Below, piece by piece: positions 1 to 64,000 of a DNA stretch of 64,000 nt (position 1 is the stretch's first letter; each line of letters starts with the position of its first letter). The position numbers were made by a program, and so were the translations under genes. Below the pieces are notes generated by a model that worked only from the letters and a program-made list of their open reading frames with translations, was not told the origin of the DNA and searched no databases. This stretch comes from Rivularia sp. MS3 (GTDB lineage: Bacteria > Cyanobacteriota > Cyanobacteriia > Cyanobacteriales > Nostocaceae), in assembly GCA_019192545.1 (NCBI GenBank), contig JAHCMI010000021.1, positions 1 to 64,000 on the forward strand. Reading direction: 5' to 3'.

Positions 1-227
1 TTTCAATTCACTTATCTAATTGTATTTTTAGCATACTAAGTACTGAAGAGCCATAATTTTTACTTCATCTAAATAAAAATCGCTATATAAAATCCTTAGC
101 TATATAGTAAATAATTAGCCGAAGTTGATAAAATGCAGGATAAATTTTATTGTACAATCTGGTCAACAAGCTTTTTGAAGAATATTTAGAAATATCTACT
201 TACAAGACTAAACAATCAATCAGAATA

Positions 228-335
228 ATGGACAAAGACTTAGTTATTTTTATACTCAGCGTTACCTTACTAATTACTTATTTGATTTTCTCCGCATTAA
301 CAGAAATGGGAACTAAATTACCTTGGAAAAAATAG
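228..335 (+). CDS. possible 35-aa single-span membrane protein
   Basis: From the ATG at 228 a 35-residue peptide can be read. It has a charged start (MDKD), one hydrophobic helix (about residues 5-27) and a basic tail ending in two lysines. A longer version from a TTG at 150 is possible. There is no convincing ribosome binding site and I do not recognise a family. The gene ends directly at a block of heptamer repeats, as several genes here do. It could be a small thylakoid or plasma membrane peptide, or chance. Confidence 0.22.
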   Translation: MDKDLVIFILSVTLLITYLIFSALTEMGTKLPWKK

Positions 336-415
336 GTTGAAGGTTGAAGGTTAAAGGTTAAAGGTTAAAGGTTAAAATTCCTATCTGCTCACTGCTCATT
401 GCTCACTGCTCACTG
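336..415. repeat. heptameric tandem repeats (STRR)
   Basis: About five units of ggttaaa/ggttgaa are followed by units of tgctcac. Such short tandemly repeated repetitive sequences are known from heterocystous cyanobacteria. The block abuts the stop codon of the minus-strand gene ending at 416. Confidence 0.85.
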
Positions 416-1108
416 CTAATTCCTAGAGCCACGAATTACAACACGCTCGCCTTGAACATTTATACTTTCAAGTTTGATGGGTAATTTTTTTAGCTCTTGA
501 GAAAGAATCCGATTGATACTATCTTGAGGAATACCTATATTTTGCGAAACTTCGGCAATTGGAAAGCTAAAATAACCGAGAGAAACACGAGTTGAGTCAT
601 CAAAACTGAATTCTTGGTTACGAATGCTGGGTTTTCCTTCAATACCTATATAAACACTTTTGTCTTTTCCGGGTAAACGCTGCAATAATTGAATAATTTT
701 CGTTTTATTTCTTCCGGATAAATTTTGTAAGGGGATAGATGAAGTTTCCACAACAGCACCTACAGAGATTATTCCGTTTTGAATTTTTGTATTTGTACCT
801 TTAATTGCAGTAGCAAATTTTTTTGTATTATCTTTTTTTTCTATCGAAGAAATGATTAATGAGTTGACTTCTTCTGCATCAAGCTCAACTTCTCCCGTGT
901 TTTTAGCTGTCAAATTATTTGAAACTTTACGCAATACTGCTTGTGCATTTACTGTTTTAACTGGTTTCGTAGGAGAAATAACTTTTTCCTTTGCAGAAGA
1001 TTGAATATACCATTCTGGTAACTGCGTTGCCTGTTGCCAAACAACAAATGTTGCAATACCCACACAACCTGAAATCAAGCTAAATATCAGTAGAAGTCGC
1101 TTGTACAT
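416..1108 (-). CDS. membrane-anchored protein of unknown function
   Basis: This 230-residue protein begins with a short basic segment (MYKR) and a hydrophobic helix at about residues 4-24. It is therefore probably anchored in the plasma membrane or exported, with the rest outside the cytoplasm. The remainder is soluble, polar and rich in Lys, Ser and Val. The C-terminal third (from about residue 140) looks like a compact alpha/beta domain. I see no catalytic motif and do not recognise the family. It stands alone on the minus strand, with more than 500 bases of non-coding DNA upstream. Its stop codon lies at the edge of the heptamer block 336-415. An intact reading frame and a sensible N-terminus support a real gene. 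Confidence 0.7.
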   Translation of the reverse strand: MYKRLLLIFSLISGCVGIATFVVWQQATQLPEWYIQSSAKEKVISPTKPVKTVNAQAVLRKVSNNLTAKNTGEVELDAEEVNSLIISSIEKKDNTKKFATAIKGTNTKIQNGIISVGAVVETSSIPLQNLSGRNKTKIIQLLQRLPGKDKSVYIGIEGKPSIRNQEFSFDDSTRVSLGYFSFPIAEVSQNIGIPQDSINRILSQELKKLPIKLESINVQGERVVIRGSRN

Positions 1109-1651
1109 GATTGAGAAAAAATAAAAGATAAGTTAGAGCGCTATTTTCTTATTACTTCCATATCAAAGTTGTTTCCATAAAATGAGAAGATTCTTCATTT
1201 TATTTTTTTTATGTTATGTCTTTTCCGTTTATATCGGTATGATATAGATTTCCTCTTCTTGTTGTTTCCTCAGCGCTCTCAGAGGATGTTTTGAAAGCTA
1301 TCAATTATACTCTAGACTTTTAAGATCCCCCTAAATCCCCCTTAAGTAAGGGGGACTTTTACCCCCTTGAAAAGGGGGGAAGGGGGGGATCATCCAAGAT
1401 TTAAGCTAAAAACTATACTTTTCAAACATCCTCTCTGCGCTCTCTGCGGTTTTTTTTAATCATTCGGGTACAACCGGAATTGATATTACATCTTGTATCA
1501 ATTTCAGAAACCCGGTTTTTAGTTATAAAAGCATTATTATTTCGTTGTCGAATCACAAAGAAACCGGGTTTATGCAGGCTAAATAAGAATAGTGCTGCAT
1601 ATTAGTGACAATAAGCAATTACAAACAGCTTATTGCCATTAAGAATATAAC
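1109..1651. other. intergenic region with dispersed repeats
   Basis: No gene seen. Besides the C/G-run palindrome at 1324-1391 it holds two copies of a phrase around 'cctc...gcgctctc' (near 1270 and 1430) and a pair of inverted 'aaacccggttt'-type blocks near 1508 and 1562. Variants of the latter recur near 35236 and 41052. Confidence 0.6.
1324..1391. repeat. dispersed C/G-run palindrome
   Basis: The element begins and ends in gatccccc/gggggatc and contains inner ccccctt/aaggggg arms, so it can fold into nested hairpins. Elements of this look are scattered through cyanobacterial genomes between genes. It is probably not an active terminator for either neighbour. Confidence 0.7.
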
Positions 1652-1680
1652 AAAAAACCCCAGTCGGGGTGACTGGGGTT
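1652..1680 (-). terminator. Rho-independent terminator of the DUF760 gene
   Basis: A perfect 9-bp inverted repeat (aaccccagt / actggggtt) with a 7-base loop is followed, read on the minus strand, by a run of six T. It lies 25 bases past the stop of the gene at 1705. Confidence 0.85.
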
Positions 1681-1704
1681 AATTGAGAAGCTAAATTATT
1701 TGTT

Positions 1705-2049
1705 TCATTCATTATCCTGAGAATCAGCTTCTAAAGATTGCAAAGTATTTTCAAATGCCATACGCTGCTCGGCATTACGTAATAAATAACCATTAAGCAT
1801 TGCAGAAGCTAACAGTTTTCCTAAACTTTCACGATTGGTAGTAACCATAACGTTAAAATCGTCGGAAGGTAAACCACCTAACATACCAGAAATAGTACGT
1901 TCAATTGCTTCCATAACTCCTGAAGAAGCAGGTTTAGAAAGTTGACCTATTGTTTCTGGACTCAAAGATTTAATGTACTCTAACAAAGAATTAGCGCCTG
2001 CTGTCTGATTATCAAAAAATTCTGGATTACGCTGGTCTATATTATTCAC
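1705..2049 (-). CDS. DUF760 family protein
   Basis: This 114-residue soluble protein matches my memory of the DUF760 family, which occurs in cyanobacteria and plant chloroplasts. Typical features are an N-terminal 'LLEYIKSLSPE' helix, a central 'MLGGLPSDDFNVMV' segment, and a helical end with 'LLASAMLNGYLLRNAEQR'. No catalytic function is established for the family as far as I know. It is a single gene with its own strong terminator (1652-1680). Length and start fit the family. The N-terminus has no signal peptide or membrane segment, so it acts in the cytoplasm. Confidence 0.85.
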   Translation of the reverse strand: MNNIDQRNPEFFDNQTAGANSLLEYIKSLSPETIGQLSKPASSGVMEAIERTISGMLGGLPSDDFNVMVTTNRESLGKLLASAMLNGYLLRNAEQRMAFENTLQSLEADSQDNE

Positions 2050-2175
2050 GATATTTTATGTGTGAGGTTTATTTCAACTTACATAAATAAATGTAACAGC
2101 TTTTTCATCCAGAGGCAGTCTGTTAAACCGTACTAAAACATGGGGGTTTCTTCTACTCGTGGGAAAGGGGGGAAC

Positions 2176-2262
2176 AGTTAACAGTGAGCAGTGAGCAGTT
2201 ATGAGTAGCAAGTAGTAAGTAGTGAGTTACCAACTACCAATTCCCAATGCCCAATGCCCCAT
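2176..2262. repeat. heptameric tandem repeats (STRR)
   Basis: Units of gtgagca/agtagta/ccaatgc type follow each other between the DUF760 gene and the aminotransferase. The last units end about ten bases before the aminotransferase stop codon. Confidence 0.8.
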
Positions 2263-2271
2263 GCCCATCTC

Positions 2272-3420
2272 CTAACCTTTTATCTTCTTCTTCAATACTT
2301 CCAAAAGTCTGTCTACATTTTCTTTACGGCTGTTGTAACCCATTAGCCCGATGCGCCAAACTTTACCACCTAATTCGCCTAATCCACCGCCAACTTCAAG
2401 ATTATCTTCTAACAGCATTTCTCGCGCAACCGTTTTACCGTCAATACCTTCGGGAATTTTTACCGTAGTAAGCGTTGGTAATCTGTACTGTTTTTCAACA
2501 TGCAAAGTCATTCCTAAATCTTCTAAACCTTGCCAAAGATATTCTGCGTTTTTTTGATGTCTTTCCCAACTATTTTCCACTCCTTCCTCTGCTAATAAAC
2601 GTAGGGATTCCCGCAAAGCATAATATAAATTGATGGGGGCTGTATGATGATATGTGCGTTCTTTACCCCAATATTTGCTTAACAGGTTCATGTCTAAGTA
2701 CCAGTTTGCTACTTTGGTTTGACGCTTCTGTAATTTCTCCATAGCATTAGGACTCATGGTAAACGGTGAAGCGCCGGGAGGACAACCCAATCCTTTCTGA
2801 CTACAGCTATAAGCTAAGTCAACTCCCCAATCGTCTAAGTACAAAGGTACGCCACCCATGCTTGTGACGGAATCTACCAGCAGCAAACTACCATATTGAC
2901 GGCATAATTCGCTAACTCCTTCAAGTGGTTGACGTGCGCCTGTAGAAGTTTCAGCATGAACCAATGCTACTATTGCAGGACGATGAGTTTCGATGGCAGT
3001 TTTAATTTCATCTAACGAAAATACTTGTCCCCAAGGTTTAGTAATAGTTCGTACATCTGCACCGTAACGTTGAGCCATATCTACCAAACGGTTTCCGAAG
3101 TAGCCAACGACACCAACTAAAACCACATCACCAGGTTCTACGGAATTAGCAATAGTTGCTTCCATAGCTGCGCTTCCGGTGCCGCTAACGGCTATAGTTA
3201 GGGGGTTTTCGGTTTGCCATACATAGCGTAACAGCGATTGAATTTCATCCATCAGCGTCAAGAAAGCTGGGTCAAGATGCCCTACAGGGGCAGTGTTCAT
3301 TGCTTTAAGTACGTCGGGATGAGCATTTGATGGGCCGGGACCGAGAAGCAAACGGTTAGGTATATTTAAGGGTGATAGCTGTAGTTTTTGGTTGTTTTTT
3401 GCGGGTAATGTTTGGGTCAT
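2272..3420 (-). CDS. class V aminotransferase (alanine/serine-glyoxylate type)
   Basis: This is a PLP-dependent fold-type I enzyme of about 382 residues, of the cyanobacterial alanine/serine-glyoxylate aminotransferase family. Older annotations call it the 'soluble hydrogenase 42 kDa subunit'. It would transfer an amino group between small amino acids and glyoxylate, as in photorespiration. Visible motifs are the N-terminal 'LLLGPGPSNAHPDVL', the substrate segment 'GHLDPAF', 'VSGTGSAAMEA' for phosphate binding, and 'SCSQKGLGCPPG' holding the PLP lysine. 'GGGLGELGGKVWRIGLMG' lies near the end. I chose the ATG at 3420 because homologues begin close to 'MTQTLP'. An upstream in-frame ATG at 3516 would add 32 residues that do not look conserved. 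Neighbours are unrelated. Confidence 0.9.
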   Translation of the reverse strand: MTQTLPAKNNQKLQLSPLNIPNRLLLGPGPSNAHPDVLKAMNTAPVGHLDPAFLTLMDEIQSLLRYVWQTENPLTIAVSGTGSAAMEATIANSVEPGDVVLVGVVGYFGNRLVDMAQRYGADVRTITKPWGQVFSLDEIKTAIETHRPAIVALVHAETSTGARQPLEGVSELCRQYGSLLLVDSVTSMGGVPLYLDDWGVDLAYSCSQKGLGCPPGASPFTMSPNAMEKLQKRQTKVANWYLDMNLLSKYWGKERTYHHTAPINLYYALRESLRLLAEEGVENSWERHQKNAEYLWQGLEDLGMTLHVEKQYRLPTLTTVKIPEGIDGKTVAREMLLEDNLEVGGGLGELGGKVWRIGLMGYNSRKENVDRLLEVLKKKIKG

Positions 3421-3498
3421 GGTTTTTCGTTTGGTAGATACAACTGGTTTAAAACAGGAAGGCAGGATTTTAATTACTTGTAAAAAAAATATGTTCGT

Positions 3499-3542
3499 AG
3501 TAGCGCTTAAGCGCATCTTATCGGAAGCTTTAAAGCGCTACT
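3499..3542. repeat. inverted repeat upstream of the aminotransferase
   Basis: Perfect 10-bp arms (agtagcgctt / aagcgctact) enclose a 24-base loop that has its own small hairpin potential. A related 'gttcgtagt...' palindrome lies at 32688-32741, so this is likely a dispersed element rather than a site specific to this gene. Confidence 0.6.
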
Positions 3543-3577
3543 ATAAACCTTATATATTTTAAGCTGTCAGTAGTATA

Positions 3578-3742
3578 ATGCCGAAAAGTTTGCAACCGAT
3601 AGTAATAACTTTTAAGGAATTGCTTCAGCGATATGCTCTTGGGGAAAGAAAGTTTTCTGGAATCACTTTGGAATTGGATACTCCCTTCACGGAACTCGAT
3701 GAGTAGGAACTTCAAGGAGTTAATTTGCACTATTGTATTTAA
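3578..3742 (+). pseudogene. remnant of a pentapeptide-repeat protein gene
   Basis: An ATG at 3578 opens a 42-residue peptide containing 'ELLQRYALGERKFSGITL', typical of the N-terminus of cyanobacterial pentapeptide-repeat proteins just before the repeats. The frame is broken by TAG at 3704. Reading through gives 'ELQGVNL', a pentapeptide-like unit, and then a second stop at 3740. No further repeats follow. I read this as the decayed 5' end of a gene whose repeat region has been lost. It could also be a short functional peptide, but the read-through similarity argues against that. Confidence 0.5.
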
Positions 3743-4034
3743 CCGTGAAATTCCGTTTTGAAATCAATCGCTGAATTACTTTCAGTTGAATTTAAAATAC
3801 TCGAAACCTCACCGGTGAAAAATTAATGGTTGGAAGCCCCCGGATTTATCCGTGGATGTCAATTAGGCTTCTGTTGAAGCCCCTAAATTGTATTTATGGG
3901 GCTTAATTACGAATTACGAATTACGAATTATATTCACCCCTTCCCCTCTCCTTCCGCCAGGAGAGGGGAAGGGGGTGAGGTCAATCTGTATTTCATCCAA
4001 CTGAAAACCGCTATATAGTAATGAAAACGCTAAA
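3743..4034. repeat. intergenic repeats: gaattac heptamers, G/C hairpin and a partial palindromic element
   Basis: Three gaattac units sit near 3907-3929. A long imperfect palindrome at 3935-3977 (cacccc...ctctcct / aggagag...ggggtg) can form an 18-bp stem. At about 3981-4018 lies a partial copy, in reverse orientation, of the element seen whole at 6801-6900 (tatagcggtttt and gttg cores). No gene is seen. Confidence 0.65.
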
Positions 4035-5303
4035 TTACAAAGCAACGCCGGTTAGTTTTTTCTGCGATTCTCCTACAACTTGATAAAGCTTCGTCTGAAA
4101 TTTTTCCATACAGGCGGACCAATCAAATTCTAAAATTGAAGGACGAGCATTGGCACTCATTTGCTCTTTTAATTGCGGATTTCCAAGAATTGTAATGATT
4201 TTTTCGGCGAAATCTGCGGGATTGTTGGGTTCTGCTAAAAAACCGTTGCTACCAGGCGTAACTTGCTCTGCTGTAGAAGGCGCGATCGCAGCAATTACGG
4301 GGGTACCGGAAGCCAAAGCTTCGTTGTTCGTGGTGCAGAAGTTTTCGGTGATTGAAGGGTTAACAAATAAATCCGCACGAGCAAACCATCCTAAAAGTTC
4401 TTCCCCATGAGATTCACCCCAAACTGTTACACCGGAACCAAATTGCTCGGCGCGCTGCTTGATTTCTGCTTCAATGGGGCCGCTACCAACAATTACTAAG
4501 TGAACGTCTTTTATTTTGTCGGCAACTATCGGATATATATCCAAAAGTTGATTGACATTTTTTTCTGCTGTAATACGTCCTACAAATAATAAAGTTGGTC
4601 TATTATCGTTAGGAATCGGATTAAAAGTAATGTTTTGGGGATGGAATTTTTTACAGTCAACGCCTTGGTAAGGAAAATATTCACTACGCTGACATTTCAT
4701 TGCTTGATATTTAGCAAGTTGTTCTTTTGAAGAAAATAAACTTAGGTCATATGACTCGCTGAATTGCTTGATTAGCTTGGGAAGAAACGGACGAATTAAG
4801 CTGAATAATTGATTACCCAAGTAATATTGAATATAGGCAACTATATCAGTATGAAATAAAGATATCACTGGAGTACCCGTCTTTTTCGCGTATTCAACTG
4901 CAACAGGACGACCATAACCTTGCAAAAACAGCGAATATAATCCCCTCATTTGTGCAGCTTCTTCTACTAATACAATATCGGGATTAAAATCTGCTAATAA
5001 TTTCGTATCGTTCCAATGCCGATAGCTTAATGGTTGGGGAAGAGATTTGTAAAATATTAATGGTTTTGTGGGAAATGCATAGGAGGTAAAGTTGGGATAT
5101 TGGTGTAATTCATCTAATCCCGCCATCGGACGTTTACCAACACTGCTGGGATACTGATTGTTGATTTGGGGATGAATCAGAAATACTTCATGTCCCTGTT
5201 GCAAAAACCATCTTACTCGTTGATGTACTGCAACAGAAACCCCAGTTAAAAATGGAGCGTATAATCCTGTAGCGATTGCAAGGCGGAGGGGTTGCTTTAA
5301 CAT
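4035..5303 (-). CDS. family 4 glycosyltransferase
   Basis: This 422-residue GT-B enzyme of family GT4 would transfer a sugar from a nucleotide sugar to a lipid or glycan acceptor at the cytoplasmic membrane face. The N-terminal domain shows 'GLYAPFLTGVSVAVHQRVRW' with the glycine-rich acceptor loop. The C-terminal domain shows 'LLFVGRITAEKNV', 'LVIVGSGP', and the E-x7-E donor motif 'ENFCTTNNE' (about residues 318-326), then 'ASGTPVIA'. It is downstream of a GT2 gene on the same strand (44-base gap) and close to devBC and hgl genes, so attaching the head sugar of a glycolipid is a fair guess. A truncated copy of its N-terminal domain lies at 6903-7244. The start is supported by homology to that copy. 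Confidence 0.88.
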   Translation of the reverse strand: MLKQPLRLAIATGLYAPFLTGVSVAVHQRVRWFLQQGHEVFLIHPQINNQYPSSVGKRPMAGLDELHQYPNFTSYAFPTKPLIFYKSLPQPLSYRHWNDTKLLADFNPDIVLVEEAAQMRGLYSLFLQGYGRPVAVEYAKKTGTPVISLFHTDIVAYIQYYLGNQLFSLIRPFLPKLIKQFSESYDLSLFSSKEQLAKYQAMKCQRSEYFPYQGVDCKKFHPQNITFNPIPNDNRPTLLFVGRITAEKNVNQLLDIYPIVADKIKDVHLVIVGSGPIEAEIKQRAEQFGSGVTVWGESHGEELLGWFARADLFVNPSITENFCTTNNEALASGTPVIAAIAPSTAEQVTPGSNGFLAEPNNPADFAEKIITILGNPQLKEQMSANARPSILEFDWSACMEKFQTKLYQVVGESQKKLTGVAL

Positions 5304-5346
5304 GATTTAATAGAATTGAAGAGAGGCTACCTAGTTTTTTCTCGTT

Positions 5347-6603
5347 CTAAAGAGAAACTCTATCGTCAACTGGTTGATTGTCTGATTGATAAGGTTGATA
5401 TTGGGTTAACTGAATATTAAACGGCTTTTGTATACGGTAGATAATGTTACGCCAAGATATTTTTGATATCCACATTGATGATAGTAAAGCAAATCCATAA
5501 AACCAATGTGTTAAAGGAATTCCTATTAAGATTTTCATTAATGTTGCTAATGATATATTTGGCATTAACCACCGATAGTTGATTACCTTTCTTACTGCTG
5601 TTTCGGCGAGAATTATTATTAGCAATAAGGCGAATATATACAGACTGTAGCAAGTCAATAAAAGTCCGGAAATGTCCCAATTCCCTAAAAAACAATTTAG
5701 CAACATTAACGCAAATATTACCCCTGGTAACAAAATTGAAAATATCGCTTCCACTACTACCAACCACCATTGGGGATGATACAGCCTCGAAATCAATAGT
5801 TGACGTTTTATCCAGTTACTTAAGCTTGGTAAAGTGGATTCTTCGCGATTCAGAATCAATAAAGAAGGCACGAATTTTACTTGTAAATCATGCTCGGCAA
5901 GGATAGCTTTCAACATAGTATCTTCGCTTAAAGCTCTTGCCCATTTTTCAAGTATTCGAGTTTCGCGAATCACTTGGGTTTTAATCGCTAAAGTACCTCC
6001 CCAGCAGATACCGTATAAATACATCTGTATAACTGCCGATATATTCCATATGTATCTGATTAAAGTCCCTAAATACCTGCCTTTAGATAGATACCAGCGA
6101 TTACCTGTAGTTGCTCCAATTTTCGGGTGCATTAAAGGCGACACTAATTCCCGCAACCAAGTAGGATGAACTACTGCATCCGCGTCTACTAAAGAAACTA
6201 CTTTATAGGAGCTATCTAACTCAGAGACAGCCTGTATTAAAGAACTGCATTTTAAGCTACAAACAGTACTAGCTATTTTTAAGGGGCTAATTTCGACATT
6301 TGTAGCATTTGATTCAGCAACAGTATTGTTAGCTACTTGCCATGCTGGATCTTCCTGACTATCAACTATGATTTTTAATTCATATTGCGGATAGTCTTGC
6401 TCTAGTAAAGCTCTTATACAGTTGGGGAGAAAAGGATCTGCCCCTCGCAAGCATAGAATTACTGCTGTTTTCGGAAGTTGGCTATCAGATAGGGAATTAG
6501 CTTTATTTTTATAAAGATAAAAGACAAAGATAAGCGTTAAACCTATCTGGATAAACAGCCAACCGAGTAAAGTTTGCAGCAGTGCGATCGCCCAAAATTT
6601 CAT
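5347..6603 (-). CDS. membrane-bound family 2 glycosyltransferase
   Basis: This 418-residue processive-type or ceramide-glucosyltransferase-like GT2 enzyme has an N-terminal transmembrane helix (about 7-29), a GT-A catalytic domain and several hydrophobic helices in the last 140 residues. Catalytic signatures are 'DADAVVHP' (DxD at about residue 140), 'GGTLAIK', 'SEDTM' (the ED of the acceptor site, about residue 228) and 'QLLISR' in the position of the QxxRW motif. The last is not canonical. It likely uses a UDP-sugar and a lipid acceptor at the membrane. It lies between the GT4 gene (44 bases downstream) and the truncated GT4 copy. With the nearby lipid polyketide genes, a role in glycolipid or glycan synthesis is inferred. 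Confidence 0.85.
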   Translation of the reverse strand: MKFWAIALLQTLLGWLFIQIGLTLIFVFYLYKNKANSLSDSQLPKTAVILCLRGADPFLPNCIRALLEQDYPQYELKIIVDSQEDPAWQVANNTVAESNATNVEISPLKIASTVCSLKCSSLIQAVSELDSSYKVVSLVDADAVVHPTWLRELVSPLMHPKIGATTGNRWYLSKGRYLGTLIRYIWNISAVIQMYLYGICWGGTLAIKTQVIRETRILEKWARALSEDTMLKAILAEHDLQVKFVPSLLILNREESTLPSLSNWIKRQLLISRLYHPQWWLVVVEAIFSILLPGVIFALMLLNCFLGNWDISGLLLTCYSLYIFALLLIIILAETAVRKVINYRWLMPNISLATLMKILIGIPLTHWFYGFALLSSMWISKISWRNIIYRIQKPFNIQLTQYQPYQSDNQPVDDRVSL

Positions 6604-6800
6604 TATTAGAAACCTTTACATAATTAGGAAAAACCGTAAGGTTTTAGATTTTAAAGACACTGCCTATTTCTCCGGTTTTTTACTGGATAATTCGGCTTTA
6701 TCAAGGATTTATTTGAGAGGGATAATTAAATTTTGCAGAATTTAAGAGGCTAAAAAACACATACAAACAATCAAAAATCTAAAATTCACCGTTCCTATTG

Positions 6801-6900
6801 TGGCAATATAGCGGTTTTTGGTTGAATAGAATACATTCTTATCTGCCTAATTTCTTCCACTTTTTTGTATTGCACCCAAGTGAAATTTGCTATATTTGCA
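6801..6900. mobile_element. 100-bp MITE-like palindromic element
   Basis: The ends are imperfect terminal inverted repeats (tggcaatatagc and gctatatttgca, 10 of 12 matching), and the inner halves also pair in part (gaataca / tgtattg). No coding capacity. A partial relative lies at about 3981-4018. The right end sits two bases from the stop codon of the truncated glycosyltransferase at 6903. Confidence 0.55.
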
Positions 6901-6902
6901 GA

Positions 6903-7244
6903 CTAAAGCAAAGATTCATCGATTGTAATTTTGTCGAAGTCAATATTCTGCAATAAGTGATTGCCTTCTGTATAAGCAGGAGGTAAATACTTGTAAAACT
7001 TTAGTTTTTTAATTTCCGAAATATCTTTTAAGAAAGGTGAAGTATGGGATTCATCCAGCTTAAAAATTAAATTTTTGCTGATATCGTCAAAAGACTGGTT
7101 TTTAAATTGACGATGGACAACAATAATTTTTTTACTTTCTTGAGATGTTTGTCGCGTTAAACGATGAATAGTGACAGAAATTCCTGTAAATACTGGAACA
7201 TATAGCCCCATAAAAATCGCCATACTTAAAGCTTGTTTGTCCAT
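6903..7244 (-). pseudogene. truncated GT4 glycosyltransferase (N-terminal domain only)
   Basis: The 113 residues align by eye with the first ~115 residues of the GT4 enzyme at 4035-5303. Shared blocks are 'GLYVPVFTGISVTIH' against 'GLYAPFLTGVSVAVH', then the 'LDE', 'FYK.LP' and final 'ID.V.VEE'-like positions. The C-terminal donor-binding domain is missing, so it cannot be an active glycosyltransferase. The stop codon is next to the MITE-like element at 6801-6900. This suggests that deletion or insertion linked to the element removed the 3' part. It starts with ATG only 14 bases after the DUF2141 stop, so it may still be transcribed. A functional role for the stub is possible but unsupported. 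Confidence 0.75.
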
Positions 7245-7258
7245 AATTCAGGTATAAT

Positions 7259-7726
7259 TTAAGGGTCTAAAGAATATTTCATTACAATCTCAATAGTTTG
7301 ATTTTTTGTTAATGAAAAACTTGCTTTTTCAAACTTAGGAGTCCCTGTTTTTATCGATACGATGGGGTTATTAGAAATACCAAATCCTTCTTCAGGGATA
7401 CCGAGAAAATCTCGATCTAGTTTATGGTTATTATTTTGGTCATCAATTACCGCAATAGCGTAAGTTCCTTTTTTTAATCCCGTAAATTTTTGTTTAACCG
7501 AATTCCCGGTAATTTTGATACATTGGCTTTTAAACTTACTGCTATTACCTAAAGGAAATCCACGCTCGTTTTCATAAAGTCTCAAGCAAACTTGACCTTT
7601 TTGATTTTTGATACCTTTAATTGCAACAGTTAAATTTGCCGATTCTTCTGCCCCCTTAGCTTTGACACCGAATCCGAAGCCGAAGAAAGCAGAAAGCAAC
7701 AAGCAACAAACTAGATTTTTGTTCAT
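7259..7726 (-). CDS. secreted DUF2141 protein
   Basis: This 155-residue exported protein has an N-terminal signal peptide (about residues 1-25, 'CCLLLSAFFGFGFGVKAKG'). The mature part is a beta-sandwich of the DUF2141 family. The family's signature is clear: 'GQVCLRLYENERGFP', 'GTYAIAVIDDQNNNHKLDRD' and 'LGIPEEGFGISNN'. The aspartate-rich D-x-N-x-N-x-K-x-D stretch resembles a calcium-binding loop. No enzymatic function is established. It is placed between an epimerase and a glycosyltransferase remnant, so a periplasmic or outer-layer role near the glycolipid or glycan pathway is only a suggestion. Confidence 0.85.
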   Translation of the reverse strand: MNKNLVCCLLLSAFFGFGFGVKAKGAEESANLTVAIKGIKNQKGQVCLRLYENERGFPLGNSSKFKSQCIKITGNSVKQKFTGLKKGTYAIAVIDDQNNNHKLDRDFLGIPEEGFGISNNPIVSIKTGTPKFEKASFSLTKNQTIEIVMKYSLDP

Positions 7727-7747
7727 GTGATTAATTGTTGACAGTTA

Positions 7748-7850
7748 CCAGTTATAAGTAGGAAGTAGAAAGTAGCAAGTAGCAAGTAGCCAGTAGGAAG
7801 TAGGAAGTAGGAAGTAGGAAGTAGCGAGTTAGAAACTACCAATTACCAAT
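7748..7850. repeat. heptameric tandem repeats (STRR)
   Basis: About a dozen units of the agtagga/agtagca type are followed by accaatt units. The block fills the space between the DUF2141 gene and the epimerase stop codon. Confidence 0.85.
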
Positions 7851-7856
7851 TACCAA

Positions 7857-8843
7857 TTATTTTTTCTGATTTTTCAGCCATTCTTTGATACGAGCCATTC
7901 CTTCATCCAAGGAAATAGCTGGTTGATAGCCTAATATTCTGCGTGCTTTTTCAATTGAAAAAGTATAGGGACGACTCATGAAATCCACAGCTTCGGGATA
8001 TATATCCGGCTTTTTACGTATAAGTTTTTGTCCTTGACAGCGCAATTTCAAAAACATTCTGATTTCTTCTTTCGGTAGGGAAGAAGGGGTTAGACAATCC
8101 CCAACTTCTGCTAAACGGGTAAAAAATTCTCGCGGGGAAGTTTCTTTACCATCGGTGATGTTGAATATTTCGCCGTGTTGTTCTTTTTCTATTGCGAGAA
8201 AAATCGCATCAATTAAATTATCAACGTACAGATGATTGATTACCTTTCCTTCGTTGGTATAAGCAAATAATTTTTGCTGCATAAACGAGATCGGCCTCAC
8301 AGTCCAAGGAATAGAACCCGGTCCGTAAACATCTCCGGCACGGATAATAATAATACCGAAATCTCGGGCACTATTTAGTTGCACTAAAGCTTTTTCTGCT
8401 TCTATTTTCGTTTGACAATAAGGATTTCTTTCTTTTACAAGAGTTTCTTTTTCAGTAACATTATTAGGATAATCAAAACCATAAACAGAAGCAGTAGAAA
8501 GATGCACAAAATTCTTTACACCGGCATTTCTAGCAGCTTTACCAATATTTATAGTTCCATCAATATTTACTGAACTAAATTCTTTGATCGAACCTCCTTC
8601 TTTTGCAACTTCTTCAGTATGTAAAACTATATCTACATCCTGACAAGCCTGTTGAGTTATAGATGCATCTGTTACACTACCGTTAATGATTTCAATGCCT
8701 AATTTCTGTGCATTCCGAGCTAATTCTGCATCTTTTTCCAGTCCACGGACTTTTAAACCTTTAGCTATAGCTATTTCGGCTGCACGTAGTCCTATAAATC
8801 CACCAATTCCTGATATCAGTAAAGTTTTATCTGCAAAGTTCAT
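7857..8843 (-). CDS. NAD(P)-dependent epimerase/dehydratase (extended SDR)
   Basis: This 328-residue Rossmann-fold enzyme of the extended short-chain dehydrogenase family acts on nucleotide sugars or on steroid/lipid-type 3-hydroxy or 3-oxo groups. It shows the nucleotide-binding motif 'GIGGFIG' near residue 12, 'HLSTASVYGF' with the catalytic Ser/Thr, and 'YCQTKIEAEK' carrying Tyr and Lys. 'VYGPGS' and 'HLYVDNLIDAIFLA' follow. I chose the ATG at 8843, which puts the Rossmann strand at the N-terminus. A start at 8912 would add 23 hydrophobic residues from a repeat-rich region. It lies between devC and DUF2141, all minus strand. It may shape the sugar or the lipid chain; the substrate cannot be read from sequence. 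Confidence 0.8.
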   Translation of the reverse strand: MNFADKTLLISGIGGFIGLRAAEIAIAKGLKVRGLEKDAELARNAQKLGIEIINGSVTDASITQQACQDVDIVLHTEEVAKEGGSIKEFSSVNIDGTINIGKAARNAGVKNFVHLSTASVYGFDYPNNVTEKETLVKERNPYCQTKIEAEKALVQLNSARDFGIIIIRAGDVYGPGSIPWTVRPISFMQQKLFAYTNEGKVINHLYVDNLIDAIFLAIEKEQHGEIFNITDGKETSPREFFTRLAEVGDCLTPSSLPKEEIRMFLKLRCQGQKLIRKKPDIYPEAVDFMSRPYTFSIEKARRILGYQPAISLDEGMARIKEWLKNQKK

Positions 8844-8903
8844 ATTTTTGTTGCTTATACGCTTGTTTGATATATAAGAAAATAGAGAAGTAAGAAAATA
8901 GGT

Positions 8904-9003
8904 AATTTGCAATTTGCAATTTGCAATTATTAATTTTTTACTTGCTACTTGCTACTCGCTACTCGCTACTTGCTACTCGCTACTTGCTACTTGCTACTTG
9001 CTC
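8904..9003. repeat. heptameric tandem repeats (STRR)
   Basis: Three aatttgc units are followed by about nine cttgcta/ctcgcta units. They extend to the stop codon of devC, so the TAA of that gene is part of the repeat context. Confidence 0.85.
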
Positions 9004-9007
9004 GCTG

Positions 9008-10186
9008 TTAAAAAATATCTGCCGGATCCGCCGAACGCAGTTGATTAATGGTTAATGCACCAGATGTCATACACATTAAAGCTGTTGCGATTAACACTAT
9101 TAATGCATTGTTGAAACTCATATTTATAGGTAGTTTCGTTGCTTTCATTGCGAATTCATATAAATAATTTGAGATAATCCAACCTGGAATATAACCAAGT
9201 ACTGCTAAAATGAAAGCCTGTTTGAAAACTACTCTTAATAAATAATTATTGGCATAACCTATGGCTTTTAAAGTGGCGTATGCTACTAACTGACTGGCAA
9301 TATTGCTAAATAAAATTTGATAAACAATAACTATACCAACAACAGAACCCATTGTAAGCATCAGATTTAAAATAAAACCGATTGGTGTTCTATTTGCCCA
9401 ATATTCTTTTTCAAAATTAACGAATTCTTCGTAGGTAAATATAAGAACATCTTCAGGTAAATTATTCCGTAATTCTTGAGTAATTTTTTGAGGATTTACT
9501 CCTTCTTTGAGGGTTATTGCTCCTACATCTATTTTATCTGTAGGTCTGCCGTTCTGAAATATTCGCAAAAATGTAGTATCGCTAACAATTAAATTACCAT
9601 CTACCCCAAAGGAAGGGCCTAAACTAAATAATCCACCGACTCTAAGTCTTAATCCTGCTAGTGAATCAAACGGAAAAATTTCAATGCTTGGTTGGGTGTT
9701 TCCCCGCTCAAATCTCAAAGCGACATCTCCAAATTCCGGTCGAGAATTTTTATCAAATAAAACTACGTTAGATATTTTAAGCTTATCTATATTTTCCTGA
9801 ATTCCAGGTAAATTAATTACGGGTTTGCTAGGTTCAAATCCCATTACGTATATAGAGTATTTTTCGCCAGTATCGGGATTTTTAAATTTTGCAAATCCCA
9901 AATATATCGGAGTAACTGATTCTACACCTTTAAATCCTAAAACTTGGTACAAACGAGTTCGAGAAAAACTTTGGGTAGCAGTTAAAGCTTTATATTGAGA
10001 ACTAACTAAAAATAAATCTCCTTGTAAACTGCGGTGTACCTGAGTTGCGCTACTGTAAAGAGCATCTTGAAATCCAAGTTGCATAAACATAAGTATCACA
10101 ATAAAAGCGATACCAGCTACAGCTACTAAAGAACGAAATTTGTTTCGGATTAGCTGTAACCATGCTAAAGGGGTTTTTGAAGCCAT
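9008..10186 (-). CDS. devC: DevC-type ABC exporter permease
   Basis: This 392-residue permease of the FtsX/MacB-like DevC family has the expected topology. One transmembrane helix is at about residues 18-38, a large periplasmic domain follows, and three helices lie near 270-300, 320-345 and 360-382. The end 'LRSADPADIF' and the start 'PLAWLQLIRNKFRS' are typical of DevC. In Anabaena, DevBCA with a TolC-type outer membrane channel exports heterocyst glycolipid. Here devC is 179 bases downstream of devB, and I find no devA (ATPase) in the window. The permease therefore needs an ATPase from elsewhere. Proximity to the hgl polyketide genes fits a glycolipid exporter. The assignment to DevC rather than another FtsX permease is strong. 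Confidence 0.9.
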   Translation of the reverse strand: MASKTPLAWLQLIRNKFRSLVAVAGIAFIVILMFMQLGFQDALYSSATQVHRSLQGDLFLVSSQYKALTATQSFSRTRLYQVLGFKGVESVTPIYLGFAKFKNPDTGEKYSIYVMGFEPSKPVINLPGIQENIDKLKISNVVLFDKNSRPEFGDVALRFERGNTQPSIEIFPFDSLAGLRLRVGGLFSLGPSFGVDGNLIVSDTTFLRIFQNGRPTDKIDVGAITLKEGVNPQKITQELRNNLPEDVLIFTYEEFVNFEKEYWANRTPIGFILNLMLTMGSVVGIVIVYQILFSNIASQLVAYATLKAIGYANNYLLRVVFKQAFILAVLGYIPGWIISNYLYEFAMKATKLPINMSFNNALIVLIATALMCMTSGALTINQLRSADPADIF

Positions 10187-10365
10187 GATTGCTAAGTATT
10201 TAAATCGGGATGAATGAGATATATAGCGCGGGAAGGATGAAGGATGAAGGTGGTTTCCAATCGCGAGATTCCACTGGTTCGATTACTATCTACTCGGAGG
10301 CAGTATCCCAATTATTCATTACCAAATATCAATTGTTCAATTCATCCTTCTAGTTTCATTTTTGC

Positions 10366-11562
10366 TTAAATTTGAATGGCGACATCTACCTGTAGATTTG
10401 TTAAACCCATGATTAATCTATTATCTTCTAGTTCATCGATACGAATTTTGACCTCGACAATTCTTCTGTCAGTATCTGCTCCTGGATTTATATTCAGTAT
10501 TTTTTGTCTATCGACTAGCAATCCGATTTCGCTGACGGTTCCTTTTATTTCCCGAGGTAAGGCGGTACTGGTAATTGTTGCTTTTTGACCTAGACGTACT
10601 TTCTGGATGTCTGTTTGATAAACTTCTGCTACCACATACATCTGATTGGTTTTACCTATTTCTACTAATCCCTCTGAGGTAATCATTTCTCCGGGTTTGG
10701 CATTCACTTTTAATATTGTGCCGGTAATGGGAGATTTGAGAATCGTTAATTCTTGTTCTGCTTTAGCTTGCTCTACAGCAGATTTAGCACTTTTAACCTC
10801 AGCCTGGGCTAGTTGAATATCTTGGGGACGAACTTCTTGGATACTATTTAATTTCGCTTTGGCTTCTCTGATTTGATCCTGTAAAGTATTGACGCTACGA
10901 TCTAGATTTGCTTGAGCTTCATTGAGTTGCTGCTGTAAAGTTTTTACCTGCAAACTCTTACTATCTGCAATGGAAGCGGAAACTGCTCCCTGCTGGTATA
11001 ACTTTTGATAGCGATTGTATTCGGTTTGAGCATTACTTAATTCTGCTTGTAACCTGGCGATTGTGGCATTACCTGTAGCAACTTCTCCTTGAAACTGAGA
11101 CTGTAACCGAGCAATTATTGCTCGTTGAGCATCAATATCGCCTGTTTTAGCTCCAGCTTCTATCTGAGCTAATTTAGCTTGAGCAACTCTAACTCGATCC
11201 AAAGCTTGCTGTATTTTAACTGTAGCCCCAGTGTAACCATCAAGTAGCGCTATTACTTGCCCAGCTTTTACTTTGCTTCCTTGACTGACAAATAATTTTT
11301 CTACCCGCGAACCGTTAATCGAATTAGGAGGTGATAATTTAATTACCATTCCTTCGGGTTCAATACGCCCTAAAGCTGTAATCGCGACTCTGGCAGGAGA
11401 AGTATTTACAGGTGTAGGTGATTTACTTTGAATGTTAGGACGAAATCGTAAGTAGCTGTAGAAACTAATAATTGCTGTAGCTAAAGCAATGGAAGTTGCT
11501 AAAATCAATCGCCACTTAGGGGGGGCTTTTTCAAGAAACTCCCTTTCCTTATCTGCTGACAT
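10366..11562 (-). CDS. devB: DevB-type membrane fusion protein
   Basis: This is a periplasmic adaptor of the HlyD family, 398 residues. It has an N-terminal anchor (about residues 18-40), a lipoyl-like half motif 'GSKVKAGQVIALLDG' (about 95-110) and a long coiled coil (about 120-260, full of Ala, Gln, Leu and Lys). The second lipoyl half is 'ILKSPITGTILKVNAKPGEMI', followed by a beta-barrel and membrane-proximal domain. DevB links the DevC/DevA pump to the outer-membrane channel. I prefer the ATG at 11562. The in-frame TTG at 11589 would add nine residues and has no better binding site. It heads the devB-devC pair, opposite to the ParB-like gene, with a 1.3-kb non-coding region upstream that may hold its control region. 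Confidence 0.9.
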   Translation of the reverse strand: MSADKEREFLEKAPPKWRLILATSIALATAIISFYSYLRFRPNIQSKSPTPVNTSPARVAITALGRIEPEGMVIKLSPPNSINGSRVEKLFVSQGSKVKAGQVIALLDGYTGATVKIQQALDRVRVAQAKLAQIEAGAKTGDIDAQRAIIARLQSQFQGEVATGNATIARLQAELSNAQTEYNRYQKLYQQGAVSASIADSKSLQVKTLQQQLNEAQANLDRSVNTLQDQIREAKAKLNSIQEVRPQDIQLAQAEVKSAKSAVEQAKAEQELTILKSPITGTILKVNAKPGEMITSEGLVEIGKTNQMYVVAEVYQTDIQKVRLGQKATITSTALPREIKGTVSEIGLLVDRQKILNINPGADTDRRIVEVKIRIDELEDNRLIMGLTNLQVDVAIQI

Positions 11563-12891
11563 ATTTTGATTCCAATTGTGAAGAGCCAAGTTTCTTATAA
11601 CGTTGATGAAGGTAACTTTTACTTAAGAAAGCCGATTTACTCTGCCTGAAAACCGTTCTTAAATATAAAGACGGGTTTACGCAAACACAGCAGATAGTTA
11701 TGTGCTGAAAATTTTTTAAATTGTATGTAGTTCATCTTGCACCATTTTCATTGATTCTAGAGATAAAGTCCCCAATACGCTTTCCCAAATTAAAAGCCGG
11801 AAAATCAGCAGCCTGCGGCTGTTTTTGAGAATGGTGCAAAAAATGAAATTTATATAACTTTCGCTATTAAACGGGGATTTGTAAAGACAGCGGTTGCGAG
11901 ACAATAAACTGACGAGGATTATGTTTTGGATTCGGGTATTAACTCCTGGAAAAATGTGTAAATAAACATCGCTTTAACTGCGTACATAGGTAATTAAAAA
12001 TGTGTATGGAATCTGAAACAACAGAGTTACAAGTATTAATTTTGACCTTTAATTTTAAATCAAAAATATTTAACCGATTATTAATATCCTGTAGGAAAAA
12101 ATAATGGCTTACTGGCGTTTCGATTTCCTAGTTTTTATTCTATATTATTAATAAGGTATTGTTCTAGGAAATAGCAGTAACGCTCTTCACAAAAACTAAA
12201 TTTTTATTCCAGCTATTATCAGTGGGAAGCGTTCAGGCAATAGCTCAAAAAACTTGTCTCTAAGTATGTCAAATAAGTTGAATATTGTCAACCTGCTTTT
12301 AGGAAGAGTTTTTCGCTGACATACACATATATCTGAATGCAAATAGTAGGCTATGAAATAATCGAAATATAGATGTAGCGCTTCATCTTTTGTGTGGTAA
12401 GAAAATTTGAATGCAGACGCGAAAAGTCTTTTATAGCATTATATACCCTTGGATATCGGCTGGAATTCTACATTAGTAATAGCGACGGATAATCGCAAAA
12501 TTAAATAACGATAGATATTTTTTTAACCGCATTTCGGTGGCAATTACTACATTCTATAAATTTTATGATTTAAGTTTGTTTGCCTAGGGAGCAAATTGCT
12601 GTTAGTTAACGTCCCTAACCTTCAAATAGAGGAATAACGAACTTGAAAAATTTAATTTATGAAGATTATTTTTAGCTATGATATTTTTGCTATCAAGTAG
12701 ATTGATTTAAGGCAATATAGGAGGAATAATTGCATAACCTTGGGCTTTAGCTTTCATCTTGATTATTGTAGAGATTAGTTTGATATCAAGCTATTATCAT
12801 TTTTATGACATAACATTACTTAGCGGCATTTTCAAGCCATACAAAAGTCAATCAAATATCAGTCGGTATATGGTTATCAATATTAGTAATT
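11563..12891. other. 1.3-kb divergent intergenic region
   Basis: No convincing gene on either strand; the only longer frame (11716-11904, minus) has no recognisable features. It separates devB from the ParB-like gene and must hold both promoters. I looked for the NtcA pattern GTA-N8-TAC expected for devB and found none; the closest is a GTA-N5-TAC at about 11611. It is AT-rich without tandem repeats, in contrast with most other gaps here. Confidence 0.5.
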
Positions 12892-14301
12892 ATGTCTGGA
12901 ATATCTAAATTATCGATAGAAAAAATTAAATACGGTAACAATCGTCGTCCAATCAACGATGAAAAAGTTGAGCAATTAAAAAAATCTATTGAGTTGAATG
13001 GTTTGCTCAATCCGATAACGGTAGACAATGATTTTAACTTGATTGCCGGGTTGCATCGCTTAACAGCCTGCAAGCTGCTGGGTTTTAAACAGATTGAATG
13101 CAATATAGTTACTTACGATTCCGACGAAAACGCAAGATTGGCAGAAATTGACGAAAATTTAATTCGTAACGAACTAGAACCCCTTGAAAGAGGCAAGCTA
13201 GTACTCGAAAGAGAAAAAATACTTGTCAAATTAGGAATAAGAGCGAAAGCCGGAGACAATCAATACACTCTCAAAGCTTCAGAGAATGGTGGTGAAATAA
13301 TTTCACCACCACCAAAAACCACCCAAGAGTTAGCCAAACAAGCTGGCTATAGCGAACGTAGCTGGCAGCATGATAAACAAATTGCTAGAGATATAGCTCC
13401 AAAAATCCAGAAAATAATTCAGAAAACTCCTATAGCAGACAAAAAAACGACTTTACTCAACATTGCTAGAGCCGGTAGAAAAGAAAGAATATTGGCAGAA
13501 AAAGCTTTAAAAGCTTATGAAATCGCTAAAAGCAAAGGAAATAAAGAAGAAGCCGAACGAGAAGCCAAAATAGCAGCTAAATTACGCGCCCAACAAGAAG
13601 AATTACAGCTACAAGCTTTTCACAGCGCGATCGCACAGCTAGAAGCGAAATCTGGAATTAAGAAGGAACAACAAAGAGTGAAACAGCCAAAAATTCTCAA
13701 TTCGTTGATTTTTAACCAAGAATCGCTGTCAAAAATTGGCGATAAATGGACTTTAGGCAATCGCCATCTTGTATATTACGGGGATACTGCCCAAAAAGAC
13801 TTTATTCAACTACTACCTTCAAATGCTGCTTTAGCGATTAGCTACGCCGCGCCCCCAGCAAACAATTCTTTTTACGGTGCATGGAATCACGATTATTTAG
13901 TGGATGAAGCTAAGGTTGTAGCTGTATTACGGCAGGAAAACAATATTTATCAGTTTTGCAGCAATACCCGGATGACTTTTCAGTATGAATTGTTATTAGG
14001 CAAAATATATGTAGGGATTTTTTCGCGAGAAGCAATAGCAAAACCGCAGATGCCAGTCAATTTAGACAATGTTGAAGGAATAATCCAATATTTAATCAAT
14101 ATGTTTACGGTTCAAAATAATTATGTCATAGCGCCGTTTATGGGTAATGGTGAAATTTTGATGACTTGCGAAAAAATGCGCCGAGTTTGTTTCATCGGCG
14201 ACGAAAATCTTGATGTAATTCGTAACGGAGTATCGCGTTGGAGAAAATGGACGGATAAACAACCCGAGAAAATTGTGCGTTCGGATTATTTGTATTTTTG
14301 A
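12892..14301 (+). CDS. ParB-like domain fused to a degenerate DNA methyltransferase
   Basis: The protein has 469 residues. Residues 1-110 form a ParB/Srx domain, with 'GLHRLTACKLLGF' in place of the GERRxRA box and 'ENLIRNELEPLERG' matching the ENxxRxxLxPxE box. Residues 120-280 are helical, with a helix-turn-helix-like piece ('TTQELAKQAGYSERSW') and a charged coiled coil. Residues 295-469 resemble the N4/N6 methyltransferase domain of ParB-methylase fusions ('WTLGNRHLVYYGD' and 'PFMGNGEILMTCEKMRR', the FxGxG motif). However, 'SYAAPPANN' stands where DPPY is expected, so methylation activity is doubtful. It may bind DNA or CTP and act in regulation. It sits alone between devB and the hgl genes. 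The start ATG gives the normal N-terminus of the domain. Confidence 0.75.
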   Translation: MSGISKLSIEKIKYGNNRRPINDEKVEQLKKSIELNGLLNPITVDNDFNLIAGLHRLTACKLLGFKQIECNIVTYDSDENARLAEIDENLIRNELEPLERGKLVLEREKILVKLGIRAKAGDNQYTLKASENGGEIISPPPKTTQELAKQAGYSERSWQHDKQIARDIAPKIQKIIQKTPIADKKTTLLNIARAGRKERILAEKALKAYEIAKSKGNKEEAEREAKIAAKLRAQQEELQLQAFHSAIAQLEAKSGIKKEQQRVKQPKILNSLIFNQESLSKIGDKWTLGNRHLVYYGDTAQKDFIQLLPSNAALAISYAAPPANNSFYGAWNHDYLVDEAKVVAVLRQENNIYQFCSNTRMTFQYELLLGKIYVGIFSREAIAKPQMPVNLDNVEGIIQYLINMFTVQNNYVIAPFMGNGEILMTCEKMRRVCFIGDENLDVIRNGVSRWRKWTDKQPEKIVRSDYLYF

Positions 14302-15218
14302 AAATAGATAATTGGGGATTGGTAATTGGTAATTGGTAATTGGGCATTGGGCATCGGTAACTTGTTACTTATAACTGCTTACTGTTAACTGTTCACTGTT
14401 AACTGCTCACTGCTCACTGTTAACTGTTAACTGTTCACTGAAATGCTCGAAGCGAACTATATGATAATTTCTATTAGTTCCAATAAACCTTGCTTAAATA
14501 TCCGCAAGTATATCGATTAGCGATTATTTATTTTGAGCAATTAGGAAATCTTAAAATAACCAACAGTAACTATTTTTGTGAATGTAAATTGATATATTTA
14601 GTGTTGATATATTAACTTGATTTTTAACCATCGACTATTACTGATGCTTTTTTTGATTATCATGTTCCCTTGAACTAATATCATCTAAAAACAAACTGTT
14701 TTAAATCAAATATTGAAACTACCGATATTGCTTTACAACAACCTTACAGCTACTTCATAATCAAGAAAAACTTATGTTTTCTAGGGTTTTTGTCAAAATA
14801 CCCTTAGAAACGTCAGGTTATTGATGATACTATGGGTCAATATTTTTTATCTAATTAACAGTTGAAAAAATCTAGAATTCTTTCTGAATTGCCCAAAAGC
14901 GTATCATCCGCTTTGTTTAAGCTGTGCTACTGTTGGTATTAATTCTAATAATTAAGAACAAATTGGTAATTAGATATTTAATGATTAGTTTATTAGTAAT
15001 GAATAACTAACAATTGAAATCAGTCTAATTACGATATTTGTGATAGTTGAAACTGTTTGTCAATTATTTTGATAAATACAAACAGAAAATAGGTGTGTAG
15101 GAGTAAATGATTTATTATATGTTTTTCAAAGTTTTTGATGTTGTGGTTTTGTAACTAACTTGTCAAACATTATTGTTTACAGTTCATAAAATTATCTTCC
15201 AAGGCGTTTTAATTAGCT
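14302..15218. other. intergenic region with heptamer repeats, then featureless AT-rich DNA
   Basis: Positions 14311-14445 are STRR units (ggtaatt, then gttaact/gttcact/gctcact). The remaining ~770 bases show no gene and no convincing terminator. It probably contains the promoter of the small gene at 15219. Confidence 0.6.
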
Positions 15219-15497
15219 ATGGCATTTATTAAAATACAGAACGTTGTCATTAATACGGATTACATAGCCGTAGTAAGGTTTAATAATCAAACCGGCTCCG
15301 ATAAAAAGAGCGTTTCTGTTTTAGTAGCTACTCCCAAACCGACCCCTTTTGAATGGGAAACAGTGTCTTCAAATAACCGTCAAGAAGAATGGATGGAATT
15401 CACTGGTATTGCTGCAAAAGCATTAGAAGATTATTTTTCTAGCTTCAATAATGTAATTGACCTTCTACCCCAGTGTCATGAAACGAGTTTGATTTAG
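15219..15497 (+). CDS. small conserved-looking protein upstream of hglE
   Basis: This 92-residue cytoplasmic protein starts with a beta-rich half ('FIKIQNVVINTDYIAVVRF', then 'VSVLVATPKPTPFEWETV') and ends with a helix ('EWMEFTGIAAKALEDYFSSF'). The layout recalls small cyanobacterial proteins that begin with a strand-turn-strand unit and a helix, but I do not recognise a named family. It is 275 bases upstream of hglE on the same strand, so it may be co-transcribed or may have a role in that pathway. There is no signal peptide. Length, start and amino-acid composition look like a genuine gene. Confidence 0.6.
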   Translation: MAFIKIQNVVINTDYIAVVRFNNQTGSDKKSVSVLVATPKPTPFEWETVSSNNRQEEWMEFTGIAAKALEDYFSSFNNVIDLLPQCHETSLI

Positions 15498-15713
15498 TGG
15501 TTTATTCTACCGTAGGATAGACGCAAAACAAGCATAAAATATTGGAAAGTAGAAGTAGGGGAAAATATCTAAAAATTTTTAAAACAAGAAATTAATCGGG
15601 GTTGCATTTCTCCTGACATTTTAGTTAGGAAAAAGTATTTATAATTTACTTATCCTTCGTTTATTATCCAATTAATTAATTAGTTGCCAGACTTATCCGT
15701 TTATTAATTGGGC

Positions 15714-15749
15714 AGCTATGCTATCTCTAGAAGCAAGATAGCTATAGCT
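15714..15749. promoter_or_regulatory. inverted repeat just upstream of hglE
   Basis: Arms of 13 and 14 bases (agctatgctatct / agatagctatagct) pair with a single one-base bulge around a 9-base loop. It ends 25 bases before the ATG at 15775. There is no T-run, so a terminator is unlikely. It could be an operator or a leader hairpin of hglE. Confidence 0.4.
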
Positions 15750-15774
15750 GAATTTTATAGTCGCTACAGTTTTG

Positions 15775-18700
15775 ATGCAATCACTTTTTGGAAGCAACAA
15801 TACTAAATTTATTTTATGTCATATGTCGGCTCAATCCATCGATAAAGCGTTGGCGCAATTGGAAGACCAAATTAACAATTGCGAAAAAGCTGTGAAGAGG
15901 TTTATTAAGGTCAAACAAAAAATGTCCTCAAAAGATTCCATGTCAATGAACAAAGTTAACACACAATTGCAACATAATCCTATAGCCATTATTGGAATGG
16001 CATCAATTTTTCCCCAAGCTCGGAATATACAGCAATACTGGCAAAATATAGTAGATAAAATAGATTGTATAACGGACATTCCCCAAACTCATTGGAATGT
16101 AGAAGATTACTACGATAGCAATCCTAGAACCAAAGAAGATAAAACTTATTGTAATAAAGGTGGATTTATTCCGTCCATTGATTTTAACCCAATGGAGTTT
16201 GGTATCCCCCCGAATATTTTAGAAGTTACGGATGTTTCGCAACTATTAAGTTTGGTAGTTGCAAAGGAAGCAATGGAAGATGCTGGATACCATGAAAAGC
16301 GCGAATTCAATCGCGACAATGTTGGTGTTGTCTTGGGTTCTGCGGCTTTAAAGTTAGGAGTACCGCTGAGTTCGAGGTTGCAGTATCCCGTATGGAAAAA
16401 AGCTTTAAAAAGTAGCGGTTTATCTGACGAAGATACAGAAAAAATTATTGAAAAAATTCAAAGTGCTTACGTTCAGTGGGATGAGAATGCATTCCCCGGA
16501 ATGTTGTCAAATGTAATTGCCGGAAGGATTGCCAACCGCTTTAATTTAGGAGGGCTTAACTGTACGGTGGATGCAGCTTGTGCTAGTTCTCTAGCTGCTT
16601 TAAAAATGGCTATTGGTGAGTTGGTGGAGCATCGCAGCGATATGATGCTTACCGGCGGAATTGATACAGATAATTCGATTTCAGCATATATCAGTTTTAG
16701 TAAAACACCTGCGGTTTCTCCAGGAGATAAAGTTAAGCCTTTTGATGCTAAATCCGACGGCATGATGCTGGGTGAAGGTTTGGGAATGATAGTTCTCAAG
16801 CGTTTATCGGATGCTCAAAGAGATAACGATAAAATCTATGCAGTCATCAAGGGAATAGGTACTTCTAGCGACGGCAGATTTAAGAGTATTTATGCACCCC
16901 GAAAAGAAGGACAGGTCAAAGCTTTGCAACGGGCTTATGAAGATGCTGGATTTGACCCCGCGACGGTAGGTTTAGTAGAAGCCCACGGTACCGGAACTAT
17001 GGCTGGCGACCCCACCGAGTTTGCATCCTTGCGAGAATACTTCAGCGATGAAAAGAGCGAGAGACAGCATATTGCTTTGGGTAGCGTTAAATCACAAATT
17101 GGACACACTAAAGCTGCTGCTGGTGCCGCTAGCTTGATCAAAACAGCATTGGCGCTGCACCACAAGGTATTACCGCCCACTATCAACGTGACTCAGCCCA
17201 ACCCCAAACTGAATATTAAGCATTCTCCTTTCTACTTGAATGCGGAAACTCGTCCGTGGATTTCTCCGAGTGGGGAAGCTCCCAGACGAGCCGGTGTCAG
17301 TTCTTTTGGTTTCGGTGGCACTAATTATCACGTAGTTTTAGAAGAGTATAACAGCGACCACAACAGTGCATACCGCTTGCATAAGTCTCCCACCCAGGTG
17401 ATTCTGTTTGAAGATAGCCCCGCTCAATTACTGCAAACCTGCGCGACTACTTTAGAAAAGTTACAATCGGATGCCGGAAGCAAGCATTACGCTGAATTAG
17501 TAGAAGCCAGTAAATTTAAAGAAATTCCCCAATCTTCAGCTAGAATCGGTTTTGTTGCCTCCTCTTTAACAGAAGCTTGTAAAAGGCTGAAAGTAACCAT
17601 CGACTTGCTGAAGAATAAACCATCAGCAACCGAATGGGAACATCCTACCGGGATTCATTACCGTTCCGAAGGAATGAATTTGCAAGGAAAAGTAGTCGCT
17701 TTATTCTCGGGGCAGGGTTCGCAATATATAAATATGGGTAAGGAAGTATTAATGAACTTCCCCCAATTGCGTCAGCTTTACGGCTACATGGATAGTTTGT
17801 TGCTTAAAGACAACTTGCAACCTCTTTCGGAAATCGTCTTTCCCCATCCAGTATTCGGAGAAAACGAGAAAAATGCTCAAATTGCGGCCCTACAGCGTAC
17901 AGAATACGCTCAGCCAGCCATCGGCATGTTGAGCGCCGGATACTACAAAGTATTGCAACAAGCTGGATTTAAGCCTGATTTTGTGGCAGGGCATAGCTTC
18001 GGAGAATTAACGGCACTGTGGGCTAGCGAAGCATTGAGCGATGCCGATTATTGCGCTTTAGTTAAAGCTAGAGGGCAAGCAATGGCGGCACCCGAAGATC
18101 CTAACTACGATACCGGTGCAATGTTGGCCGTGAAAGAAGACTTGGCTAAAATCGAGGCAGTGCTGAAAAACTATCCCGAAGTCAAGATTGCCAACTTGAA
18201 CTCACCCCGGCAAGTCGTTTTAGCTGGCCCCACACCAGAAATTCATCAACTGCAAAAAATTCTCCACGACTCCGGACATGCTGCTGTAGTGTTACCAGTA
18301 GCCGCAGCCTTCCACACGCCTTTGATAGCCTTCGCTCAAAAATCCTTTGCGATCGCAACCAAAAGCGTTACCTTTAAATCTCCCAAAATTCCTGTCTACA
18401 CCAACGTTACAGGAAAACGCCATTCGGCAGATCCTAGCATTGTGCAAAAAACCCTCGAATCACAACTATCAAATTCTGTATTATTCAAACAGGAAATCGA
18501 AAACATCTATGCGAGTGGTGGTTATTGCTTCGTTGAATTTGGGCCGCGAAAAATTCTTACAAACTTAGTCAAAGATATATTAGGCGATCGCCCCCACATG
18601 GCAATTGCTTTAAACTCAAGTCCTAGAAAGGATAGCGACTACTGTTTAAGAGAAGCCGTAATTCAGTTACGAGTTGCCGGAATCACCTTAAAAAATCTCG

Positions 18701-21357
18701 ATCCTTATCAAGTAATAGAACCCGTTGCACCTGCTGAAACTAAAAAAGGCTTGAACATTAAACTAAATGGTAGTAATTATGTCTCGGAGAAAACAAAGCA
18801 GAGATGGGAAAAAGCTCTTGCCGAACAGCATCAAGTAGAAATATCTGTTCCTCAAACAGTCGCAACTGCTGCTAATGTGGATAAGACAAGCCATTCTACA
18901 CAAACAGTTGCCGCAGCAAGAACAAGTGATGCAACTCCTTCACCAAAAACATCTATGAAGGTTGAAGAAACAGCGGCAAAAGCAGAGAATATACAAGCAT
19001 CTCTTACTCCTTCCTACAATTCCAATTCCAATAGCAATAACGGAAACGGACATAATAAAGCAGTAGTAATCAAGGAGCAGGAGATAAAGCAACCAGCAAA
19101 TCAAATAAAAAATTCTACCGCCTCTACCTCTTCTGGGCAGCCAATATCTAAATTAAATATGCATATGCAAAGTAAATCTAACGAGTCTAAATCTAACCAA
19201 CCTACATCTAACCAACCTATAAACTACGAACAAGTTTTAGAAAGCTTAGAATACGTATTAACTCAATTTGGACAAAATCAAAGCGAGAATTTGCAAGTTC
19301 ACGCTCAATACCTCAACCATCAAGTGGAATATATTAAAACATTTTTCCAACTGATGCAGCAGCAGAATACCTTGTTTGCCAAAACTGAATCCGGCGAAAC
19401 ACTCAAGCCAAAAATTATCGAAAGCTTGGAACGGGGTATGGTTCAGTTCCACAGCCATCAAGGCGATACTCTGCGAGTTCACGAACAGTATCTACAACAC
19501 CAAGTAGAATATACTAAAAACTTCTTCCAACACATACAGCAAGAATACGAGCAGGTAATTCAAAACGAAGGTACTAAAGGTATTCTCGAACAAGAAGTCA
19601 AAACAAGCTTGACAATACCCGTCAGCAATCAAGTTTCAAAATCACAACCAACTTTAGAAGATATCGTCACTGATAAAGTTGCTTCTAATGGTAATAGTGC
19701 CGTAACAGAAACTAAACCAGAAGCTAAACCGGAACCCGTAACAGTTGCCACAAACAAAGCTTCACAACCTGAAAGCGAAAATACCATCACAGAAGAAATA
19801 CCAACTAATGGTAAAACTTCCAAAGTTGAAAACGATGGCGAATTAAAATTAGAATCTCCCGCTTTCTCCACGTCACTTGCTTCCATTCAGGAAACACCAG
19901 AAGCAACCGTAGATTTATCAGATTTAGATACAAACCTTCTAGCTATAACCAGTGAAAAAACGGGTTATCCTGTAGAAATGCTAGAGATGGATATGGATAT
20001 GGAAGCTGATTTGGGCATCGATTCCATCAAGCGAGTAGAAATCATGGGTGCATTGCAGGAAATGTATCCCGATTTACCAAAGTCTGAGAATATAGAGGAA
20101 CTCAGCGAACTGCGTACTATCGGTCAAATAGTTGAGTACCTGCAATCTCTTTCTTCTAATTCTGCTAACACTATTGCTTCTAACACCACAACTACAGAAG
20201 CAAAAGCTCCTGAAGTCGAAGTTAGTCAACCTACACAACCAGTCGATACAGTTGCAACATCGGAAACAGCAATAGAAATTCCAGAATTAGAAGTCGCAAC
20301 TGAAATCCCAACCGAGACATTAACACAAACAGTTAGCGTTGATACTAGCAACCTAGGTCAAACCATGTTAGAAATAACCAGCGAAAAGACGGGCTATCCT
20401 GTCGAAATGCTGGAAATGGATATGGATATGGAAGCCGATTTGGGTATTGATTCTATCAAACGAGTGGAAATCATGGGTGCATTACAAGAAGCATACCCGG
20501 ATTTACCCAAACCCGATAATCTAGAAGAAATCAGCGAACTAAGAACAATCGGACAAATAGTTGAATATCTCCAGACATTATCTGGAGGTGAAAAAAAAAA
20601 GCTACACTCTGACAACAGCCAGCCATTAAATGAAATCGGGGGGGTTGCAAGACATCCGGCTAAATTGCAATTCCTTCCCGAGCCAGATTTCTTAGAATTT
20701 GCATTACCCCAGGGAAACATCGTCTTAATTACCGATGATGGTTCCCCCACTACTTCCGAATTAGCCGAATCATTAACTCAAAGCGGTTTAAAAGTTGTAG
20801 TATTAAGCTTTCCCCAATCAATAATTCCCGCAGGTTCGGTATTACCGAGTCATATCAAAAATATAATTTTAGAAGATACAACCGAGAAGCATTTACAGCA
20901 ACAGCTAACAGCAATTACCGCTAATTGCGGTTCCATAGGTGCTTTTATCCATATTCATCCAATATTTAATCCTGTTGGCAAGGATGTTCAATACTCCCAA
21001 GCAGAAAAGGCAATAGTCAAACAAGTTTTCTTTATTGCTAAGCATCTAAAAAAATCTCTTAATGCAGCAGCAGAAAACGCACATGGCTGCTTTTATACAG
21101 TAGCTCGACTCGATGGTGCGTTTGGATTAGAACATAAAGCGAATTTTAGCGCGATCGCTGGTGGATTATTCGGACTTACCAAAACCCTAACTTGGGAATG
21201 GGGCAAAGTCTTTTGTAGAGCAATTGATATCCACCCAGAAATTAACCCTCATAACTGCGTTAAGCATATCCAAGCCGAATTACACGATCCTAATCGTTTA
21301 ATAACCGAAGTTGGTTACGGCGCTCAAGGAAGAACAACCATTACAGTTAACAGTTAA
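15775..21357 (+). CDS. hglE: HglE-type polyketide/PUFA-like synthase (KS-AT-ACP-ACP-KR structural half)
   Basis: This 1860-residue iterative synthase builds the long aliphatic chain. Domain order: a helical N-terminus; a ketosynthase (about 67-525) with active Cys about 269 in 'DAACASS' and both His motifs (EAHGTGT, SQIGHT); and an acyltransferase (about 640-940) with GHSFG Ser about 741. Then comes a Ser/Thr/Asn-rich linker, two ~45-residue helical repeats 'VHxQYLxHQVEYxKxFFQ' (about 1150-1260), and two ACPs with LGIDS serines at about 1417 and 1560. The protein ends with the structural half of a PfaA-type ketoreductase (about 1640-1858). The catalytic KR half is in hglD. ACPs of this type are typical of Pfa/Hgl systems. 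The start is uncertain: ATG 15775 or ATG 15823. The last codons and stop come from an STRR. Confidence 0.88.
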   Translation: MQSLFGSNNTKFILCHMSAQSIDKALAQLEDQINNCEKAVKRFIKVKQKMSSKDSMSMNKVNTQLQHNPIAIIGMASIFPQARNIQQYWQNIVDKIDCITDIPQTHWNVEDYYDSNPRTKEDKTYCNKGGFIPSIDFNPMEFGIPPNILEVTDVSQLLSLVVAKEAMEDAGYHEKREFNRDNVGVVLGSAALKLGVPLSSRLQYPVWKKALKSSGLSDEDTEKIIEKIQSAYVQWDENAFPGMLSNVIAGRIANRFNLGGLNCTVDAACASSLAALKMAIGELVEHRSDMMLTGGIDTDNSISAYISFSKTPAVSPGDKVKPFDAKSDGMMLGEGLGMIVLKRLSDAQRDNDKIYAVIKGIGTSSDGRFKSIYAPRKEGQVKALQRAYEDAGFDPATVGLVEAHGTGTMAGDPTEFASLREYFSDEKSERQHIALGSVKSQIGHTKAAAGAASLIKTALALHHKVLPPTINVTQPNPKLNIKHSPFYLNAETRPWISPSGEAPRRAGVSSFGFGGTNYHVVLEEYNSDHNSAYRLHKSPTQVILFEDSPAQLLQTCATTLEKLQSDAGSKHYAELVEASKFKEIPQSSARIGFVASSLTEACKRLKVTIDLLKNKPSATEWEHPTGIHYRSEGMNLQGKVVALFSGQGSQYINMGKEVLMNFPQLRQLYGYMDSLLLKDNLQPLSEIVFPHPVFGENEKNAQIAALQRTEYAQPAIGMLSAGYYKVLQQAGFKPDFVAGHSFGELTALWASEALSDADYCALVKARGQAMAAPEDPNYDTGAMLAVKEDLAKIEAVLKNYPEVKIANLNSPRQVVLAGPTPEIHQLQKILHDSGHAAVVLPVAAAFHTPLIAFAQKSFAIATKSVTFKSPKIPVYTNVTGKRHSADPSIVQKTLESQLSNSVLFKQEIENIYASGGYCFVEFGPRKILTNLVKDILGDRPHMAIALNSSPRKDSDYCLREAVIQLRVAGITLKNLDPYQVIEPVAPAETKKGLNIKLNGSNYVSEKTKQRWEKALAEQHQVEISVPQTVATAANVDKTSHSTQTVAAARTSDATPSPKTSMKVEETAAKAENIQASLTPSYNSNSNSNNGNGHNKAVVIKEQEIKQPANQIKNSTASTSSGQPISKLNMHMQSKSNESKSNQPTSNQPINYEQVLESLEYVLTQFGQNQSENLQVHAQYLNHQVEYIKTFFQLMQQQNTLFAKTESGETLKPKIIESLERGMVQFHSHQGDTLRVHEQYLQHQVEYTKNFFQHIQQEYEQVIQNEGTKGILEQEVKTSLTIPVSNQVSKSQPTLEDIVTDKVASNGNSAVTETKPEAKPEPVTVATNKASQPESENTITEEIPTNGKTSKVENDGELKLESPAFSTSLASIQETPEATVDLSDLDTNLLAITSEKTGYPVEMLEMDMDMEADLGIDSIKRVEIMGALQEMYPDLPKSENIEELSELRTIGQIVEYLQSLSSNSANTIASNTTTTEAKAPEVEVSQPTQPVDTVATSETAIEIPELEVATEIPTETLTQTVSVDTSNLGQTMLEITSEKTGYPVEMLEMDMDMEADLGIDSIKRVEIMGALQEAYPDLPKPDNLEEISELRTIGQIVEYLQTLSGGEKKKLHSDNSQPLNEIGGVARHPAKLQFLPEPDFLEFALPQGNIVLITDDGSPTTSELAESLTQSGLKVVVLSFPQSIIPAGSVLPSHIKNIILEDTTEKHLQQQLTAITANCGSIGAFIHIHPIFNPVGKDVQYSQAEKAIVKQVFFIAKHLKKSLNAAAENAHGCFYTVARLDGAFGLEHKANFSAIAGGLFGLTKTLTWEWGKVFCRAIDIHPEINPHNCVKHIQAELHDPNRLITEVGYGAQGRTTITVNS

Positions 21358-21671
21358 CAGCGAGCAGCGAGCAGTTGGGAGTGAGGAGTTAGGAGTTGGG
21401 AGTTAGGAATTTATTTTTCACAACTATTTACCCATTAACCATCCCCAATGCCCAATGCCCAATGCCCAATTACCGATTAGCAAATCTCAAAAAGCAGTAG
21501 AGACGAAGCAATAAAGCCACGTCTCTACAGGAACTAGGAGTTGGGGGGTTGGGAATTGGGAATAAAAGGAGTTCTAATGAGTTAAATAAGATAGATATTT
21601 AAAACACTACCTCGGACTCCTTGGAACTCCCTCTTCAAAGTTAGGAGTTTTGAATTACAAATTAATATACC
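21352..21671. repeat. STRR block and small palindrome between hglE and the next gene
   Basis: Units of gttaaca/gcgagca/gttagga and later gcccaat occupy 21345-21475 and include the hglE stop. A 9-bp inverted repeat (gtagagacg / cgtctctac) spans 21497-21528, a phrase common between cyanobacterial genes. More 'ggagttgg' units follow. No gene is seen. Confidence 0.75.
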
Positions 21672-22211
21672 ATGTCTGGAAATCAAAAAGCTAATTATAT
21701 TGGTCGTGTTGTTGACGGTAGCAAACAAGCACCTATCAGAGCAGCAAAGGTCTTATTCGATAATAATGATGGTAATTCCGTGGTTTCTTACAGCGATATT
21801 GAAGGAATATATCGATTTTCTGCTAATCCCAATCATAACGGAGTTCTTCAAGGACAAATAACCGTAGAAGCAAACGGTTATCAAACTTACAAATCTAATA
21901 TTAGTTCACCAGCAGGCAACAAAGACCTCGGTGATATTACACTGCTTCAAGGTAGCGGTAGTAAAACTCGCATACAAGAAGTCAAACAAACATCTAGTAC
22001 ATCTAGCACGCCCAGTCAACCTAATAATCACAGTAATACGAATAGTAGCGATACCGACAAGTTAATTCCGATATTGATTGCGTTGATGGTAACTTTTTTC
22101 ACTTTTACTACATTCGCTATCGTATCTGCTATCAAAAAAGAACGTTTCAACGATAGACGCGATAATTTTATTAATTTTCATGAACTACCGATTTATCAGG
22201 TTAAAGGTTAG
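21672..22211 (+). CDS. CarboxypepD_reg-like domain protein with C-terminal membrane anchor
   Basis: This 179-residue protein begins without a signal peptide and carries a beta-sandwich of the carboxypeptidase-regulatory/transthyretin-like type (about 8-95: '[19 protein letters not shown]', '[12 protein letters not shown]', '[13 protein letters not shown]'). A Ser/Thr/Asn-rich linker follows (about 100-135), then one transmembrane helix (about 137-160) and a short basic tail. It is most likely held in the membrane by the C-terminal helix with the sandwich domain in the cytoplasm, though the reverse topology cannot be excluded. It lies inside the hgl gene series, exactly between the two halves of the ketoreductase. 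A scaffold that ties the synthase to the membrane is an inference. The stop is in an STRR. Confidence 0.7.
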
Positions 22212-22602
22212 AGGTTAAAGGTTAATAATTTACATATTCTACCTCTAGTAGTTCATTTCCAGCCGTTTTGACGGGTTTATAAAAGAGGGTTTTATTATTT
22301 TCTCCCCCTGCCCCTCTGCTCCCTCCCTGCCCTTACCCGTCAATTTTAATGAAAACCAGTACTAGTAGTCTGTCCCGTTAGTTTTGATGGGCATATCGTA
22401 AATATAAAAAATATTTTCTTCCCCCACTCCCCCACTCTCCCCCTCTCCCCCTCCCTGCCCTTACCCGTCAATTTTAATGGGACTAGTATTCCACCAAGAA
22501 AACTTTGCGGGGTTAATAATGAGAAAAAAGTTTTTTTCTTCCCCTTTCGAGTACTAATGCTTACAACGCCTCTTTTTTTACAAATAATCATTTAGAGAAT
22601 CC
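22212..22602. repeat. two copies of a ~31-bp dispersed repeat with C-rich tracts
   Basis: A phrase running from 'ccctccctgccctt' through 'acccgtcaattttaatg' occurs at 22321-22351 and again, unchanged, at 22449-22479, each preceded by a C-rich tract. A diverged third copy lies at 44653-44687. No gene is seen; the promoter region of hglD should be at the downstream end. Confidence 0.75.
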
Positions 22603-24342
22603 ATGCAAACAACATCTTCGATTAAGCCTGAATCGGTTTTTCTTGTTAGTGGCGGAGCTAAAGGAATTACAGCTAAATGTGTAATTGAGTTAGCAAAACA
22701 ATATCCATGCAAGTTTATTTTATTAGGTCGTTCGGAACTTTTAGAATCCGAACCTTTGTTTAGCAAAGATTGCTTTGAAGAATCAGCTTTAAAAAAGCTA
22801 ATTATGGAAGATTTGCTTAATCGGGGAGAAAAACCTACTCCCATACAGGTGAAAAAGATTTATAATCAAATTATTTCTGACAGAGAAATAAAACAAACTC
22901 TGGAAATAATTAAACAGGCTGGAGGTGATGCTTGCTATATTAGCGTTGATGTCACAAGCGCTGATGATTTACAGCAAAAAATAGCCGCTGTTACAGAAAG
23001 TATGGGTCAAATAACTGGTATTATTCATGGTGCGGGTAATTTAGCTGATAAGTTAATCGAAAAAAAGACAGAAGAAGATTTTGAAAAAGTTTACAGCGCT
23101 AAAATTCAAGGTTTAGAAAATCTGCTTGGCTGCGTTAATCTTTCTCAATTAGAACATTTAGTTTTATATTCTTCAGTTGCCGGTTTCTATGGCAACATCG
23201 GTCAATCAGATTACGCTTTGTCTAACGAAATTCTCAATAAATCGGCTCACCTGCTCAAACGGCAGTATCCTCAATGCCATGTAGTTGCTATCAATTGGGG
23301 TGGTTGGGATAGCGGCATGGTAACACCGGAATTAAAAAAAGAATTTGCTCGTAGGGGTATTGAAATTATTCCGGTAGAAGCAGGTGCAAAAATGTTAGTC
23401 AACGAACTTAATGATTCTTTCCGAGATTCTACACAAGTTGTAATTGGTAGTCCGATTTCTCCTCCACCAGCGCCATTAAATTCTCAGTTAAAAAGCTATC
23501 GCATTCGTAGAAGATTAACCGAAGCTGCTAATCCTTTTTTACAAGACCATATAGTCGGCGGAAAACCAGTTTTACCTGCTACTTGTGGAACCCAATGGAT
23601 GATAAATGCTTGCGAACAACTGTATCCTGGATATAGGTTTTATTACTACAATAATTTTAAAGTACTCAAGGGAGTACCTTTTGATGAAAAACTATCAGAA
23701 GAGTATATTCTAGATATAGAAGAAATTGCTAAGCACGAGCATCAAGAAATAGTTTTTAAAGCGAAAATATGGAGTAGGAATAAAAACGGCAAAATTAACT
23801 ATCATTTCAGTATTGATGACATTCATTTGTTACCTAAAATTACTGAAAGCCCGATTTACGAAAAACTAAATATGACAGCAGATAATATCATTCCTATTAC
23901 CGGTAATGATTTTTATCGAGAAAATCCATCAATATTTCCTTTGTTTCATGGAGATTCTTTCAAAGGGCTGACAAAAGTAATAAATATTAGTCCCGAAAAA
24001 ATTACTATTGAATGCGTTTGGAACGAAATTAGTAGGGAACAACAAGGACAATTTCCTGTTATTTGGGTAAATCCTTACTCTGTTGATTTAAGTACTCATC
24101 CTTTATGGGTTTGGCTACAGCACTATCATCAAGAAATTTGTTTGCCAGCAGAAATCAAGAAACACGAACAATTTGCTGCAACTCCAAGCAATCAACCTTT
24201 TTACGTTTCTTGCGAAGTCACTCATAAAACTTCTACTAGTGTCGCAGCAGATTTTACAATACACGATAAACAAGGCAAAATTTATTCTCGCCTACTCGGT
24301 GGTAAAGGAATTATTATTCCGACTAAATCATTAAAAGCTTAA
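22603..24342 (+). CDS. hglD: HglD-type ketoreductase-dehydratase
   Basis: This 579-residue protein supplies the beta-carbon processing of the lipid synthase. Residues 10-290 are the catalytic half of a PfaA/PKS ketoreductase, with NADPH motif 'SGGAKGIT', 'LLGRS', 'GIIHGAG', a catalytic Ser near 191 and Tyr about 204 in 'YALSN'. Residues 300-575 form a double-hotdog dehydratase. His about 316 lies in 'DHIVGGKPVLP' (HxxxGxxxxP) and Asp about 495 in 'DLSTH' (DxxxQ/H). The missing structural half of the KR is at the C-terminus of hglE, so the two proteins must work together. The order hglE-hglD-hglC matches the Anabaena hgl region as I recall it. The start ATG puts the NADPH loop at the usual place. 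Confidence 0.85.
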   Translation: MQTTSSIKPESVFLVSGGAKGITAKCVIELAKQYPCKFILLGRSELLESEPLFSKDCFEESALKKLIMEDLLNRGEKPTPIQVKKIYNQIISDREIKQTLEIIKQAGGDACYISVDVTSADDLQQKIAAVTESMGQITGIIHGAGNLADKLIEKKTEEDFEKVYSAKIQGLENLLGCVNLSQLEHLVLYSSVAGFYGNIGQSDYALSNEILNKSAHLLKRQYPQCHVVAINWGGWDSGMVTPELKKEFARRGIEIIPVEAGAKMLVNELNDSFRDSTQVVIGSPISPPPAPLNSQLKSYRIRRRLTEAANPFLQDHIVGGKPVLPATCGTQWMINACEQLYPGYRFYYYNNFKVLKGVPFDEKLSEEYILDIEEIAKHEHQEIVFKAKIWSRNKNGKINYHFSIDDIHLLPKITESPIYEKLNMTADNIIPITGNDFYRENPSIFPLFHGDSFKGLTKVINISPEKITIECVWNEISREQQGQFPVIWVNPYSVDLSTHPLWVWLQHYHQEICLPAEIKKHEQFAATPSNQPFYVSCEVTHKTSTSVAADFTIHDKQGKIYSRLLGGKGIIIPTKSLKA

Positions 24343-24521
24343 AGGTTAGAGGTTAAAGGTTAAAGGTTAAAGGTAAGAATTGAGAATATTCTACCCCCTC
24401 TACCCACTCTTTATCTATTATCTATAGCTAATTAAAAACTCAAAATTGAAGTTCCACACCCTCCGGGTGAACAACTAATAACTGTTCACTGCTCACTATT
24501 AACTGTTCACTGAATAAAAGT
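24340..24521. repeat. STRR blocks between hglD and hglC
   Basis: Units of ggttaaa/ggttaga begin at the hglD stop (24343-24374), and gttcact/gctcact units run from 24481 to 24512, close to the hglC start. The repeats would lie within the transcript if hglD and hglC share one mRNA. Confidence 0.8.
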
Positions 24522-27500
24522 ATGGAAAAAATCGCGATAATTGGGTTTTCATGTCTATTCCCGGATGCTAAGAATGCTGAAGAATTTTGGCATAATTTAA
24601 TCGAGCAAAAAGATTCAACTTCTGAACTGAGTATTGATGAAATTGGTATAGAACCTACTATATTTTACGATCCAGTCAAAGGAAAGCCAGATAAAGTTTA
24701 TTCCCTACAAGGGGGATTTGTACGTAATTTTAAGTTTGATGCATCGGGATATAACCTTCCCTCTTCACTGCTACAAAATCTAGATGACACCTTTAAATGG
24801 TCGCTTTATGCTGCGAAGCAAGCATTACAAAATAGTGGTTATTTGGAAGACAAGTCTGTTCTTTCCAAATGTGGAGTACTGTTGGGCACACTCTCGCTAC
24901 CTACGAAATCATCAAATCAATTATTTGAACCGCTCTATCAACAGGTGTTAAATCCTGCAATTAAAGAGCTTTTGCAGCAAGAAGATTTTACTGCCGCTAG
25001 TTTACCGGCTGCCGAAGAGACTTCTTTTTATAACGCGATGATATCGGGTTTACCTGCCGCTATCATTTCTCAAGCTTTATCTTTATCTCATATCCATTTT
25101 TGTCTGGATGCTGCTTGTTCTTCACCTTTATATGCTGCAAGATTAGCCTCTCACTATCTATGGAGTCATAAAGCTGACTTGATGTTAGCTGGTGGTATTA
25201 GCTGTGCCGATCCTATATTTATTAGGATGCTGTTTTCCGGTATTCAAGGCTACCCTGAAAATAATGATATTAGTCGCCCTCTAGATAAATCTTCACGGGG
25301 ATTAATTACCTCTGAAGGCGTAGGAATGCTTGTTCTCAAACGGTATAGCGATGCTGTTAGAGACGGCGATCGCATTTATGCTTCGATAACGGGGAACGGA
25401 CTTTCCAATGATGGCAGGGGTAAACATTTACTCAGCCCGAATCCGAAAGGACAAACTTTAGCTTTTGAAAAAGCTTATTTAGAAGCTGATATCAACCCCA
25501 AAGCTATTGACTATATTGAATGTCATGCCACCGGAACTTTGTTAGGAGACAGTACTGAATTTAACTCTGTAGAAACATTCTTTGGTAAATATCAAGCAAC
25601 TCCATTTACAGGTTCGGTAAAATCTAATATCGGGCATTTACTTACCGGTGCTGCTAGCGCTAGTGTAATTAAAGTACTCTTGAGTATGAGCAAGGGTATT
25701 ATTCCTACAACTATTAATATTACAGACCCCATCGGTTCGGAAGATAACGTAATTTCACCGAATAGAATTGTCACAAGTCCTACTAATTGGCATTCAAAAA
25801 GCGGTTCGATAAAACGCGCTGGAGTTAGTGCTTTTGGCTTGGGTGGAACCAACGCCCATCTAATTCTAGAACAAAACAAAAACATCATATCTGAACAAGC
25901 AAGCCAGCCTTTGAAACCGGCTAAAATGGCGATTGTCGGCATGGATGTATTATTCGGGAATTGTGATGGCTTAGATGCTTTTGAAAGAAGTATTTATCAA
26001 GGTAAACAACATTTTATTCCCCTACCTTCTCAGAGATGGCATGGTGTAGAAAATCAAACAGAGCTACTAAAGAAATACAAATTACCAGATTTAAAACCAC
26101 CTAACGGAGCTTATATCAGCGAATTTGAAATTGATACCGTATCTAGTAAAATTCCTCCCAATGAGTTAGATAATCTTAACAAGCAACAACTATTGATGCT
26201 CAAAGTTGCAGAACGGGCTTTAAAAGATGCAGGAGTAAAAGAAGGCGATAAAGTCGCGGTTTTAATCGCCACAGAAGCCGAATTTTCCGTTCATCAACTA
26301 CAGCAAAGATGGAATTTATCTTGGGAAATAAAAGAAGGATTAAATGCTAGCGCAATATCCCTATCATCTGATAAAGTTAATAAGTTAGAAACAATAGTTA
26401 AAGATGGGATTCATCCCGAACCTGCCGATAGTAGCGAATTCGTTAGCTACATTACTAATATTATGGCGAGTCGCATTTCCTCACTGTGGAATTTTACTGC
26501 TCCCGTCTTAACTATTTCCGCTGGCGAAAACTCCACATTTAAAGTTTTAGAAGTAGCGCAACATTTATTAACTACTGGGGAAGCAAATGCCGTATTAGTG
26601 GGTGCAGTGGATTTAGCTGGCGGCATGGAAAATGTGTTATTAAGAAATGAATTATCCACAGTTAATACAGGTGTAAATACTCTATCCTACGACCAGAAAG
26701 CTAATGGCTGGATGGTTGGTGAAGGTGCAGGTGCAGTAGTTTTAAAGCGACATCAAGTTGCAAAACAGGAAAACGAGTGCATTTACGCGGTAATCGATGC
26801 AGTTAGTTTCACGCAAAAAAATGCTTCCAAAAGTGATTTGCAAAGTCGCTTGGGAAATGCAGACGCTAACGCCGTTAGTTCTGCCTGTCAAAAAGCTTTT
26901 GAGACAGCAGAAATTAAACCTTCAGATATATCTTATTTGGAAGTTTTTGGTAGCGGTATTTCTCAAGAAGATGAAGCAGAAATTGACGGATTACTTCGGG
27001 CTTATCCCAGCGGTGCAAACGAATTAACCTGCGCCATTGGCAGCGTTAAAGCTAATATTGGTCACACCTATGTTGCATCGGGAATTGCAAGTTTAATTAA
27101 AACTGCTTTGTGTCTTTATTATAGATATCTTCCTGCAACACCAAAATGGAATGGTGTTAAAGATATTAACAAGTGGGAAAACAGTTCTTTCTATGTTGTT
27201 CCGGAATCGAGGGCTTGGTTTCTCAATCCCAACACTGATAAAAGAACGGCAGCCATTAATAGCATGGGTATAGATGGTACTTACGCTCATTTAATAATAT
27301 CTGAAGAACCAGATAAACAAGACCGCAGCAGCAGATTTTTACAGCAAATGCCTTTACATTTGTTTCCTATAGCTGGAAACAACCGCGAAAATTTACTACA
27401 GCAAGTTGACAACTTGCAAAATTTAGTAAATAGCGGAACGTCTCTTCCCGCAGCTGCTAGCATGACTTTTGCTAATTATCAAAAATGCAGTCAAAACGAT

Positions 27501-29321
27501 AATCAAAGTTATACTTTAGTAATTTTGGCTCGCAATCACAAAGAATTAGCGAAAGAAACAGAGGCAGCTATCAAAGGTGTAAATAACGCATTTGAGAATG
27601 GTGAAACATGGCAAACACCACTAGGTAGTTATTTTACAGCTAAACCTTTGGGTAAAAAAGGCGAAGTTGCATTTATCTATCCTGCTGCGGTTAATTCCTA
27701 TCTGGGTATTGGTAGAAATCTCTTCCGTTTATTTCCCGAAGTTCACGATGATATCATCCTGCAAAATTTAGATAATCGCGTCAGTCATGTTGAGAAGCTA
27801 GTATATCCCCGCAGCTTAAACAAACTATCAAGCAGACAGTTAGAAAAGCTAGAAAAGCAACTACTAGATGACTCGGCGGCGATGTTTGAAAACGAAATAG
27901 TCGTTGCTCGACTACTGACAAAAGTGCTTGAGGATAACTTTCAAGTCAAACCAAAGTTTGCTTTTGGTTACAGCTTGGGTGAAGTTAGTATGATGTCTGC
28001 TATCGGGATATGGAATCAATTCGGCGAGATGAGCAACGCTTTAAACTCCAGTACCTTATTTGGAGACAGGTTATCCGGTGCCAAAAACTGCGTCAGAGAA
28101 TTTTGGCAGCTACCACCTGTAGAGCGATCGCCAGATAGCAACTTTTGGTGTAATTACGTGCTTATAGCCACACCCAGCCAAGTTAGAGAAAGTATAGCAG
28201 ATGAAAATCGCGTTTACTTGACTCAAATTAATACACCCGAAGAAGTCGTAATTGCCGGTGAACCTTCAGCTTGTGAAAGAGTCATCAAAAAATTAGGTTG
28301 TAATGCCTTTCGGGCACCTTTCGATCATGTAATTCATTGCGAAGCAATGGCTTCGGAACACCAAGAGATTGCCAATGTTAACACTTTACCAGTCCAAGAC
28401 AATCGGCAAAATCTAATACTTTATTCTGCCGCAAAATATGCGCCAATAGAATTAGAAAGTAAAGCCATTGCTGAAGGTATCGCTACAGGGCTTTGCAAAG
28501 AACTTGATTTTCCTAAACTGGTGAACCGAGTTTATGATGAGGGTGCAAAAATATTTATAGAAACCGGTGCTGGAAACGTTTGTTCTCGATGGATTGACAA
28601 AAATTTAAGCGATAAAGAACACATGACAATTTCTCTTAATCGTAGAGGTTTAGACGACCATGGTAGCATTCTCAAAGCATTAGCAAAACTAGCTAGCAAT
28701 CAAGTACCTGTAGATTTATCGCCGCTATATTCTACTACCGAAGAAATTAATAAAAAATCTGCCATCAGCATCAGAAAAGTTAAATTAGGCGGTCATAATA
28801 TTACCGAAAGTATTTTGAGCGCCCAGAACAAAAAACTTTTACAAAATAAATCAGAAGTGATTGCTGCTCCTATCGAGCAAAAGCAACCGGCAACCAAAAT
28901 AAACACAACAGCTAAATCGACTAAAAAAGCCGAAGTATCAGCAAATATAACACAAAAAATCAAGGCAGTTCATCAACCACAACCTAAACCAAATACTCCT
29001 ACACCATCACCGAAAAAGTCAGAAGCAAGTCCCATGAAACAAATCGCCTTATCGAATATAGAAAATAAAATCGAGCAACCAAAAACTCCGGCGAAAACAA
29101 CTTCCAACCTTGCGTCTTCTGACACAAACAAATTAGCTTCAACTTTCAAGTTAACCAGCTATACAAAACCTCAATATCATCAGTTGAGTGCAAATAATTC
29201 AATGGTTCATAAGACCCATTCTATCTTCTTAAACTCTCGTCAAGATTTTAGCCAACAACTCAGCGAAATAATTCAGTTACAAATAGCTTGCGCCGAAGAA
29301 TTGTCTGGTAAAGATTACTAA
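24522..29321 (+). CDS. hglC: HglC-type synthase (KS-chain length factor-AT)
   Basis: The protein has 1599 residues. Residues 1-445 are a full ketosynthase with active Cys199 in 'LDAACSSP' and His motifs in 'ECHATGT' and 'SNIGH'. Residues 465-940 are a second KS fold in which the Cys position reads 'ISAGENST' (Glu669). This is a chain-length-factor subunit that cannot condense by itself. Residues 1040-1400 are an acyltransferase with 'GYSLGE' (Ser about 1151) and 'APFDHVIHC'. The last 170 residues are a basic Pro/Thr/Lys-rich linker and a short helix. The layout corresponds to PfaC/PfaB parts of PUFA synthases and to HglC of heterocystous cyanobacteria. The KS-CLF pair probably sets the chain length on ACPs of hglE. 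Confidence 0.87.
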   Translation: MEKIAIIGFSCLFPDAKNAEEFWHNLIEQKDSTSELSIDEIGIEPTIFYDPVKGKPDKVYSLQGGFVRNFKFDASGYNLPSSLLQNLDDTFKWSLYAAKQALQNSGYLEDKSVLSKCGVLLGTLSLPTKSSNQLFEPLYQQVLNPAIKELLQQEDFTAASLPAAEETSFYNAMISGLPAAIISQALSLSHIHFCLDAACSSPLYAARLASHYLWSHKADLMLAGGISCADPIFIRMLFSGIQGYPENNDISRPLDKSSRGLITSEGVGMLVLKRYSDAVRDGDRIYASITGNGLSNDGRGKHLLSPNPKGQTLAFEKAYLEADINPKAIDYIECHATGTLLGDSTEFNSVETFFGKYQATPFTGSVKSNIGHLLTGAASASVIKVLLSMSKGIIPTTINITDPIGSEDNVISPNRIVTSPTNWHSKSGSIKRAGVSAFGLGGTNAHLILEQNKNIISEQASQPLKPAKMAIVGMDVLFGNCDGLDAFERSIYQGKQHFIPLPSQRWHGVENQTELLKKYKLPDLKPPNGAYISEFEIDTVSSKIPPNELDNLNKQQLLMLKVAERALKDAGVKEGDKVAVLIATEAEFSVHQLQQRWNLSWEIKEGLNASAISLSSDKVNKLETIVKDGIHPEPADSSEFVSYITNIMASRISSLWNFTAPVLTISAGENSTFKVLEVAQHLLTTGEANAVLVGAVDLAGGMENVLLRNELSTVNTGVNTLSYDQKANGWMVGEGAGAVVLKRHQVAKQENECIYAVIDAVSFTQKNASKSDLQSRLGNADANAVSSACQKAFETAEIKPSDISYLEVFGSGISQEDEAEIDGLLRAYPSGANELTCAIGSVKANIGHTYVASGIASLIKTALCLYYRYLPATPKWNGVKDINKWENSSFYVVPESRAWFLNPNTDKRTAAINSMGIDGTYAHLIISEEPDKQDRSSRFLQQMPLHLFPIAGNNRENLLQQVDNLQNLVNSGTSLPAAASMTFANYQKCSQNDNQSYTLVILARNHKELAKETEAAIKGVNNAFENGETWQTPLGSYFTAKPLGKKGEVAFIYPAAVNSYLGIGRNLFRLFPEVHDDIILQNLDNRVSHVEKLVYPRSLNKLSSRQLEKLEKQLLDDSAAMFENEIVVARLLTKVLEDNFQVKPKFAFGYSLGEVSMMSAIGIWNQFGEMSNALNSSTLFGDRLSGAKNCVREFWQLPPVERSPDSNFWCNYVLIATPSQVRESIADENRVYLTQINTPEEVVIAGEPSACERVIKKLGCNAFRAPFDHVIHCEAMASEHQEIANVNTLPVQDNRQNLILYSAAKYAPIELESKAIAEGIATGLCKELDFPKLVNRVYDEGAKIFIETGAGNVCSRWIDKNLSDKEHMTISLNRRGLDDHGSILKALAKLASNQVPVDLSPLYSTTEEINKKSAISIRKVKLGGHNITESILSAQNKKLLQNKSEVIAAPIEQKQPATKINTTAKSTKKAEVSANITQKIKAVHQPQPKPNTPTPSPKKSEASPMKQIALSNIENKIEQPKTPAKTTSNLASSDTNKLASTFKLTSYTKPQYHQLSANNSMVHKTHSIFLNSRQDFSQQLSEIIQLQIACAEELSGKDY

Positions 29322-29455
29322 AAAAAGATTATCAATGAAGAAGAAAACATGATGTTTTTAATACGCCGAGCATAAATTATTTGCTCATGATTCATTCTTC
29401 ATTGATAATGACCGTTTATTAATTGTTAATTGTTCATCAATAACTAAAAAATAAA

Positions 29456-31105
29456 GTGCTAAACAAACAAGACAACGGACTTGTATATTATGGGGTTTCT
29501 GCAACGAAAAATCGAACTTGGAAAGGTTCGGTAAGCTGTATTTCTTTTGACCCCGAAGGAATAAAGCAACAATTGCTAGAAACCGATAAACCTTGTTATA
29601 TTGTTAAAGTTGGTGACAGAATTGGGGCAACAAATTACGGCTATTGTCCTCTTGATAACAGTCAACCAGCAGAAATAGAATTACTAATTGCAGCGCCACC
29701 TGTTTTTACACAAAGCTTCGGCGATTCTAATTTTCTTTCTTTTCATAATTTAAAGTACGCTTACACAACTGGCGCAATGGCTGGGGGTATAGCCTCCGAA
29801 GAAATGGTAATTGCGTTGGGTAAAGAGAATATTTTAAGCTCTTTTGGTGCGGGTGGTTTGAGTTTAACTCGTTTGGAAGCAGCGATAAAAGTTATTCAAG
29901 CATCGTTGCCAAATGGCCCTTACGCATTCAATTTAATTCACAGTCCTAACGAGCCAGAAATTGAAAGAGGTGCTGTAGATTTATACATAAAATATGGAGT
30001 AGAAACTATAGAAGCTTCGGCATTTTTGGATTTAACTCCTAATATTGTTTACTATCGTGCGGCTGGATTAAGTTTAAACTCAGCTAACCAAATTCAAATT
30101 AATCATAAAGTCATTGCAAAAATTTCTCGTCGAGAAGTTGCGAGTAAATTTATGCAGCCAGCACCTTTAAAAATGCTCAAGGAACTGGTTGAAAAAGGAT
30201 TAATTACCGAATTACAAGCAACTCTAGCAGCACAAATTCCGATTGCAGATGATATTACCGTAGAAGCCGATTCTGGCGGTCATACAGATAACCGTCCTTT
30301 GGTTTGCGTGCTACCTTCTATACTTGCTTTAAAAGACGAAATTCAGTCAAAATATAATTATGAAAAACCCATCCGAGTTGGAGTAGCAGGAGGAATTTCA
30401 ACTCCTCAATCGGCTTTAGCAGCTTTTATGATGGGTGCTGCATATGTAGTTACCGGTTCAATCAATCAATCTTGTATAGAAGCGGGAACTTCCATACATA
30501 CGAAAAAACTATTAGCACAAGCTGATATGGCCGATGTAATGATGGCACCGGCTGCTGATATGTTTGAGATGGGAGTAAAACTACAGGTTCTCAAACGCGG
30601 AACTATGTTTCCCCTCAAAGCCCAAAAACTATACGAAATCTACCGTAATTATAATTCTCTCGACGAACTGCCACCAGCCGAAAAAACAAGATTAGAAAAA
30701 CAAGTTTTTCGCAAAAGTATCGAAGAAGTTTGGCAAGAAACAGTTGCTTATCAATCCAAAAGTAATCCTCATAAATTAACTAAAGCTGCTAACAATCCAA
30801 AATACAAAATGGCACTGATTTTCCGCTGGTATTTAGGGTTATCTTCCAGGTGGTCTAATTCCGGTGAAAAAGGAAGAGAAGTGGATTATCAAGTCTGGTG
30901 CGGTCCAGCAATGGGTAGCTTTAATGATTGGGTACGCGGCTCTTATTTATCAGAACCAAAAAATCGTCAAGTAGTTGATGTTGCCAACCAAATTATGTTG
31001 GGAGCTTCTTATTTATATCGCATCCAAAATTTAAAAATGCAAGGTCTACAAATTAATAATTACTATTCCCAGTATCATCCGATTCAATTAACATCGGCAA
31101 TCTAA
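29456..31105 (+). CDS. PfaD-type FMN-dependent enoyl reductase
   Basis: This 549-residue TIM-barrel flavoprotein of the PfaD/nitronate-monooxygenase-like family reduces the enoyl intermediate in trans during lipid chain growth. Conserved segments are '[13 protein letters not shown]', '[13 protein letters not shown]', '[13 protein letters not shown]' and '[20 protein letters not shown]' for FMN phosphate binding. It ends with the '[18 protein letters not shown]' block typical of PfaD. The frame opens with GTG at 29456, which gives the usual N-terminal 'W.GS...I.FD..GI' strand. No better ATG lies nearby, and the binding site is weak. It follows hglC by 134 bases and precedes hglB by 64. I believe the Anabaena hgl region has an equivalent at the same place but am not certain of its symbol. 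Confidence 0.85.
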
Positions 31106-31169
31106 AATCTACAAATCTCTTCAAAACAAACACGAGCCACACAATCGTAAATTTAAAATCTTAAATCAA

Positions 31170-32678
31170 ATGACTACAAAACAATCTATGAGCGCGGCAG
31201 AAATTCAAAACTGGTTATTATCTAACTTGGCTGAAATACTCAACATGGAAGCCACAGAAATCGACGTAACTCAACCTTTAGATAGCTACGGTTTAGATTC
31301 AACTCAGGCAATGGTAATTGTCACCAAAGCCCAGAAAATGCTCGGATTTGAATTGTCTCCGATGTTGCTTTGGCATTACCCGACAATAGAAGCGCTTTCG
31401 GCTCGTTTAGCAGAAGAAGCAGAAGAATCTCAACAGGAAAAATCCCTCGTCGATACCAGCAATACTCCCAACTTAGCAGCAGAAGCCATTCTTGACGAAA
31501 CTATCCGCCCAGCTTCAAATTCTTACAAATTTAATCCCAATCCTCAAAATATTTTCTTAACCGGAGGTACCGGTTTTTTAGGAGCATTTTTAATCTACGA
31601 ACTCTTACAGCAGACAGATGCAGATATTTACTGCTTAGTACGGGCAGCAGATGCAGAAGCAGGCAAACAAAAGCTAAAAAATAATTTACAAACTTATGCA
31701 ATTTGGAACGAAGAATTTAGCCCTCGAATTATTCCTATAGTTGGTGACTTATCTCAACCGCAATTAGGCATCAGCACGGAAGGCTTTGATATGCTGGCAA
31801 CTAATATAGATGCTATTTATCACAGTGCTGCAATGCTCAACTATGTATTTCCTTACTCAGCATTGAAAACAGCCAACGTATTGGGAACCCAAGAAATCAT
31901 CCGCTTAGCTTGCAAAATCAAAGTTAAACCTTTACATTACGTCTCCAGCGTCGCCGTCTTTGAATCACCCGAATATGCAGGAAAAGTAGTCAAAGAAGAT
32001 GATAATTTTGACAGTTGGGAAGGAATATTCTTAGGTTATTCTCAAACTAAATGGGTAGCAGAAAAACTTGTCAAAATCGCTTCGCAAAGAGGACTGCCCA
32101 CCACCATTTACAGACCACCTTTAATTTCCGGACACAGCCAAACTGGTGTTGGAAACACTGACGATTTTGTAAACTTAATGACCAAAGGCTGTCTGCAAAT
32201 GGGATGTTTTCCCGACGTAGACTATAAGCTCGATATGTCACCTGTAGACTATGTAAGTCAAGCTATAGTTTATCTATCCAGTCAAGAAGAATCTCTTGGT
32301 AAAGCTTTTCATCTGCAACATCCAGAACCCGCACCTCTAAGCACCTTAGTTGACTGGTTGAGTTCTTTTGGTTTTCCCATCAAGATGATTCCTTATGAAG
32401 AATGGCAAGACAAGTTAATCAACGATGTCACATCAGAGGAAAATCCTTTATATACTCTCCGTCCGTTTCTACTGGAACGTTGGTCAGAAAGACAACTGAC
32501 AATTCCCGACTTATACTTAACAGAAAACAGACCAATTATTAGCTGTGACAAAACATTAAACGCACTTGCAGGAAGCGGAGTCTCTTGTCATCCAATTGAT
32601 GCACAATTATACACTACCTATGCAACTTACTTGATTCAAAATGGTTTTCTTAATCTTGAATCAGTTCTGAGTAGTTAG
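31170..32678 (+). CDS. hglB: HglB/HetM-type ACP-thioester reductase
   Basis: This 502-residue fusion has an ACP (about 8-90) with attachment Ser44 in 'GLDSTQAM' and a long-chain thioester reductase (about 120-500) of the extended SDR type. Motifs are 'LTGGTGFLG' for NAD(P)H, 'YVSSVAVFE' and 'YSQTK' (Tyr about 290, Lys about 294), then 'YRPPLISG'. The enzyme would release the finished chain from the carrier as aldehyde or alcohol, the reductive step needed for heterocyst-glycolipid aglycones. Length agrees with HetM of Anabaena (about 500 residues). It is the last gene of the hgl series and is followed by a palindrome at 32688-32741. The hetN and hetI genes that follow in Anabaena are absent here. 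Confidence 0.9.
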
Positions 32679-32687
32679 TAATTAAAT

Positions 32688-32741
32688 AAGTTCGTAGTTA
32701 CGCTTTAGCGCTCGCATAACTAAAGTTCTGACTACGAACTT
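32688..32741. repeat. palindrome after hglB
   Basis: Outer arms of 11 bp (aagttcgtagt / actacgaactt) and inner arms of 6 bp (ctttag / ctaaag) can form one long interrupted hairpin. There is no T-run. It may stabilise the 3' end of the hgl mRNA or be a dispersed element; 3499-3542 has a related start. Confidence 0.6.
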
Positions 32742-32798
32742 AACTTTTCCCATATTTCTAATCAGTTCTATTAATACCTCTGGAAATTTATCTTCAAC

Positions 32799-32960
32799 CT
32801 AATCCGGAAAATTATTGTATAAAATATTCATTCTCATGTCGTCATGAAACACAGTTGACTTAGTATTTTGAAATACTTTGTTTGCGAACTGAGATTTACC
32901 AGTTCTACAAACTCCACCGATTACTACAGTTTTGATTATTTTGTTATTGCAATTATTCAA
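32799..32960 (-). pseudogene. N-terminal fragment of a P-loop NTPase gene
   Basis: On the minus strand, 53 residues read 'KTVVIGGVCRTGKSQFANKV' and then '...TVFHDDMRMN'. This is a Walker A motif (GxxxxGKS) and a following strand like that of small kinases or 2-phosphoglycerate-kinase-like ATPases. The frame stops (TAG) right after, and the start can only be a TTG at 32960, since an in-frame stop lies two codons upstream. The rest of the fold is missing on both strands, so this is a gene remnant. Confidence 0.55.
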
Positions 32961-33074
32961 TAACTAGTATTATAAACAACAAGAATCCGGTGAAGTTATA
33001 ATCAACTTTCACCGGATAACTGCTAAAATTTACTTAATCCAAAATACTCAGCGGGCAAAGCGAACTATCATCAA

Positions 33075-33647
33075 TTAAGCTGATTCGATATTCTTCTTAG
33101 CTCGCTTTTTCTTGATTGCAATTCCCATTCCTCCTGCTAAAACCGTACCCATGATAGTTAAAGGTTCGGGTACTTCTTCAGTTGTTACCGAACCTGCGGT
33201 TACAACTCTTCCAGTAGTTGAAGGTAGGGTACAATTTGTGTTACCACAGTTGGCATCAAAACTTGCAAATTGTCCGTTTCCAATATCTGTTTCTAAATCA
33301 ATTGTTCCTCCTGTATTAGTTAGTGGAGAAACAAAGCTTAATTGAAAAAATCTGTTGAAAGCTGGATTACTCAAAGCGAAACCAGTACCATCAGAAGGTC
33401 CAGAAAAACCAGGAACAACCCAAGTTCCACCAAATAGTTGACTTCCACTACCAACAGCAATATTGAAGTTACCTATTTGCTGATTATCTGCATCATACTG
33501 GAAACTTCCGCTAGCTGTTCCTCCGTCATCAAAAATGACATCGTTAAGATTCCAAGTTACTACTGCTGCTTTCGCAGGAGAAGACACAGTTAAAATTGCA
33601 ATAGCTGTTGCGCTTGCAGCCATTAAAGATTTGAGAAATTGTTTCAT
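33075..33647 (-). CDS. PEP-CTERM sorted secreted protein
   Basis: This 190-residue exported protein has a signal peptide at residues 1-27 ('MAASATAIAILTVSSPAKA', cut before AVV) and a mature domain rich in Gly, Thr and aromatic residues. 'WNLNDVIFDDGGTASGSF' and 'YDADNQQI' are typical of cyanobacterial PEP-CTERM proteins. A C-terminal sorting signal follows: 'EVPEPLT', a hydrophobic helix and the basic end 'KKKRAKK'. An exosortase would process it at the membrane; none is seen in the window. A cysteine pair in 'CGNTNC' may form a disulfide. It is monocistronic, with a 500-base gap upstream. Its function in the cell envelope or extracellular matrix is unknown. Confidence 0.88.
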   Translation of the reverse strand: MKQFLKSLMAASATAIAILTVSSPAKAAVVTWNLNDVIFDDGGTASGSFQYDADNQQIGNFNIAVGSGSQLFGGTWVVPGFSGPSDGTGFALSNPAFNRFFQLSFVSPLTNTGGTIDLETDIGNGQFASFDANCGNTNCTLPSTTGRVVTAGSVTTEEVPEPLTIMGTVLAGGMGIAIKKKRAKKNIESA

Positions 33648-34153
33648 TTTTTCCTGCCAAGAACAACTTAATTACTTTACTTTCAGATTGCTTGGTAGAT
33701 ATTTCCCCTTATCAGAATCACTCAAAGCTGTAATATTTACTCAGATAAAATGTAAATATTGCTATGATCTGATTGTTTTAACATAATTGATGCATTCAGT
33801 CATTATGTTCTTTGTCGGTTGCTTTTGCAAAAAGTGACCATATTGCTGATTGATTTATCGCTATTGACTACCCTGTATCTTTACTTTTCTCTGCATATAT
33901 AAAAGTAGATGACGAAGTAGATAGCTTTTCATCAGTATAAACAGATGTTTATGCCGATAATTTTTATCTGCTCGATATTTATAGTAACTTCAAAAAAAAT
34001 TTATTTATACTAAAATTCGTTGACAGAAAAATAATTATATATTCTTATAATGATGAATTATAACTAAGTATTTACCACTCTTGATGGAAGACAAAAAAAT
34101 TTTTATCAAATAAACTGAAATAATACTTAATAAAATTTCCAATATTCGCTCAA
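33648..34153. other. divergent intergenic region, no gene seen
   Basis: AT-rich DNA between the PEP-CTERM gene and the DoxX gene, which are transcribed away from it. No tandem repeats and no coding frame with recognisable content. It should contain both promoters. Confidence 0.5.
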
Positions 34154-34603
34154 ATGGAACTTATAAAAAAGAACAAAGAACTTCTCAGGGTTATCCTTTC
34201 TGTAGCCTTAATAATTGTAGGAACTTTACACTTCGCCGTTCCCCAACCTTTTGTAAAAATTATGCCTCCGCAACTTCCCTATCCTTTAGGTTTGGTTTAT
34301 TTGAGCGGCTTTTATGAAATACTAGGTGGTATCGGTTTATTAGTTCCTCCTTTAAGTCAACCTACTGCATGGGGAATAATTGCGTTGTTTATTGCGGTTT
34401 ATCCAGCTAACATCAATATGGCAATTAATCATATTGAGATTGAAAGCATACCATATTCAGGTTCACCTGTATTTCAAGCCATTAGACTTCCCCTGCAAGG
34501 AGTTTTAATCGCTTGGGCTTACTGGTACACAAAACCTAGCGACAGACAAAAACAAGCTTCAATAATTCCTAAATCAATAATTCCTGAAAAATTAGAATTG
34601 TAA
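34154..34603 (+). CDS. DoxX family membrane protein
   Basis: This 149-residue integral membrane protein has four hydrophobic helices (about 12-28, 44-64, 70-90 and 112-128). It shows the DoxX-like features 'VALIIVGTLHFAVPQPFVKIMP', then 'LVYLSGFYEILGGIGLLVP' and 'AVYPANINMA'. DoxX-like proteins are four-helix membrane proteins, some linked to quinone or redox chemistry, but the function of this subgroup is not settled. The ATG at 34154 has no strong binding site. The ureidoglycolate lyase gene follows on the same strand after 59 bases that include a short heptamer remnant, so the two may be co-transcribed. Confidence 0.82.
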   Translation: MELIKKNKELLRVILSVALIIVGTLHFAVPQPFVKIMPPQLPYPLGLVYLSGFYEILGGIGLLVPPLSQPTAWGIIALFIAVYPANINMAINHIEIESIPYSGSPVFQAIRLPLQGVLIAWAYWYTKPSDRQKQASIIPKSIIPEKLEL

Positions 34604-34662
34604 GGTCAAAGCTTAGAGGTAAAAGGTCAAAATTAATATTATTATTAAACCATTTGCTTATT

Positions 34663-35157
34663 ATGACTAATACAAAAACAATAAAAAAATTATCCGCGCA
34701 AACTATAACTTCAGAAAATTTTCAATCTTACGGACAGGTTATTTTTCCAAGTAAAGACGGTAAACTATTTGATGCAGAAGATGCTCAATTAGTACTCGAT
34801 AAAGGCATCCCCAGATTTTATATTATGCAATTACAGCGTCGCGGAAATAAGTTTCATAATATTACCCGTCACGCAAAATGCACTCAATGTTTGGGTTCTT
34901 TAGCCGGTAAAGATTGGTTAATGGCAGTTTGTCCGGCTAATAATAATATAGATGAACCGGACTTACAAAATATTGCAGCCTTTCGCATTCCCGGAAACTG
35001 TTTTATCAAATTAAATGTCGGAACTTGGCACGCCGGACCTTATTTTGAGCATGACGTAGTAGACTTTTATAACTTAGAATTAAGCAATACGAATGAAATA
35101 GACCACTTGACTCATAGTTTTTTGAAAAGTCATCAGTTAGAATTTGAGATTGTTTAA
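34663..35157 (+). CDS. allA: ureidoglycolate lyase (AllA family)
   Basis: This cupin-type enzyme of 164 residues would split ureidoglycolate into glyoxylate and urea, the last step of the allantoin/ureide pathway. Family features are 'SENFQSYGQVI' at the start, 'ITRHAKCTQCLGSLAGKDWL' with the conserved His, and 'CPANN'. 'AFRIPGNCFIKLNVGTWHAGPYF' carries the second His cluster, and 'VDFYNLEL' follows. I chose the ATG at 34663; a TTG three codons upstream is possible. A molybdenum hydroxylase of xanthine dehydrogenase type lies 1.4 kb away on the other strand, which supports a purine-breakdown context. The other ureide genes are not in the window. Confidence 0.82.
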   Translation: MTNTKTIKKLSAQTITSENFQSYGQVIFPSKDGKLFDAEDAQLVLDKGIPRFYIMQLQRRGNKFHNITRHAKCTQCLGSLAGKDWLMAVCPANNNIDEPDLQNIAAFRIPGNCFIKLNVGTWHAGPYFEHDVVDFYNLELSNTNEIDHLTHSFLKSHQLEFEIV

Positions 35158-35228
35158 GCCATCGACTAACTACAGCTACCATTTGAAAGTCGATAGATAC
35201 AGCATTCATAAATTATTTGTGAGATTTG

Positions 35229-35300
35229 AGTAACCTGGTTTTCCGCAAAACCGGATTCCTAACACCTATCTTTCTCACGACTCATATAGGATTGCGATAA
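35229..35300. repeat. dispersed element with accggtt palindrome
   Basis: The block runs from 'gtaacctggtttt' through 'aaaaccgga' to 'ctcatataggattgcgata'. A close relative at 41049-41118 has the same order of parts (accggtttt palindrome, ctacctttttcac, actcatataggattgc). Non-coding. Confidence 0.65.
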
Positions 35301-35424
35301 AAGAGTATACCAATGAAAGTAAAAACAAATTGTAGTACGTTATTAAGACAAAAATCGCTAACGTACTACAAATATAATTATCTGAAATGTCTCAGATAAG
35401 TAGTATATGCTTTGATTTATTTTT

Positions 35425-35604
35425 TCATTTAAAACAATTGACTATTTTTTCTGACGTTGAATTATCTCTAGCATCTATTATAGGAAGTCTATGTAATTTC
35501 TTACGACGGTTCCCTATCCTCTCATAATTTTCATACAGATACTTTTCTAAATCTTCCATACTTACTTGTAAAGTGTCTTCTTCCTTCAAATAAACGGTAG
35601 ACAT
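35425..35604 (-). CDS. small hypothetical protein
   Basis: This 59-residue soluble protein starts at the ATG at 35604, and its 'TVYLKEEDTLQVSMEDLEKYLYENYE' region looks like two short strands followed by an acidic helix. The C-terminal half is basic ('RRKKLHRL'). A GTG three codons upstream could also start it. A G-rich stretch lies just before the start. It is divergent from the DUF4330 gene. I do not recognise the family, and the short length leaves doubt. Confidence 0.42.
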   Translation of the reverse strand: MSTVYLKEEDTLQVSMEDLEKYLYENYERIGNRRKKLHRLPIIDARDNSTSEKIVNCFK

Positions 35605-35817
35605 TTTCTTCACCCCAAGATTAAGTTAAATTTTCTAAAGTATTTTTAGTTACTTACTAGTCATATTCTTGCAATATAGACTAGTAATTAATACATATTA
35701 GACTTTTATATTACTCATTTGTCAACTGTTGCGCTACTATCGTATGAAAGCTCAACATTTTTACTGGTTGACTTCCTATGTTGTTTGTCCAATTTGCATC
35801 AAAAGGCATTAATTTTA

Positions 35818-36372
35818 ATGGCAATTTGGAATGCTAATGGTTTTAATTTTGCTTGGGTGAGAAGTATTTTCAATAAGAAGCTTTTCCCAATAATTACGGC
35901 GGGCTTCACCACATTAGCGGTGCTGATGTTCGCATTTGTAATTTTGTTTTCCAATATAGCTGCTTCTAATGCTCAGGTTAATGTTCTTAAAAAGCCAATA
36001 GAAGTAGATTTATTAGTTGACGGTTTAAGTTTACTTCGTCCCGAAACATTATTAGGCCAGGGTTTGAAAAGTGGTGGAAAAACTAGCCTGACAATTGATA
36101 ATAAACCTTCCGGTGAAATGACGATAAAATCTGTTAAGCAGCTACCCATCACTATAAATGTAACTCAACCCGATGGTTCGGTAAAAGAATTACCAGATCC
36201 TAGCGCTAAATTTGAAACAGATTTACTTATAACATTGACGGGTAAAGCCCAGATACAAAATATTGGTGCAGTTATAGGTGAAGGTTTAGTTAAAATCGGT
36301 AGCCCAGCTAAAATAGAAGGTTTTAATTACGATATTAATGCTACCGTTGCCGATTTACGAATGAAACAGTGA
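35818..36372 (+). CDS. DUF4330 domain protein
   Basis: This 184-residue membrane-anchored protein has one hydrophobic helix at about residues 22-48 ('TTLAVLMFAFVILFSNIA'). It is followed by the DUF4330 domain: 'KPIEVDLLVDGLSLLRPETLL', 'SLTIDNKPSGEMTIKSVKQLP', 'QPDGSVKELPDP' and 'VKIGSPAKIEGFNYDINATV'. This pattern of paired beta repeats is common in cyanobacteria, and its role is unknown. I chose the ATG at 35818. The longer frame from 35719 would add 33 residues without the family's usual start. The domain is probably on the outer side of the plasma membrane. The stop codon is at the edge of an STRR block. Confidence 0.82.
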   Translation: MAIWNANGFNFAWVRSIFNKKLFPIITAGFTTLAVLMFAFVILFSNIAASNAQVNVLKKPIEVDLLVDGLSLLRPETLLGQGLKSGGKTSLTIDNKPSGEMTIKSVKQLPITINVTQPDGSVKELPDPSAKFETDLLITLTGKAQIQNIGAVIGEGLVKIGSPAKIEGFNYDINATVADLRMKQ

Positions 36373-36594
36373 GCAGTTAACAGTTAACAGTTAACAGTGA
36401 GCAGTTGACTGTTAACAAAAGCTAGCTCCTAATACCATTTCTTTATAAAGATGCGCCTAATTTAGCCAACGTAGGTTGGCTTTGTACGAGTAGCTCCAGC
36501 CTTCTAGGCTGAGAGTGATTCGGCACAGCCTCATACAGAATTGGTATAACTCTTAACTCCTAACTCCTAACTCCTAACTTCTAACTCCTAACTT
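36373..36594. repeat. STRR blocks and small palindromes between convergent genes
   Basis: Units of agttaac/gtgagca (36372-36412) and ctaactc (36550-36612) flank two short palindromes (agccaac-gta-ggttggct near 36462, and a ccagcctt/aggctg pair near 36494). The ctaactc units run into the 3' end of the hydroxylase gene. Confidence 0.8.
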
Positions 36595-39237
36595 CTAACT
36601 CCTAACTCCTAACTCTTGCCAAACCCTTTCGGGTGTCATTGGCAATTGTTTTAACCTTGCCCCTGTAGCATGAGCAATTGCATTAGCAATAGCTGGAGCA
36701 GTACAGTTAGTTGTAATTTCTCCTACACCTTTAGCACCAAATGGCCCATAGGGGTCAGTTTTTTCGATTAAAAATACTTCCATTGTTGGCATATCTGCCG
36801 CTGTGGGGATGCGATATTCCCGCAACTTGGGATTAACTATTCTTCCTTGTTCGTCAAACAATAATTCTTCGGTTAATGCATAACCAATTCCCATTGCAAT
36901 TCCTCCGGTTGCTTGCCCTTGGCAAATTTTGGGATTAATTGCTTTGCCTATATCAATTGCTTGCACGCATCTCAAAACATCAACTTTTCCTGTCTCAATA
37001 TCAACTTCCACTTCCACACCTTGAACTGCAAAAGTTAAAGTAGCTTCATCGGCTGTATAACTTTCTTCTACTTCAATTATTGCTTGTGATGCAATATTAC
37101 CATGCAGTTTCTGTTTTAATTTCTCCGCTGCTAACTTAACAGCTTGTCCGGAAATATACATGGTTGCAGAAGCATAAGAACCTGCATCAAAGGGTGTTAA
37201 TTGAGTATCCCCAGAAATAATTTTAATATCAGCTACCGTCACATCTAAAACTTCTGCTGCAATTTGTCGTAAAGTAGTATCAGAACCGGTACCAACATCA
37301 ACCGAACCCGTTCTTAATTCATATTTTCCATTAGCTAAACGCGATAATTTTACGCAAGCTTGGTGTATTTTACATAATCCACTTCCCTGCATAGAAACCG
37401 CAAAACCAACACCGCGACGGCGATTACCATTGATAACTGGGGTTTGTCCGGGAAGGTAATTTAATTCTTTAATGATTTTGCTAAAACATTCTTCAACCGC
37501 ATAACTACCAATTAAATTAAAATGCTCTCCATCGTTTCCTAAACTAACTAAATCTCCCGGACGAATTAAATTTTTATTTCTGATTTCAATGACATCAATA
37601 CCTAATTTGTTGGCAATTTCATCAATTTGAGATTCCATTGCAAAAGTACCTTGAGTTGCACCGTAACCGCGAAAGGCTCCTCCAGGCATGGTATTAGTAT
37701 AAACGGCGTATGCTGTAAATCTTTTATTGTCGCAACGGTATAATCCCAAAGGAATGTAGCCAGATAAAAACACCACCGTCTTACCATGATTGCCATAAGC
37801 ACCGGTATTCGCAATGATTTTCAAATCTTGAGCAATAATCTTACCATCAGCTTTAACTCCAGTTTTTAACTTAATTGTCATTGCATGACGGCTATTTGTA
37901 GCGGTAAATTCTTCATTTCTACTCATTTCCCACTGTACTGGTTTGCCAGTTCGTAAAGTCGCTAAAGCACACAAATCTTCTGTTAACATTTCTTGTTTAT
38001 TACCAAAACCGCCGCCAAGCTGTGGTTTATAAACCCGGATTTTCTCTTTAGGAATATTAAATAGCTGCGACAATAATCTTTGACAGTGAAAAGGTACTTG
38101 AGTACTGCTGCGAACAACTAAAGTACCATCCGATTCCAAATGCGTTACCGTTACATGAGGTTCTAAATGAACGTGCTGTACTGCTGGCAAAGTATAAGTA
38201 TTTTCTACGATTAAATCCGCTTCGTCAAAACCTTTTTCTACATTGCCCGACTCTAAAAATATTTCACCGGCAATATTGCGATTTCTATCGGGAATTTGCA
38301 GGGATTCCGGTTCATCATGGACAATAACGCTACCATCTTTCATCGCTTCCACCGGATTGGTAACGTAGGGCAAAACCTCGTAATCAACCTCAATTAGCTC
38401 GCAGGCTGTTTCGGCGATCGCTACCGACTCAGCCACCACAGCAGCAACCCGATCGCCGACAAAACGCACTTTATTATCCAACAAATAATGGTCTAAAGGA
38501 TCGGGTACGGGTTCTGCGTGTCCTGCGGTAGTATAAGGGACTCTTTTAACATCTTTATAAGTAAAGATATTTACTACCCCTGGAACTGCTTTAGCCTTGT
38601 CAACGTCAATGTTGCGGATTTTTGCATGGGGTATAGGAGAGCGCAAAATTTTTAAATGTAATAATCCGGATTGCAATTTATCAGCAGTGTAGTATGCTTT
38701 ACCTGTAACGATTGCCGTTCCATCTTGTTTAGGAACGCTTTCTCCGACGGAGTGTGGTGTGAGAGTTGGGGGTGTGGCAACGATGCCACGCCCATTTGAA
38801 TTTTGAAAAAGTAAAATACTTTCGATGATTGCTTGGTAGCCAGTGCAGCGGCAGAGGTTTCCTTTCATACAAGTACGTAAGTCTTCTGACGAACCTTTAG
38901 GAAACTTCAACCCACTCATTATCATCCCTGGAGTGCAAAAACCGCACTGAAACCCTTGAGCTTGTAAAAATGCTTGCTGTATCGGTGCAAGTTGATTATT
39001 TGAGCATAACCCTTCAACGGTAGTTATATCTTTTTCGTTAATTCGCATAGCTGGGTAGATGCAGCTATGTACTGGTGTATCGTTAACCCAAACAGTACAA
39101 GCACCACAATCACCGGTTTCACAAACGCGATGTACCCCAAAATAATTAAGTTGACGAAGTAGTGAAAGCAAACTGCTTCCTGGGTGGCAAGTTTTGCTGT
39201 GATGTTGGTTGTTTACCTGGAAATTTAGAGATTGCAT
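36595..39237 (-). CDS. xanthine dehydrogenase-type hydroxylase, fused 2Fe-2S and molybdopterin subunits
   Basis: This 880-residue molybdenum hydroxylase subunit probably oxidises purines (hypoxanthine/xanthine) or a similar heterocycle. Residues 1-150 hold two 2Fe-2S clusters: 'CETGDCGAC' (about 39-47) and 'CGFC...CRC' (about 98-133). The rest is the molybdopterin-binding part, with 'GKAYYTAD', 'LGGGFGNKQE', 'GAFRGYGATQ' and the catalytic Glu in 'GAKGVGEITTN' near residue 835. A separate FAD subunit lies 59 bases upstream. Fusion of the Fe-S and molybdenum parts is like E. coli XdhD rather than the three-subunit XdhABC. The last residues 'ELGVRS' and the stop are encoded by a ctaactc-type STRR, so the native C-terminus was probably altered. 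Confidence 0.88.
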   Translation of the reverse strand: MQSLNFQVNNQHHSKTCHPGSSLLSLLRQLNYFGVHRVCETGDCGACTVWVNDTPVHSCIYPAMRINEKDITTVEGLCSNNQLAPIQQAFLQAQGFQCGFCTPGMIMSGLKFPKGSSEDLRTCMKGNLCRCTGYQAIIESILLFQNSNGRGIVATPPTLTPHSVGESVPKQDGTAIVTGKAYYTADKLQSGLLHLKILRSPIPHAKIRNIDVDKAKAVPGVVNIFTYKDVKRVPYTTAGHAEPVPDPLDHYLLDNKVRFVGDRVAAVVAESVAIAETACELIEVDYEVLPYVTNPVEAMKDGSVIVHDEPESLQIPDRNRNIAGEIFLESGNVEKGFDEADLIVENTYTLPAVQHVHLEPHVTVTHLESDGTLVVRSSTQVPFHCQRLLSQLFNIPKEKIRVYKPQLGGGFGNKQEMLTEDLCALATLRTGKPVQWEMSRNEEFTATNSRHAMTIKLKTGVKADGKIIAQDLKIIANTGAYGNHGKTVVFLSGYIPLGLYRCDNKRFTAYAVYTNTMPGGAFRGYGATQGTFAMESQIDEIANKLGIDVIEIRNKNLIRPGDLVSLGNDGEHFNLIGSYAVEECFSKIIKELNYLPGQTPVINGNRRRGVGFAVSMQGSGLCKIHQACVKLSRLANGKYELRTGSVDVGTGSDTTLRQIAAEVLDVTVADIKIISGDTQLTPFDAGSYASATMYISGQAVKLAAEKLKQKLHGNIASQAIIEVEESYTADEATLTFAVQGVEVEVDIETGKVDVLRCVQAIDIGKAINPKICQGQATGGIAMGIGYALTEELLFDEQGRIVNPKLREYRIPTAADMPTMEVFLIEKTDPYGPFGAKGVGEITTNCTAPAIANAIAHATGARLKQLPMTPERVWQELGVRS

Positions 39238-39296
39238 GTATTTAGAGGGAGAAGAGGGGGAGAGGGAGAAGAGTAAGAGAAATAATTTCTAACTGC

Positions 39297-40178
39297 TCAC
39301 TGTTGACTGCTCACTGTTAACTGCTCAAAGCATTGTTTAATCAAAACCTGAGTAATTTCGCGACGATAAACAGCACTTGCTCTAGCATCTTCAATAAAAT
39401 CTATATTTTTTAAAGACGCTATATAATTCAAATTCTGCTTACTTGCTAAATCACCATCGAATTGTAATAACACTGGTGCAGCAACACTTGCACCAATAAC
39501 TAGGCGCAGATTCTTTGCAACCGAATTATAAGCACCACAGACAATTGCTAAAGCAGAATCGCTTGCTGCTATTCCAAAGCGTTGATAATCAACTTGCCAC
39601 TTCATATTCTCTACAGGAATCAAAATTCTTCGTAATAATTCCTCAGATTGCAAAAGTGTTTTACGAAAACCGATTTGAAAATCTTTTGCTGCAACGATTC
39701 GCGATTTTCCTTGCCGACTCCAAATTTCATAACTTGCATCCAGCGCTACCATAATCGGTGCAATAGTACCTACCGATAATCCCAGGCAGATATTGCCTCC
39801 CACCGTAGCTATATTCACTACCTTTAGCGAAGCCGAAAGCGCATTTATAGCACCTCGAAAACCTGCTACGGCAGTATATTCAGGCAACCAATCATACTCT
39901 ACTAACTTAATTAAAGGACAAGTTGCACCAATGGCTAATAGTTCCCCTTGATAATGAAGATTACTATTTAACCCTGTTTCACAAAAAGCATTGGGGGAAT
40001 TAACCAACTTAATTTCATCCCATCCTAAAGACTGTATATCAACTAAAGTTTTGATATCAGGTTGTGGTTCGGAAAATAACCAAGTACCTCCAGCCAACCA
40101 ACTCCAATTTTCACCCCAATTAGTTACTTGATTAATATCTGTAGGAATTAAATAATTATCTATATTATGTAAGTCCAT
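39297..40178 (-). CDS. FAD-binding subunit of the molybdenum hydroxylase
   Basis: This 293-residue protein of the CO dehydrogenase/xanthine dehydrogenase FAD-subunit family carries electrons from the Fe-S clusters to the acceptor. Typical segments are 'WLAGGTWLF' (FAD pyrophosphate binding, near residue 30), 'GATCPLIKL', 'ATVGGNICLG' (second FAD loop, near 120) and 'QRFGIAASDSALAI'. It is the first gene of a two-gene unit, with the large subunit 59 bases downstream. The last residues 'LTVSSQQ' and the stop are encoded by an STRR block (about 39285-39325), the same situation as in the large subunit. Start ATG at 40178. Confidence 0.85.
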   Translation of the reverse strand: MDLHNIDNYLIPTDINQVTNWGENWSWLAGGTWLFSEPQPDIKTLVDIQSLGWDEIKLVNSPNAFCETGLNSNLHYQGELLAIGATCPLIKLVEYDWLPEYTAVAGFRGAINALSASLKVVNIATVGGNICLGLSVGTIAPIMVALDASYEIWSRQGKSRIVAAKDFQIGFRKTLLQSEELLRRILIPVENMKWQVDYQRFGIAASDSALAIVCGAYNSVAKNLRLVIGASVAAPVLLQFDGDLASKQNLNYIASLKNIDFIEDARASAVYRREITQVLIKQCFEQLTVSSQQ

Positions 40179-40281
40179 TTTGATTATTTTATTACTATAT
40201 GTAACTCTAGTTACTAGTTTTAACCCAGTAATTTAATCTTTAGCTTCTGTGCTTTCTGTATATTAGAAGACATATCATCTT

Positions 40282-40974
40282 TTATTGTCTTTGTTCGCAG
40301 CCACTTCTCAAATGAAACATAATTGCAAAAGATAAACTATCCCACACAGGTGTGTTGATATCAGCTTTCCTTAAACCATCAGCAGTCCATGTGTTACAAG
40401 TTCTTAATATCGAATAATTATCTTTTGCAGCATAAAAACCCGCAGTAGGAGTATAACCGTGACCTAAGCGAATTTTGCTCTTGTTTTTATCTAATTTAAA
40501 ACTAGCTTCAATAAACTTGGTTAAATTCAAGTAATTAGCTTTATCTGTATAAATACATTTAACTTCAAGATTTTGCGGTAGCGATTGATAACCCCTCACG
40601 TACATTACTGAAGAAGTGGGCAAAAACACAGCTTTGAAAATGGTATAAAAATTAAAATCGGAAATAGAGCTAATCGTCATATAAAAATCTTTATCTCCCC
40701 AACCGAAACTAAGATATTTATAATCGTTAACAGCATCAATCCCGATTTTGTCTATAGATAAATAATTATGCCAATTATAAACATTATTCTGAGTCGGGAT
40801 TAAAATATTAGAATGAATCCCTGTATTCGCAACGCAAATTTGATAATCGCAAGCTTTTTGAGAGTAATTACCCCATTTTCTAGGAGTAAAAGCAGCTATT
40901 AAAAATAAGCTAATAATTATTAAAATACCGCCAAAAATCTGGCGATTATATTTAAATAAAGATTTGAATACCAT
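40282..40974 (-). CDS. DUF2459 family membrane-anchored protein
   Basis: This 230-residue protein has an N-terminal hydrophobic helix (about 13-30, 'GGILIIISLFLIAAF'). Its outer domain carries the marks of DUF2459 (TIGR02117): 'NTGIHSNILIPT', 'YLSFGWGDKDFYMT', 'GYTPTAGFYAAKDNYSILR' and 'TCNTWTADGLRKADI'. The conserved His, Cys and Asn-Thr-Trp positions suggest a papain-like or transglutaminase-like fold, but no activity is established to my knowledge. It is a single gene on the minus strand. It starts 103 bases from the hydroxylase operon's first start and is probably independent of it. Confidence 0.85.
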   Translation of the reverse strand: MVFKSLFKYNRQIFGGILIIISLFLIAAFTPRKWGNYSQKACDYQICVANTGIHSNILIPTQNNVYNWHNYLSIDKIGIDAVNDYKYLSFGWGDKDFYMTISSISDFNFYTIFKAVFLPTSSVMYVRGYQSLPQNLEVKCIYTDKANYLNLTKFIEASFKLDKNKSKIRLGHGYTPTAGFYAAKDNYSILRTCNTWTADGLRKADINTPVWDSLSFAIMFHLRSGCEQRQ

Positions 40975-41048
40975 GAATCAAATAATCGGTAAATTTAGTT
41001 ACGATTATTTTAATGGTATATAGCATTCTTAAATCATTCGTAAGTTTA

Positions 41049-41118
41049 ATCAACCCGGTTTTTTCAAAAAACCGGGTTTTGGCAGCTACCTTTTTCACAA
41101 CTCATATAGGATTGCTAT
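41049..41118. repeat. dispersed element with accggtt palindrome, second copy
   Basis: Contains an 11-base palindrome pair (aacccggtttt / aaaaccgggtt) and then 'ctacctttttcac' and 'actcatataggattgc', in the same order as the copy at 35229-35300. Non-coding. Confidence 0.65.
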
Positions 41119-41199
41119 AGTATTTCGTAATTAAATTGAGGCATTAATGAGTCCGTATACCTTTAACCTTTAACCGTAACCATAGCCCTATATATCTTT

Positions 41200-41786
41200 T
41201 CACAAAGGTAATTTCAACGTAAATCCTGGTAAAACTTCCTCTCCAGATAAATCTATGGGAAAATTCACAATCTCTATAGCTTGATTGGGACGATAAATTT
41301 CCGCTTTTTTATCTTGAGGATTAATTAACCAACCCAAACGCAAACCGCTATCAAGATATTCTTGCATCTTCTCTTGCAAAGGTTTAAGCTGGTCGGTACG
41401 CGACCTTAATTCAATTACAAAATCGGGACAAATAGGAGGAAACTTTTCTTGCTCTTCCTCACTCAAAGCTTGCCAGCGCTCTAACTTTATCCAAGCAGCA
41501 TCAGGAGAGCGATCGCCGTAAGGCGCGGCTCATCGCCACCACCTGGTAACTTAAAAATTGTTGAAGAACTAAATACTTTACCAAGTTTTGTTTGCTCGTT
41601 CCACAGCCATAGAAAGCTAATAAGACCTGCTTCTCTATTACCGCTTGTTCCTCCCACTGGTGGGTTCACAATTAATTCTCCTTTTGCGCTCCGTTCCAAC
41701 TGCCAATCCCGATTCTGCTGACACAAACGCCAAAATTGCTCGTCTGTTAGCTCCACAGTATCCAAGCTAAGAATTACAGGCATCAT
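41200..41786 (-). pseudogene. Uma2 family endonuclease-like gene, frameshifted
   Basis: Two adjacent frames (41487-41786 and 41200-41466) together make one Uma2 (DUF820) protein of the PD-(D/E)XK nuclease superfamily. The first gives 'LTDEQFWRLCQQNRDWQLER' and 'GELIVNPP'. The second gives 'CPDFVIELRS' and 'LQEKMQEYLDSGLRLGWLIN', the catalytic core. The frame is lost at a 20-bp insertion flanked by a 6-bp repeat (41512-41537). Removing 20 bases restores 'GGDRSPDAAWIKLERW', exactly the family consensus. A GGAGGA binding site lies 7 bases before the ATG at 41786. Unless ribosomes shift frame, the gene is inactive. Confidence 0.85.
41512..41537. repeat. 20-bp repeat insertion inside Uma2
   Basis: Two copies of atcgcc flank the 14-base core gtaaggcgcggctc. 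The insertion sits in a HIP1 octamer (gcgatcgc at 41509-41516). It fits the idea of very small mobile repeats described in Nostoc-type genomes. It is not a multiple of three and therefore breaks the gene. Confidence 0.7.
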
Positions 41787-41943
41787 TATTATTTCCTCCA
41801 CATCATGGATAATACCATTTTGGCAGAGGAATTTTGTTGCGCCATTTAAAAGTACTCTTAATAGATGATATTTTTAACAGTTCTCAAATTCCGAAATTAT
41901 GGTAATTGTTAATCCCTGATTCCCAATTATCTATTACCAATTC

Positions 41944-44151
41944 TTAAGAATGATAATACTTGTGATAATACTTGTGGAAAGTACTTTTATCTCCGTTCGC
42001 AACAATTCCTAAAAGATTAGTTCGAGATGTTTTCAGGCTATCTATAGCTTGTTTAACTATCGAACGTTCTGTTTTATCTATCCTAACTACAAGCACAACT
42101 CCATCGGTATGAGGTGCGAGCAGTGAAGCATCGGCTAAACCAACTAATGGTGGAGCATCGTAAATTACTAAGTCGAATTTTTGATCGAATTCTGCTACTA
42201 ATTCTTTCATTTTGATAGAAGACAGTAACCTTGTAGCGTCGGGTGGTATCGCACCGGAAGTAATCACCGAGCATCCGTAAATATCGGGTAAATCCTGCAT
42301 TACCTCTTCTGCTGGCATATTTCCAGAAATTAAATTACTCAATCCCCATAGATTGGGTAAACCAGTGCGAGCGTGAACTTGGGGACGACGTAAATCGGTA
42401 TCTACAAGTAATACTTTTTGTCCCATTGATGCAGCGACTTGAGCTAAATTGTATGCAACCGTGGACTTTCCGTCTCCAGGTAAAGCCGAACTAATAACTA
42501 TAGAACGAACTTGGCGATCGCTACTGAGCATTTGTAGATTGGTATGCACTACCCGCAAAGCTTCTACAAATTGCCCGGATTGCTGGAAGTAACTGTCTGG
42601 TGTTGATTCGGGATGGAATATAGAAGAAAATTCCGGGTTATCGTCTATTAATTGCGTATTTTGGGAAGATTTTGTTTTTGATGAATCAGCCTTCTTATTT
42701 TTCTCCAGACTTTTATCTATAGGAAGAGCGCCAAGTAATGGTAACTTAAGGTCATCTTTGAGCGCATCAACATTATGATAAGTGTTATCTAGTTTTTCTC
42801 TGAGTAAAGCAGCACCGATACCTAAAATACTGCTAGCGACAAATCCCAAAATCAAATTGCGGGGAATATTTGGAGATACTGGTTCTTCTGGGAGAATTGG
42901 TGCTTTAATAATCTCCCAAGGAAGTTCTGTTTGCGCTGCTTCAATCCTTAGATTTTGGCGAGTTTTCAGAAAACGGTTTAAGCTTTCGTTTGCAATTTTT
43001 AATTGCTGCTGCAATTCAGCATATCTACGCGCTAAAGCTGGTAGTTGCTTAATTTGTTTACCGAGTCTTTGTTCTGCTGCGGCAAGCTGTTGACTTTGTA
43101 CTTCTAAAGTCTGGACTTGATTTGAAGCCTCTGAAAGATTAAGATTTAAAATTCTTTGCCCTTCTTGCTGTAGCAAAGGCATCAACTTTTGCCGCTTTTC
43201 CTTTAATCTTTGTATGAGAGGAGCATTGTCTTGGAAGCGAGTTGATTCCTCAGCGATTTTAGCTTCTAACTGTCGTAATTCGGTAACTAATTGCTGGTAA
43301 ACGGGTGCATTTTTGAGGATAGCCATTGCTCCCTGTTCTTGCTGAAGCAGTGCGAAATTAGCTCTAGCTTTTGCTAACTGCTGCTCGACTCCCTGTCGTT
43401 GTTCTGATAATAATTTAAGTTGCTCGCTAACTTGACTTGATTGGGTGTTGGGGTCAAAAAAGTCGTATTCTTGACGAAAAGCCTGTAATTGTTGTTGCAG
43501 CGTATCAACTTGTTTTTTTATCGGTGGTAGTTCCTTCTCAACAAAGCGAATACCTTGACTTAACTGGGTTTGTCGCTTTTCTAGACTGTATTTTAAATAA
43601 GCTTGAGAAATTTTTTCTAATACTTCTTTGACTTGAGTCGGGCTATCACTGCGATAAGTAACTTCTATAATTTTAGTTTCACCTTTACGAGCAATCTTCA
43701 AAGATTTTTCTTCGATGAGAGACTCATAGTCTATGTCTGGATATTTTACTTGTAAGTCATCGATGATATCACTCATCAATTCTGGACTCTGAAGCACCTC
43801 AATTTGGCTTTCATAGTCTAAACCAGTTGTTGGTACATTTGCATCTAAAAAAGAAGTGAGTTCTGACAAATTGTTTTTATTATCTTCATTTACGGGTTCT
43901 ACCAACAGCCGAAAGCTGTCTTCATATTGGGGTTCCCGTGTTAACGTAAAACCGACAACACCAGCCATTGTAATCCCAGCAACTCCTACAATAACTAGCG
44001 CGCGTCGTTTGAGAATTTTGAAAAAATCGCCTAAATCTAAATCGTCCTCTTCCATGTCAGCCTGCAAAAAAGGTTCAGCAGGAAGAAATTGAGGTGCAGA
44101 ATGTCCGTTTAGTTGATTATTTAAAGGCTCAGAAGAAGTATTCTGCATCAT
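41944..44151 (-). CDS. Wzc-type polysaccharide co-polymerase with tyrosine autokinase
   Basis: This 735-residue inner-membrane protein controls chain length and export of a surface polysaccharide. Residues 40-180 are the Wzz domain with the first membrane helix (about 52-70). Residues 200-400 form a long periplasmic coiled coil rich in Gln and Leu. The second membrane helix is at about 432-452. The cytoplasmic C-terminal BY-kinase has Walker A 'GDGKSTVAYNLA' (about 560), Walker A' 'LLVDTDLRRP', 'YDAPP' (Walker B) and the tyrosine cluster 'KYYHKYYHS' at the end for autophosphorylation. It is monocistronic, 8 kb from the wzx/wzy genes, but probably works with such a pathway. Confidence 0.9.
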   Translation of the reverse strand: MMQNTSSEPLNNQLNGHSAPQFLPAEPFLQADMEEDDLDLGDFFKILKRRALVIVGVAGITMAGVVGFTLTREPQYEDSFRLLVEPVNEDNKNNLSELTSFLDANVPTTGLDYESQIEVLQSPELMSDIIDDLQVKYPDIDYESLIEEKSLKIARKGETKIIEVTYRSDSPTQVKEVLEKISQAYLKYSLEKRQTQLSQGIRFVEKELPPIKKQVDTLQQQLQAFRQEYDFFDPNTQSSQVSEQLKLLSEQRQGVEQQLAKARANFALLQQEQGAMAILKNAPVYQQLVTELRQLEAKIAEESTRFQDNAPLIQRLKEKRQKLMPLLQQEGQRILNLNLSEASNQVQTLEVQSQQLAAAEQRLGKQIKQLPALARRYAELQQQLKIANESLNRFLKTRQNLRIEAAQTELPWEIIKAPILPEEPVSPNIPRNLILGFVASSILGIGAALLREKLDNTYHNVDALKDDLKLPLLGALPIDKSLEKNKKADSSKTKSSQNTQLIDDNPEFSSIFHPESTPDSYFQQSGQFVEALRVVHTNLQMLSSDRQVRSIVISSALPGDGKSTVAYNLAQVAASMGQKVLLVDTDLRRPQVHARTGLPNLWGLSNLISGNMPAEEVMQDLPDIYGCSVITSGAIPPDATRLLSSIKMKELVAEFDQKFDLVIYDAPPLVGLADASLLAPHTDGVVLVVRIDKTERSIVKQAIDSLKTSRTNLLGIVANGDKSTFHKYYHKYYHS

Positions 44152-44835
44152 TTACTCAGATGTGGTTACTAGTCAGCTATAGGATTTACTCGGACGAATA
44201 AAGTTTCCCCGCGATAGGGACTTTGGATAATAAAATTACTTTGTATAGGTTAGGTTTTTATGGCAGAATTTCCCATTTGCTAATTGATTTTAGCTAGTTG
44301 TTTTCAACTAGCCAATGATAATTACTACATTTATTAGAACTACATCAATATGTTTTGCATATATGTGTGTTGACTTACATTTCATTGATTAAACGGCATT
44401 AGTTTTGATGATTCTGTTGTTCTACCGACATATGTAGAGACGCGATATATTGTGTTTCTACACAATTTTTGGGAAAACCCAAGCATTAAGAATTAACGAA
44501 AAGGAGTACTAGTACTCCAGCACATGAAATGCGAGGGGTAAGGGTTTTATTGTAGGTTGGGTGAAGCGAAGCGCAACCCAACACAGATGTTGGGTTACAC
44601 TCCGTTTCACCCAACCTACGAATTAATTTTCTAACCCGTCTTCCCCCTCTCCCCCTCCCTGCCCTAAGCCGTCATTTTTAATGGGACAAACCAGTAGGTA
44701 ATAACAGCAAACCAAAACCTTCTATTTATAAGACCAATCGCATAACTTTTTCATATCTTCCAATGCTCTGTGGTTCTATGAAACTTGATTGCTAAAGTAG
44801 TAATGTAAGTCGTAGAGCATAACTTGGAGGGAAAC
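44152..44835. repeat. intergenic region with a 14-bp-arm palindrome and a third copy of the C-rich repeat
   Basis: The palindrome at 44552-44619 has perfect 14-bp outer arms (gtaggttgggtgaa / ttcacccaacctac) and inner arms (aacccaaca / tgttgggtt). At 44653-44687 lies a variant of the repeat found at 22321 and 22449. The wzc promoter must be near 44152-44300. No gene is seen. Confidence 0.7.
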
Positions 44836-45063
44836 ATGACTTCCCAAGCAGTAGATATAACTCAAGCATTAATTACCAAATTGCAATCTTTATCACCAGA
44901 ACAACAACAGACACTGCTAGATTTTGCGGAATTTTTAGCACAAAGACATGCTCAGCCCCAAACAACACAACAACGGGTACCAGACTTAAACCGAGGAGAG
45001 ATTTGGATGAGTGAGGACTTCAATGAACCTTTACCAGACGAATTTTGGACGGGTGAGCAATGA
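44836..45063 (+). CDS. VapB-like antitoxin (DUF2281 type)
   Basis: This 75-residue protein begins with a helical segment 'ALITKLQSLSPEQQQTLLDFAEFLAQRH', typical of DUF2281 antitoxins. It ends with an acidic tail that would wrap around the toxin ('DLNRGEIWMSEDFNEPLPDEFW'). It overlaps the PIN toxin gene by ATGA at 45060, a standard toxin-antitoxin arrangement. The ATG at 44836 has a GGAGGG binding site four bases upstream, which decides the start. It likely represses its own operon together with the toxin. Confidence 0.85.
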   Translation: MTSQAVDITQALITKLQSLSPEQQQTLLDFAEFLAQRHAQPQTTQQRVPDLNRGEIWMSEDFNEPLPDEFWTGEQ

Positions 45064-45446
45064 AAATATTATTGGATTCACACGTTCTCATTTGGTGGGC
45101 AAGTAGCTCCGAAAAGCTATCTAAGAAAGTTTACGACCTAATTAACGATACAAGCAACACGTTATTGTTTAGTATTGCCAGTGTTTGGGAAATGCAAATC
45201 AAACTCCAATTGGGAAAGCTCAACCTGAATTCAACTCTCCCTACTTTGATTAACAACCAACAGCGTGTAAACAATCTACAAATTTTACCTGTTGAATTAA
45301 CTCATATTTACGCTTTGAATAATTTACCATCACATCACAAAGACCCTTTTGACAGACTTTTAATAGCTCAAGCGATTGTGGAACAGATACCGCTTGCTAG
45401 TATTGATGAAGTTTTTGATAATTATCCAATTCAAAGACTGTGGTAG
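45060..45446 (+). CDS. VapC-like PIN domain toxin
   Basis: This 128-residue PIN-fold ribonuclease has the four acidic positions of the active site: Asp6 in 'LLDSHVLIWW', Glu45 in 'ASVWEMQIK', Asp about 97 in 'KDPFDRLLIAQA', and Asp about 115 near 'ASIDEVF'. It would cleave RNA, often tRNA, when free of its antitoxin, whose gene overlaps by four bases. The sub-family (HxxDPFDRLLxAQA) is common in cyanobacteria. A strong hairpin with a T-run follows at 45484-45518. Confidence 0.9.
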   Translation: MKILLDSHVLIWWASSSEKLSKKVYDLINDTSNTLLFSIASVWEMQIKLQLGKLNLNSTLPTLINNQQRVNNLQILPVELTHIYALNNLPSHHKDPFDRLLIAQAIVEQIPLASIDEVFDNYPIQRLW

Positions 45447-45483
45447 GTGTAAATTATCAATTGTCATTATCATCCAGTTTATT

Positions 45484-45518
45484 AAAGCGATACCCACCAA
45501 GCCAAGGTATCGCTTTTT
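45484..45518 (+). terminator. Rho-independent terminator of the toxin-antitoxin operon
   Basis: Arms aaagcgatac and gtatcgcttt enclose 13 bases and end in a run of five T. It starts 37 bases after the toxin stop codon. Confidence 0.85.
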
Positions 45519-46008
45519 CACATCTCCTTCCGTATGTAATGCCCAATGCCCCATTTCTCAATTCTATTTTAAAAGAAAAATAAACCGTAAAAAATACTTT
45601 TTAAGTTATGCAAATTACTTGCTAATTTATCGAACCATGTTAATCTAATTTTGAAAAGAAAACATACTTATTCAAAGGCAATACCACCGTACACAAGCAA
45701 TTTCAAACCCTTTTTTGTTGCTTTTGTATAAATAAAAAACGTCTTATTAATTACAATTCAACGGGACAAAATATAAGTCCTTATTTGAATTAATTCTGCG
45801 GGTTTGAATTTTTAGTAACCCGCTTGGGGTTGCAAACCCCAAGCTAATAGCAAAAGTCCTATAAATAGGACTGGGAAACATCCCATCATAACTGAATATC
45901 TGATATTCAAAATCCAAAATCGTAGGAGTTGGGCTTTGATGGTTCTGCTGTAATCAGCGTGAATCTCAGTCCCTCCAACGCAACCTTCTTCTTGTTTATT
46001 ATCTGTTA
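45519..46008. other. intergenic region with two small hairpins
   Basis: Hairpin 45822-45844 has arms gcttgggg / ccccaagc. Hairpin 45856-45871 has arms gtccta / taggac. A short ccaatgc STRR remnant lies near 45540. No gene is seen on either strand. Confidence 0.55.
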
Positions 46009-46449
46009 ATGAGGAGGGCCGAAGTGGGGAAGAGGTGTAACCGAAATCGTAATCGTTCTAAAAAAAGAGCTATATATTGTCCAGTTCATCGATGTTATCT
46101 CAACAGTGTTTCTCAAAAGTATCCATTGTTTGCTGATAAAGCCGGACAGTTGCAGCAACGGGGTGTTAATCGTCGTAGTGCGATGATATTAGTGAATACG
46201 AAGACTGCTGTCTCTCTTGCAGGGGAGTGGTTGGAGGCTTTTTGGTGTGAGGAATGTCAGGAAACGAAATGGTATCACGTTAGGAAAGTTGAGGAGCATA
46301 GATATATAGTTTCGGTTGCTCCGAGGGAGCTTTGGTTACAGGTTGATGGGGTGGTTTATCCGGGGGGGAATCCTTCGGTGGGTGAGTTTACTTTGAGGAG
46401 TGCTAGGGGGGTTGGGAGTGTGAGAGATTTTGCTGGTGATGTGATTTAG
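46009..46449 (+). CDS. conserved cyanobacterial protein with CxxH/CxxC zinc motif
   Basis: This 146-residue protein has a basic N-terminus, then 'YCPVHRCYL' and, about 60 residues later, 'FWCEECQETKWYHV'. The CxxH and CxxC pairs could bind one zinc ion. The segment 'YPLFADKAGQLQQRGVNRRSAMILV' also looks conserved; I recall similar cyanobacterial hypothetical proteins but no function. The ATG at 46009 lies in a purine-rich stretch that includes 'gaggaggg' just after it, so the true start may differ slightly. Its 3' end is unusually G-rich compared with neighbours. It lies in front of the polysaccharide genes but is separated by an STRR, so a link is unproven. Confidence 0.65.
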   Translation: MRRAEVGKRCNRNRNRSKKRAIYCPVHRCYLNSVSQKYPLFADKAGQLQQRGVNRRSAMILVNTKTAVSLAGEWLEAFWCEECQETKWYHVRKVEEHRYIVSVAPRELWLQVDGVVYPGGNPSVGEFTLRSARGVGSVRDFAGDVI

Positions 46450-46636
46450 AATTAATAAAAGGTTAAAGGTTAAAGGTCAAAAAACTATAATTATTGACTG
46501 CTCACTGTGAAGGGATGTTTATAAGTAGATAGATTTTAAATAGCTTGAATAGCTTGTTTTCCTTCTCTCCTTGTAGTTTTTCAAGAGAGAAGATTTTTTT
46601 GGTTTTATTTTTTATTAAACAGAAGTGTAGCGTTAA

Positions 46637-47908
46637 ATGAACTCTATGACTAAAGTGTGTGTTGTCGGCTTGGGTTATGTGGGTTTGCCTACTGCAAGTC
46701 TGTTGGCAAATCGCGGGTTTGAGGTTTATGGGGTTGATGTTAATCCTTATATTGTTGAAACTATAAATCGCGGAGACATCCACATCTATGAACCAGATTT
46801 GGATGTATTGGTGAGAGCGGCTGTTAATAGTGATAATCTTAAGGCGACTTTAGAACCTCAACAAGCTGATGTGTTTATTCTTGCTGTTCCTACTCCGTTT
46901 CAGGGAGAGCATAAACCTGATGTATCTTATGTTGAAGCGGCAACGAAAGCAATTGCTCCCTATCTTTCTTCTGAGAGTCTGGTGATTTTAGAATCTACGA
47001 GTCCTGTTGGCACCACGGAGCAGATTGGTGCTTGGATTAGAAATTTAAGACCTGAGTTACGTGGAGTATATATTGCTCATTGTCCGGAGCGGGTGCTTCC
47101 AGGGCAAGTTTTAAAGGAATTAGTGGAGAATGACCGGATTATCGGGGGAGTCGATCCAGAGTCTACGGAAAAGGCGATCGCCTTTTATCAGCAATTTGTG
47201 ACGGGAGAGATTTTAGGAACGGATGCTCGCACGGCTGAGTTAGCAAAGCTGACGGAGAATGCTTTTCGAGACGTGAATATTGCGTTTGCTAATGAGTTGT
47301 CTTTGATTTGCGATAAGTTGGACATTAATGTTTGGGAACTGATTAAACTGGCTAATCGTCATCCTCGCGTTAATATTCTCAAGCCTGGACCTGGAGTGGG
47401 AGGTCATTGTATTGCTATCGATCCTTGGTTTATTGTGGATTCTGCACCGGAGCAAGCGCGGTTGATTAGGACAGCGCGGGAGGTTAATGATAGTAAGCCA
47501 GGTTATGTGGTGAATCGAGTTAAAACAGCAGTTCAAGATATTGAGCGACCTGTGATTGCCTGTTTAGGGTTAGCTTATAAAGCTAACGTGGATGACCTAC
47601 GAGAGAGTCCAGCAATTGCAATAACTAAGGAACTAGCTGTTCAAGAAATCGGGTCGATTTTTGCAGTTGAACCTTATATTAAATTCCTTCCAGAAAGCCT
47701 GAAAGATTTTGATAATCTCCAACTAGGTAATCTCGAAGATGTCCTTCAAAAGGCTGATATAGTTGTTTTGCTTGTTGCTCACAACGCTTTTAAGCAAATA
47801 AAACAAAGTCTTCTCAAGGATAAATTAGTGATTGACACTTGTGGTATTTGGATAAGCGAAAAATTAAGTGAAAGACAGCAGTTAAAAAAGCTACAACCTC
47901 TAGTGTAA
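46637..47908 (+). CDS. wecC: UDP-N-acetyl-mannosaminuronate dehydrogenase-type enzyme
   Basis: This 423-residue NAD-dependent nucleotide-sugar dehydrogenase of the UDP-ManNAc/UDP-GlcNAc 6-dehydrogenase group oxidises C6 to a carboxylate for acidic polysaccharides. Features: N-terminal 'GLGYVGLPTA' (NAD loop, residues 11-20), 'VPTPF', 'ESTSPVGTT', 'HCPERVLPG', the central 'KLTENAFRDVNIAFANEL', and the active-site Cys about 257 in 'GPGVGGHCIAIDPWF'. The C-terminal domain has 'CLGLAYKANVDDLRESPA'. 'GGHCIAIDPWF' favours WecC over UDP-glucose dehydrogenase. It is the first gene of the plus-strand polysaccharide series, 124 bases upstream of pseB. The ATG at 46637 is used; an ATG three codons later is possible. 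Confidence 0.88.
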   Translation: MNSMTKVCVVGLGYVGLPTASLLANRGFEVYGVDVNPYIVETINRGDIHIYEPDLDVLVRAAVNSDNLKATLEPQQADVFILAVPTPFQGEHKPDVSYVEAATKAIAPYLSSESLVILESTSPVGTTEQIGAWIRNLRPELRGVYIAHCPERVLPGQVLKELVENDRIIGGVDPESTEKAIAFYQQFVTGEILGTDARTAELAKLTENAFRDVNIAFANELSLICDKLDINVWELIKLANRHPRVNILKPGPGVGGHCIAIDPWFIVDSAPEQARLIRTAREVNDSKPGYVVNRVKTAVQDIERPVIACLGLAYKANVDDLRESPAIAITKELAVQEIGSIFAVEPYIKFLPESLKDFDNLQLGNLEDVLQKADIVVLLVAHNAFKQIKQSLLKDKLVIDTCGIWISEKLSERQQLKKLQPLV

Positions 47909-48032
47909 GGTGATTTTTAGATATTTAGTTATAAGTCTTACCTGAAATTTCGTCGCAAGTAATATTCTGACGAGAAGACAGAATTATCAATAAACGTCTA
48001 GTAAATTTATTATTTGAGGATTTGGTGGTATC

Positions 48033-49103
48033 GTGCAGATTAGTGAAACAAGTTCAATTTTGGTCACAGGTGGTACTGGTTCTTTTGGGAAAAAATTTGT
48101 AGCATCTGTTCTTAAGCGTTTCCCAAAGATTAAACGACTTGTTATTTATTCACGAGATGAGTTAAAGCAGTATGAAATGGCTCAGGAATTTTCCCCTCAA
48201 AAATATCAAGGGCTGAGGTATTTTATTGGTGACGTTAGAGATTATCCTAGATTAAAGCGAGCTTTTGAGGGAATTGATATTGTTGTTCATGCTGCTGCGC
48301 TTAAACAAGTTCCGGCAGCAGAATATAATCCCACTGAATGTATTCGGACAAATGTTTTGGGAGCAGAAAATGTTATCCAAGCATCATTAGATACTCGGGT
48401 TAAGTGTGTGGTGGCACTTTCAACAGATAAAGCAGCTGCACCAATTAACCTTTATGGAGCTACAAAGCTATGTTCAGATAAGCTTTTTATCGCAGCGAAT
48501 AATATTAAGGGACAGCGTGATATTAAGTTCAGTGTGGTTCGTTATGGAAATGTAATGGGAAGCCGAGGTTCTGTAATCCCATTTTTCTTGAAGAAGCGTC
48601 ATGAAGGGGTGCTACCGATTACCGATCCAAGAATGACACGATTTAACATCACCTTGGAAGATGGAGTAAATTTAGTACTCAAAGCAATTGAGAAAACTTG
48701 GGGTGGGGAAATTTTTGTTCCTCGTATTCCTTCTTACTGCATCACAGATGTAGCTGAAGCCATAGGATCTGATTGTAAGCATCCAATTGTTGGGATACGT
48801 CCAGGTGAAAAAATTCATGAAGAAATGATTACTACATCTGACTCCTATACAACTGTAGATTGTGGTGACTATTTTGCTATTTTGCCTGTTGGTGGTAAAT
48901 ACAGCATTGATAAGTACTGCGAAGAAACAGGAGCAAAGCCAGTTGAAAAAGGTATGAGCTATCACTCTGGGGAAAATGAGCATTTTCTATCTGTTGAGGA
49001 ATTAAGGATTCTTATTAAAGAGCATGTGGATCCAAATTTTATGGTAGAATCACCTACATTTAATTTGCAATATAACGGCAAGCAAGAGGCTTGTACTAGA
49101 TAA
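48033..49103 (+). CDS. pseB: UDP-GlcNAc 4,6-dehydratase (inverting), PseB
   Basis: This 356-residue extended SDR catalyses the first step of pseudaminic acid synthesis, dehydration and C5 inversion of UDP-GlcNAc. Features are 'VTGGTGSFGKKF' (NADP loop), 'YSRDELKQYEMAQEF', 'GDVRDYPRL', 'HAAALKQVPAAEYNP', 'STDKAAAPINLYGATK' with the catalytic Asp-Lys and Tyr/Lys about 140-144, and 'RYGNVMGSRGSVIPFF'. These are hallmarks of PseB rather than of WbpM-type long dehydratases. The gene starts with GTG at 48033, which gives the usual short N-terminus. It opens the compact nonulosonic acid cassette that runs to 56136. Confidence 0.92.
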   Translation: MQISETSSILVTGGTGSFGKKFVASVLKRFPKIKRLVIYSRDELKQYEMAQEFSPQKYQGLRYFIGDVRDYPRLKRAFEGIDIVVHAAALKQVPAAEYNPTECIRTNVLGAENVIQASLDTRVKCVVALSTDKAAAPINLYGATKLCSDKLFIAANNIKGQRDIKFSVVRYGNVMGSRGSVIPFFLKKRHEGVLPITDPRMTRFNITLEDGVNLVLKAIEKTWGGEIFVPRIPSYCITDVAEAIGSDCKHPIVGIRPGEKIHEEMITTSDSYTTVDCGDYFAILPVGGKYSIDKYCEETGAKPVEKGMSYHSGENEHFLSVEELRILIKEHVDPNFMVESPTFNLQYNGKQEACTR

Positions 49104-49146
49104 ATTATACGTTTTGAGTATATGCAATTTAGATGTGTTTTAGATT

Positions 49147-50334
49147 ATGACTAAATTTATTCCTTACGGTAAACAAAGTATTAGCCAAGACGATATTGAA
49201 GCAGTAGTTGAAGTTCTCAAGTCAGATCGGATTACTCAAGGAAAAGCAATCGATGATTTTGAGCAAGCTATAGCCAACTACTGTGGAGTTAAATATGCTG
49301 TTGCTGTCTCTAGTGCTACTGCTGCTTTACACGTTTCTTGTCTAGCTGCTGGTTTAGGTGAGGGGGACATACTCTGGACTTCTCCTAATACTTTTGTGGC
49401 TTCAGCAAATTGTGGATTGTATTGTGGTGCAAAAGTTGATTTCGTTGATATTGACTCTCGTACTTATAATTTAAGTTTAGATGAGTTAGAACAAAAGCTA
49501 ATTAAAGCTGAACAGCAAGGTTGTCTTCCCAAGATAGTAATTCCGGTGCATTTAACGGGACAATCTTGTGAGATGGAAAGAATAGCTGCTTTATCAAAGC
49601 GCTATGGTTTCAAAATAATTGAAGATGCTTCTCATGGGATTGGGGGAAGTTATCAAGGAAAACCTGTTGGCTCATGTCAATTTTCTGATATGACAGTGTT
49701 TAGCTTTCATCCAGTGAAGATTATTACTACTGGAGAAGGTGGAATGGTGTTGACAAATCAAGATGATTTGTACGAAAAATTAATTCGGCTACGTACTCAT
49801 GGTATTACCCGTAATCCAGATTTAATGCAAGGTGAATCTCACGGACCTTGGTATTATCAGCAATTAGAATTGGGTTGGAATTATCGCATCACGGATATCC
49901 AAGCAGCTTTGGGTGCTAGTCAAATGAAACGTTTGGATGATTTTGTTGAGCGTCGGCGATTTTTGGCAGCACAGTACAATAAGTTATTGTCAGATTTACC
50001 TGTGATGTTGCCTTGGCAGCATCCCGATACTAATTCAAGTTGGCATTTATACGTCATTAGGCTGAAGTTGGATGAGATTAGTAAAACTCATCGTCAAGTA
50101 TTTGAGGAACTCCGTAGCGATGGTCTCGGTGTCAATTTACATTATATTCCTGTGCATACCCAGCCTTACTATCAACAGTTAGGTTTTAATTGGGGTGATT
50201 TTCCTCAAGCGGAAAAGTATTACCAAGAAGCTATAAGTATTCCATTGTACTATGGGTTGACTTTAGAAGATCGGGACAGAGTTGTGAACTCACTTAAAAA
50301 CTCTATTACACAAAAAAAAGCTTGTCATCATTAA
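49147..50334 (+). CDS. pseC: UDP-4-amino-4,6-dideoxy-sugar aminotransferase, PseC
   Basis: This 395-residue PLP-dependent aminotransferase of the DegT/DnrJ/EryC1 family adds the 4-amino group to the PseB product. Features are 'PYGKQSISQDDIEAVVEVL' at the start, 'AVSSATAALHVSCLAAGLG', 'PNTFVASANC', 'EDASHGIGGSYQGKPVGSC', the PLP lysine about residue 190 in 'FSFHPVKIITTGEGG', and 'LGWNYRITDIQAALG'. It lies 43 bases after pseB and 36 bases before the aldo/keto reductase. The assignment as PseC rests on both sequence style and context. Confidence 0.92.
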   Translation: MTKFIPYGKQSISQDDIEAVVEVLKSDRITQGKAIDDFEQAIANYCGVKYAVAVSSATAALHVSCLAAGLGEGDILWTSPNTFVASANCGLYCGAKVDFVDIDSRTYNLSLDELEQKLIKAEQQGCLPKIVIPVHLTGQSCEMERIAALSKRYGFKIIEDASHGIGGSYQGKPVGSCQFSDMTVFSFHPVKIITTGEGGMVLTNQDDLYEKLIRLRTHGITRNPDLMQGESHGPWYYQQLELGWNYRITDIQAALGASQMKRLDDFVERRRFLAAQYNKLLSDLPVMLPWQHPDTNSSWHLYVIRLKLDEISKTHRQVFEELRSDGLGVNLHYIPVHTQPYYQQLGFNWGDFPQAEKYYQEAISIPLYYGLTLEDRDRVVNSLKNSITQKKACHH

Positions 50335-50370
50335 AACTTAACTAGCTAAAGACTTTTATTACTAGTGTTT

Positions 50371-51327
50371 ATGTATGTATCAGAAGCAGAAAAATATAAC
50401 AAAATCAATAAATTTACTTTAGGTACAGCGCAGTTGGGTATGGATTATGGCATTGCTAACATTACAGGTAAACCAAGTAAAAGCGATGCGGTTTTAATTA
50501 TTAAGCAAGCAGTTAAGTCTGGTATTAATGGTATAGATACTGCACCAGCCTATGGAGATGCTGAAATAAAAATAGGTGAAGCTTTAGAAGGTGAATCAGC
50601 TAAAAACATAAGCGTTATCACAAAGCTAGATACTTTTCAAAATTTTAGCTCAGACGAATCTGAAAAAAATGTGTATCAAGCAGTTAATCAAAGCATCCTA
50701 AAATCTTGTCATAACTTACGTACAAAGCAAATACACACCTTATTGCTCCATAGATGGGAACATCGCTTTACTTACCAACAAACTATTTGGAAAGCACTTC
50801 TAGACTTAAAAGAAGGTGGATATATTAACAAGTTGGGTGTTTCAGTATATACACCAGAAGAAGCTATTCAAGCTTTAAAAGAACCAGAAATAGCTCATAT
50901 TCAATTACCTTTTAATTTAATTGATTGGCGCTGGAAAGCTAGCAATTTTTTTGAATTTTTGAGACAAAGAAGTGATGTTGTGATTCATGCTCGGAGTGTG
51001 TTTTTACAGGGACTTTTAATTGGAAATTTATCTACTTGGAATAAGCTTGAGGATTCAAAAGGTATTGATTGGATAACTAAACTAGACAAATTAGTTCAAG
51101 AATTAGGACGTGAAAATAAAACTGATTTATGTTTGGCATATGTCAGAAGCCAAACGTGGATTAATAGCATAGTTATTGGTGTTGACAGTCTATTACAACT
51201 AAAGGAAAATATTAGACTTTTTCAAACACCTCTGTTAACAAATGAGCAGTCTGAGATAGTGGAAGAAATGTTAGGGGGCGCTACTGATGAATTACTTAAC
51301 CCTACAAAATGGAAAATCAATCTCTAA
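50371..51327 (+). CDS. aldo/keto reductase in the nonulosonic acid cassette
   Basis: This TIM-barrel oxidoreductase of about 318 residues has 'TLGTAQLGMDYGIANITGKPS' at the start, 'GINGIDTAPAYGDAEIKIGEAL' with the catalytic Asp and Tyr, 'KLDTF' with Lys, and 'LLLHRWEH' with His. The AKR tetrad is thus present. AKRs of this type often accompany pse/leg genes, but their reaction there is not established. It may reduce or modify a nonulosonate or its precursor. The start is ATG at 50371; a GTG at 50365 is also in frame. It overlaps the pseF gene by 19 bases, so translation is coupled. Confidence 0.85.
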   Translation: MYVSEAEKYNKINKFTLGTAQLGMDYGIANITGKPSKSDAVLIIKQAVKSGINGIDTAPAYGDAEIKIGEALEGESAKNISVITKLDTFQNFSSDESEKNVYQAVNQSILKSCHNLRTKQIHTLLLHRWEHRFTYQQTIWKALLDLKEGGYINKLGVSVYTPEEAIQALKEPEIAHIQLPFNLIDWRWKASNFFEFLRQRSDVVIHARSVFLQGLLIGNLSTWNKLEDSKGIDWITKLDKLVQELGRENKTDLCLAYVRSQTWINSIVIGVDSLLQLKENIRLFQTPLLTNEQSEIVEEMLGGATDELLNPTKWKINL

Positions 51328-52073
51328 TTGCAATAATACCAGCCCGTGGTGGTTCAAAACGACTTTCAAGGAAAAATATATTGCCTTTCTTTGGTCATCC
51401 TTTGATTGCTTATACAGTGACGGCAGCTATCAATAGTAAGCTATTTGAAAAGATTTTTGTTTCTACAGATGACCCTCTTATTGGTAGGATAGGCGAATGG
51501 TATGGTGCAGAATACTTAGCTCGTCCTAGTGAATTGGCAACAGATGACGCTAACTTAATAGATGTAGCAATTCATTTACTAAATACCTTGACAGATAAAG
51601 GAGCTAAAATTGGGGCTTTATGCCAACTAATGCCTAATTGTCCGCTCAGATGTAGTCAGGACATTGTAGAACAATACAAACTTTTCGAGAGAACACAACG
51701 TAGTTTTCAAATATCAGTGATTGAGTATAGAGGTGTTTATCCTCATTGGGCATTAAAAAATGATGAATTTGGCAAGGGAGATTGGTTATTTGGTTCTGAA
51801 TATTTAGTTCCTAGTCAACAATTTAGTAAAGTTTATTGTCCTACAGGAGCTATTTGGTGGTCTAGGGTAGGTGATTTTAAATCACAAAAAGCATTTTATG
51901 GCAATCCGTTTCATTTAGCACCAATGGATGCAAATAGAGGTATAGATATTGATCGGCTTGACGAATTAGAATTAGCTGAAGTTTTAACACTTGGTCTTTG
52001 GGAAAGAGATAAGGTTTCTCCTCTAGAACCAATAACAAAAGAACCATTTCCAGAGGAGTTACTTAATGGCTAA
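51309..52073 (+). CDS. pseF: CMP-nonulosonate cytidylyltransferase, PseF type
   Basis: This 254-residue enzyme of the acylneuraminate cytidylyltransferase family activates the finished nonulosonic acid as its CMP form. The CTP-binding start 'IIPARGGSKRLSRKNILPF' is canonical, followed by 'FVSTDDPLIG', 'ARPSELATDDANLIDVA', 'LMPNCPLRC' and 'DIDRLDELELAEVL' near the end. It overlaps both neighbours (19 bases with the AKR and 8 with the next gene). It looks like PseF rather than NeuA because of 'MPNCPLR' and the C-terminal layout, but I cannot exclude another CMP sugar. Confidence 0.85.
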   Translation: MENQSLIAIIPARGGSKRLSRKNILPFFGHPLIAYTVTAAINSKLFEKIFVSTDDPLIGRIGEWYGAEYLARPSELATDDANLIDVAIHLLNTLTDKGAKIGALCQLMPNCPLRCSQDIVEQYKLFERTQRSFQISVIEYRGVYPHWALKNDEFGKGDWLFGSEYLVPSQQFSKVYCPTGAIWWSRVGDFKSQKAFYGNPFHLAPMDANRGIDIDRLDELELAEVLTLGLWERDKVSPLEPITKEPFPEELLNG

Positions 52074-52770
52074 GGCAGAAAAAATACTTTGCACTATTCC
52101 TGCAAGAGCTGGTAGCAAAAGACTACCAGAAAAAAATTTACGATTACTAGCAGGAAAGCCAATGATTGCTTATTCAATTGAAACAGCTCTTAAAAGCGGT
52201 TTCTTTGAAGACGTTTATATTTGTACCGAAGACGAAAAAATTGCTGAGGTTGCTCAACAATATGGTGCAAAAGTTCCTTTTCTGATGTCCCCTGAATTGT
52301 GCGATGATTTAGTTGCTTCTCACATTCCTTGCCAACAAATGGCAACTTTTTTATCAAACAAAGGTCAGTCATTTGAAACCCTTGTGTGTCTACAGCCAAC
52401 TTCTCCTTTACGTTCGGTGGAAGATTTACAAGTAGGCTTAGAACATTTTTTGGCAGAAAATCTTGATTTTCTAGTCAGCGTTACACCAATTGACCCACAC
52501 TACTTTCATTGGGCTTTAATGCCGGATAATCAAAATTCGTGGTCTATGTACTTCGGTAATAAATATCTAAAGGAGCGTCCTTTGCTTACACCTGTATTTA
52601 GACCAAATGGTTCAATTAAGATTGCTCGCTTAGAGAAACTAAAAGAAGTGGGACATTTCTTTGGCTCTCAAATGGGAGTTGTAGAAACACCAGAGGAACG
52701 CTCAATACATGTGGCAACTCAAATTGAGTTTGAACTATGTGAATTTCTCCTTGGTAGGAAATCATCATGA
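52066..52770 (+). CDS. second acylneuraminate cytidylyltransferase-like enzyme
   Basis: This 234-residue protein is of the same family as its upstream neighbour but clearly diverged. It has 'CTIPARAGSKRLPEKNLRLL', 'VYICTEDEKIAEVAQQYGAKV', 'FLMSPELCDDLVASHIPC', 'LVCLQPTSPLRSVEDLQ' and 'FRPNGSIKIARLEKL'. The last three resemble the NeuA/PtmB/LegF type. Two different cytidylyltransferases in a row suggest two activated sugars, or one nucleotidyltransferase used on a precursor. It overlaps pseF by 8 bases and the following SDR by 4 bases (ATGA). Confidence 0.8.
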   Translation: MAKAEKILCTIPARAGSKRLPEKNLRLLAGKPMIAYSIETALKSGFFEDVYICTEDEKIAEVAQQYGAKVPFLMSPELCDDLVASHIPCQQMATFLSNKGQSFETLVCLQPTSPLRSVEDLQVGLEHFLAENLDFLVSVTPIDPHYFHWALMPDNQNSWSMYFGNKYLKERPLLTPVFRPNGSIKIARLEKLKEVGHFFGSQMGVVETPEERSIHVATQIEFELCEFLLGRKSS

Positions 52771-53549
52771 AAGGTTTATCAGATCAAATTGCTATAGTCA
52801 CTGGTGCTACAGGACTAATTGGTAGTGCTATCGCTCATCGTTTAGTAGAAGAAGGTTGTTCTACTGTAGTAGTTGCTTCCCGTAGCCAAGAGAAAGCACA
52901 AGCTTGGATTAATCAGCAGATTGAAAGTATTGCCACAAAATTAATACCTCTCGAAATAAACTTAGCAGATGAGGAAAGCGTAAACAATGCTTTTGATTTG
53001 CTAGTAAATCAAGTAGGTATACCAACAATTTTAGTAGCTAACGCATCCCTCAGAGATGGAGTTGCTAAACCATTTGCTGAATTATCTCATAAAGATTTCA
53101 ACTGTCTTTTTGAAGTAGATGTTGCAGGTCACTTTTTACTTGCACGCAATATGGTAAATCGGCTGAATTCAAACACATCTGCTAGTATCGCATTTATTTC
53201 ATCTATATATGCTTTAGCGGGGGTAGATCATTCTATTTACCCAACTGGTATGTCTTCTACACCCATACAGTATGCGACTGTCAAAGCCGGTATTTTAGGT
53301 ATGACTCGCTATTTGGCTGGATTATGGTCAAATCAAAAAGTACGAGTTAATGCAGTTGTAGCAGGTGGGGTTCGCTCTGATGATAGGCAGGAAAATGAGT
53401 TTGTAAATAAATACAGTTGTAAGACAATGTTAGGAAGAATGGCGACTCCAGAAGAAGTTGCTAGCGCAGTTACTTTTCTGGTTTCAAAAGAAGCTTCCTA
53501 TATTACTGGTGAATGTTTGAATGTTGATGGGGGACTATTAGCATGGTAG
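52767..53549 (+). CDS. short-chain dehydrogenase/reductase (PtmA-like)
   Basis: This 260-residue classical SDR has 'IVTGATGLIGSAIAHRL' for the cofactor, 'VANASLRDG' (NNAG-like), 'AFISSIYALAG' with the catalytic Ser, 'YATVKAG' with Tyr169 and Lys173, and 'GECLNVDGGL' at the end. SDRs of this kind sit with cytidylyltransferases in flagellin glycosylation loci (PtmA next to PtmB in Campylobacter). It overlaps the genes on both sides (4 and 7 bases), so it belongs to the cassette. Its substrate, probably a sugar or nonulosonate alcohol/ketone, is not known. Confidence 0.82.
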   Translation: MKGLSDQIAIVTGATGLIGSAIAHRLVEEGCSTVVVASRSQEKAQAWINQQIESIATKLIPLEINLADEESVNNAFDLLVNQVGIPTILVANASLRDGVAKPFAELSHKDFNCLFEVDVAGHFLLARNMVNRLNSNTSASIAFISSIYALAGVDHSIYPTGMSSTPIQYATVKAGILGMTRYLAGLWSNQKVRVNAVVAGGVRSDDRQENEFVNKYSCKTMLGRMATPEEVASAVTFLVSKEASYITGECLNVDGGLLAW

Positions 53550-55078
53550 TTCCGAAAGAATTACCTCGATTAATTATACGTGCCGATGCTAGTACTAAAA
53601 TAGGTACTGGTCATTTAATGCGCTGTCTGGCTTTAGCCCAAGCTTGGCAAGACAATCAAGGGCAAGCGGTATTTTTCATGGCTTCATCAGTACCAGCAAT
53701 AGAGAAGCGTCTGCAATCGGAAGGAATGAAAGTTATTCATACATCAGTAATTCAAGGAAGTAGCGAGGATGCAGTAGAAACAGTAAATATCGCTCACAAT
53801 TTGAATGCTGAATGGGTAGTAGTTGATGGGTATCATTTTGGTAGTGAATATCAAAAATTAATTAAAGAATCAGGGTTGCATCTGCTATTTATTGATGATT
53901 ATGGACATGCAAATCATTATTATGCCGATTTAGTACTAAATCAAAATATTCATGCCCATGAGAATTTATACTTCAATAAAGAGTCTTATACTCAGCTATT
54001 ACTTGGAACTGATTACACATTACTAAGGCGGGAATTTTGGCAATGGCGTGGATGGAAAAGAGAAACACCATCTGTTGCAAACAAAATTTTAGTAACATTA
54101 GGTGGTGCTGACCCAGACAATGTTACCTCAAAAGTGATTCAAGGATTGCAGTTAGTAGAGGGAGAAGAACTAGAAGTGGTGGTTGTTGTGGGAGGAAGTA
54201 ATCCTCACTATGAGCAATTAAAAACTGCTACCAAACAGTCTTCATTTCCTATTCGCTTGGAAAGAAATGTGACTAATATGCCTGAATTGATGGCTTGGGC
54301 TGATGTGGCGATCGCATCTGCTGGCAGTACTTCTTGGGAACTTGCTTTTATGGGTTTGCCGAGTTTAGTTTTGATATTGGCAGATAATCAGCGTGATATA
54401 GCTCAAAAGCTTGGAGAAATAGAAGTAAGCATTAATTTAGGATGGCATGAAGACGTTTCCGTTGAACAAATATCAAAGGTAATAATTGAGTTACTTGAAT
54501 CAGCAGAAATTCGTTCAAAAATGACAAGCTTGGGGAATGAATTAGTTAGTGGTGAAGGAAGTAATAAGGTCTTAGTATCACTCCAAGGTAAAGAAATAAG
54601 ATTGAGACCAGTAAATCAAACTGACTGTAAATTATTATGGCATTGGGCAAATGACCCAGAAGTACGTTCAGTTTCTTTCTCCTCAAATTCTACTATACCC
54701 TGGAATAATCACGTTCAATGGTTTAATTCCAAGCTTTCTAGCCCGAATTGTATCATATATATCGCTATCAATAAATTGGATGAACCGATTGGCCAAGTAA
54801 GATTTGATATTAAAGCTAATGAAGCTACTATTTCAATAAGCATTGACGCAAATTTTCGTAGTCAAAGTTATGGAAGTAAATTAATAAAAATAGCAACTGA
54901 AAAATTATTTTTTGAATCTGACATTAAAACGATTAATGCTTATATAAAAAATGATAATTATAAGTCTGTTAAGTCATTTATAAATTCTGGTTTTCATCAA
55001 ATAAAAGTAGTAGATTCACAAGAATATAAAATAATACATCTAGGGTTAAATAAGCATAAGTCAAAGTTGAAAGGGTGA
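53543..55078 (+). CDS. pseG: PseG-PseH fusion: UDP-sugar hydrolase and N-acetyltransferase
   Basis: This 511-residue bifunctional protein has PseG at residues 10-340, a GT-B-like hydrolase that removes UDP. Its marks are 'IRADASTKIGTGHLMRCLALA', 'VVDGYHFG', 'LLFIDDYGH', 'LVTLGGADPDN' and 'ASAGSTSWELAFMGLPSLV'. From about residue 345 a GNAT domain follows ('EIRLRPVNQTDCKLLWHWAN', 'VRSVSFS', 'GSKLIKIATEKLF'), which matches PseH, the 4-N-acetyltransferase. In Helicobacter and Campylobacter the two are separate proteins. The start ATG overlaps the SDR stop (atggtag). The stop codon is joined to the next gene by GTGA. Confidence 0.88.
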   Translation: MVVPKELPRLIIRADASTKIGTGHLMRCLALAQAWQDNQGQAVFFMASSVPAIEKRLQSEGMKVIHTSVIQGSSEDAVETVNIAHNLNAEWVVVDGYHFGSEYQKLIKESGLHLLFIDDYGHANHYYADLVLNQNIHAHENLYFNKESYTQLLLGTDYTLLRREFWQWRGWKRETPSVANKILVTLGGADPDNVTSKVIQGLQLVEGEELEVVVVVGGSNPHYEQLKTATKQSSFPIRLERNVTNMPELMAWADVAIASAGSTSWELAFMGLPSLVLILADNQRDIAQKLGEIEVSINLGWHEDVSVEQISKVIIELLESAEIRSKMTSLGNELVSGEGSNKVLVSLQGKEIRLRPVNQTDCKLLWHWANDPEVRSVSFSSNSTIPWNNHVQWFNSKLSSPNCIIYIAINKLDEPIGQVRFDIKANEATISISIDANFRSQSYGSKLIKIATEKLFFESDIKTINAYIKNDNYKSVKSFINSGFHQIKVVDSQEYKIIHLGLNKHKSKLKG

Positions 55079-55083
55079 AAAAA

Positions 55084-56136
55084 ATGCAACAAATTGAGAT
55101 TTACACAAGAAAAATAGGTGCTAATTATCCTCCTTTCGTGGTTGCTGAAATGTCAGGTAATCACAATCAATCCTTAGAAAGAGCATTAGAAATTGTTGAA
55201 GCTGCCGCAAAAACTGGAGCGCATGGTATTAAGCTTCAGACTTATACTGCTGATACAATGACGCTAGATATAAACGAGGGGGAGTTTTACATTGATGACC
55301 CCAATAGTTTGTGGAAAGGAAACTCCCTATATAAACTCTACCAGCAAGCTTATACTCCTTGGGAATGGCACAAACCTATATTTCACCGTTGCAAGGAATT
55401 AGGTATAATCGGCTTTAGCACTCCCTTCGATGCTACAGCCGTTGATTTTCTGGAATCTCTGGAAGTTCCTTGCTATAAAATTGCTTCCTTTGAAAATACC
55501 GACTTACCCTTGATTCGCAAGGTTGCTAGTACTGGTAAGCCAATGATTATTTCTACTGGTATGGCAACAGTGGGAGAATTAGATGAAACTGTCCGAACAG
55601 CAAGGGAAGCTGGTTGTAAAGATTTAATCTTACTCAAATGTACCAGCAACTATCCTGCTACACCAGAAAATACCAATATTCTGACAATTCCCCACTTAAG
55701 GGAACTGTTTGATGTCCAGGTAGGTCTATCTGACCACACAATGGGAGTGGGTGTTGCTGTTGCTAGTGTTGCTTTGGGTGCAACATTCATTGAAAAACAC
55801 TTTACTCTTTCCCGTGCTGACGGTGGTGTTGACTCAGCTTTCTCATTGCAACCAGAGGAAATGCGACAGCTAGTTGTAGAATCCGAACGAGCATGGCAAT
55901 CTTTGGGTAAGATTCAGTATGGAGCAACTGAAGCAGAGAAGAAATCTTTAACATTTAGGCGATCGCTCTACGTAACTAAGGACATGAAAGCAGGTGATGT
56001 TTTGACCATAGATAATCTTAAAGCAGTGCGTCCAGGTAATGGATTGCCTCCCAAATATTACGATATCCTGCTAGGAAAATCAGTTAAAGAAGATTTAAAG
56101 CAAGGTACGCCATTAAGTTGGGAATTTATTGCATAG
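55084..56136 (+). CDS. pseI: pseudaminic acid synthase, PseI (NeuB family)
   Basis: This enzyme of 350 residues condenses phosphoenolpyruvate with the 6-deoxy-diacetamido hexose to make the nine-carbon sugar. The NeuB barrel shows 'VVAEMSGNHNQSLERAL', 'KLQTYTADTMT', 'FSTPFDATAVDFLE', 'ISTGMATVGELDETVRTA', 'LKCTSNYPA', 'VGLSDHTMGVGVAVA' and 'IEKHFTLSR'. The C-terminal antifreeze-like SAF domain starts near residue 285 ('RRSLYVTKDMKAGD'). I chose ATG 55084, preceded by an AAGGG-type site. A GTG at 55075 overlaps the previous stop and is also possible. It closes the nonulosonic acid cassette. Confidence 0.92.
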   Translation: MQQIEIYTRKIGANYPPFVVAEMSGNHNQSLERALEIVEAAAKTGAHGIKLQTYTADTMTLDINEGEFYIDDPNSLWKGNSLYKLYQQAYTPWEWHKPIFHRCKELGIIGFSTPFDATAVDFLESLEVPCYKIASFENTDLPLIRKVASTGKPMIISTGMATVGELDETVRTAREAGCKDLILLKCTSNYPATPENTNILTIPHLRELFDVQVGLSDHTMGVGVAVASVALGATFIEKHFTLSRADGGVDSAFSLQPEEMRQLVVESERAWQSLGKIQYGATEAEKKSLTFRRSLYVTKDMKAGDVLTIDNLKAVRPGNGLPPKYYDILLGKSVKEDLKQGTPLSWEFIA

Positions 56137-56186
56137 CTTCAGCTTTTAGCATCAATAGAACTAATTATAAATTGGCGGAGTATCGC

Positions 56187-57650
56187 TTGTCATTACTAAA
56201 AAGACTAGGCAAAAGTTCATTCATTTATACCTTTAGTAGTATTTTACAAAGGGGTATTGCCTTCTTATTACTACCTCTATATACCCGCCATCTCACGCCA
56301 GATGATTATGGAATTTTAGCAGTTGTTACTTCTCTAAATGGCTTTCTCAGCGTCTTTTTTATGCTGGGATTACAAGGTTCCATGAACCGATTTTACTTTG
56401 ATTATCGTGACGAACCAGAAAAATTAAAGCAATTTTGGGGCACTATCTTAACATTTATCTTAATCTTAACGGCAGCATTAGGGGTTTTTTTGCTGGTTTT
56501 TGGAGATGTTTTACTAAAACCAGCAATTGGTGATATTCCCTTTTATCCTTTTGTGGCTATTGGTGTTGCTACACTTATATTTCAACCTTTTTTCACCATT
56601 TATCTAGCTTTACTTCAAACAACTGAAAAGCCTAAAAAATATGCAATATTTTCATTAACCCAATTTGTCTTTAACTTAACTCTCATCATAATTTTAGTTG
56701 TTTTTACAGGCTGGGGAGCGAAAGGAGCTTTAAGTGCACGTTTGATAACAGCAGTAATATTTTTTATCATTTGCCTTTATGCTTTAAGAAAACAAACTAA
56801 GATTGGTATTAACTCTACATATCTTAGAGAAGCACTAAAATATTCTTTTCCTCTAGTTCCTCATACTTTAGCAGGACAAATTTCAAGCATCACTGATAAA
56901 GTATTCCTCAACACTATGATAAATACTGCCACAGCAGGTCTTTACAATATAGGGTTTTTATTTGGAGGAATAATGTCAATTATTACAACTGCTGTCAATC
57001 GTGCTTATGTACCTGTATATATGGGAGTTGTAAAGTCAGATGATAGCAAGCAATTAAAGGATTTAAAAGAAATAGGACTTCTATTAGTTGTTATTTATTG
57101 CCTTCTCGGTAGTGCTGTATCGTTATTTTCTAAAGAAGTAATTATAGTATTTACATCTAAAGCATTTTGGGAAAGCTATAAAGTTATACCTATTATTTCC
57201 TTTAATTTTGTAGCCAACGGTATTTACTATCTCCTTGTTAATATTTTATTTTATGTGAAAAGCGCAACTAAATTTATTGCTATTGCTACAGTCTTAGGAG
57301 CTGCTTTAAATGTACTTCTGAATTGGTTGCTAATTCCAGAATATGGTTTGATAGGGGCAGCGTTAGCTACTTTAATTTCTCAAATTATTGGTACTATATT
57401 TGTGGGATTTATAGGAAAGCAGTATGAAAAAGTGAATTGGGAATATAGCAAATTTATTGTTTTATTTATTGTTTCAGGAGTGATATCTTTATTATTTATA
57501 TGGATAAGTTTTTTAAGTTGGTGGCAATTATTAAGCATTAAATTTTTTAGTTTTATAAGCTTGATTTTTATTCTGAGCTTTATCAGTTGGAATCAACCTT
57601 TATACTTGTTTTGGTATGGAAAAAAAATGCTTATAAAGCTTTTAAAATAA
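56187..57650 (+). CDS. Wzx-type polysaccharide flippase
   Basis: This 487-residue MOP/PST-superfamily membrane protein has about 12-14 hydrophobic helices and would flip lipid-linked repeat units to the periplasmic face. The start 'FIYTFSSILQRGIAFLLLPL' and 'LTPDDYGILAVV' is classic for Wzx. 'LKYSFPLVPHTLAGQI' begins the second half. I chose a TTG at 56187 with a GGAG site 6 bases upstream. The longer frame from 56118 would overlap pseI and lacks a site. From here on the genes are more AT-rich than the pse cassette, as is usual for flippase and polymerase genes. Confidence 0.85.
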   Translation: MSLLKRLGKSSFIYTFSSILQRGIAFLLLPLYTRHLTPDDYGILAVVTSLNGFLSVFFMLGLQGSMNRFYFDYRDEPEKLKQFWGTILTFILILTAALGVFLLVFGDVLLKPAIGDIPFYPFVAIGVATLIFQPFFTIYLALLQTTEKPKKYAIFSLTQFVFNLTLIIILVVFTGWGAKGALSARLITAVIFFIICLYALRKQTKIGINSTYLREALKYSFPLVPHTLAGQISSITDKVFLNTMINTATAGLYNIGFLFGGIMSIITTAVNRAYVPVYMGVVKSDDSKQLKDLKEIGLLLVVIYCLLGSAVSLFSKEVIIVFTSKAFWESYKVIPIISFNFVANGIYYLLVNILFYVKSATKFIAIATVLGAALNVLLNWLLIPEYGLIGAALATLISQIIGTIFVGFIGKQYEKVNWEYSKFIVLFIVSGVISLLFIWISFLSWWQLLSIKFFSFISLIFILSFISWNQPLYLFWYGKKMLIKLLK

Positions 57651-57703
57651 AATGTTTATTAATTGGGATATTCAAAATATTAATAATTACAGGTGCTGAA
57701 AGC

Positions 57704-59254
57704 ATGAAACGTTCGGAACTAATAGATTTTTTTAATACGATAGAAAATCAATTTCCAGTTAACAAGTGGATTCTTGATGATATTCATATTTGGCCATTAA
57801 TTCGTATCGCATTAATGTTCAAAATTGTTAGAGTAGAGTCAGAACAGAATAATCGACAGTTAACAAATAATTTATTTTCAAAAAGTATTCAACCAGTAAA
57901 AAAAACCTTAGATATAATTAAAGGTATTGAAAAATATAGTCGTTCCTATATTAGTGACTATAATAAAAATTCACATTTAAAAGGAAAATATGATGTATGT
58001 TTTCTAAATCATAGCCGTTGTCGTCGGCAAATAAATAATAGTTGGTACGATGTTCTGTGTGACCCTTATATCCAAAAACTTAACAAACTTGGTATAAGCA
58101 GTTTTGTTTTGGAAAGAGTACCCAACAATGAGTACCATATTCCTCGCTATAATTCATCATTATTCATACAACCAGAGATTGATTATCTTTTAATTAAAAC
58201 TAAAATAGTTAATAAATTGAATAATTATGATGTTGCAAAACTCGAATATTTTGATGAATTTACCAAGTATATAGAAACTCTTAATATAACTACTAAAAAT
58301 AATCTTATAAATATAGTCCAAAATTCAGTAACTTTTACGAGACTACTGGCAAAGTACTTTAAAAAACTGCTAACAACAATTAATCCTTCTTTGTGCTTAA
58401 TGGTTTGCTACTATAGCAGAGAAGGAATGGCTTTTAACCTTGCTTGCAAAGAACTTGGAATTATATCAGTTGACATTCAGCACGGTATTCAAGGAGATAT
58501 TCATCCTGCATATGGTCGTTGGAATTCTGTTCCGCTAAAAGGTTATGAATTACTTCCATCGACATTTTGGTGCTGGAGTGAGTATGAAGCCAACACAATT
58601 AATAAATGGAATCATAAATGTTCTCAATATCATCAGCCAATAGTAGGAGGTAATTTATTTTTAAATTCCTTTCAAAAAACAAATAGTGTTGACGATATAT
58701 TCATTGAATCTGAAAAAAAAGTTTTACAGTTAAAAAATTCAAAGCCTAATTCTATTCATATTTTATATACTCTTCAACCATTACATACAATACCGCTACA
58801 GGAATGGATATTCCAGGCTATAAAAGATTCTCCATCATCATGGTTTTGGTGGATACGCTTACATCCAGGAATGATGAATGATAGAGAAAAAATACGTGAA
58901 TTATTTACACCACTAAAGCTAAATAATATTTTTATTGACCAGCCTACAGACCTACCTTTAAATATATTATTGCGACATAGTGATATTCATATTACACAAT
59001 CATCAAGTACTATTATTGAAGCTGAGCATTTTGGTGTTCCTTCCGTATTTACTAGTTTGATTGCGGCGGAAGCTTTCCCTTTACAAATAGCTTCCGGGGT
59101 AGCAATTCCAGCTTATACACACCATGATTTAATTGAAGCAATTAAGATTCAATTATTAAAAAAGGGGCAACTAGAGCAGAGACAAAAAGAAATCACTGTC
59201 ACTAAAGACAATGCTTTAAAATATTTAATAGAGCAAGCAAAAATAGATAGATAA
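57704..59254 (+). CDS. putative surface-carbohydrate glycosyltransferase-like protein
   Basis: This 516-residue soluble protein has an N-terminal 'FPVNKWILDDIHIWPLIRIALMF' segment and a C-terminal half like a GT-B or capsule-synthesis fold. That half has 'SVDIQHGIQGDIHPAYG', 'IHILYTLQPLHTIPLQEWIF', 'WWIRLHPGM', and 'ITQSSSTIIEAEHFGVPSVF', the last like a nucleotide-sugar binding loop. It recalls enzymes annotated as surface carbohydrate biosynthesis proteins, some of which use CMP-activated acidic sugars, but I cannot place it in a numbered family. I chose ATG 57704, since the frame from 57587 overlaps wzx. Its position between wzx and wzy suggests assembly of the repeat unit. Confidence 0.65.
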   Translation: MKRSELIDFFNTIENQFPVNKWILDDIHIWPLIRIALMFKIVRVESEQNNRQLTNNLFSKSIQPVKKTLDIIKGIEKYSRSYISDYNKNSHLKGKYDVCFLNHSRCRRQINNSWYDVLCDPYIQKLNKLGISSFVLERVPNNEYHIPRYNSSLFIQPEIDYLLIKTKIVNKLNNYDVAKLEYFDEFTKYIETLNITTKNNLINIVQNSVTFTRLLAKYFKKLLTTINPSLCLMVCYYSREGMAFNLACKELGIISVDIQHGIQGDIHPAYGRWNSVPLKGYELLPSTFWCWSEYEANTINKWNHKCSQYHQPIVGGNLFLNSFQKTNSVDDIFIESEKKVLQLKNSKPNSIHILYTLQPLHTIPLQEWIFQAIKDSPSSWFWWIRLHPGMMNDREKIRELFTPLKLNNIFIDQPTDLPLNILLRHSDIHITQSSSTIIEAEHFGVPSVFTSLIAAEAFPLQIASGVAIPAYTHHDLIEAIKIQLLKKGQLEQRQKEITVTKDNALKYLIEQAKIDR

Positions 59255-59316
59255 ATCAAAATAAATATTTGATTATTATTTGTATTTTTTTATTTTAATT
59301 ATTAAATTATATTGTT

Positions 59317-60495
59317 ATGATTAAAAGTATTTGGTTCGCTTTACTTTTACCCCTTACAAGTTTAAACACCGTTAATAATAACCAGTATTTAAAACTTACT
59401 GGCTTAATTGCATTAATAATATTATTTTTAGTTGTAATATATGAAAATCTTTATATTTTTATTAGAAAAAATAAGTTATCTCGTATTTTATTTTCCCTAA
59501 GTATATTATTTTTTACTTTACTTCTAATATATATAACAATGACTTTTGCTACAGCCATAAGTTTTAAAAATTTATACGTTGTATTTCAAGTATTTCTTAT
59601 AAGCTCTTTTGCGATTGGTATCTCTCTAAAGAAATGGGACGATAAACACTTAAACAATTTTACTATAGTTTCTTCTATTTTTATTCTATTTATATTAGTA
59701 TGGTGGTTAGCTTTAAGTAGAAATATAAATGGATTCAGGGCTTATTTGGCAAACCCAAATGTTTTAGCTGCATTTCTATGGAATTTTCAGTTTTTCCTCT
59801 TCACTAAGCTTATATCTTCTTCAAAAAAAAAATATATATATACTATTTTAATTTTTATTTCTAATTTAATGATATTTTTTACAGGAGCAAGGTCATTATT
59901 AATATCTTCAATATTTTCAACACTTATATATATTTTTTGGGGTTGGTGGGTTACTAATAAGAGAAAACATAATTTTGTGTTTTCTTTGTTTATAGCTGTT
60001 ATAGGTTTTTTTATATATTTTTATGCTAAAATTATCCCTGCATTAAATATTGCTTATTATACGCAGATTTCTAGAGACTATACAGGCAAAAATTTATTAT
60101 CCGGTCGTCAAGTTGTTTGGAGTTTACTAATTGATAAAATCTCTGAGCAACCGTTATTTGGGTATGGTTCTGGAACAAATCCATCAGACTTAATTGGTAC
60201 AACTTTATCATCTCATAATCTGTACTTACAAATATTGATTCAAATAGGGTTTTTAGGCTTAATTACTTTTATAGTACTAATGTTTAAAATTTGGAACATT
60301 TATAGAATTGCTTATCAGGATAACATTGTTCGTTTATCAGCTTCATTCATGATTGGTATTTTGATTCATCAAAGTTTTGAAGTAACCCTAATACAAAATA
60401 ATCTTGCTGTTGGACTATTACAGTTTATGGTTATTTCTATTGGTATAAGTAGAACTAAAAAGCCAAAATTTTATAACATAGCTTCACAAAACTGA
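59317..60495 (+). CDS. Wzy-type polymerase / O-antigen ligase domain protein
   Basis: This 392-residue integral membrane protein has about ten hydrophobic helices and a large loop near residues 255-310. 'SGRQVVWSLLIDKISEQPLFGYGSG' and 'SSHNLYLQILIQIGFLGL' match the Wzy_C/O-antigen ligase pattern. It would polymerise flipped repeat units or ligate glycans on the outer face of the plasma membrane. The gene is very AT-rich. It starts with ATG at 59317 after a 62-base gap, without a clear binding site, and is followed closely by two glycosyltransferase genes. Confidence 0.82.
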   Translation: MIKSIWFALLLPLTSLNTVNNNQYLKLTGLIALIILFLVVIYENLYIFIRKNKLSRILFSLSILFFTLLLIYITMTFATAISFKNLYVVFQVFLISSFAIGISLKKWDDKHLNNFTIVSSIFILFILVWWLALSRNINGFRAYLANPNVLAAFLWNFQFFLFTKLISSSKKKYIYTILIFISNLMIFFTGARSLLISSIFSTLIYIFWGWWVTNKRKHNFVFSLFIAVIGFFIYFYAKIIPALNIAYYTQISRDYTGKNLLSGRQVVWSLLIDKISEQPLFGYGSGTNPSDLIGTTLSSHNLYLQILIQIGFLGLITFIVLMFKIWNIYRIAYQDNIVRLSASFMIGILIHQSFEVTLIQNNLAVGLLQFMVISIGISRTKKPKFYNIASQN

Positions 60496-60545
60496 TAGCT
60501 GTGTATTTAGTTATTCATTCAAATGTAATTACTATAGGATTAGTT

Positions 60546-61664
60546 ATGAATAAAAAAATTATTTTTCATATTCCATATAATATAGATACAAAAAGACCAT
60601 CTGGTAGCCAGATAAGACCAATAAGAATATTAAATGCTTTTGTTGAACTAGGATATGAAGTAGATACGGTTATGGGCTATGGTCTAGAAAGAAAAAAGAG
60701 CATTAAACTTATTAAGGATAAACTTAAGCAAGGGGCTAAATATGAGTTTGCATATTCTGAAAGTTCAACAATGCCAACTCTTTTAACAGAAAAACATCAT
60801 TTGCCAACTTATCCTTTTTTAGATTTTGGGTTCTTTAAATTTTTAAAGAGAAATCATATTAATATAGGTCTTTATTATCGTGATATCTACTGGGTATTTG
60901 AAGATTATATGAAACAGATATCTTTATATAAAAGAACTATGGCTATTCCTTTATACAGATATGATATTTGGCAATATACACGTCTTTTAGACGTGTTTTT
61001 TTTACAATCTTTAGAAATGTCAAATTATATTCCGAGTGTATCTCTACAAAAAAAAGTTTATACTCTGCCACCTGGTTGTGAAATTAAGCCAATATCAGAT
61101 TCGGTAAAACAGAATCAGTCTAACACTAAACTCAAGGTGTTTTATGTCGGAGGTATATTACCACCCTTTTATAATTTGCAACCATTGTTAGAAGGTATAA
61201 ATAATACAAGCGCAGCATCTTTGACATTAATATGTCGGAAAAATGAGTGGGAACAGACAAGTAGTTTCTACAAAAATATTGGCTTAAAAAATGTTAATAT
61301 CGCTCACGTATCAGGTTCAGAACTAGACTCATTTTATGGAGAGGCAGACTTGTTTGCCATTATAAGGAAATCTGACCCTTACCTAGACTTTGCCTTGCCA
61401 GTAAAACTCTTTGAAGCTTTGGGTTATGGTTTACCAATTATTACTAGTGCAGGAACTGCTGTTGCTCGCTTTGTTGAGGAAAATAATGTCGGCTGGATAG
61501 TGTCTAACGCTAACGAATTTGGTAAATTAATATCTTATTTACAAAATAATCGAGATGAGTTGATGGCAATTAAACAAAGAGTGAAACAGATTCGCCATCA
61601 GCATACTTGGTCTACTCGTGCTGAAGCAGTTACTAAAGTTTTGACTCAGGGAGATAATTTATGA
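60546..61664 (+). CDS. glycosyltransferase (GT-B fold)
   Basis: This 372-residue protein has an N-terminal 'IIFHIPYNIDTKRPSGSQIR' with the glycine-containing acceptor loop. Its C-terminal donor domain reads 'LKVFYVGGILPPFYNLQPLL', 'LICRKNEW', 'FYGEADLFAIIRK' and 'PVKLFEALGYGLPIITSAGT', where the glutamate of the donor site is kept. It is GT4-like. I chose ATG 60546 because the frame from 60501 has no similar start. It overlaps the next glycosyltransferase by 4 bases (ATGA). The acceptor in the polysaccharide repeat unit is unknown. Confidence 0.8.
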   Translation: MNKKIIFHIPYNIDTKRPSGSQIRPIRILNAFVELGYEVDTVMGYGLERKKSIKLIKDKLKQGAKYEFAYSESSTMPTLLTEKHHLPTYPFLDFGFFKFLKRNHINIGLYYRDIYWVFEDYMKQISLYKRTMAIPLYRYDIWQYTRLLDVFFLQSLEMSNYIPSVSLQKKVYTLPPGCEIKPISDSVKQNQSNTKLKVFYVGGILPPFYNLQPLLEGINNTSAASLTLICRKNEWEQTSSFYKNIGLKNVNIAHVSGSELDSFYGEADLFAIIRKSDPYLDFALPVKLFEALGYGLPIITSAGTAVARFVEENNVGWIVSNANEFGKLISYLQNNRDELMAIKQRVKQIRHQHTWSTRAEAVTKVLTQGDNL

Positions 61665-62752
61665 AAATAGCTTTTTTATCTGGAGCAAACTCAATCCATA
61701 CCGTAAGATGGGTTAACGCTTTAGCTGAAAGAGGATACGAGGTACATTTAATTACGCAACATCAAGCAATAGATTCAATACATAATAGTGTTATCCTCCA
61801 CACATTACCCTTTAAGTCTTTATTAGGCTATTATCTTAATACATTCTCTTTAAAGAGAATTTTAAAAAATATTTCACCGCAACTGCTCCACGTTCATCGG
61901 GCTAGCGGATATGCAACTCTTGCAAGATTAAGTGATTTTCATCCTTTCATACTCTCGGTTTGGGGTAGCGATGTTTATGAATTTCCTTACAATTCACCAA
62001 TTCACTATAATACCGTCAGAAATAATCTTCTCGCTGCAGATTGGGTTTGCTCCACTAGCGAGGTAATGGCAAAACAAACAAAAGATATTTGTCCTGAACT
62101 AAAAAATCTGAGTATTACTCCATTTGGTATTGATATGGAAAAATTTTATTCTAATGCTGAATATAAAAATTCAAATGTTATTACTGTAGGCACTATTAAA
62201 ACTCTTGCTCCTAAATATGGAATTGACATTCTTATAAAAGCCTTCGCTAAAGTGCATAAAGAGTTAGGAAATAATGTCCCTGATATTGCGAATAAACTAC
62301 GTTTATTAATTGTAGGAGGAGGTAAAGACCAAGAAAAACTAGAACTATTAGTCAAACAATTAGAAATTACAGAAATAACTAAATTTACTGGTAGAGTTAG
62401 TCATATAGAAGTTCCTAAATATATGAATCATCTAGATATATATGTCGCCGTTAGCAGATTTGATAGTGAAAGCTTTGGTGTTGCTGTAATAGAGGCATCA
62501 GCTTGTGCTTTACCTGTTATTGTTTCTAATGTTGGGGGATTACCAGAAGTAGTTCAAAATGAAGTAACAGGAATTATAGTTGAACAGGAAAATATTCAAT
62601 CTACAGCAGACGCAATAATTCGATTCATTCAAGACCCTATTTTGCGAAAAAATATGGGAACTGCTGGAAGACATCATATATTAGAAAATTATGAATGGAA
62701 TGAAAATGTTACTCGAATGGAAAAGGTTTATGAACAGGTTTTATCTAGTTAA
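61661..62752 (+). CDS. family 4 glycosyltransferase
   Basis: This 363-residue GT4 enzyme begins 'MKIAFLSGANSIHTVRWVNALAERGYEV', has 'LSVWGSDVYEFPY', 'ADWVCSTSEVMAKQT' and 'ITPFGIDMEKF' in the N-terminal domain. The donor domain has 'VGTIKTLAPKYGIDILIKAF', 'LLIVGGGKDQEKL', and the E-x7-E motif 'ESFGVAVIEASACALPVI'. It likely adds one sugar of the repeat unit in the cytoplasm. The start overlaps the previous gene by ATGA, so the two are translationally coupled. After it a 170-base gap precedes the heparinase-like gene. Confidence 0.9.
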   Translation: MKIAFLSGANSIHTVRWVNALAERGYEVHLITQHQAIDSIHNSVILHTLPFKSLLGYYLNTFSLKRILKNISPQLLHVHRASGYATLARLSDFHPFILSVWGSDVYEFPYNSPIHYNTVRNNLLAADWVCSTSEVMAKQTKDICPELKNLSITPFGIDMEKFYSNAEYKNSNVITVGTIKTLAPKYGIDILIKAFAKVHKELGNNVPDIANKLRLLIVGGGKDQEKLELLVKQLEITEITKFTGRVSHIEVPKYMNHLDIYVAVSRFDSESFGVAVIEASACALPVIVSNVGGLPEVVQNEVTGIIVEQENIQSTADAIIRFIQDPILRKNMGTAGRHHILENYEWNENVTRMEKVYEQVLSS

Positions 62753-62922
62753 AATATATCCATTTTTATTTTAATAGAGAGCACTATTTCTATTATTTAC
62801 TTAACGTATAAATCAATTTAATAATGACAACTACTATACTCTTAAGGGACTGTAGAAAAAGTTTTAGTATAAATCATAGACTTTTGTACGTTTGAATTAA
62901 AAATAGCGGAGGCTGCAAAACA

Positions 62923-64000
62923 TTGAACCTTGGTCTTTGGTGGCGCACAATTCGCGACATACCACCCCGTCAACTAGCTTATCGGGTGGAATTTGAAATT
63001 AAAAAGCGCTCCTTTCCTAAATTACCTTCATTTATAGGTCGTCCTTTAGCTTTGGGAAAAGAAATCCCAACACCAGCATTAAGAAAAGACTACCTCAAAG
63101 CTCTAGAGTTACCCAACCCTATCGCTATAGTTAATTCACCAGCAGATACCTACACCTTCACCTTTCTCAGTCAAACTAGAGAACTAGATTTCCCCATTAC
63201 CTGGAATAGCTCCAATTATTCCAGGCTTTGGCAATTTCACCTTCATTATTTTGACTGGATTCGGGATATCTTGGTGAAAGCTTATCAAGAAGGGCAGATA
63301 GATGATTACAACTTAGGTAAAATCCAACATATAATTGCTGATTGGATTGCAGCGAATCCGCTCTATTCCTTCGATGGCTGGCATCCTTACACTACTTCAT
63401 TAAGAATAGTTAACTGGACATACGCAATTGCAGCAATTCCCAGGTTAAACAATCCTACAATAACTACTTCTCTTTGGCATCAGGTTAATTATCTCCATCG
63501 CAACAAGGAATATTTTGCAGGAGGAAATCATCTCCTAGAAAACCTCCGTGCTGTGATAATTGGCGGATTAAACTTCAACCATCCCAGAGCAGAAAAAATG
63601 GTTCGGGTAGCAGTTAATCAACTCTCCCAACAATTATCCTTGCAAATCTTACCTGATGGAGGTCACTACGAACGCAGTCCCATGTATCATCTCATTGTGA
63701 TGAACTTAGTTGCGGAATCAGTGGCTTGCTTAGGTTGTGCTGGATGGACTGTTCCAGATGAAATACTTAATCATCTGGCGCAAATGCTACAGTTTGCTCG
63801 GGGAATTCGCTTAACTAATGGGAGCTATCCTCTTTGGAATGATGCAGCTTATAACGGAGTTCAACCACTTGATGAAATAATCAGTTGGGTTAGCCAGCTT
63901 TTAGCAGGTAAGGGAGATGTAAAAGAAGATTCTGCACTTAATAATTCAACTTATCAATTAACTGATGCGCTACATCAAAGATTGGTTAATAATATAACAA
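62923..64000 (+). CDS. heparinase II/III family protein, partial (runs off the window)
   Basis: An open frame of 359 codons starts with TTG at 62923, eleven bases after a GGAGG site, and continues to the window end. It encodes the alpha/alpha-toroid part of a heparinase II/III or alginate-lyase-like polysaccharide lyase. The features are 'WWRTIRDIPPRQLAYRVEFE' at the start, 'WNSSNYSRLWQFHLHYFDWI', 'GGNHLLENLRAVIIGG' and 'LPDGGHYERSPMYHLIVMNL' with the catalytic-type Asn, His and Tyr. Such genes are frequent in exopolysaccharide clusters, where they may trim or edit the polymer. No ATG start fits better. The C-terminal beta-sandwich is outside the window. Confidence 0.85.
   Translation, partial: MNLGLWWRTIRDIPPRQLAYRVEFEIKKRSFPKLPSFIGRPLALGKEIPTPALRKDYLKALELPNPIAIVNSPADTYTFTFLSQTRELDFPITWNSSNYSRLWQFHLHYFDWIRDILVKAYQEGQIDDYNLGKIQHIIADWIAANPLYSFDGWHPYTTSLRIVNWTYAIAAIPRLNNPTITTSLWHQVNYLHRNKEYFAGGNHLLENLRAVIIGGLNFNHPRAEKMVRVAVNQLSQQLSLQILPDGGHYERSPMYHLIVMNLVAESVACLGCAGWTVPDEILNHLAQMLQFARGIRLTNGSYPLWNDAAYNGVQPLDEIISWVSQLLAGKGDVKEDSALNNSTYQLTDALHQRLVNNIT

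Follow-up and report, generated by a model that had tools for sequence, protein, structure and literature searches.

A canonical heterocyst glycolipid island in Rivularia sp. MS3 with an HgdB/HgdC exporter pair devoid of an adjoining ATPase gene

Identity and gene content of the island

The stretch 4035–32678 of the window (the 64,000 nucleotides analysed from contig JAHCMI010000021.1), the first and last ORF edges of which fall exactly on these two positions, represents the canonical heterocyst glycolipid (hgl) island as found in the Rivularia / marine Calothrix group (probability about 0.95). Heterocyst glycolipids form a coat that protects nitrogenase from oxygen. The assignment is made because the matches to DevC, DevB, PfaA (hglE), PfaB, PfaD and thioester reductase exceed curated cut-offs (Table 1), HglE and HgdC are placed in canonical clades, and the gene order recurs in named Nostocales. 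The genes were located where the initial annotation had placed them, ORFs and profile matches agreeing across the island, and its view that synthase, head-group and export parts are collected at one place is borne out by ORF and domain assignments. The arrangement is not an unusual one but that of the published hgl island; the canonical island is already known and its layout ordinary and widely common to relatives. Overall, the earlier interpretation is thus partly supported.

Table 1 Features of the hgl island of Rivularia sp. MS3 (positions in the window)
Position	Strand	Gene or product	Evidence
4035..5303	-	hglT, family-4 glycosyltransferase, predicted to transfer sugar onto the aglycone	Pfam Glycos_transf_1
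5347..6603	-	Family-2 glycosyltransferase (GT2), HpnI-like	Profile, under cut-off of HpnI model
6903..7244	-	Small ORF, 113 aa	35 % to first 116 residues of HglT
7259..7726	-	DUF2141 protein	PF09912 1.1e-38
7857..8912	-	hgdA, NAD-dependent sugar epimerase	Pfam Epimerase 1.9e-30
9008..10186	-	hgdC, DevC-type permease	TIGR01185 479 bits (cut-off 290)
10366..11589	-	hgdB, DevB-type membrane fusion protein	TIGR02971 377 bits (cut-off 129)
12892..14301	+	ParB domain joined to DNA-methyltransferase-like fold	PF02195 3.6e-8 (above cut-off)
15219..15497	+	92-aa ORF preceding hglE	Shared by some relatives
15772..21357	+	hglE, PfaA-type KS-AT-ACP synthase, 1861 aa	TIGR02813 1697 bits (cut-off 1010)
21672..22211	+	Carboxypeptidase-regulatory-like ORF	Same genus, partly G256
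22603..24342	+	KR-DH subunit, PfaA C-terminal type	KR 9.1e-35; TIGR02813 positions 1991-2568
24522..29321	+	KS-KS(CLF)-AT subunit, presumably hglD and hglC fused	Two KS stretches; PfaB-type part TIGR02816 163 bits (cut-off 144)
29456..31105	+	Enoyl reductase, PfaD family, presumably hglA-type	TIGR02814 662 bits (cut-off 449)
31170..32678	+	hglB, ACP and thioester reductase, predicted reductive chain release	TIGR01746 354 bits (cut-off 213)

The hgl island of Anabaena sp. PCC 7120 was described by Fan et al. 2005 (cited through PMC6161253) and is, according to PMC6692557 and PMC6161253, expressed in heterocysts and required for the glycolipid layer. PMC11804610 defines an hgl island by clustered homologues of at least 7 of the 19 Anabaena island genes; of the 479 heterocytous-clade genomes surveyed there, 367 have islands with at least 10 of the genes. 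Nine ORFs of the window count towards this definition (hglT, hgdA, hgdC, hgdB, hglE, KR-DH, KS-KS-AT, PfaD and hglB), assigned via domains and order in named Nostocales rather than by direct sequence comparison with PCC 7120; PCC 7120 gene numbers were matched by position and literature.

Canonical HglE proteins (24 rows; G210_b left out owing to a stop) form a single clade with support 100/100, as do the 22 canonical rows of the DevC tree (100/99), and the window proteins lie inside both; synthase and permease thereby cluster with those of other islands bearing hglT, a gene that is present in the window island too. As in PCC 7120 and other heterocystous hgl islands, hglT and hgdA-hgdC-hgdB are oriented divergently from hglE...hglB at a single place, without an ATPase gene. 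The window differs from PCC 7120 in harbouring the ParB-methyltransferase-like gene and the carboxypeptidase-regulatory-like ORF inside the island, and in encoding KS-KS-AT in one ORF, hglD and hglC presumably being separate genes in PCC 7120. In PCC 7120, hetN/hetI also come after hglB; neither was present among the genes downstream of hglB in the window, a point against the canonical assignment.

Gene content, order, conservation and clade membership were determined directly for the window island, and biochemistry, mutant phenotypes and expression are carried over from Anabaena, where they were studied, and would presumably be valid in Rivularia sp. MS3 too. The PfaA/PfaB/PfaD-like synthase would accordingly build a long hydroxylated chain, to be released reductively by HglB and supplied with a sugar by HglT. 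HgdA may supply or balance UDP-sugar epimers; its family match is consistent with the UDP-galactose 4-epimerase activity given for Anabaena HgdA in PMC6692557. HgdB/HgdC, aided by a TolC-type outer-membrane protein and by an ATPase encoded elsewhere, would help to deposit the glycolipid in the heterocyst envelope.

A second island on contig C116

The initial annotation had suggested that the product of the window island is perhaps not the heterocyst glycolipid, or that a further glycolipid is made besides it, and had proposed looking for a second hglE copy. Such a second hglE-type synthase was indeed found in the same genome, and varied head groups of heterocyst glycolipids are mentioned in PMC11804610; the second synthase, however, is located outside the window on contig C116, and the window copy is canonical by tree, gene order, hglT, hgdA, full hglB and first KS. 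A non-canonical product of the window island is therefore very improbable; phylogeny, gene order and gene content all led to its rejection. The hgl-like second islands, described in PMC11804610 as seven compactly grouped homologues (hgdCB, hglEAFGCA) that lack hglT, hglD and hglB, share hglE, KR-DH, CLF-AT, PfaD and hgdB/hgdC homologues with the window. Among 16 fetched stretches of this type, the first KS is absent in all 16, hglB is reduced to an ACP piece in 15, and devA follows devC in 15; the window island, in contrast, lacks devA but has hglT, the first KS and a complete hglB. The C116 island comprises its own synthase, HglB, two family-2 glycosyltransferases and devB-devC-devA. It may provide another, non-canonical glycolipid, and its family-2 glycosyltransferases are candidate enzymes for attaching sugars to C24 analogues of heterocyst glycolipids.

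The ParB-methyltransferase-like gene

The product of the first plus-strand gene of the island carries the ParB N-terminal domain (ParB_N) and therewith belongs to the ParB family, while PF01555 matches at 0.0023, under its cut-off. Foldseek matches to M1.HpyAVI (2.6e-7) and ParB (1.3e-6) were obtained. The catalytic motif of DNA N6/N4 methyltransferases, (D/N/S)PP(Y/F/W), is missing in 14 of 14 rows including the window protein, leaving a fold match only. The protein is perhaps a DNA-binding regulator, and its gene probably stands at the place of alr5348 as a candidate correspondence. This ParB_N protein and the small ORFs 15219-15497 and 21672-22211 had not been mentioned in the initial annotation.

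The HgdB/HgdC pair and its ATPase

The export pair, initially annotated as DevB/DevC, is HgdB/HgdC rather than the pair of devBCA, and has no adjoining ATPase gene. The pair is already known in this form from the Anabaena island (PMC6161253), and PMC6161253 and PMC6692557 list hgdB, hgdC and hgdA, and no ATPase, in the Anabaena cluster all5343-all5359. The initial remark that in Anabaena devBCA is far from the hgl genes is compatible with a canonical island. The DevBCA-HgdD glycolipid exporter likewise employs DevB and DevC family proteins; its DevA, encoded with DevB and DevC, has no counterpart in the window, where hgdA adjoins hgdC at the position of devA in sister islands. Profile searches of the whole genome detected no DevA in the window and four above cut-off elsewhere, with devA adjoining devBC on contigs C168, C121, C93 and C116. 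Six DevC exceed the cut-off; among them, only the window gene is paired with devB yet lacks devA.

In a non-random sample, devA follows devC in 22 of 22 non-canonical islands readable across the whole devB-devC pair, as it does on C116, versus 0 (at ≥50 % identity) of the 22 canonical stretches showing hgdB-hgdC-hgdA whole, in which hgdA takes that place. Two further canonical stretches without devA stand outside the 22 (G220, no hgdC match; G278, contig stopping before hgdB). The contig of G256_b ends inside devB, the devB-devC pair is absent from G084 (two stretches) and G421, and G467 starts inside devC, with the devA position out of view. The ATPase driving HgdBC is a published open point, for which this contrast between sister and canonical islands gives a testable statement.

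HgdB/HgdC might function without any ATPase, e.g., as envelope scaffold or passive conduit, in line with the missing devA in the 22 canonical stretches and with the singular position of the window DevC among the six of the genome. The predicted ATPase-coupling loop bears on this in both directions. By majority residues, HgdC and ATPase-bearing DevC are less alike in the loop (61 %) than over the whole protein (70 %). However, both groups retain the core ATLKA[IM]G, and columns at least 90 % identical in both amount to 39 % in the loop vs 29 % over the protein, though membrane segments TM1-TM3 score as high (41–44 %). The retained core lends mild support to a borrowed ATPase, and the four DevA encoded outside the window also speak against an ATPase-free pair.

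We infer that HgdBC borrows its ATPase from elsewhere in the genome. In a wider reading, the canonical island would descend from an ancestor with complete devB-devC-devA, the ATPase gene having been lost once and hgdA having come to lie beside hgdC. HgdBC would represent a half-exporter borrowing an ATPase, perhaps DevA, and could couple late envelope sealing to earlier DevBCA export; the second, ATPase-bearing island (own HglB, two glycosyltransferases) would make a separate C24-type glycolipid, and the ParB-methyltransferase would be catalytically dead and recruited as DNA-binding regulator. The coupling-loop comparison is weak, and C116 is placed differently in the DevC and HglE trees; for these reasons the wider reading is only tentative, and an ATPase-free function of HgdB/HgdC, though unlikely, gains some weight.

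Conservation and heterocyst context

Eighty named loci were located through their hglT. Eight of them, in which the sequence before hglT was no longer than 8 kb, were dropped. Among the remaining 72, each extending >8 kb towards hgdB, hgdA was detected in 72, hgdB, hgdC and the DUF2141 gene in 71 each, and GT2 in 70. In the order sample, hglT homologues at E≤1e-130 occur in 68 of 71 same-family genomes vs 1 of 317 others. No support was found for a recent clustering of the island genes or one local to Rivularia sp. MS3; the order recurring in sampled same-family genomes and named Nostocales already contradicts it and renders it practically untenable. Conservation of the glycosyltransferase/dev unit away from hgl, named initially as refuting evidence, was not encountered in the loci seen, a sample biased by locating loci via hglT or hgdA. 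Plasmid-borne island copies were rejected: among 72,556 plasmid records, hgdA matched one, from Gloeothece verrucosa (52 %), and 4035-11589 matched seven, in DevB/DevC-like pieces only.

The genome harbours a single hetR, and its nifH lies in three pieces; many heterocyst formers show the same. Against the canonical assignment, no hetR match was obtained in G343, a member of this genus that also possesses the island. The window holds 20 copies of the NtcA-type motif GTA-N8-TAC vs 11.6 expected, a count reached in 0 of 100 shuffles. A putative NtcA-type site is reportedly located upstream of hgdB in Anabaena; between hgdB and hglE of the window (11590-15771) the exact motif is absent, and therefore no regulatory claim is made. 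The 113-aa ORF near hglT has counterparts (31–34 %) in G330, G311, G343 and G355 of the same genus.

Gene content and conservation of the hgl island

Open reading frame (ORF) ends read from the window coincided with the coordinates of the locus, and family searches bore out each gene named in the initial annotation, next to several genes not named there (see table). The locus is the canonical heterocyst glycolipid (hgl) island, real, ordinary and already described. The gathering of synthesis, head-group transfer and export genes at one place is not unusual, the same gene order being found in named loci and same-family genomes. Among the best 80 of 161 relatives from an HglT scan of named genomes, 72 loci with more than 8 kb of sequence on the hgdB side of hglT were counted, and hgdA was present in all 72, hgdC, hgdB and DUF2141 in 71 each, and GT2 in 70. 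In same-family stretches located via HgdA or HglE, the arrangement was again hglT-GT2-DUF2141-hgdA-hgdC-hgdB, with hglE-KRDH-KSKSAT-pfaD-hglB running divergently from it, and variants occurred, e.g., two GT2 genes, or neither an hgdC nor a GT2 match in genome G220. The two sets overlap and are therefore not independent. HglT was detected (E ≤ 1e-130) in 68 of 71 same-family genomes versus 1 of 317 others in the order sample. Among the 479 heterocytous-clade genomes surveyed in PMC11804610, 367 are reported to have islands with at least 10 of the genes, composition and position being largely conserved; PMC6692557 describes HgdA as a UDP-galactose 4-epimerase whose expression comes late during heterocyst formation.

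The host genome (9.19 Mb, 174 contigs, the window being contig C88) contains one hetR. Best named HglT matches (84–89 %) were an uncultured Calothrix MAG, Calothrix parasitica NIES-267, Rivularia sp. T60_A2020_040, two MAGs labelled Richelia, and Plectonema cf. radiosum LEGE 06105. The organism is accordingly assigned to the Rivularia / marine Calothrix group. Most island proteins share 92–97 % with those of the closest sampled genome (G330), two small ones 81 % and 89 %. The 113-aa ORF is similar to the N-terminal part of HglT (116 residues, 35 %), and four further genomes of the genus have counterparts of it.

Features of the hgl island and of loci related to it
Sequence	Position	Strand	Feature	Remark
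Window	4035–32678		canonical hgl island	
Window		−	GT4 glycosyltransferase, GT2 glycosyltransferase, NAD-dependent epimerase, DevC permease, DevB-family protein	family searches
Window		+	PfaA-type synthase, KR-DH protein, KS-KS-AT protein, PfaD enoyl reductase, ACP-thioester reductase	family searches
Window	12892–14301		ParB-domain protein	not in initial annotation
Window			DUF2141 protein	not in initial annotation
Window	6903–7244		small ORF (113 aa)	not in initial annotation
Window	15219–15497		small ORF	not in initial annotation
Window	21672–22211		small ORF	not in initial annotation
C116		one strand	hglE, KR-DH, CLF-AT without first KS, PfaD, full-length HglB (500 aa), two GT2, devB, devC, devA	second island
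C151	12303–13439		DevC permease	L352
C109	63163–63594, 162444–162665, 164544–164723	−	nifH, three ordered pieces	L069, L068
G017:C139	80885–82129		HglT homologue	L199
G467:C182			hgl-like island, then hgdA and second hglT	L340, L341
G469:C2	307632–308879		second hglT	L342

The ParB-domain protein

The protein matched ParB_N (3.6e-8) and, below the cut-off, an N6_N4 methyltransferase domain (0.0023). Its predicted structure (mean pLDDT 71.4, pTM 0.40) matched the DNA methyltransferase M1.HpyAVI (2.6e-7) and ParB structures (1.3e-6); the motif (D/N/S)PP(Y/F/W) was absent from 14 of 14 aligned rows, the window protein among them. The gene was present in at least 24 of the 72 counted named loci, a lower bound as many flanks end near it, and also lies within the islands of G017, G085, G174 and G119. 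That its product regulates the hgl island would be a guess. In the Anabaena island, alr5348, asr5349 and asr5350 are listed as variable genes (main text of PMC11804610).

A second island in the host genome

A second hglE copy, the search for which had been proposed initially, is present on contig C116 of the same genome (56 % and 54 %, in two pieces). Contig C250 of genome G343 contains the start of the same island as on C116 and stops at pfaD. In the HglE tree, both group with G019 and G398 (support 100/99), and the gene order of G019, devA included, is mostly that of C116. Unlike in the HglE tree, C116 has a long branch in the DevC tree and joins G174, G085 and G017 there (support 91/92). 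No hetR match was obtained in G019 or G398; this is weak evidence, because completeness is only 78 % for G398, and because G343, rated 100 % complete and possessing a canonical island, likewise has no hetR match. Since Calothrix sp. CCY 0018 has an additional island related to one in a Pleurocapsales strain, and both strains contain C24 diol-glycoside analogues (main text of PMC11804610), the C116 island would be expected to form such analogues. The initial annotation considered a glycolipid other than, or additional to, the heterocyst one; C116 may be its place. Worth keeping are this second island and the ATPase contrast between island types.

The ATPase gene devA in canonical and other islands

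In the better-ranked matches compared, which are not a random sample, devA (≥50 % identity) was found in none of the 22 canonical stretches (24 fetched) with whole hgdB-hgdC-hgdA, weaker matches (31–36 %) representing other ABC ATPases farther away. By contrast, devB-devC-devA occurred in 15 of 16 same-family hgl-like stretches, the remaining one (G256) stopping at a contig end inside devB. In other families, 7 of 10 stretches contained devB-devC, all 7 with devA (G017, G085, G174, G118, G019, G398, G119), and no devB-devC pair was seen in two stretches of G084 and in G421. Non-canonical stretches with devB-devC thus carried devA in 22 of 22 cases, C116 being additional. In the DevC tree, a single branch (support 100/99) separates the 22 canonical rows from all others, and the three other devBCA permeases of the host genome fall outside the island rows. 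Loss of devA once on the canonical branch is the simplest reading. The main text of PMC11804610 mentions neither devA nor an ATPase; besides this paper, the literature search, which did not extend to subscription papers and supplements, yielded one review (PMC8277102).

Six DevC proteins of the host genome exceeded the cut-off: four adjoin devB and devA, HgdC of the window adjoins hgdB only, and the C151 permease adjoins neither, the next ORFs there resembling ExbB/ExbD-type proteins by eye. One locus of the named set (L311, Centralia_MAG_434) carries, at the contig end just past hglT, a devA-like piece (68 %), which lies on the far side of hglT and on the opposite strand.

HgdBC might use a borrowed ATPase or none. 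Residues 296–318 (bounds chosen by the analyst) form the predicted ATPase-coupling loop, a role known from the MacB/FtsX family. Its core ATLKA[IM]G is kept in both HgdC and ATPase-bearing DevC, and 39 % of loop columns versus 29 % overall are ≥90 % identical in both groups. Membrane segments TM1–TM3 score as high, and majority residues agree between groups at 61 % of loop positions versus 70 % overall, the loop being less alike. On balance, the loop comparison mildly favours a borrowed ATPase over none.

Additional observations

All non-heterocytous islands are described in the main text of PMC11804610 as lacking hglT. G017, which belongs to another family and has nifH above the cut-off and no hetR match, carries an HglT homologue (63 %) in its hgl island, close to GT2 and a full hglB; G119 of the same genus gave no HglT match. 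Some hgl-like products may be glycosylated, because G467 (68 %) and G469 each have a second hglT close to their hgl-like island.

The hglE match of G220 is split (residues 18–194 and 182–1860, ~22 kb apart; L109, L110) and may represent another hglE element, one being listed in PMC4874684. In the host genome, the gaps between nifH pieces measure ~1.9 kb, with a 463-aa ORF without Pfam match, and ~98.8 kb, where the end on the nifH side has a serine-recombinase ORF (Resolvase 4.2e-22). This arrangement is similar to that of excision elements in heterocyst formers, for which PMC4874684 gives 19 nifH elements and, for Rivularia sp. PCC 7116, four elements within nifD.
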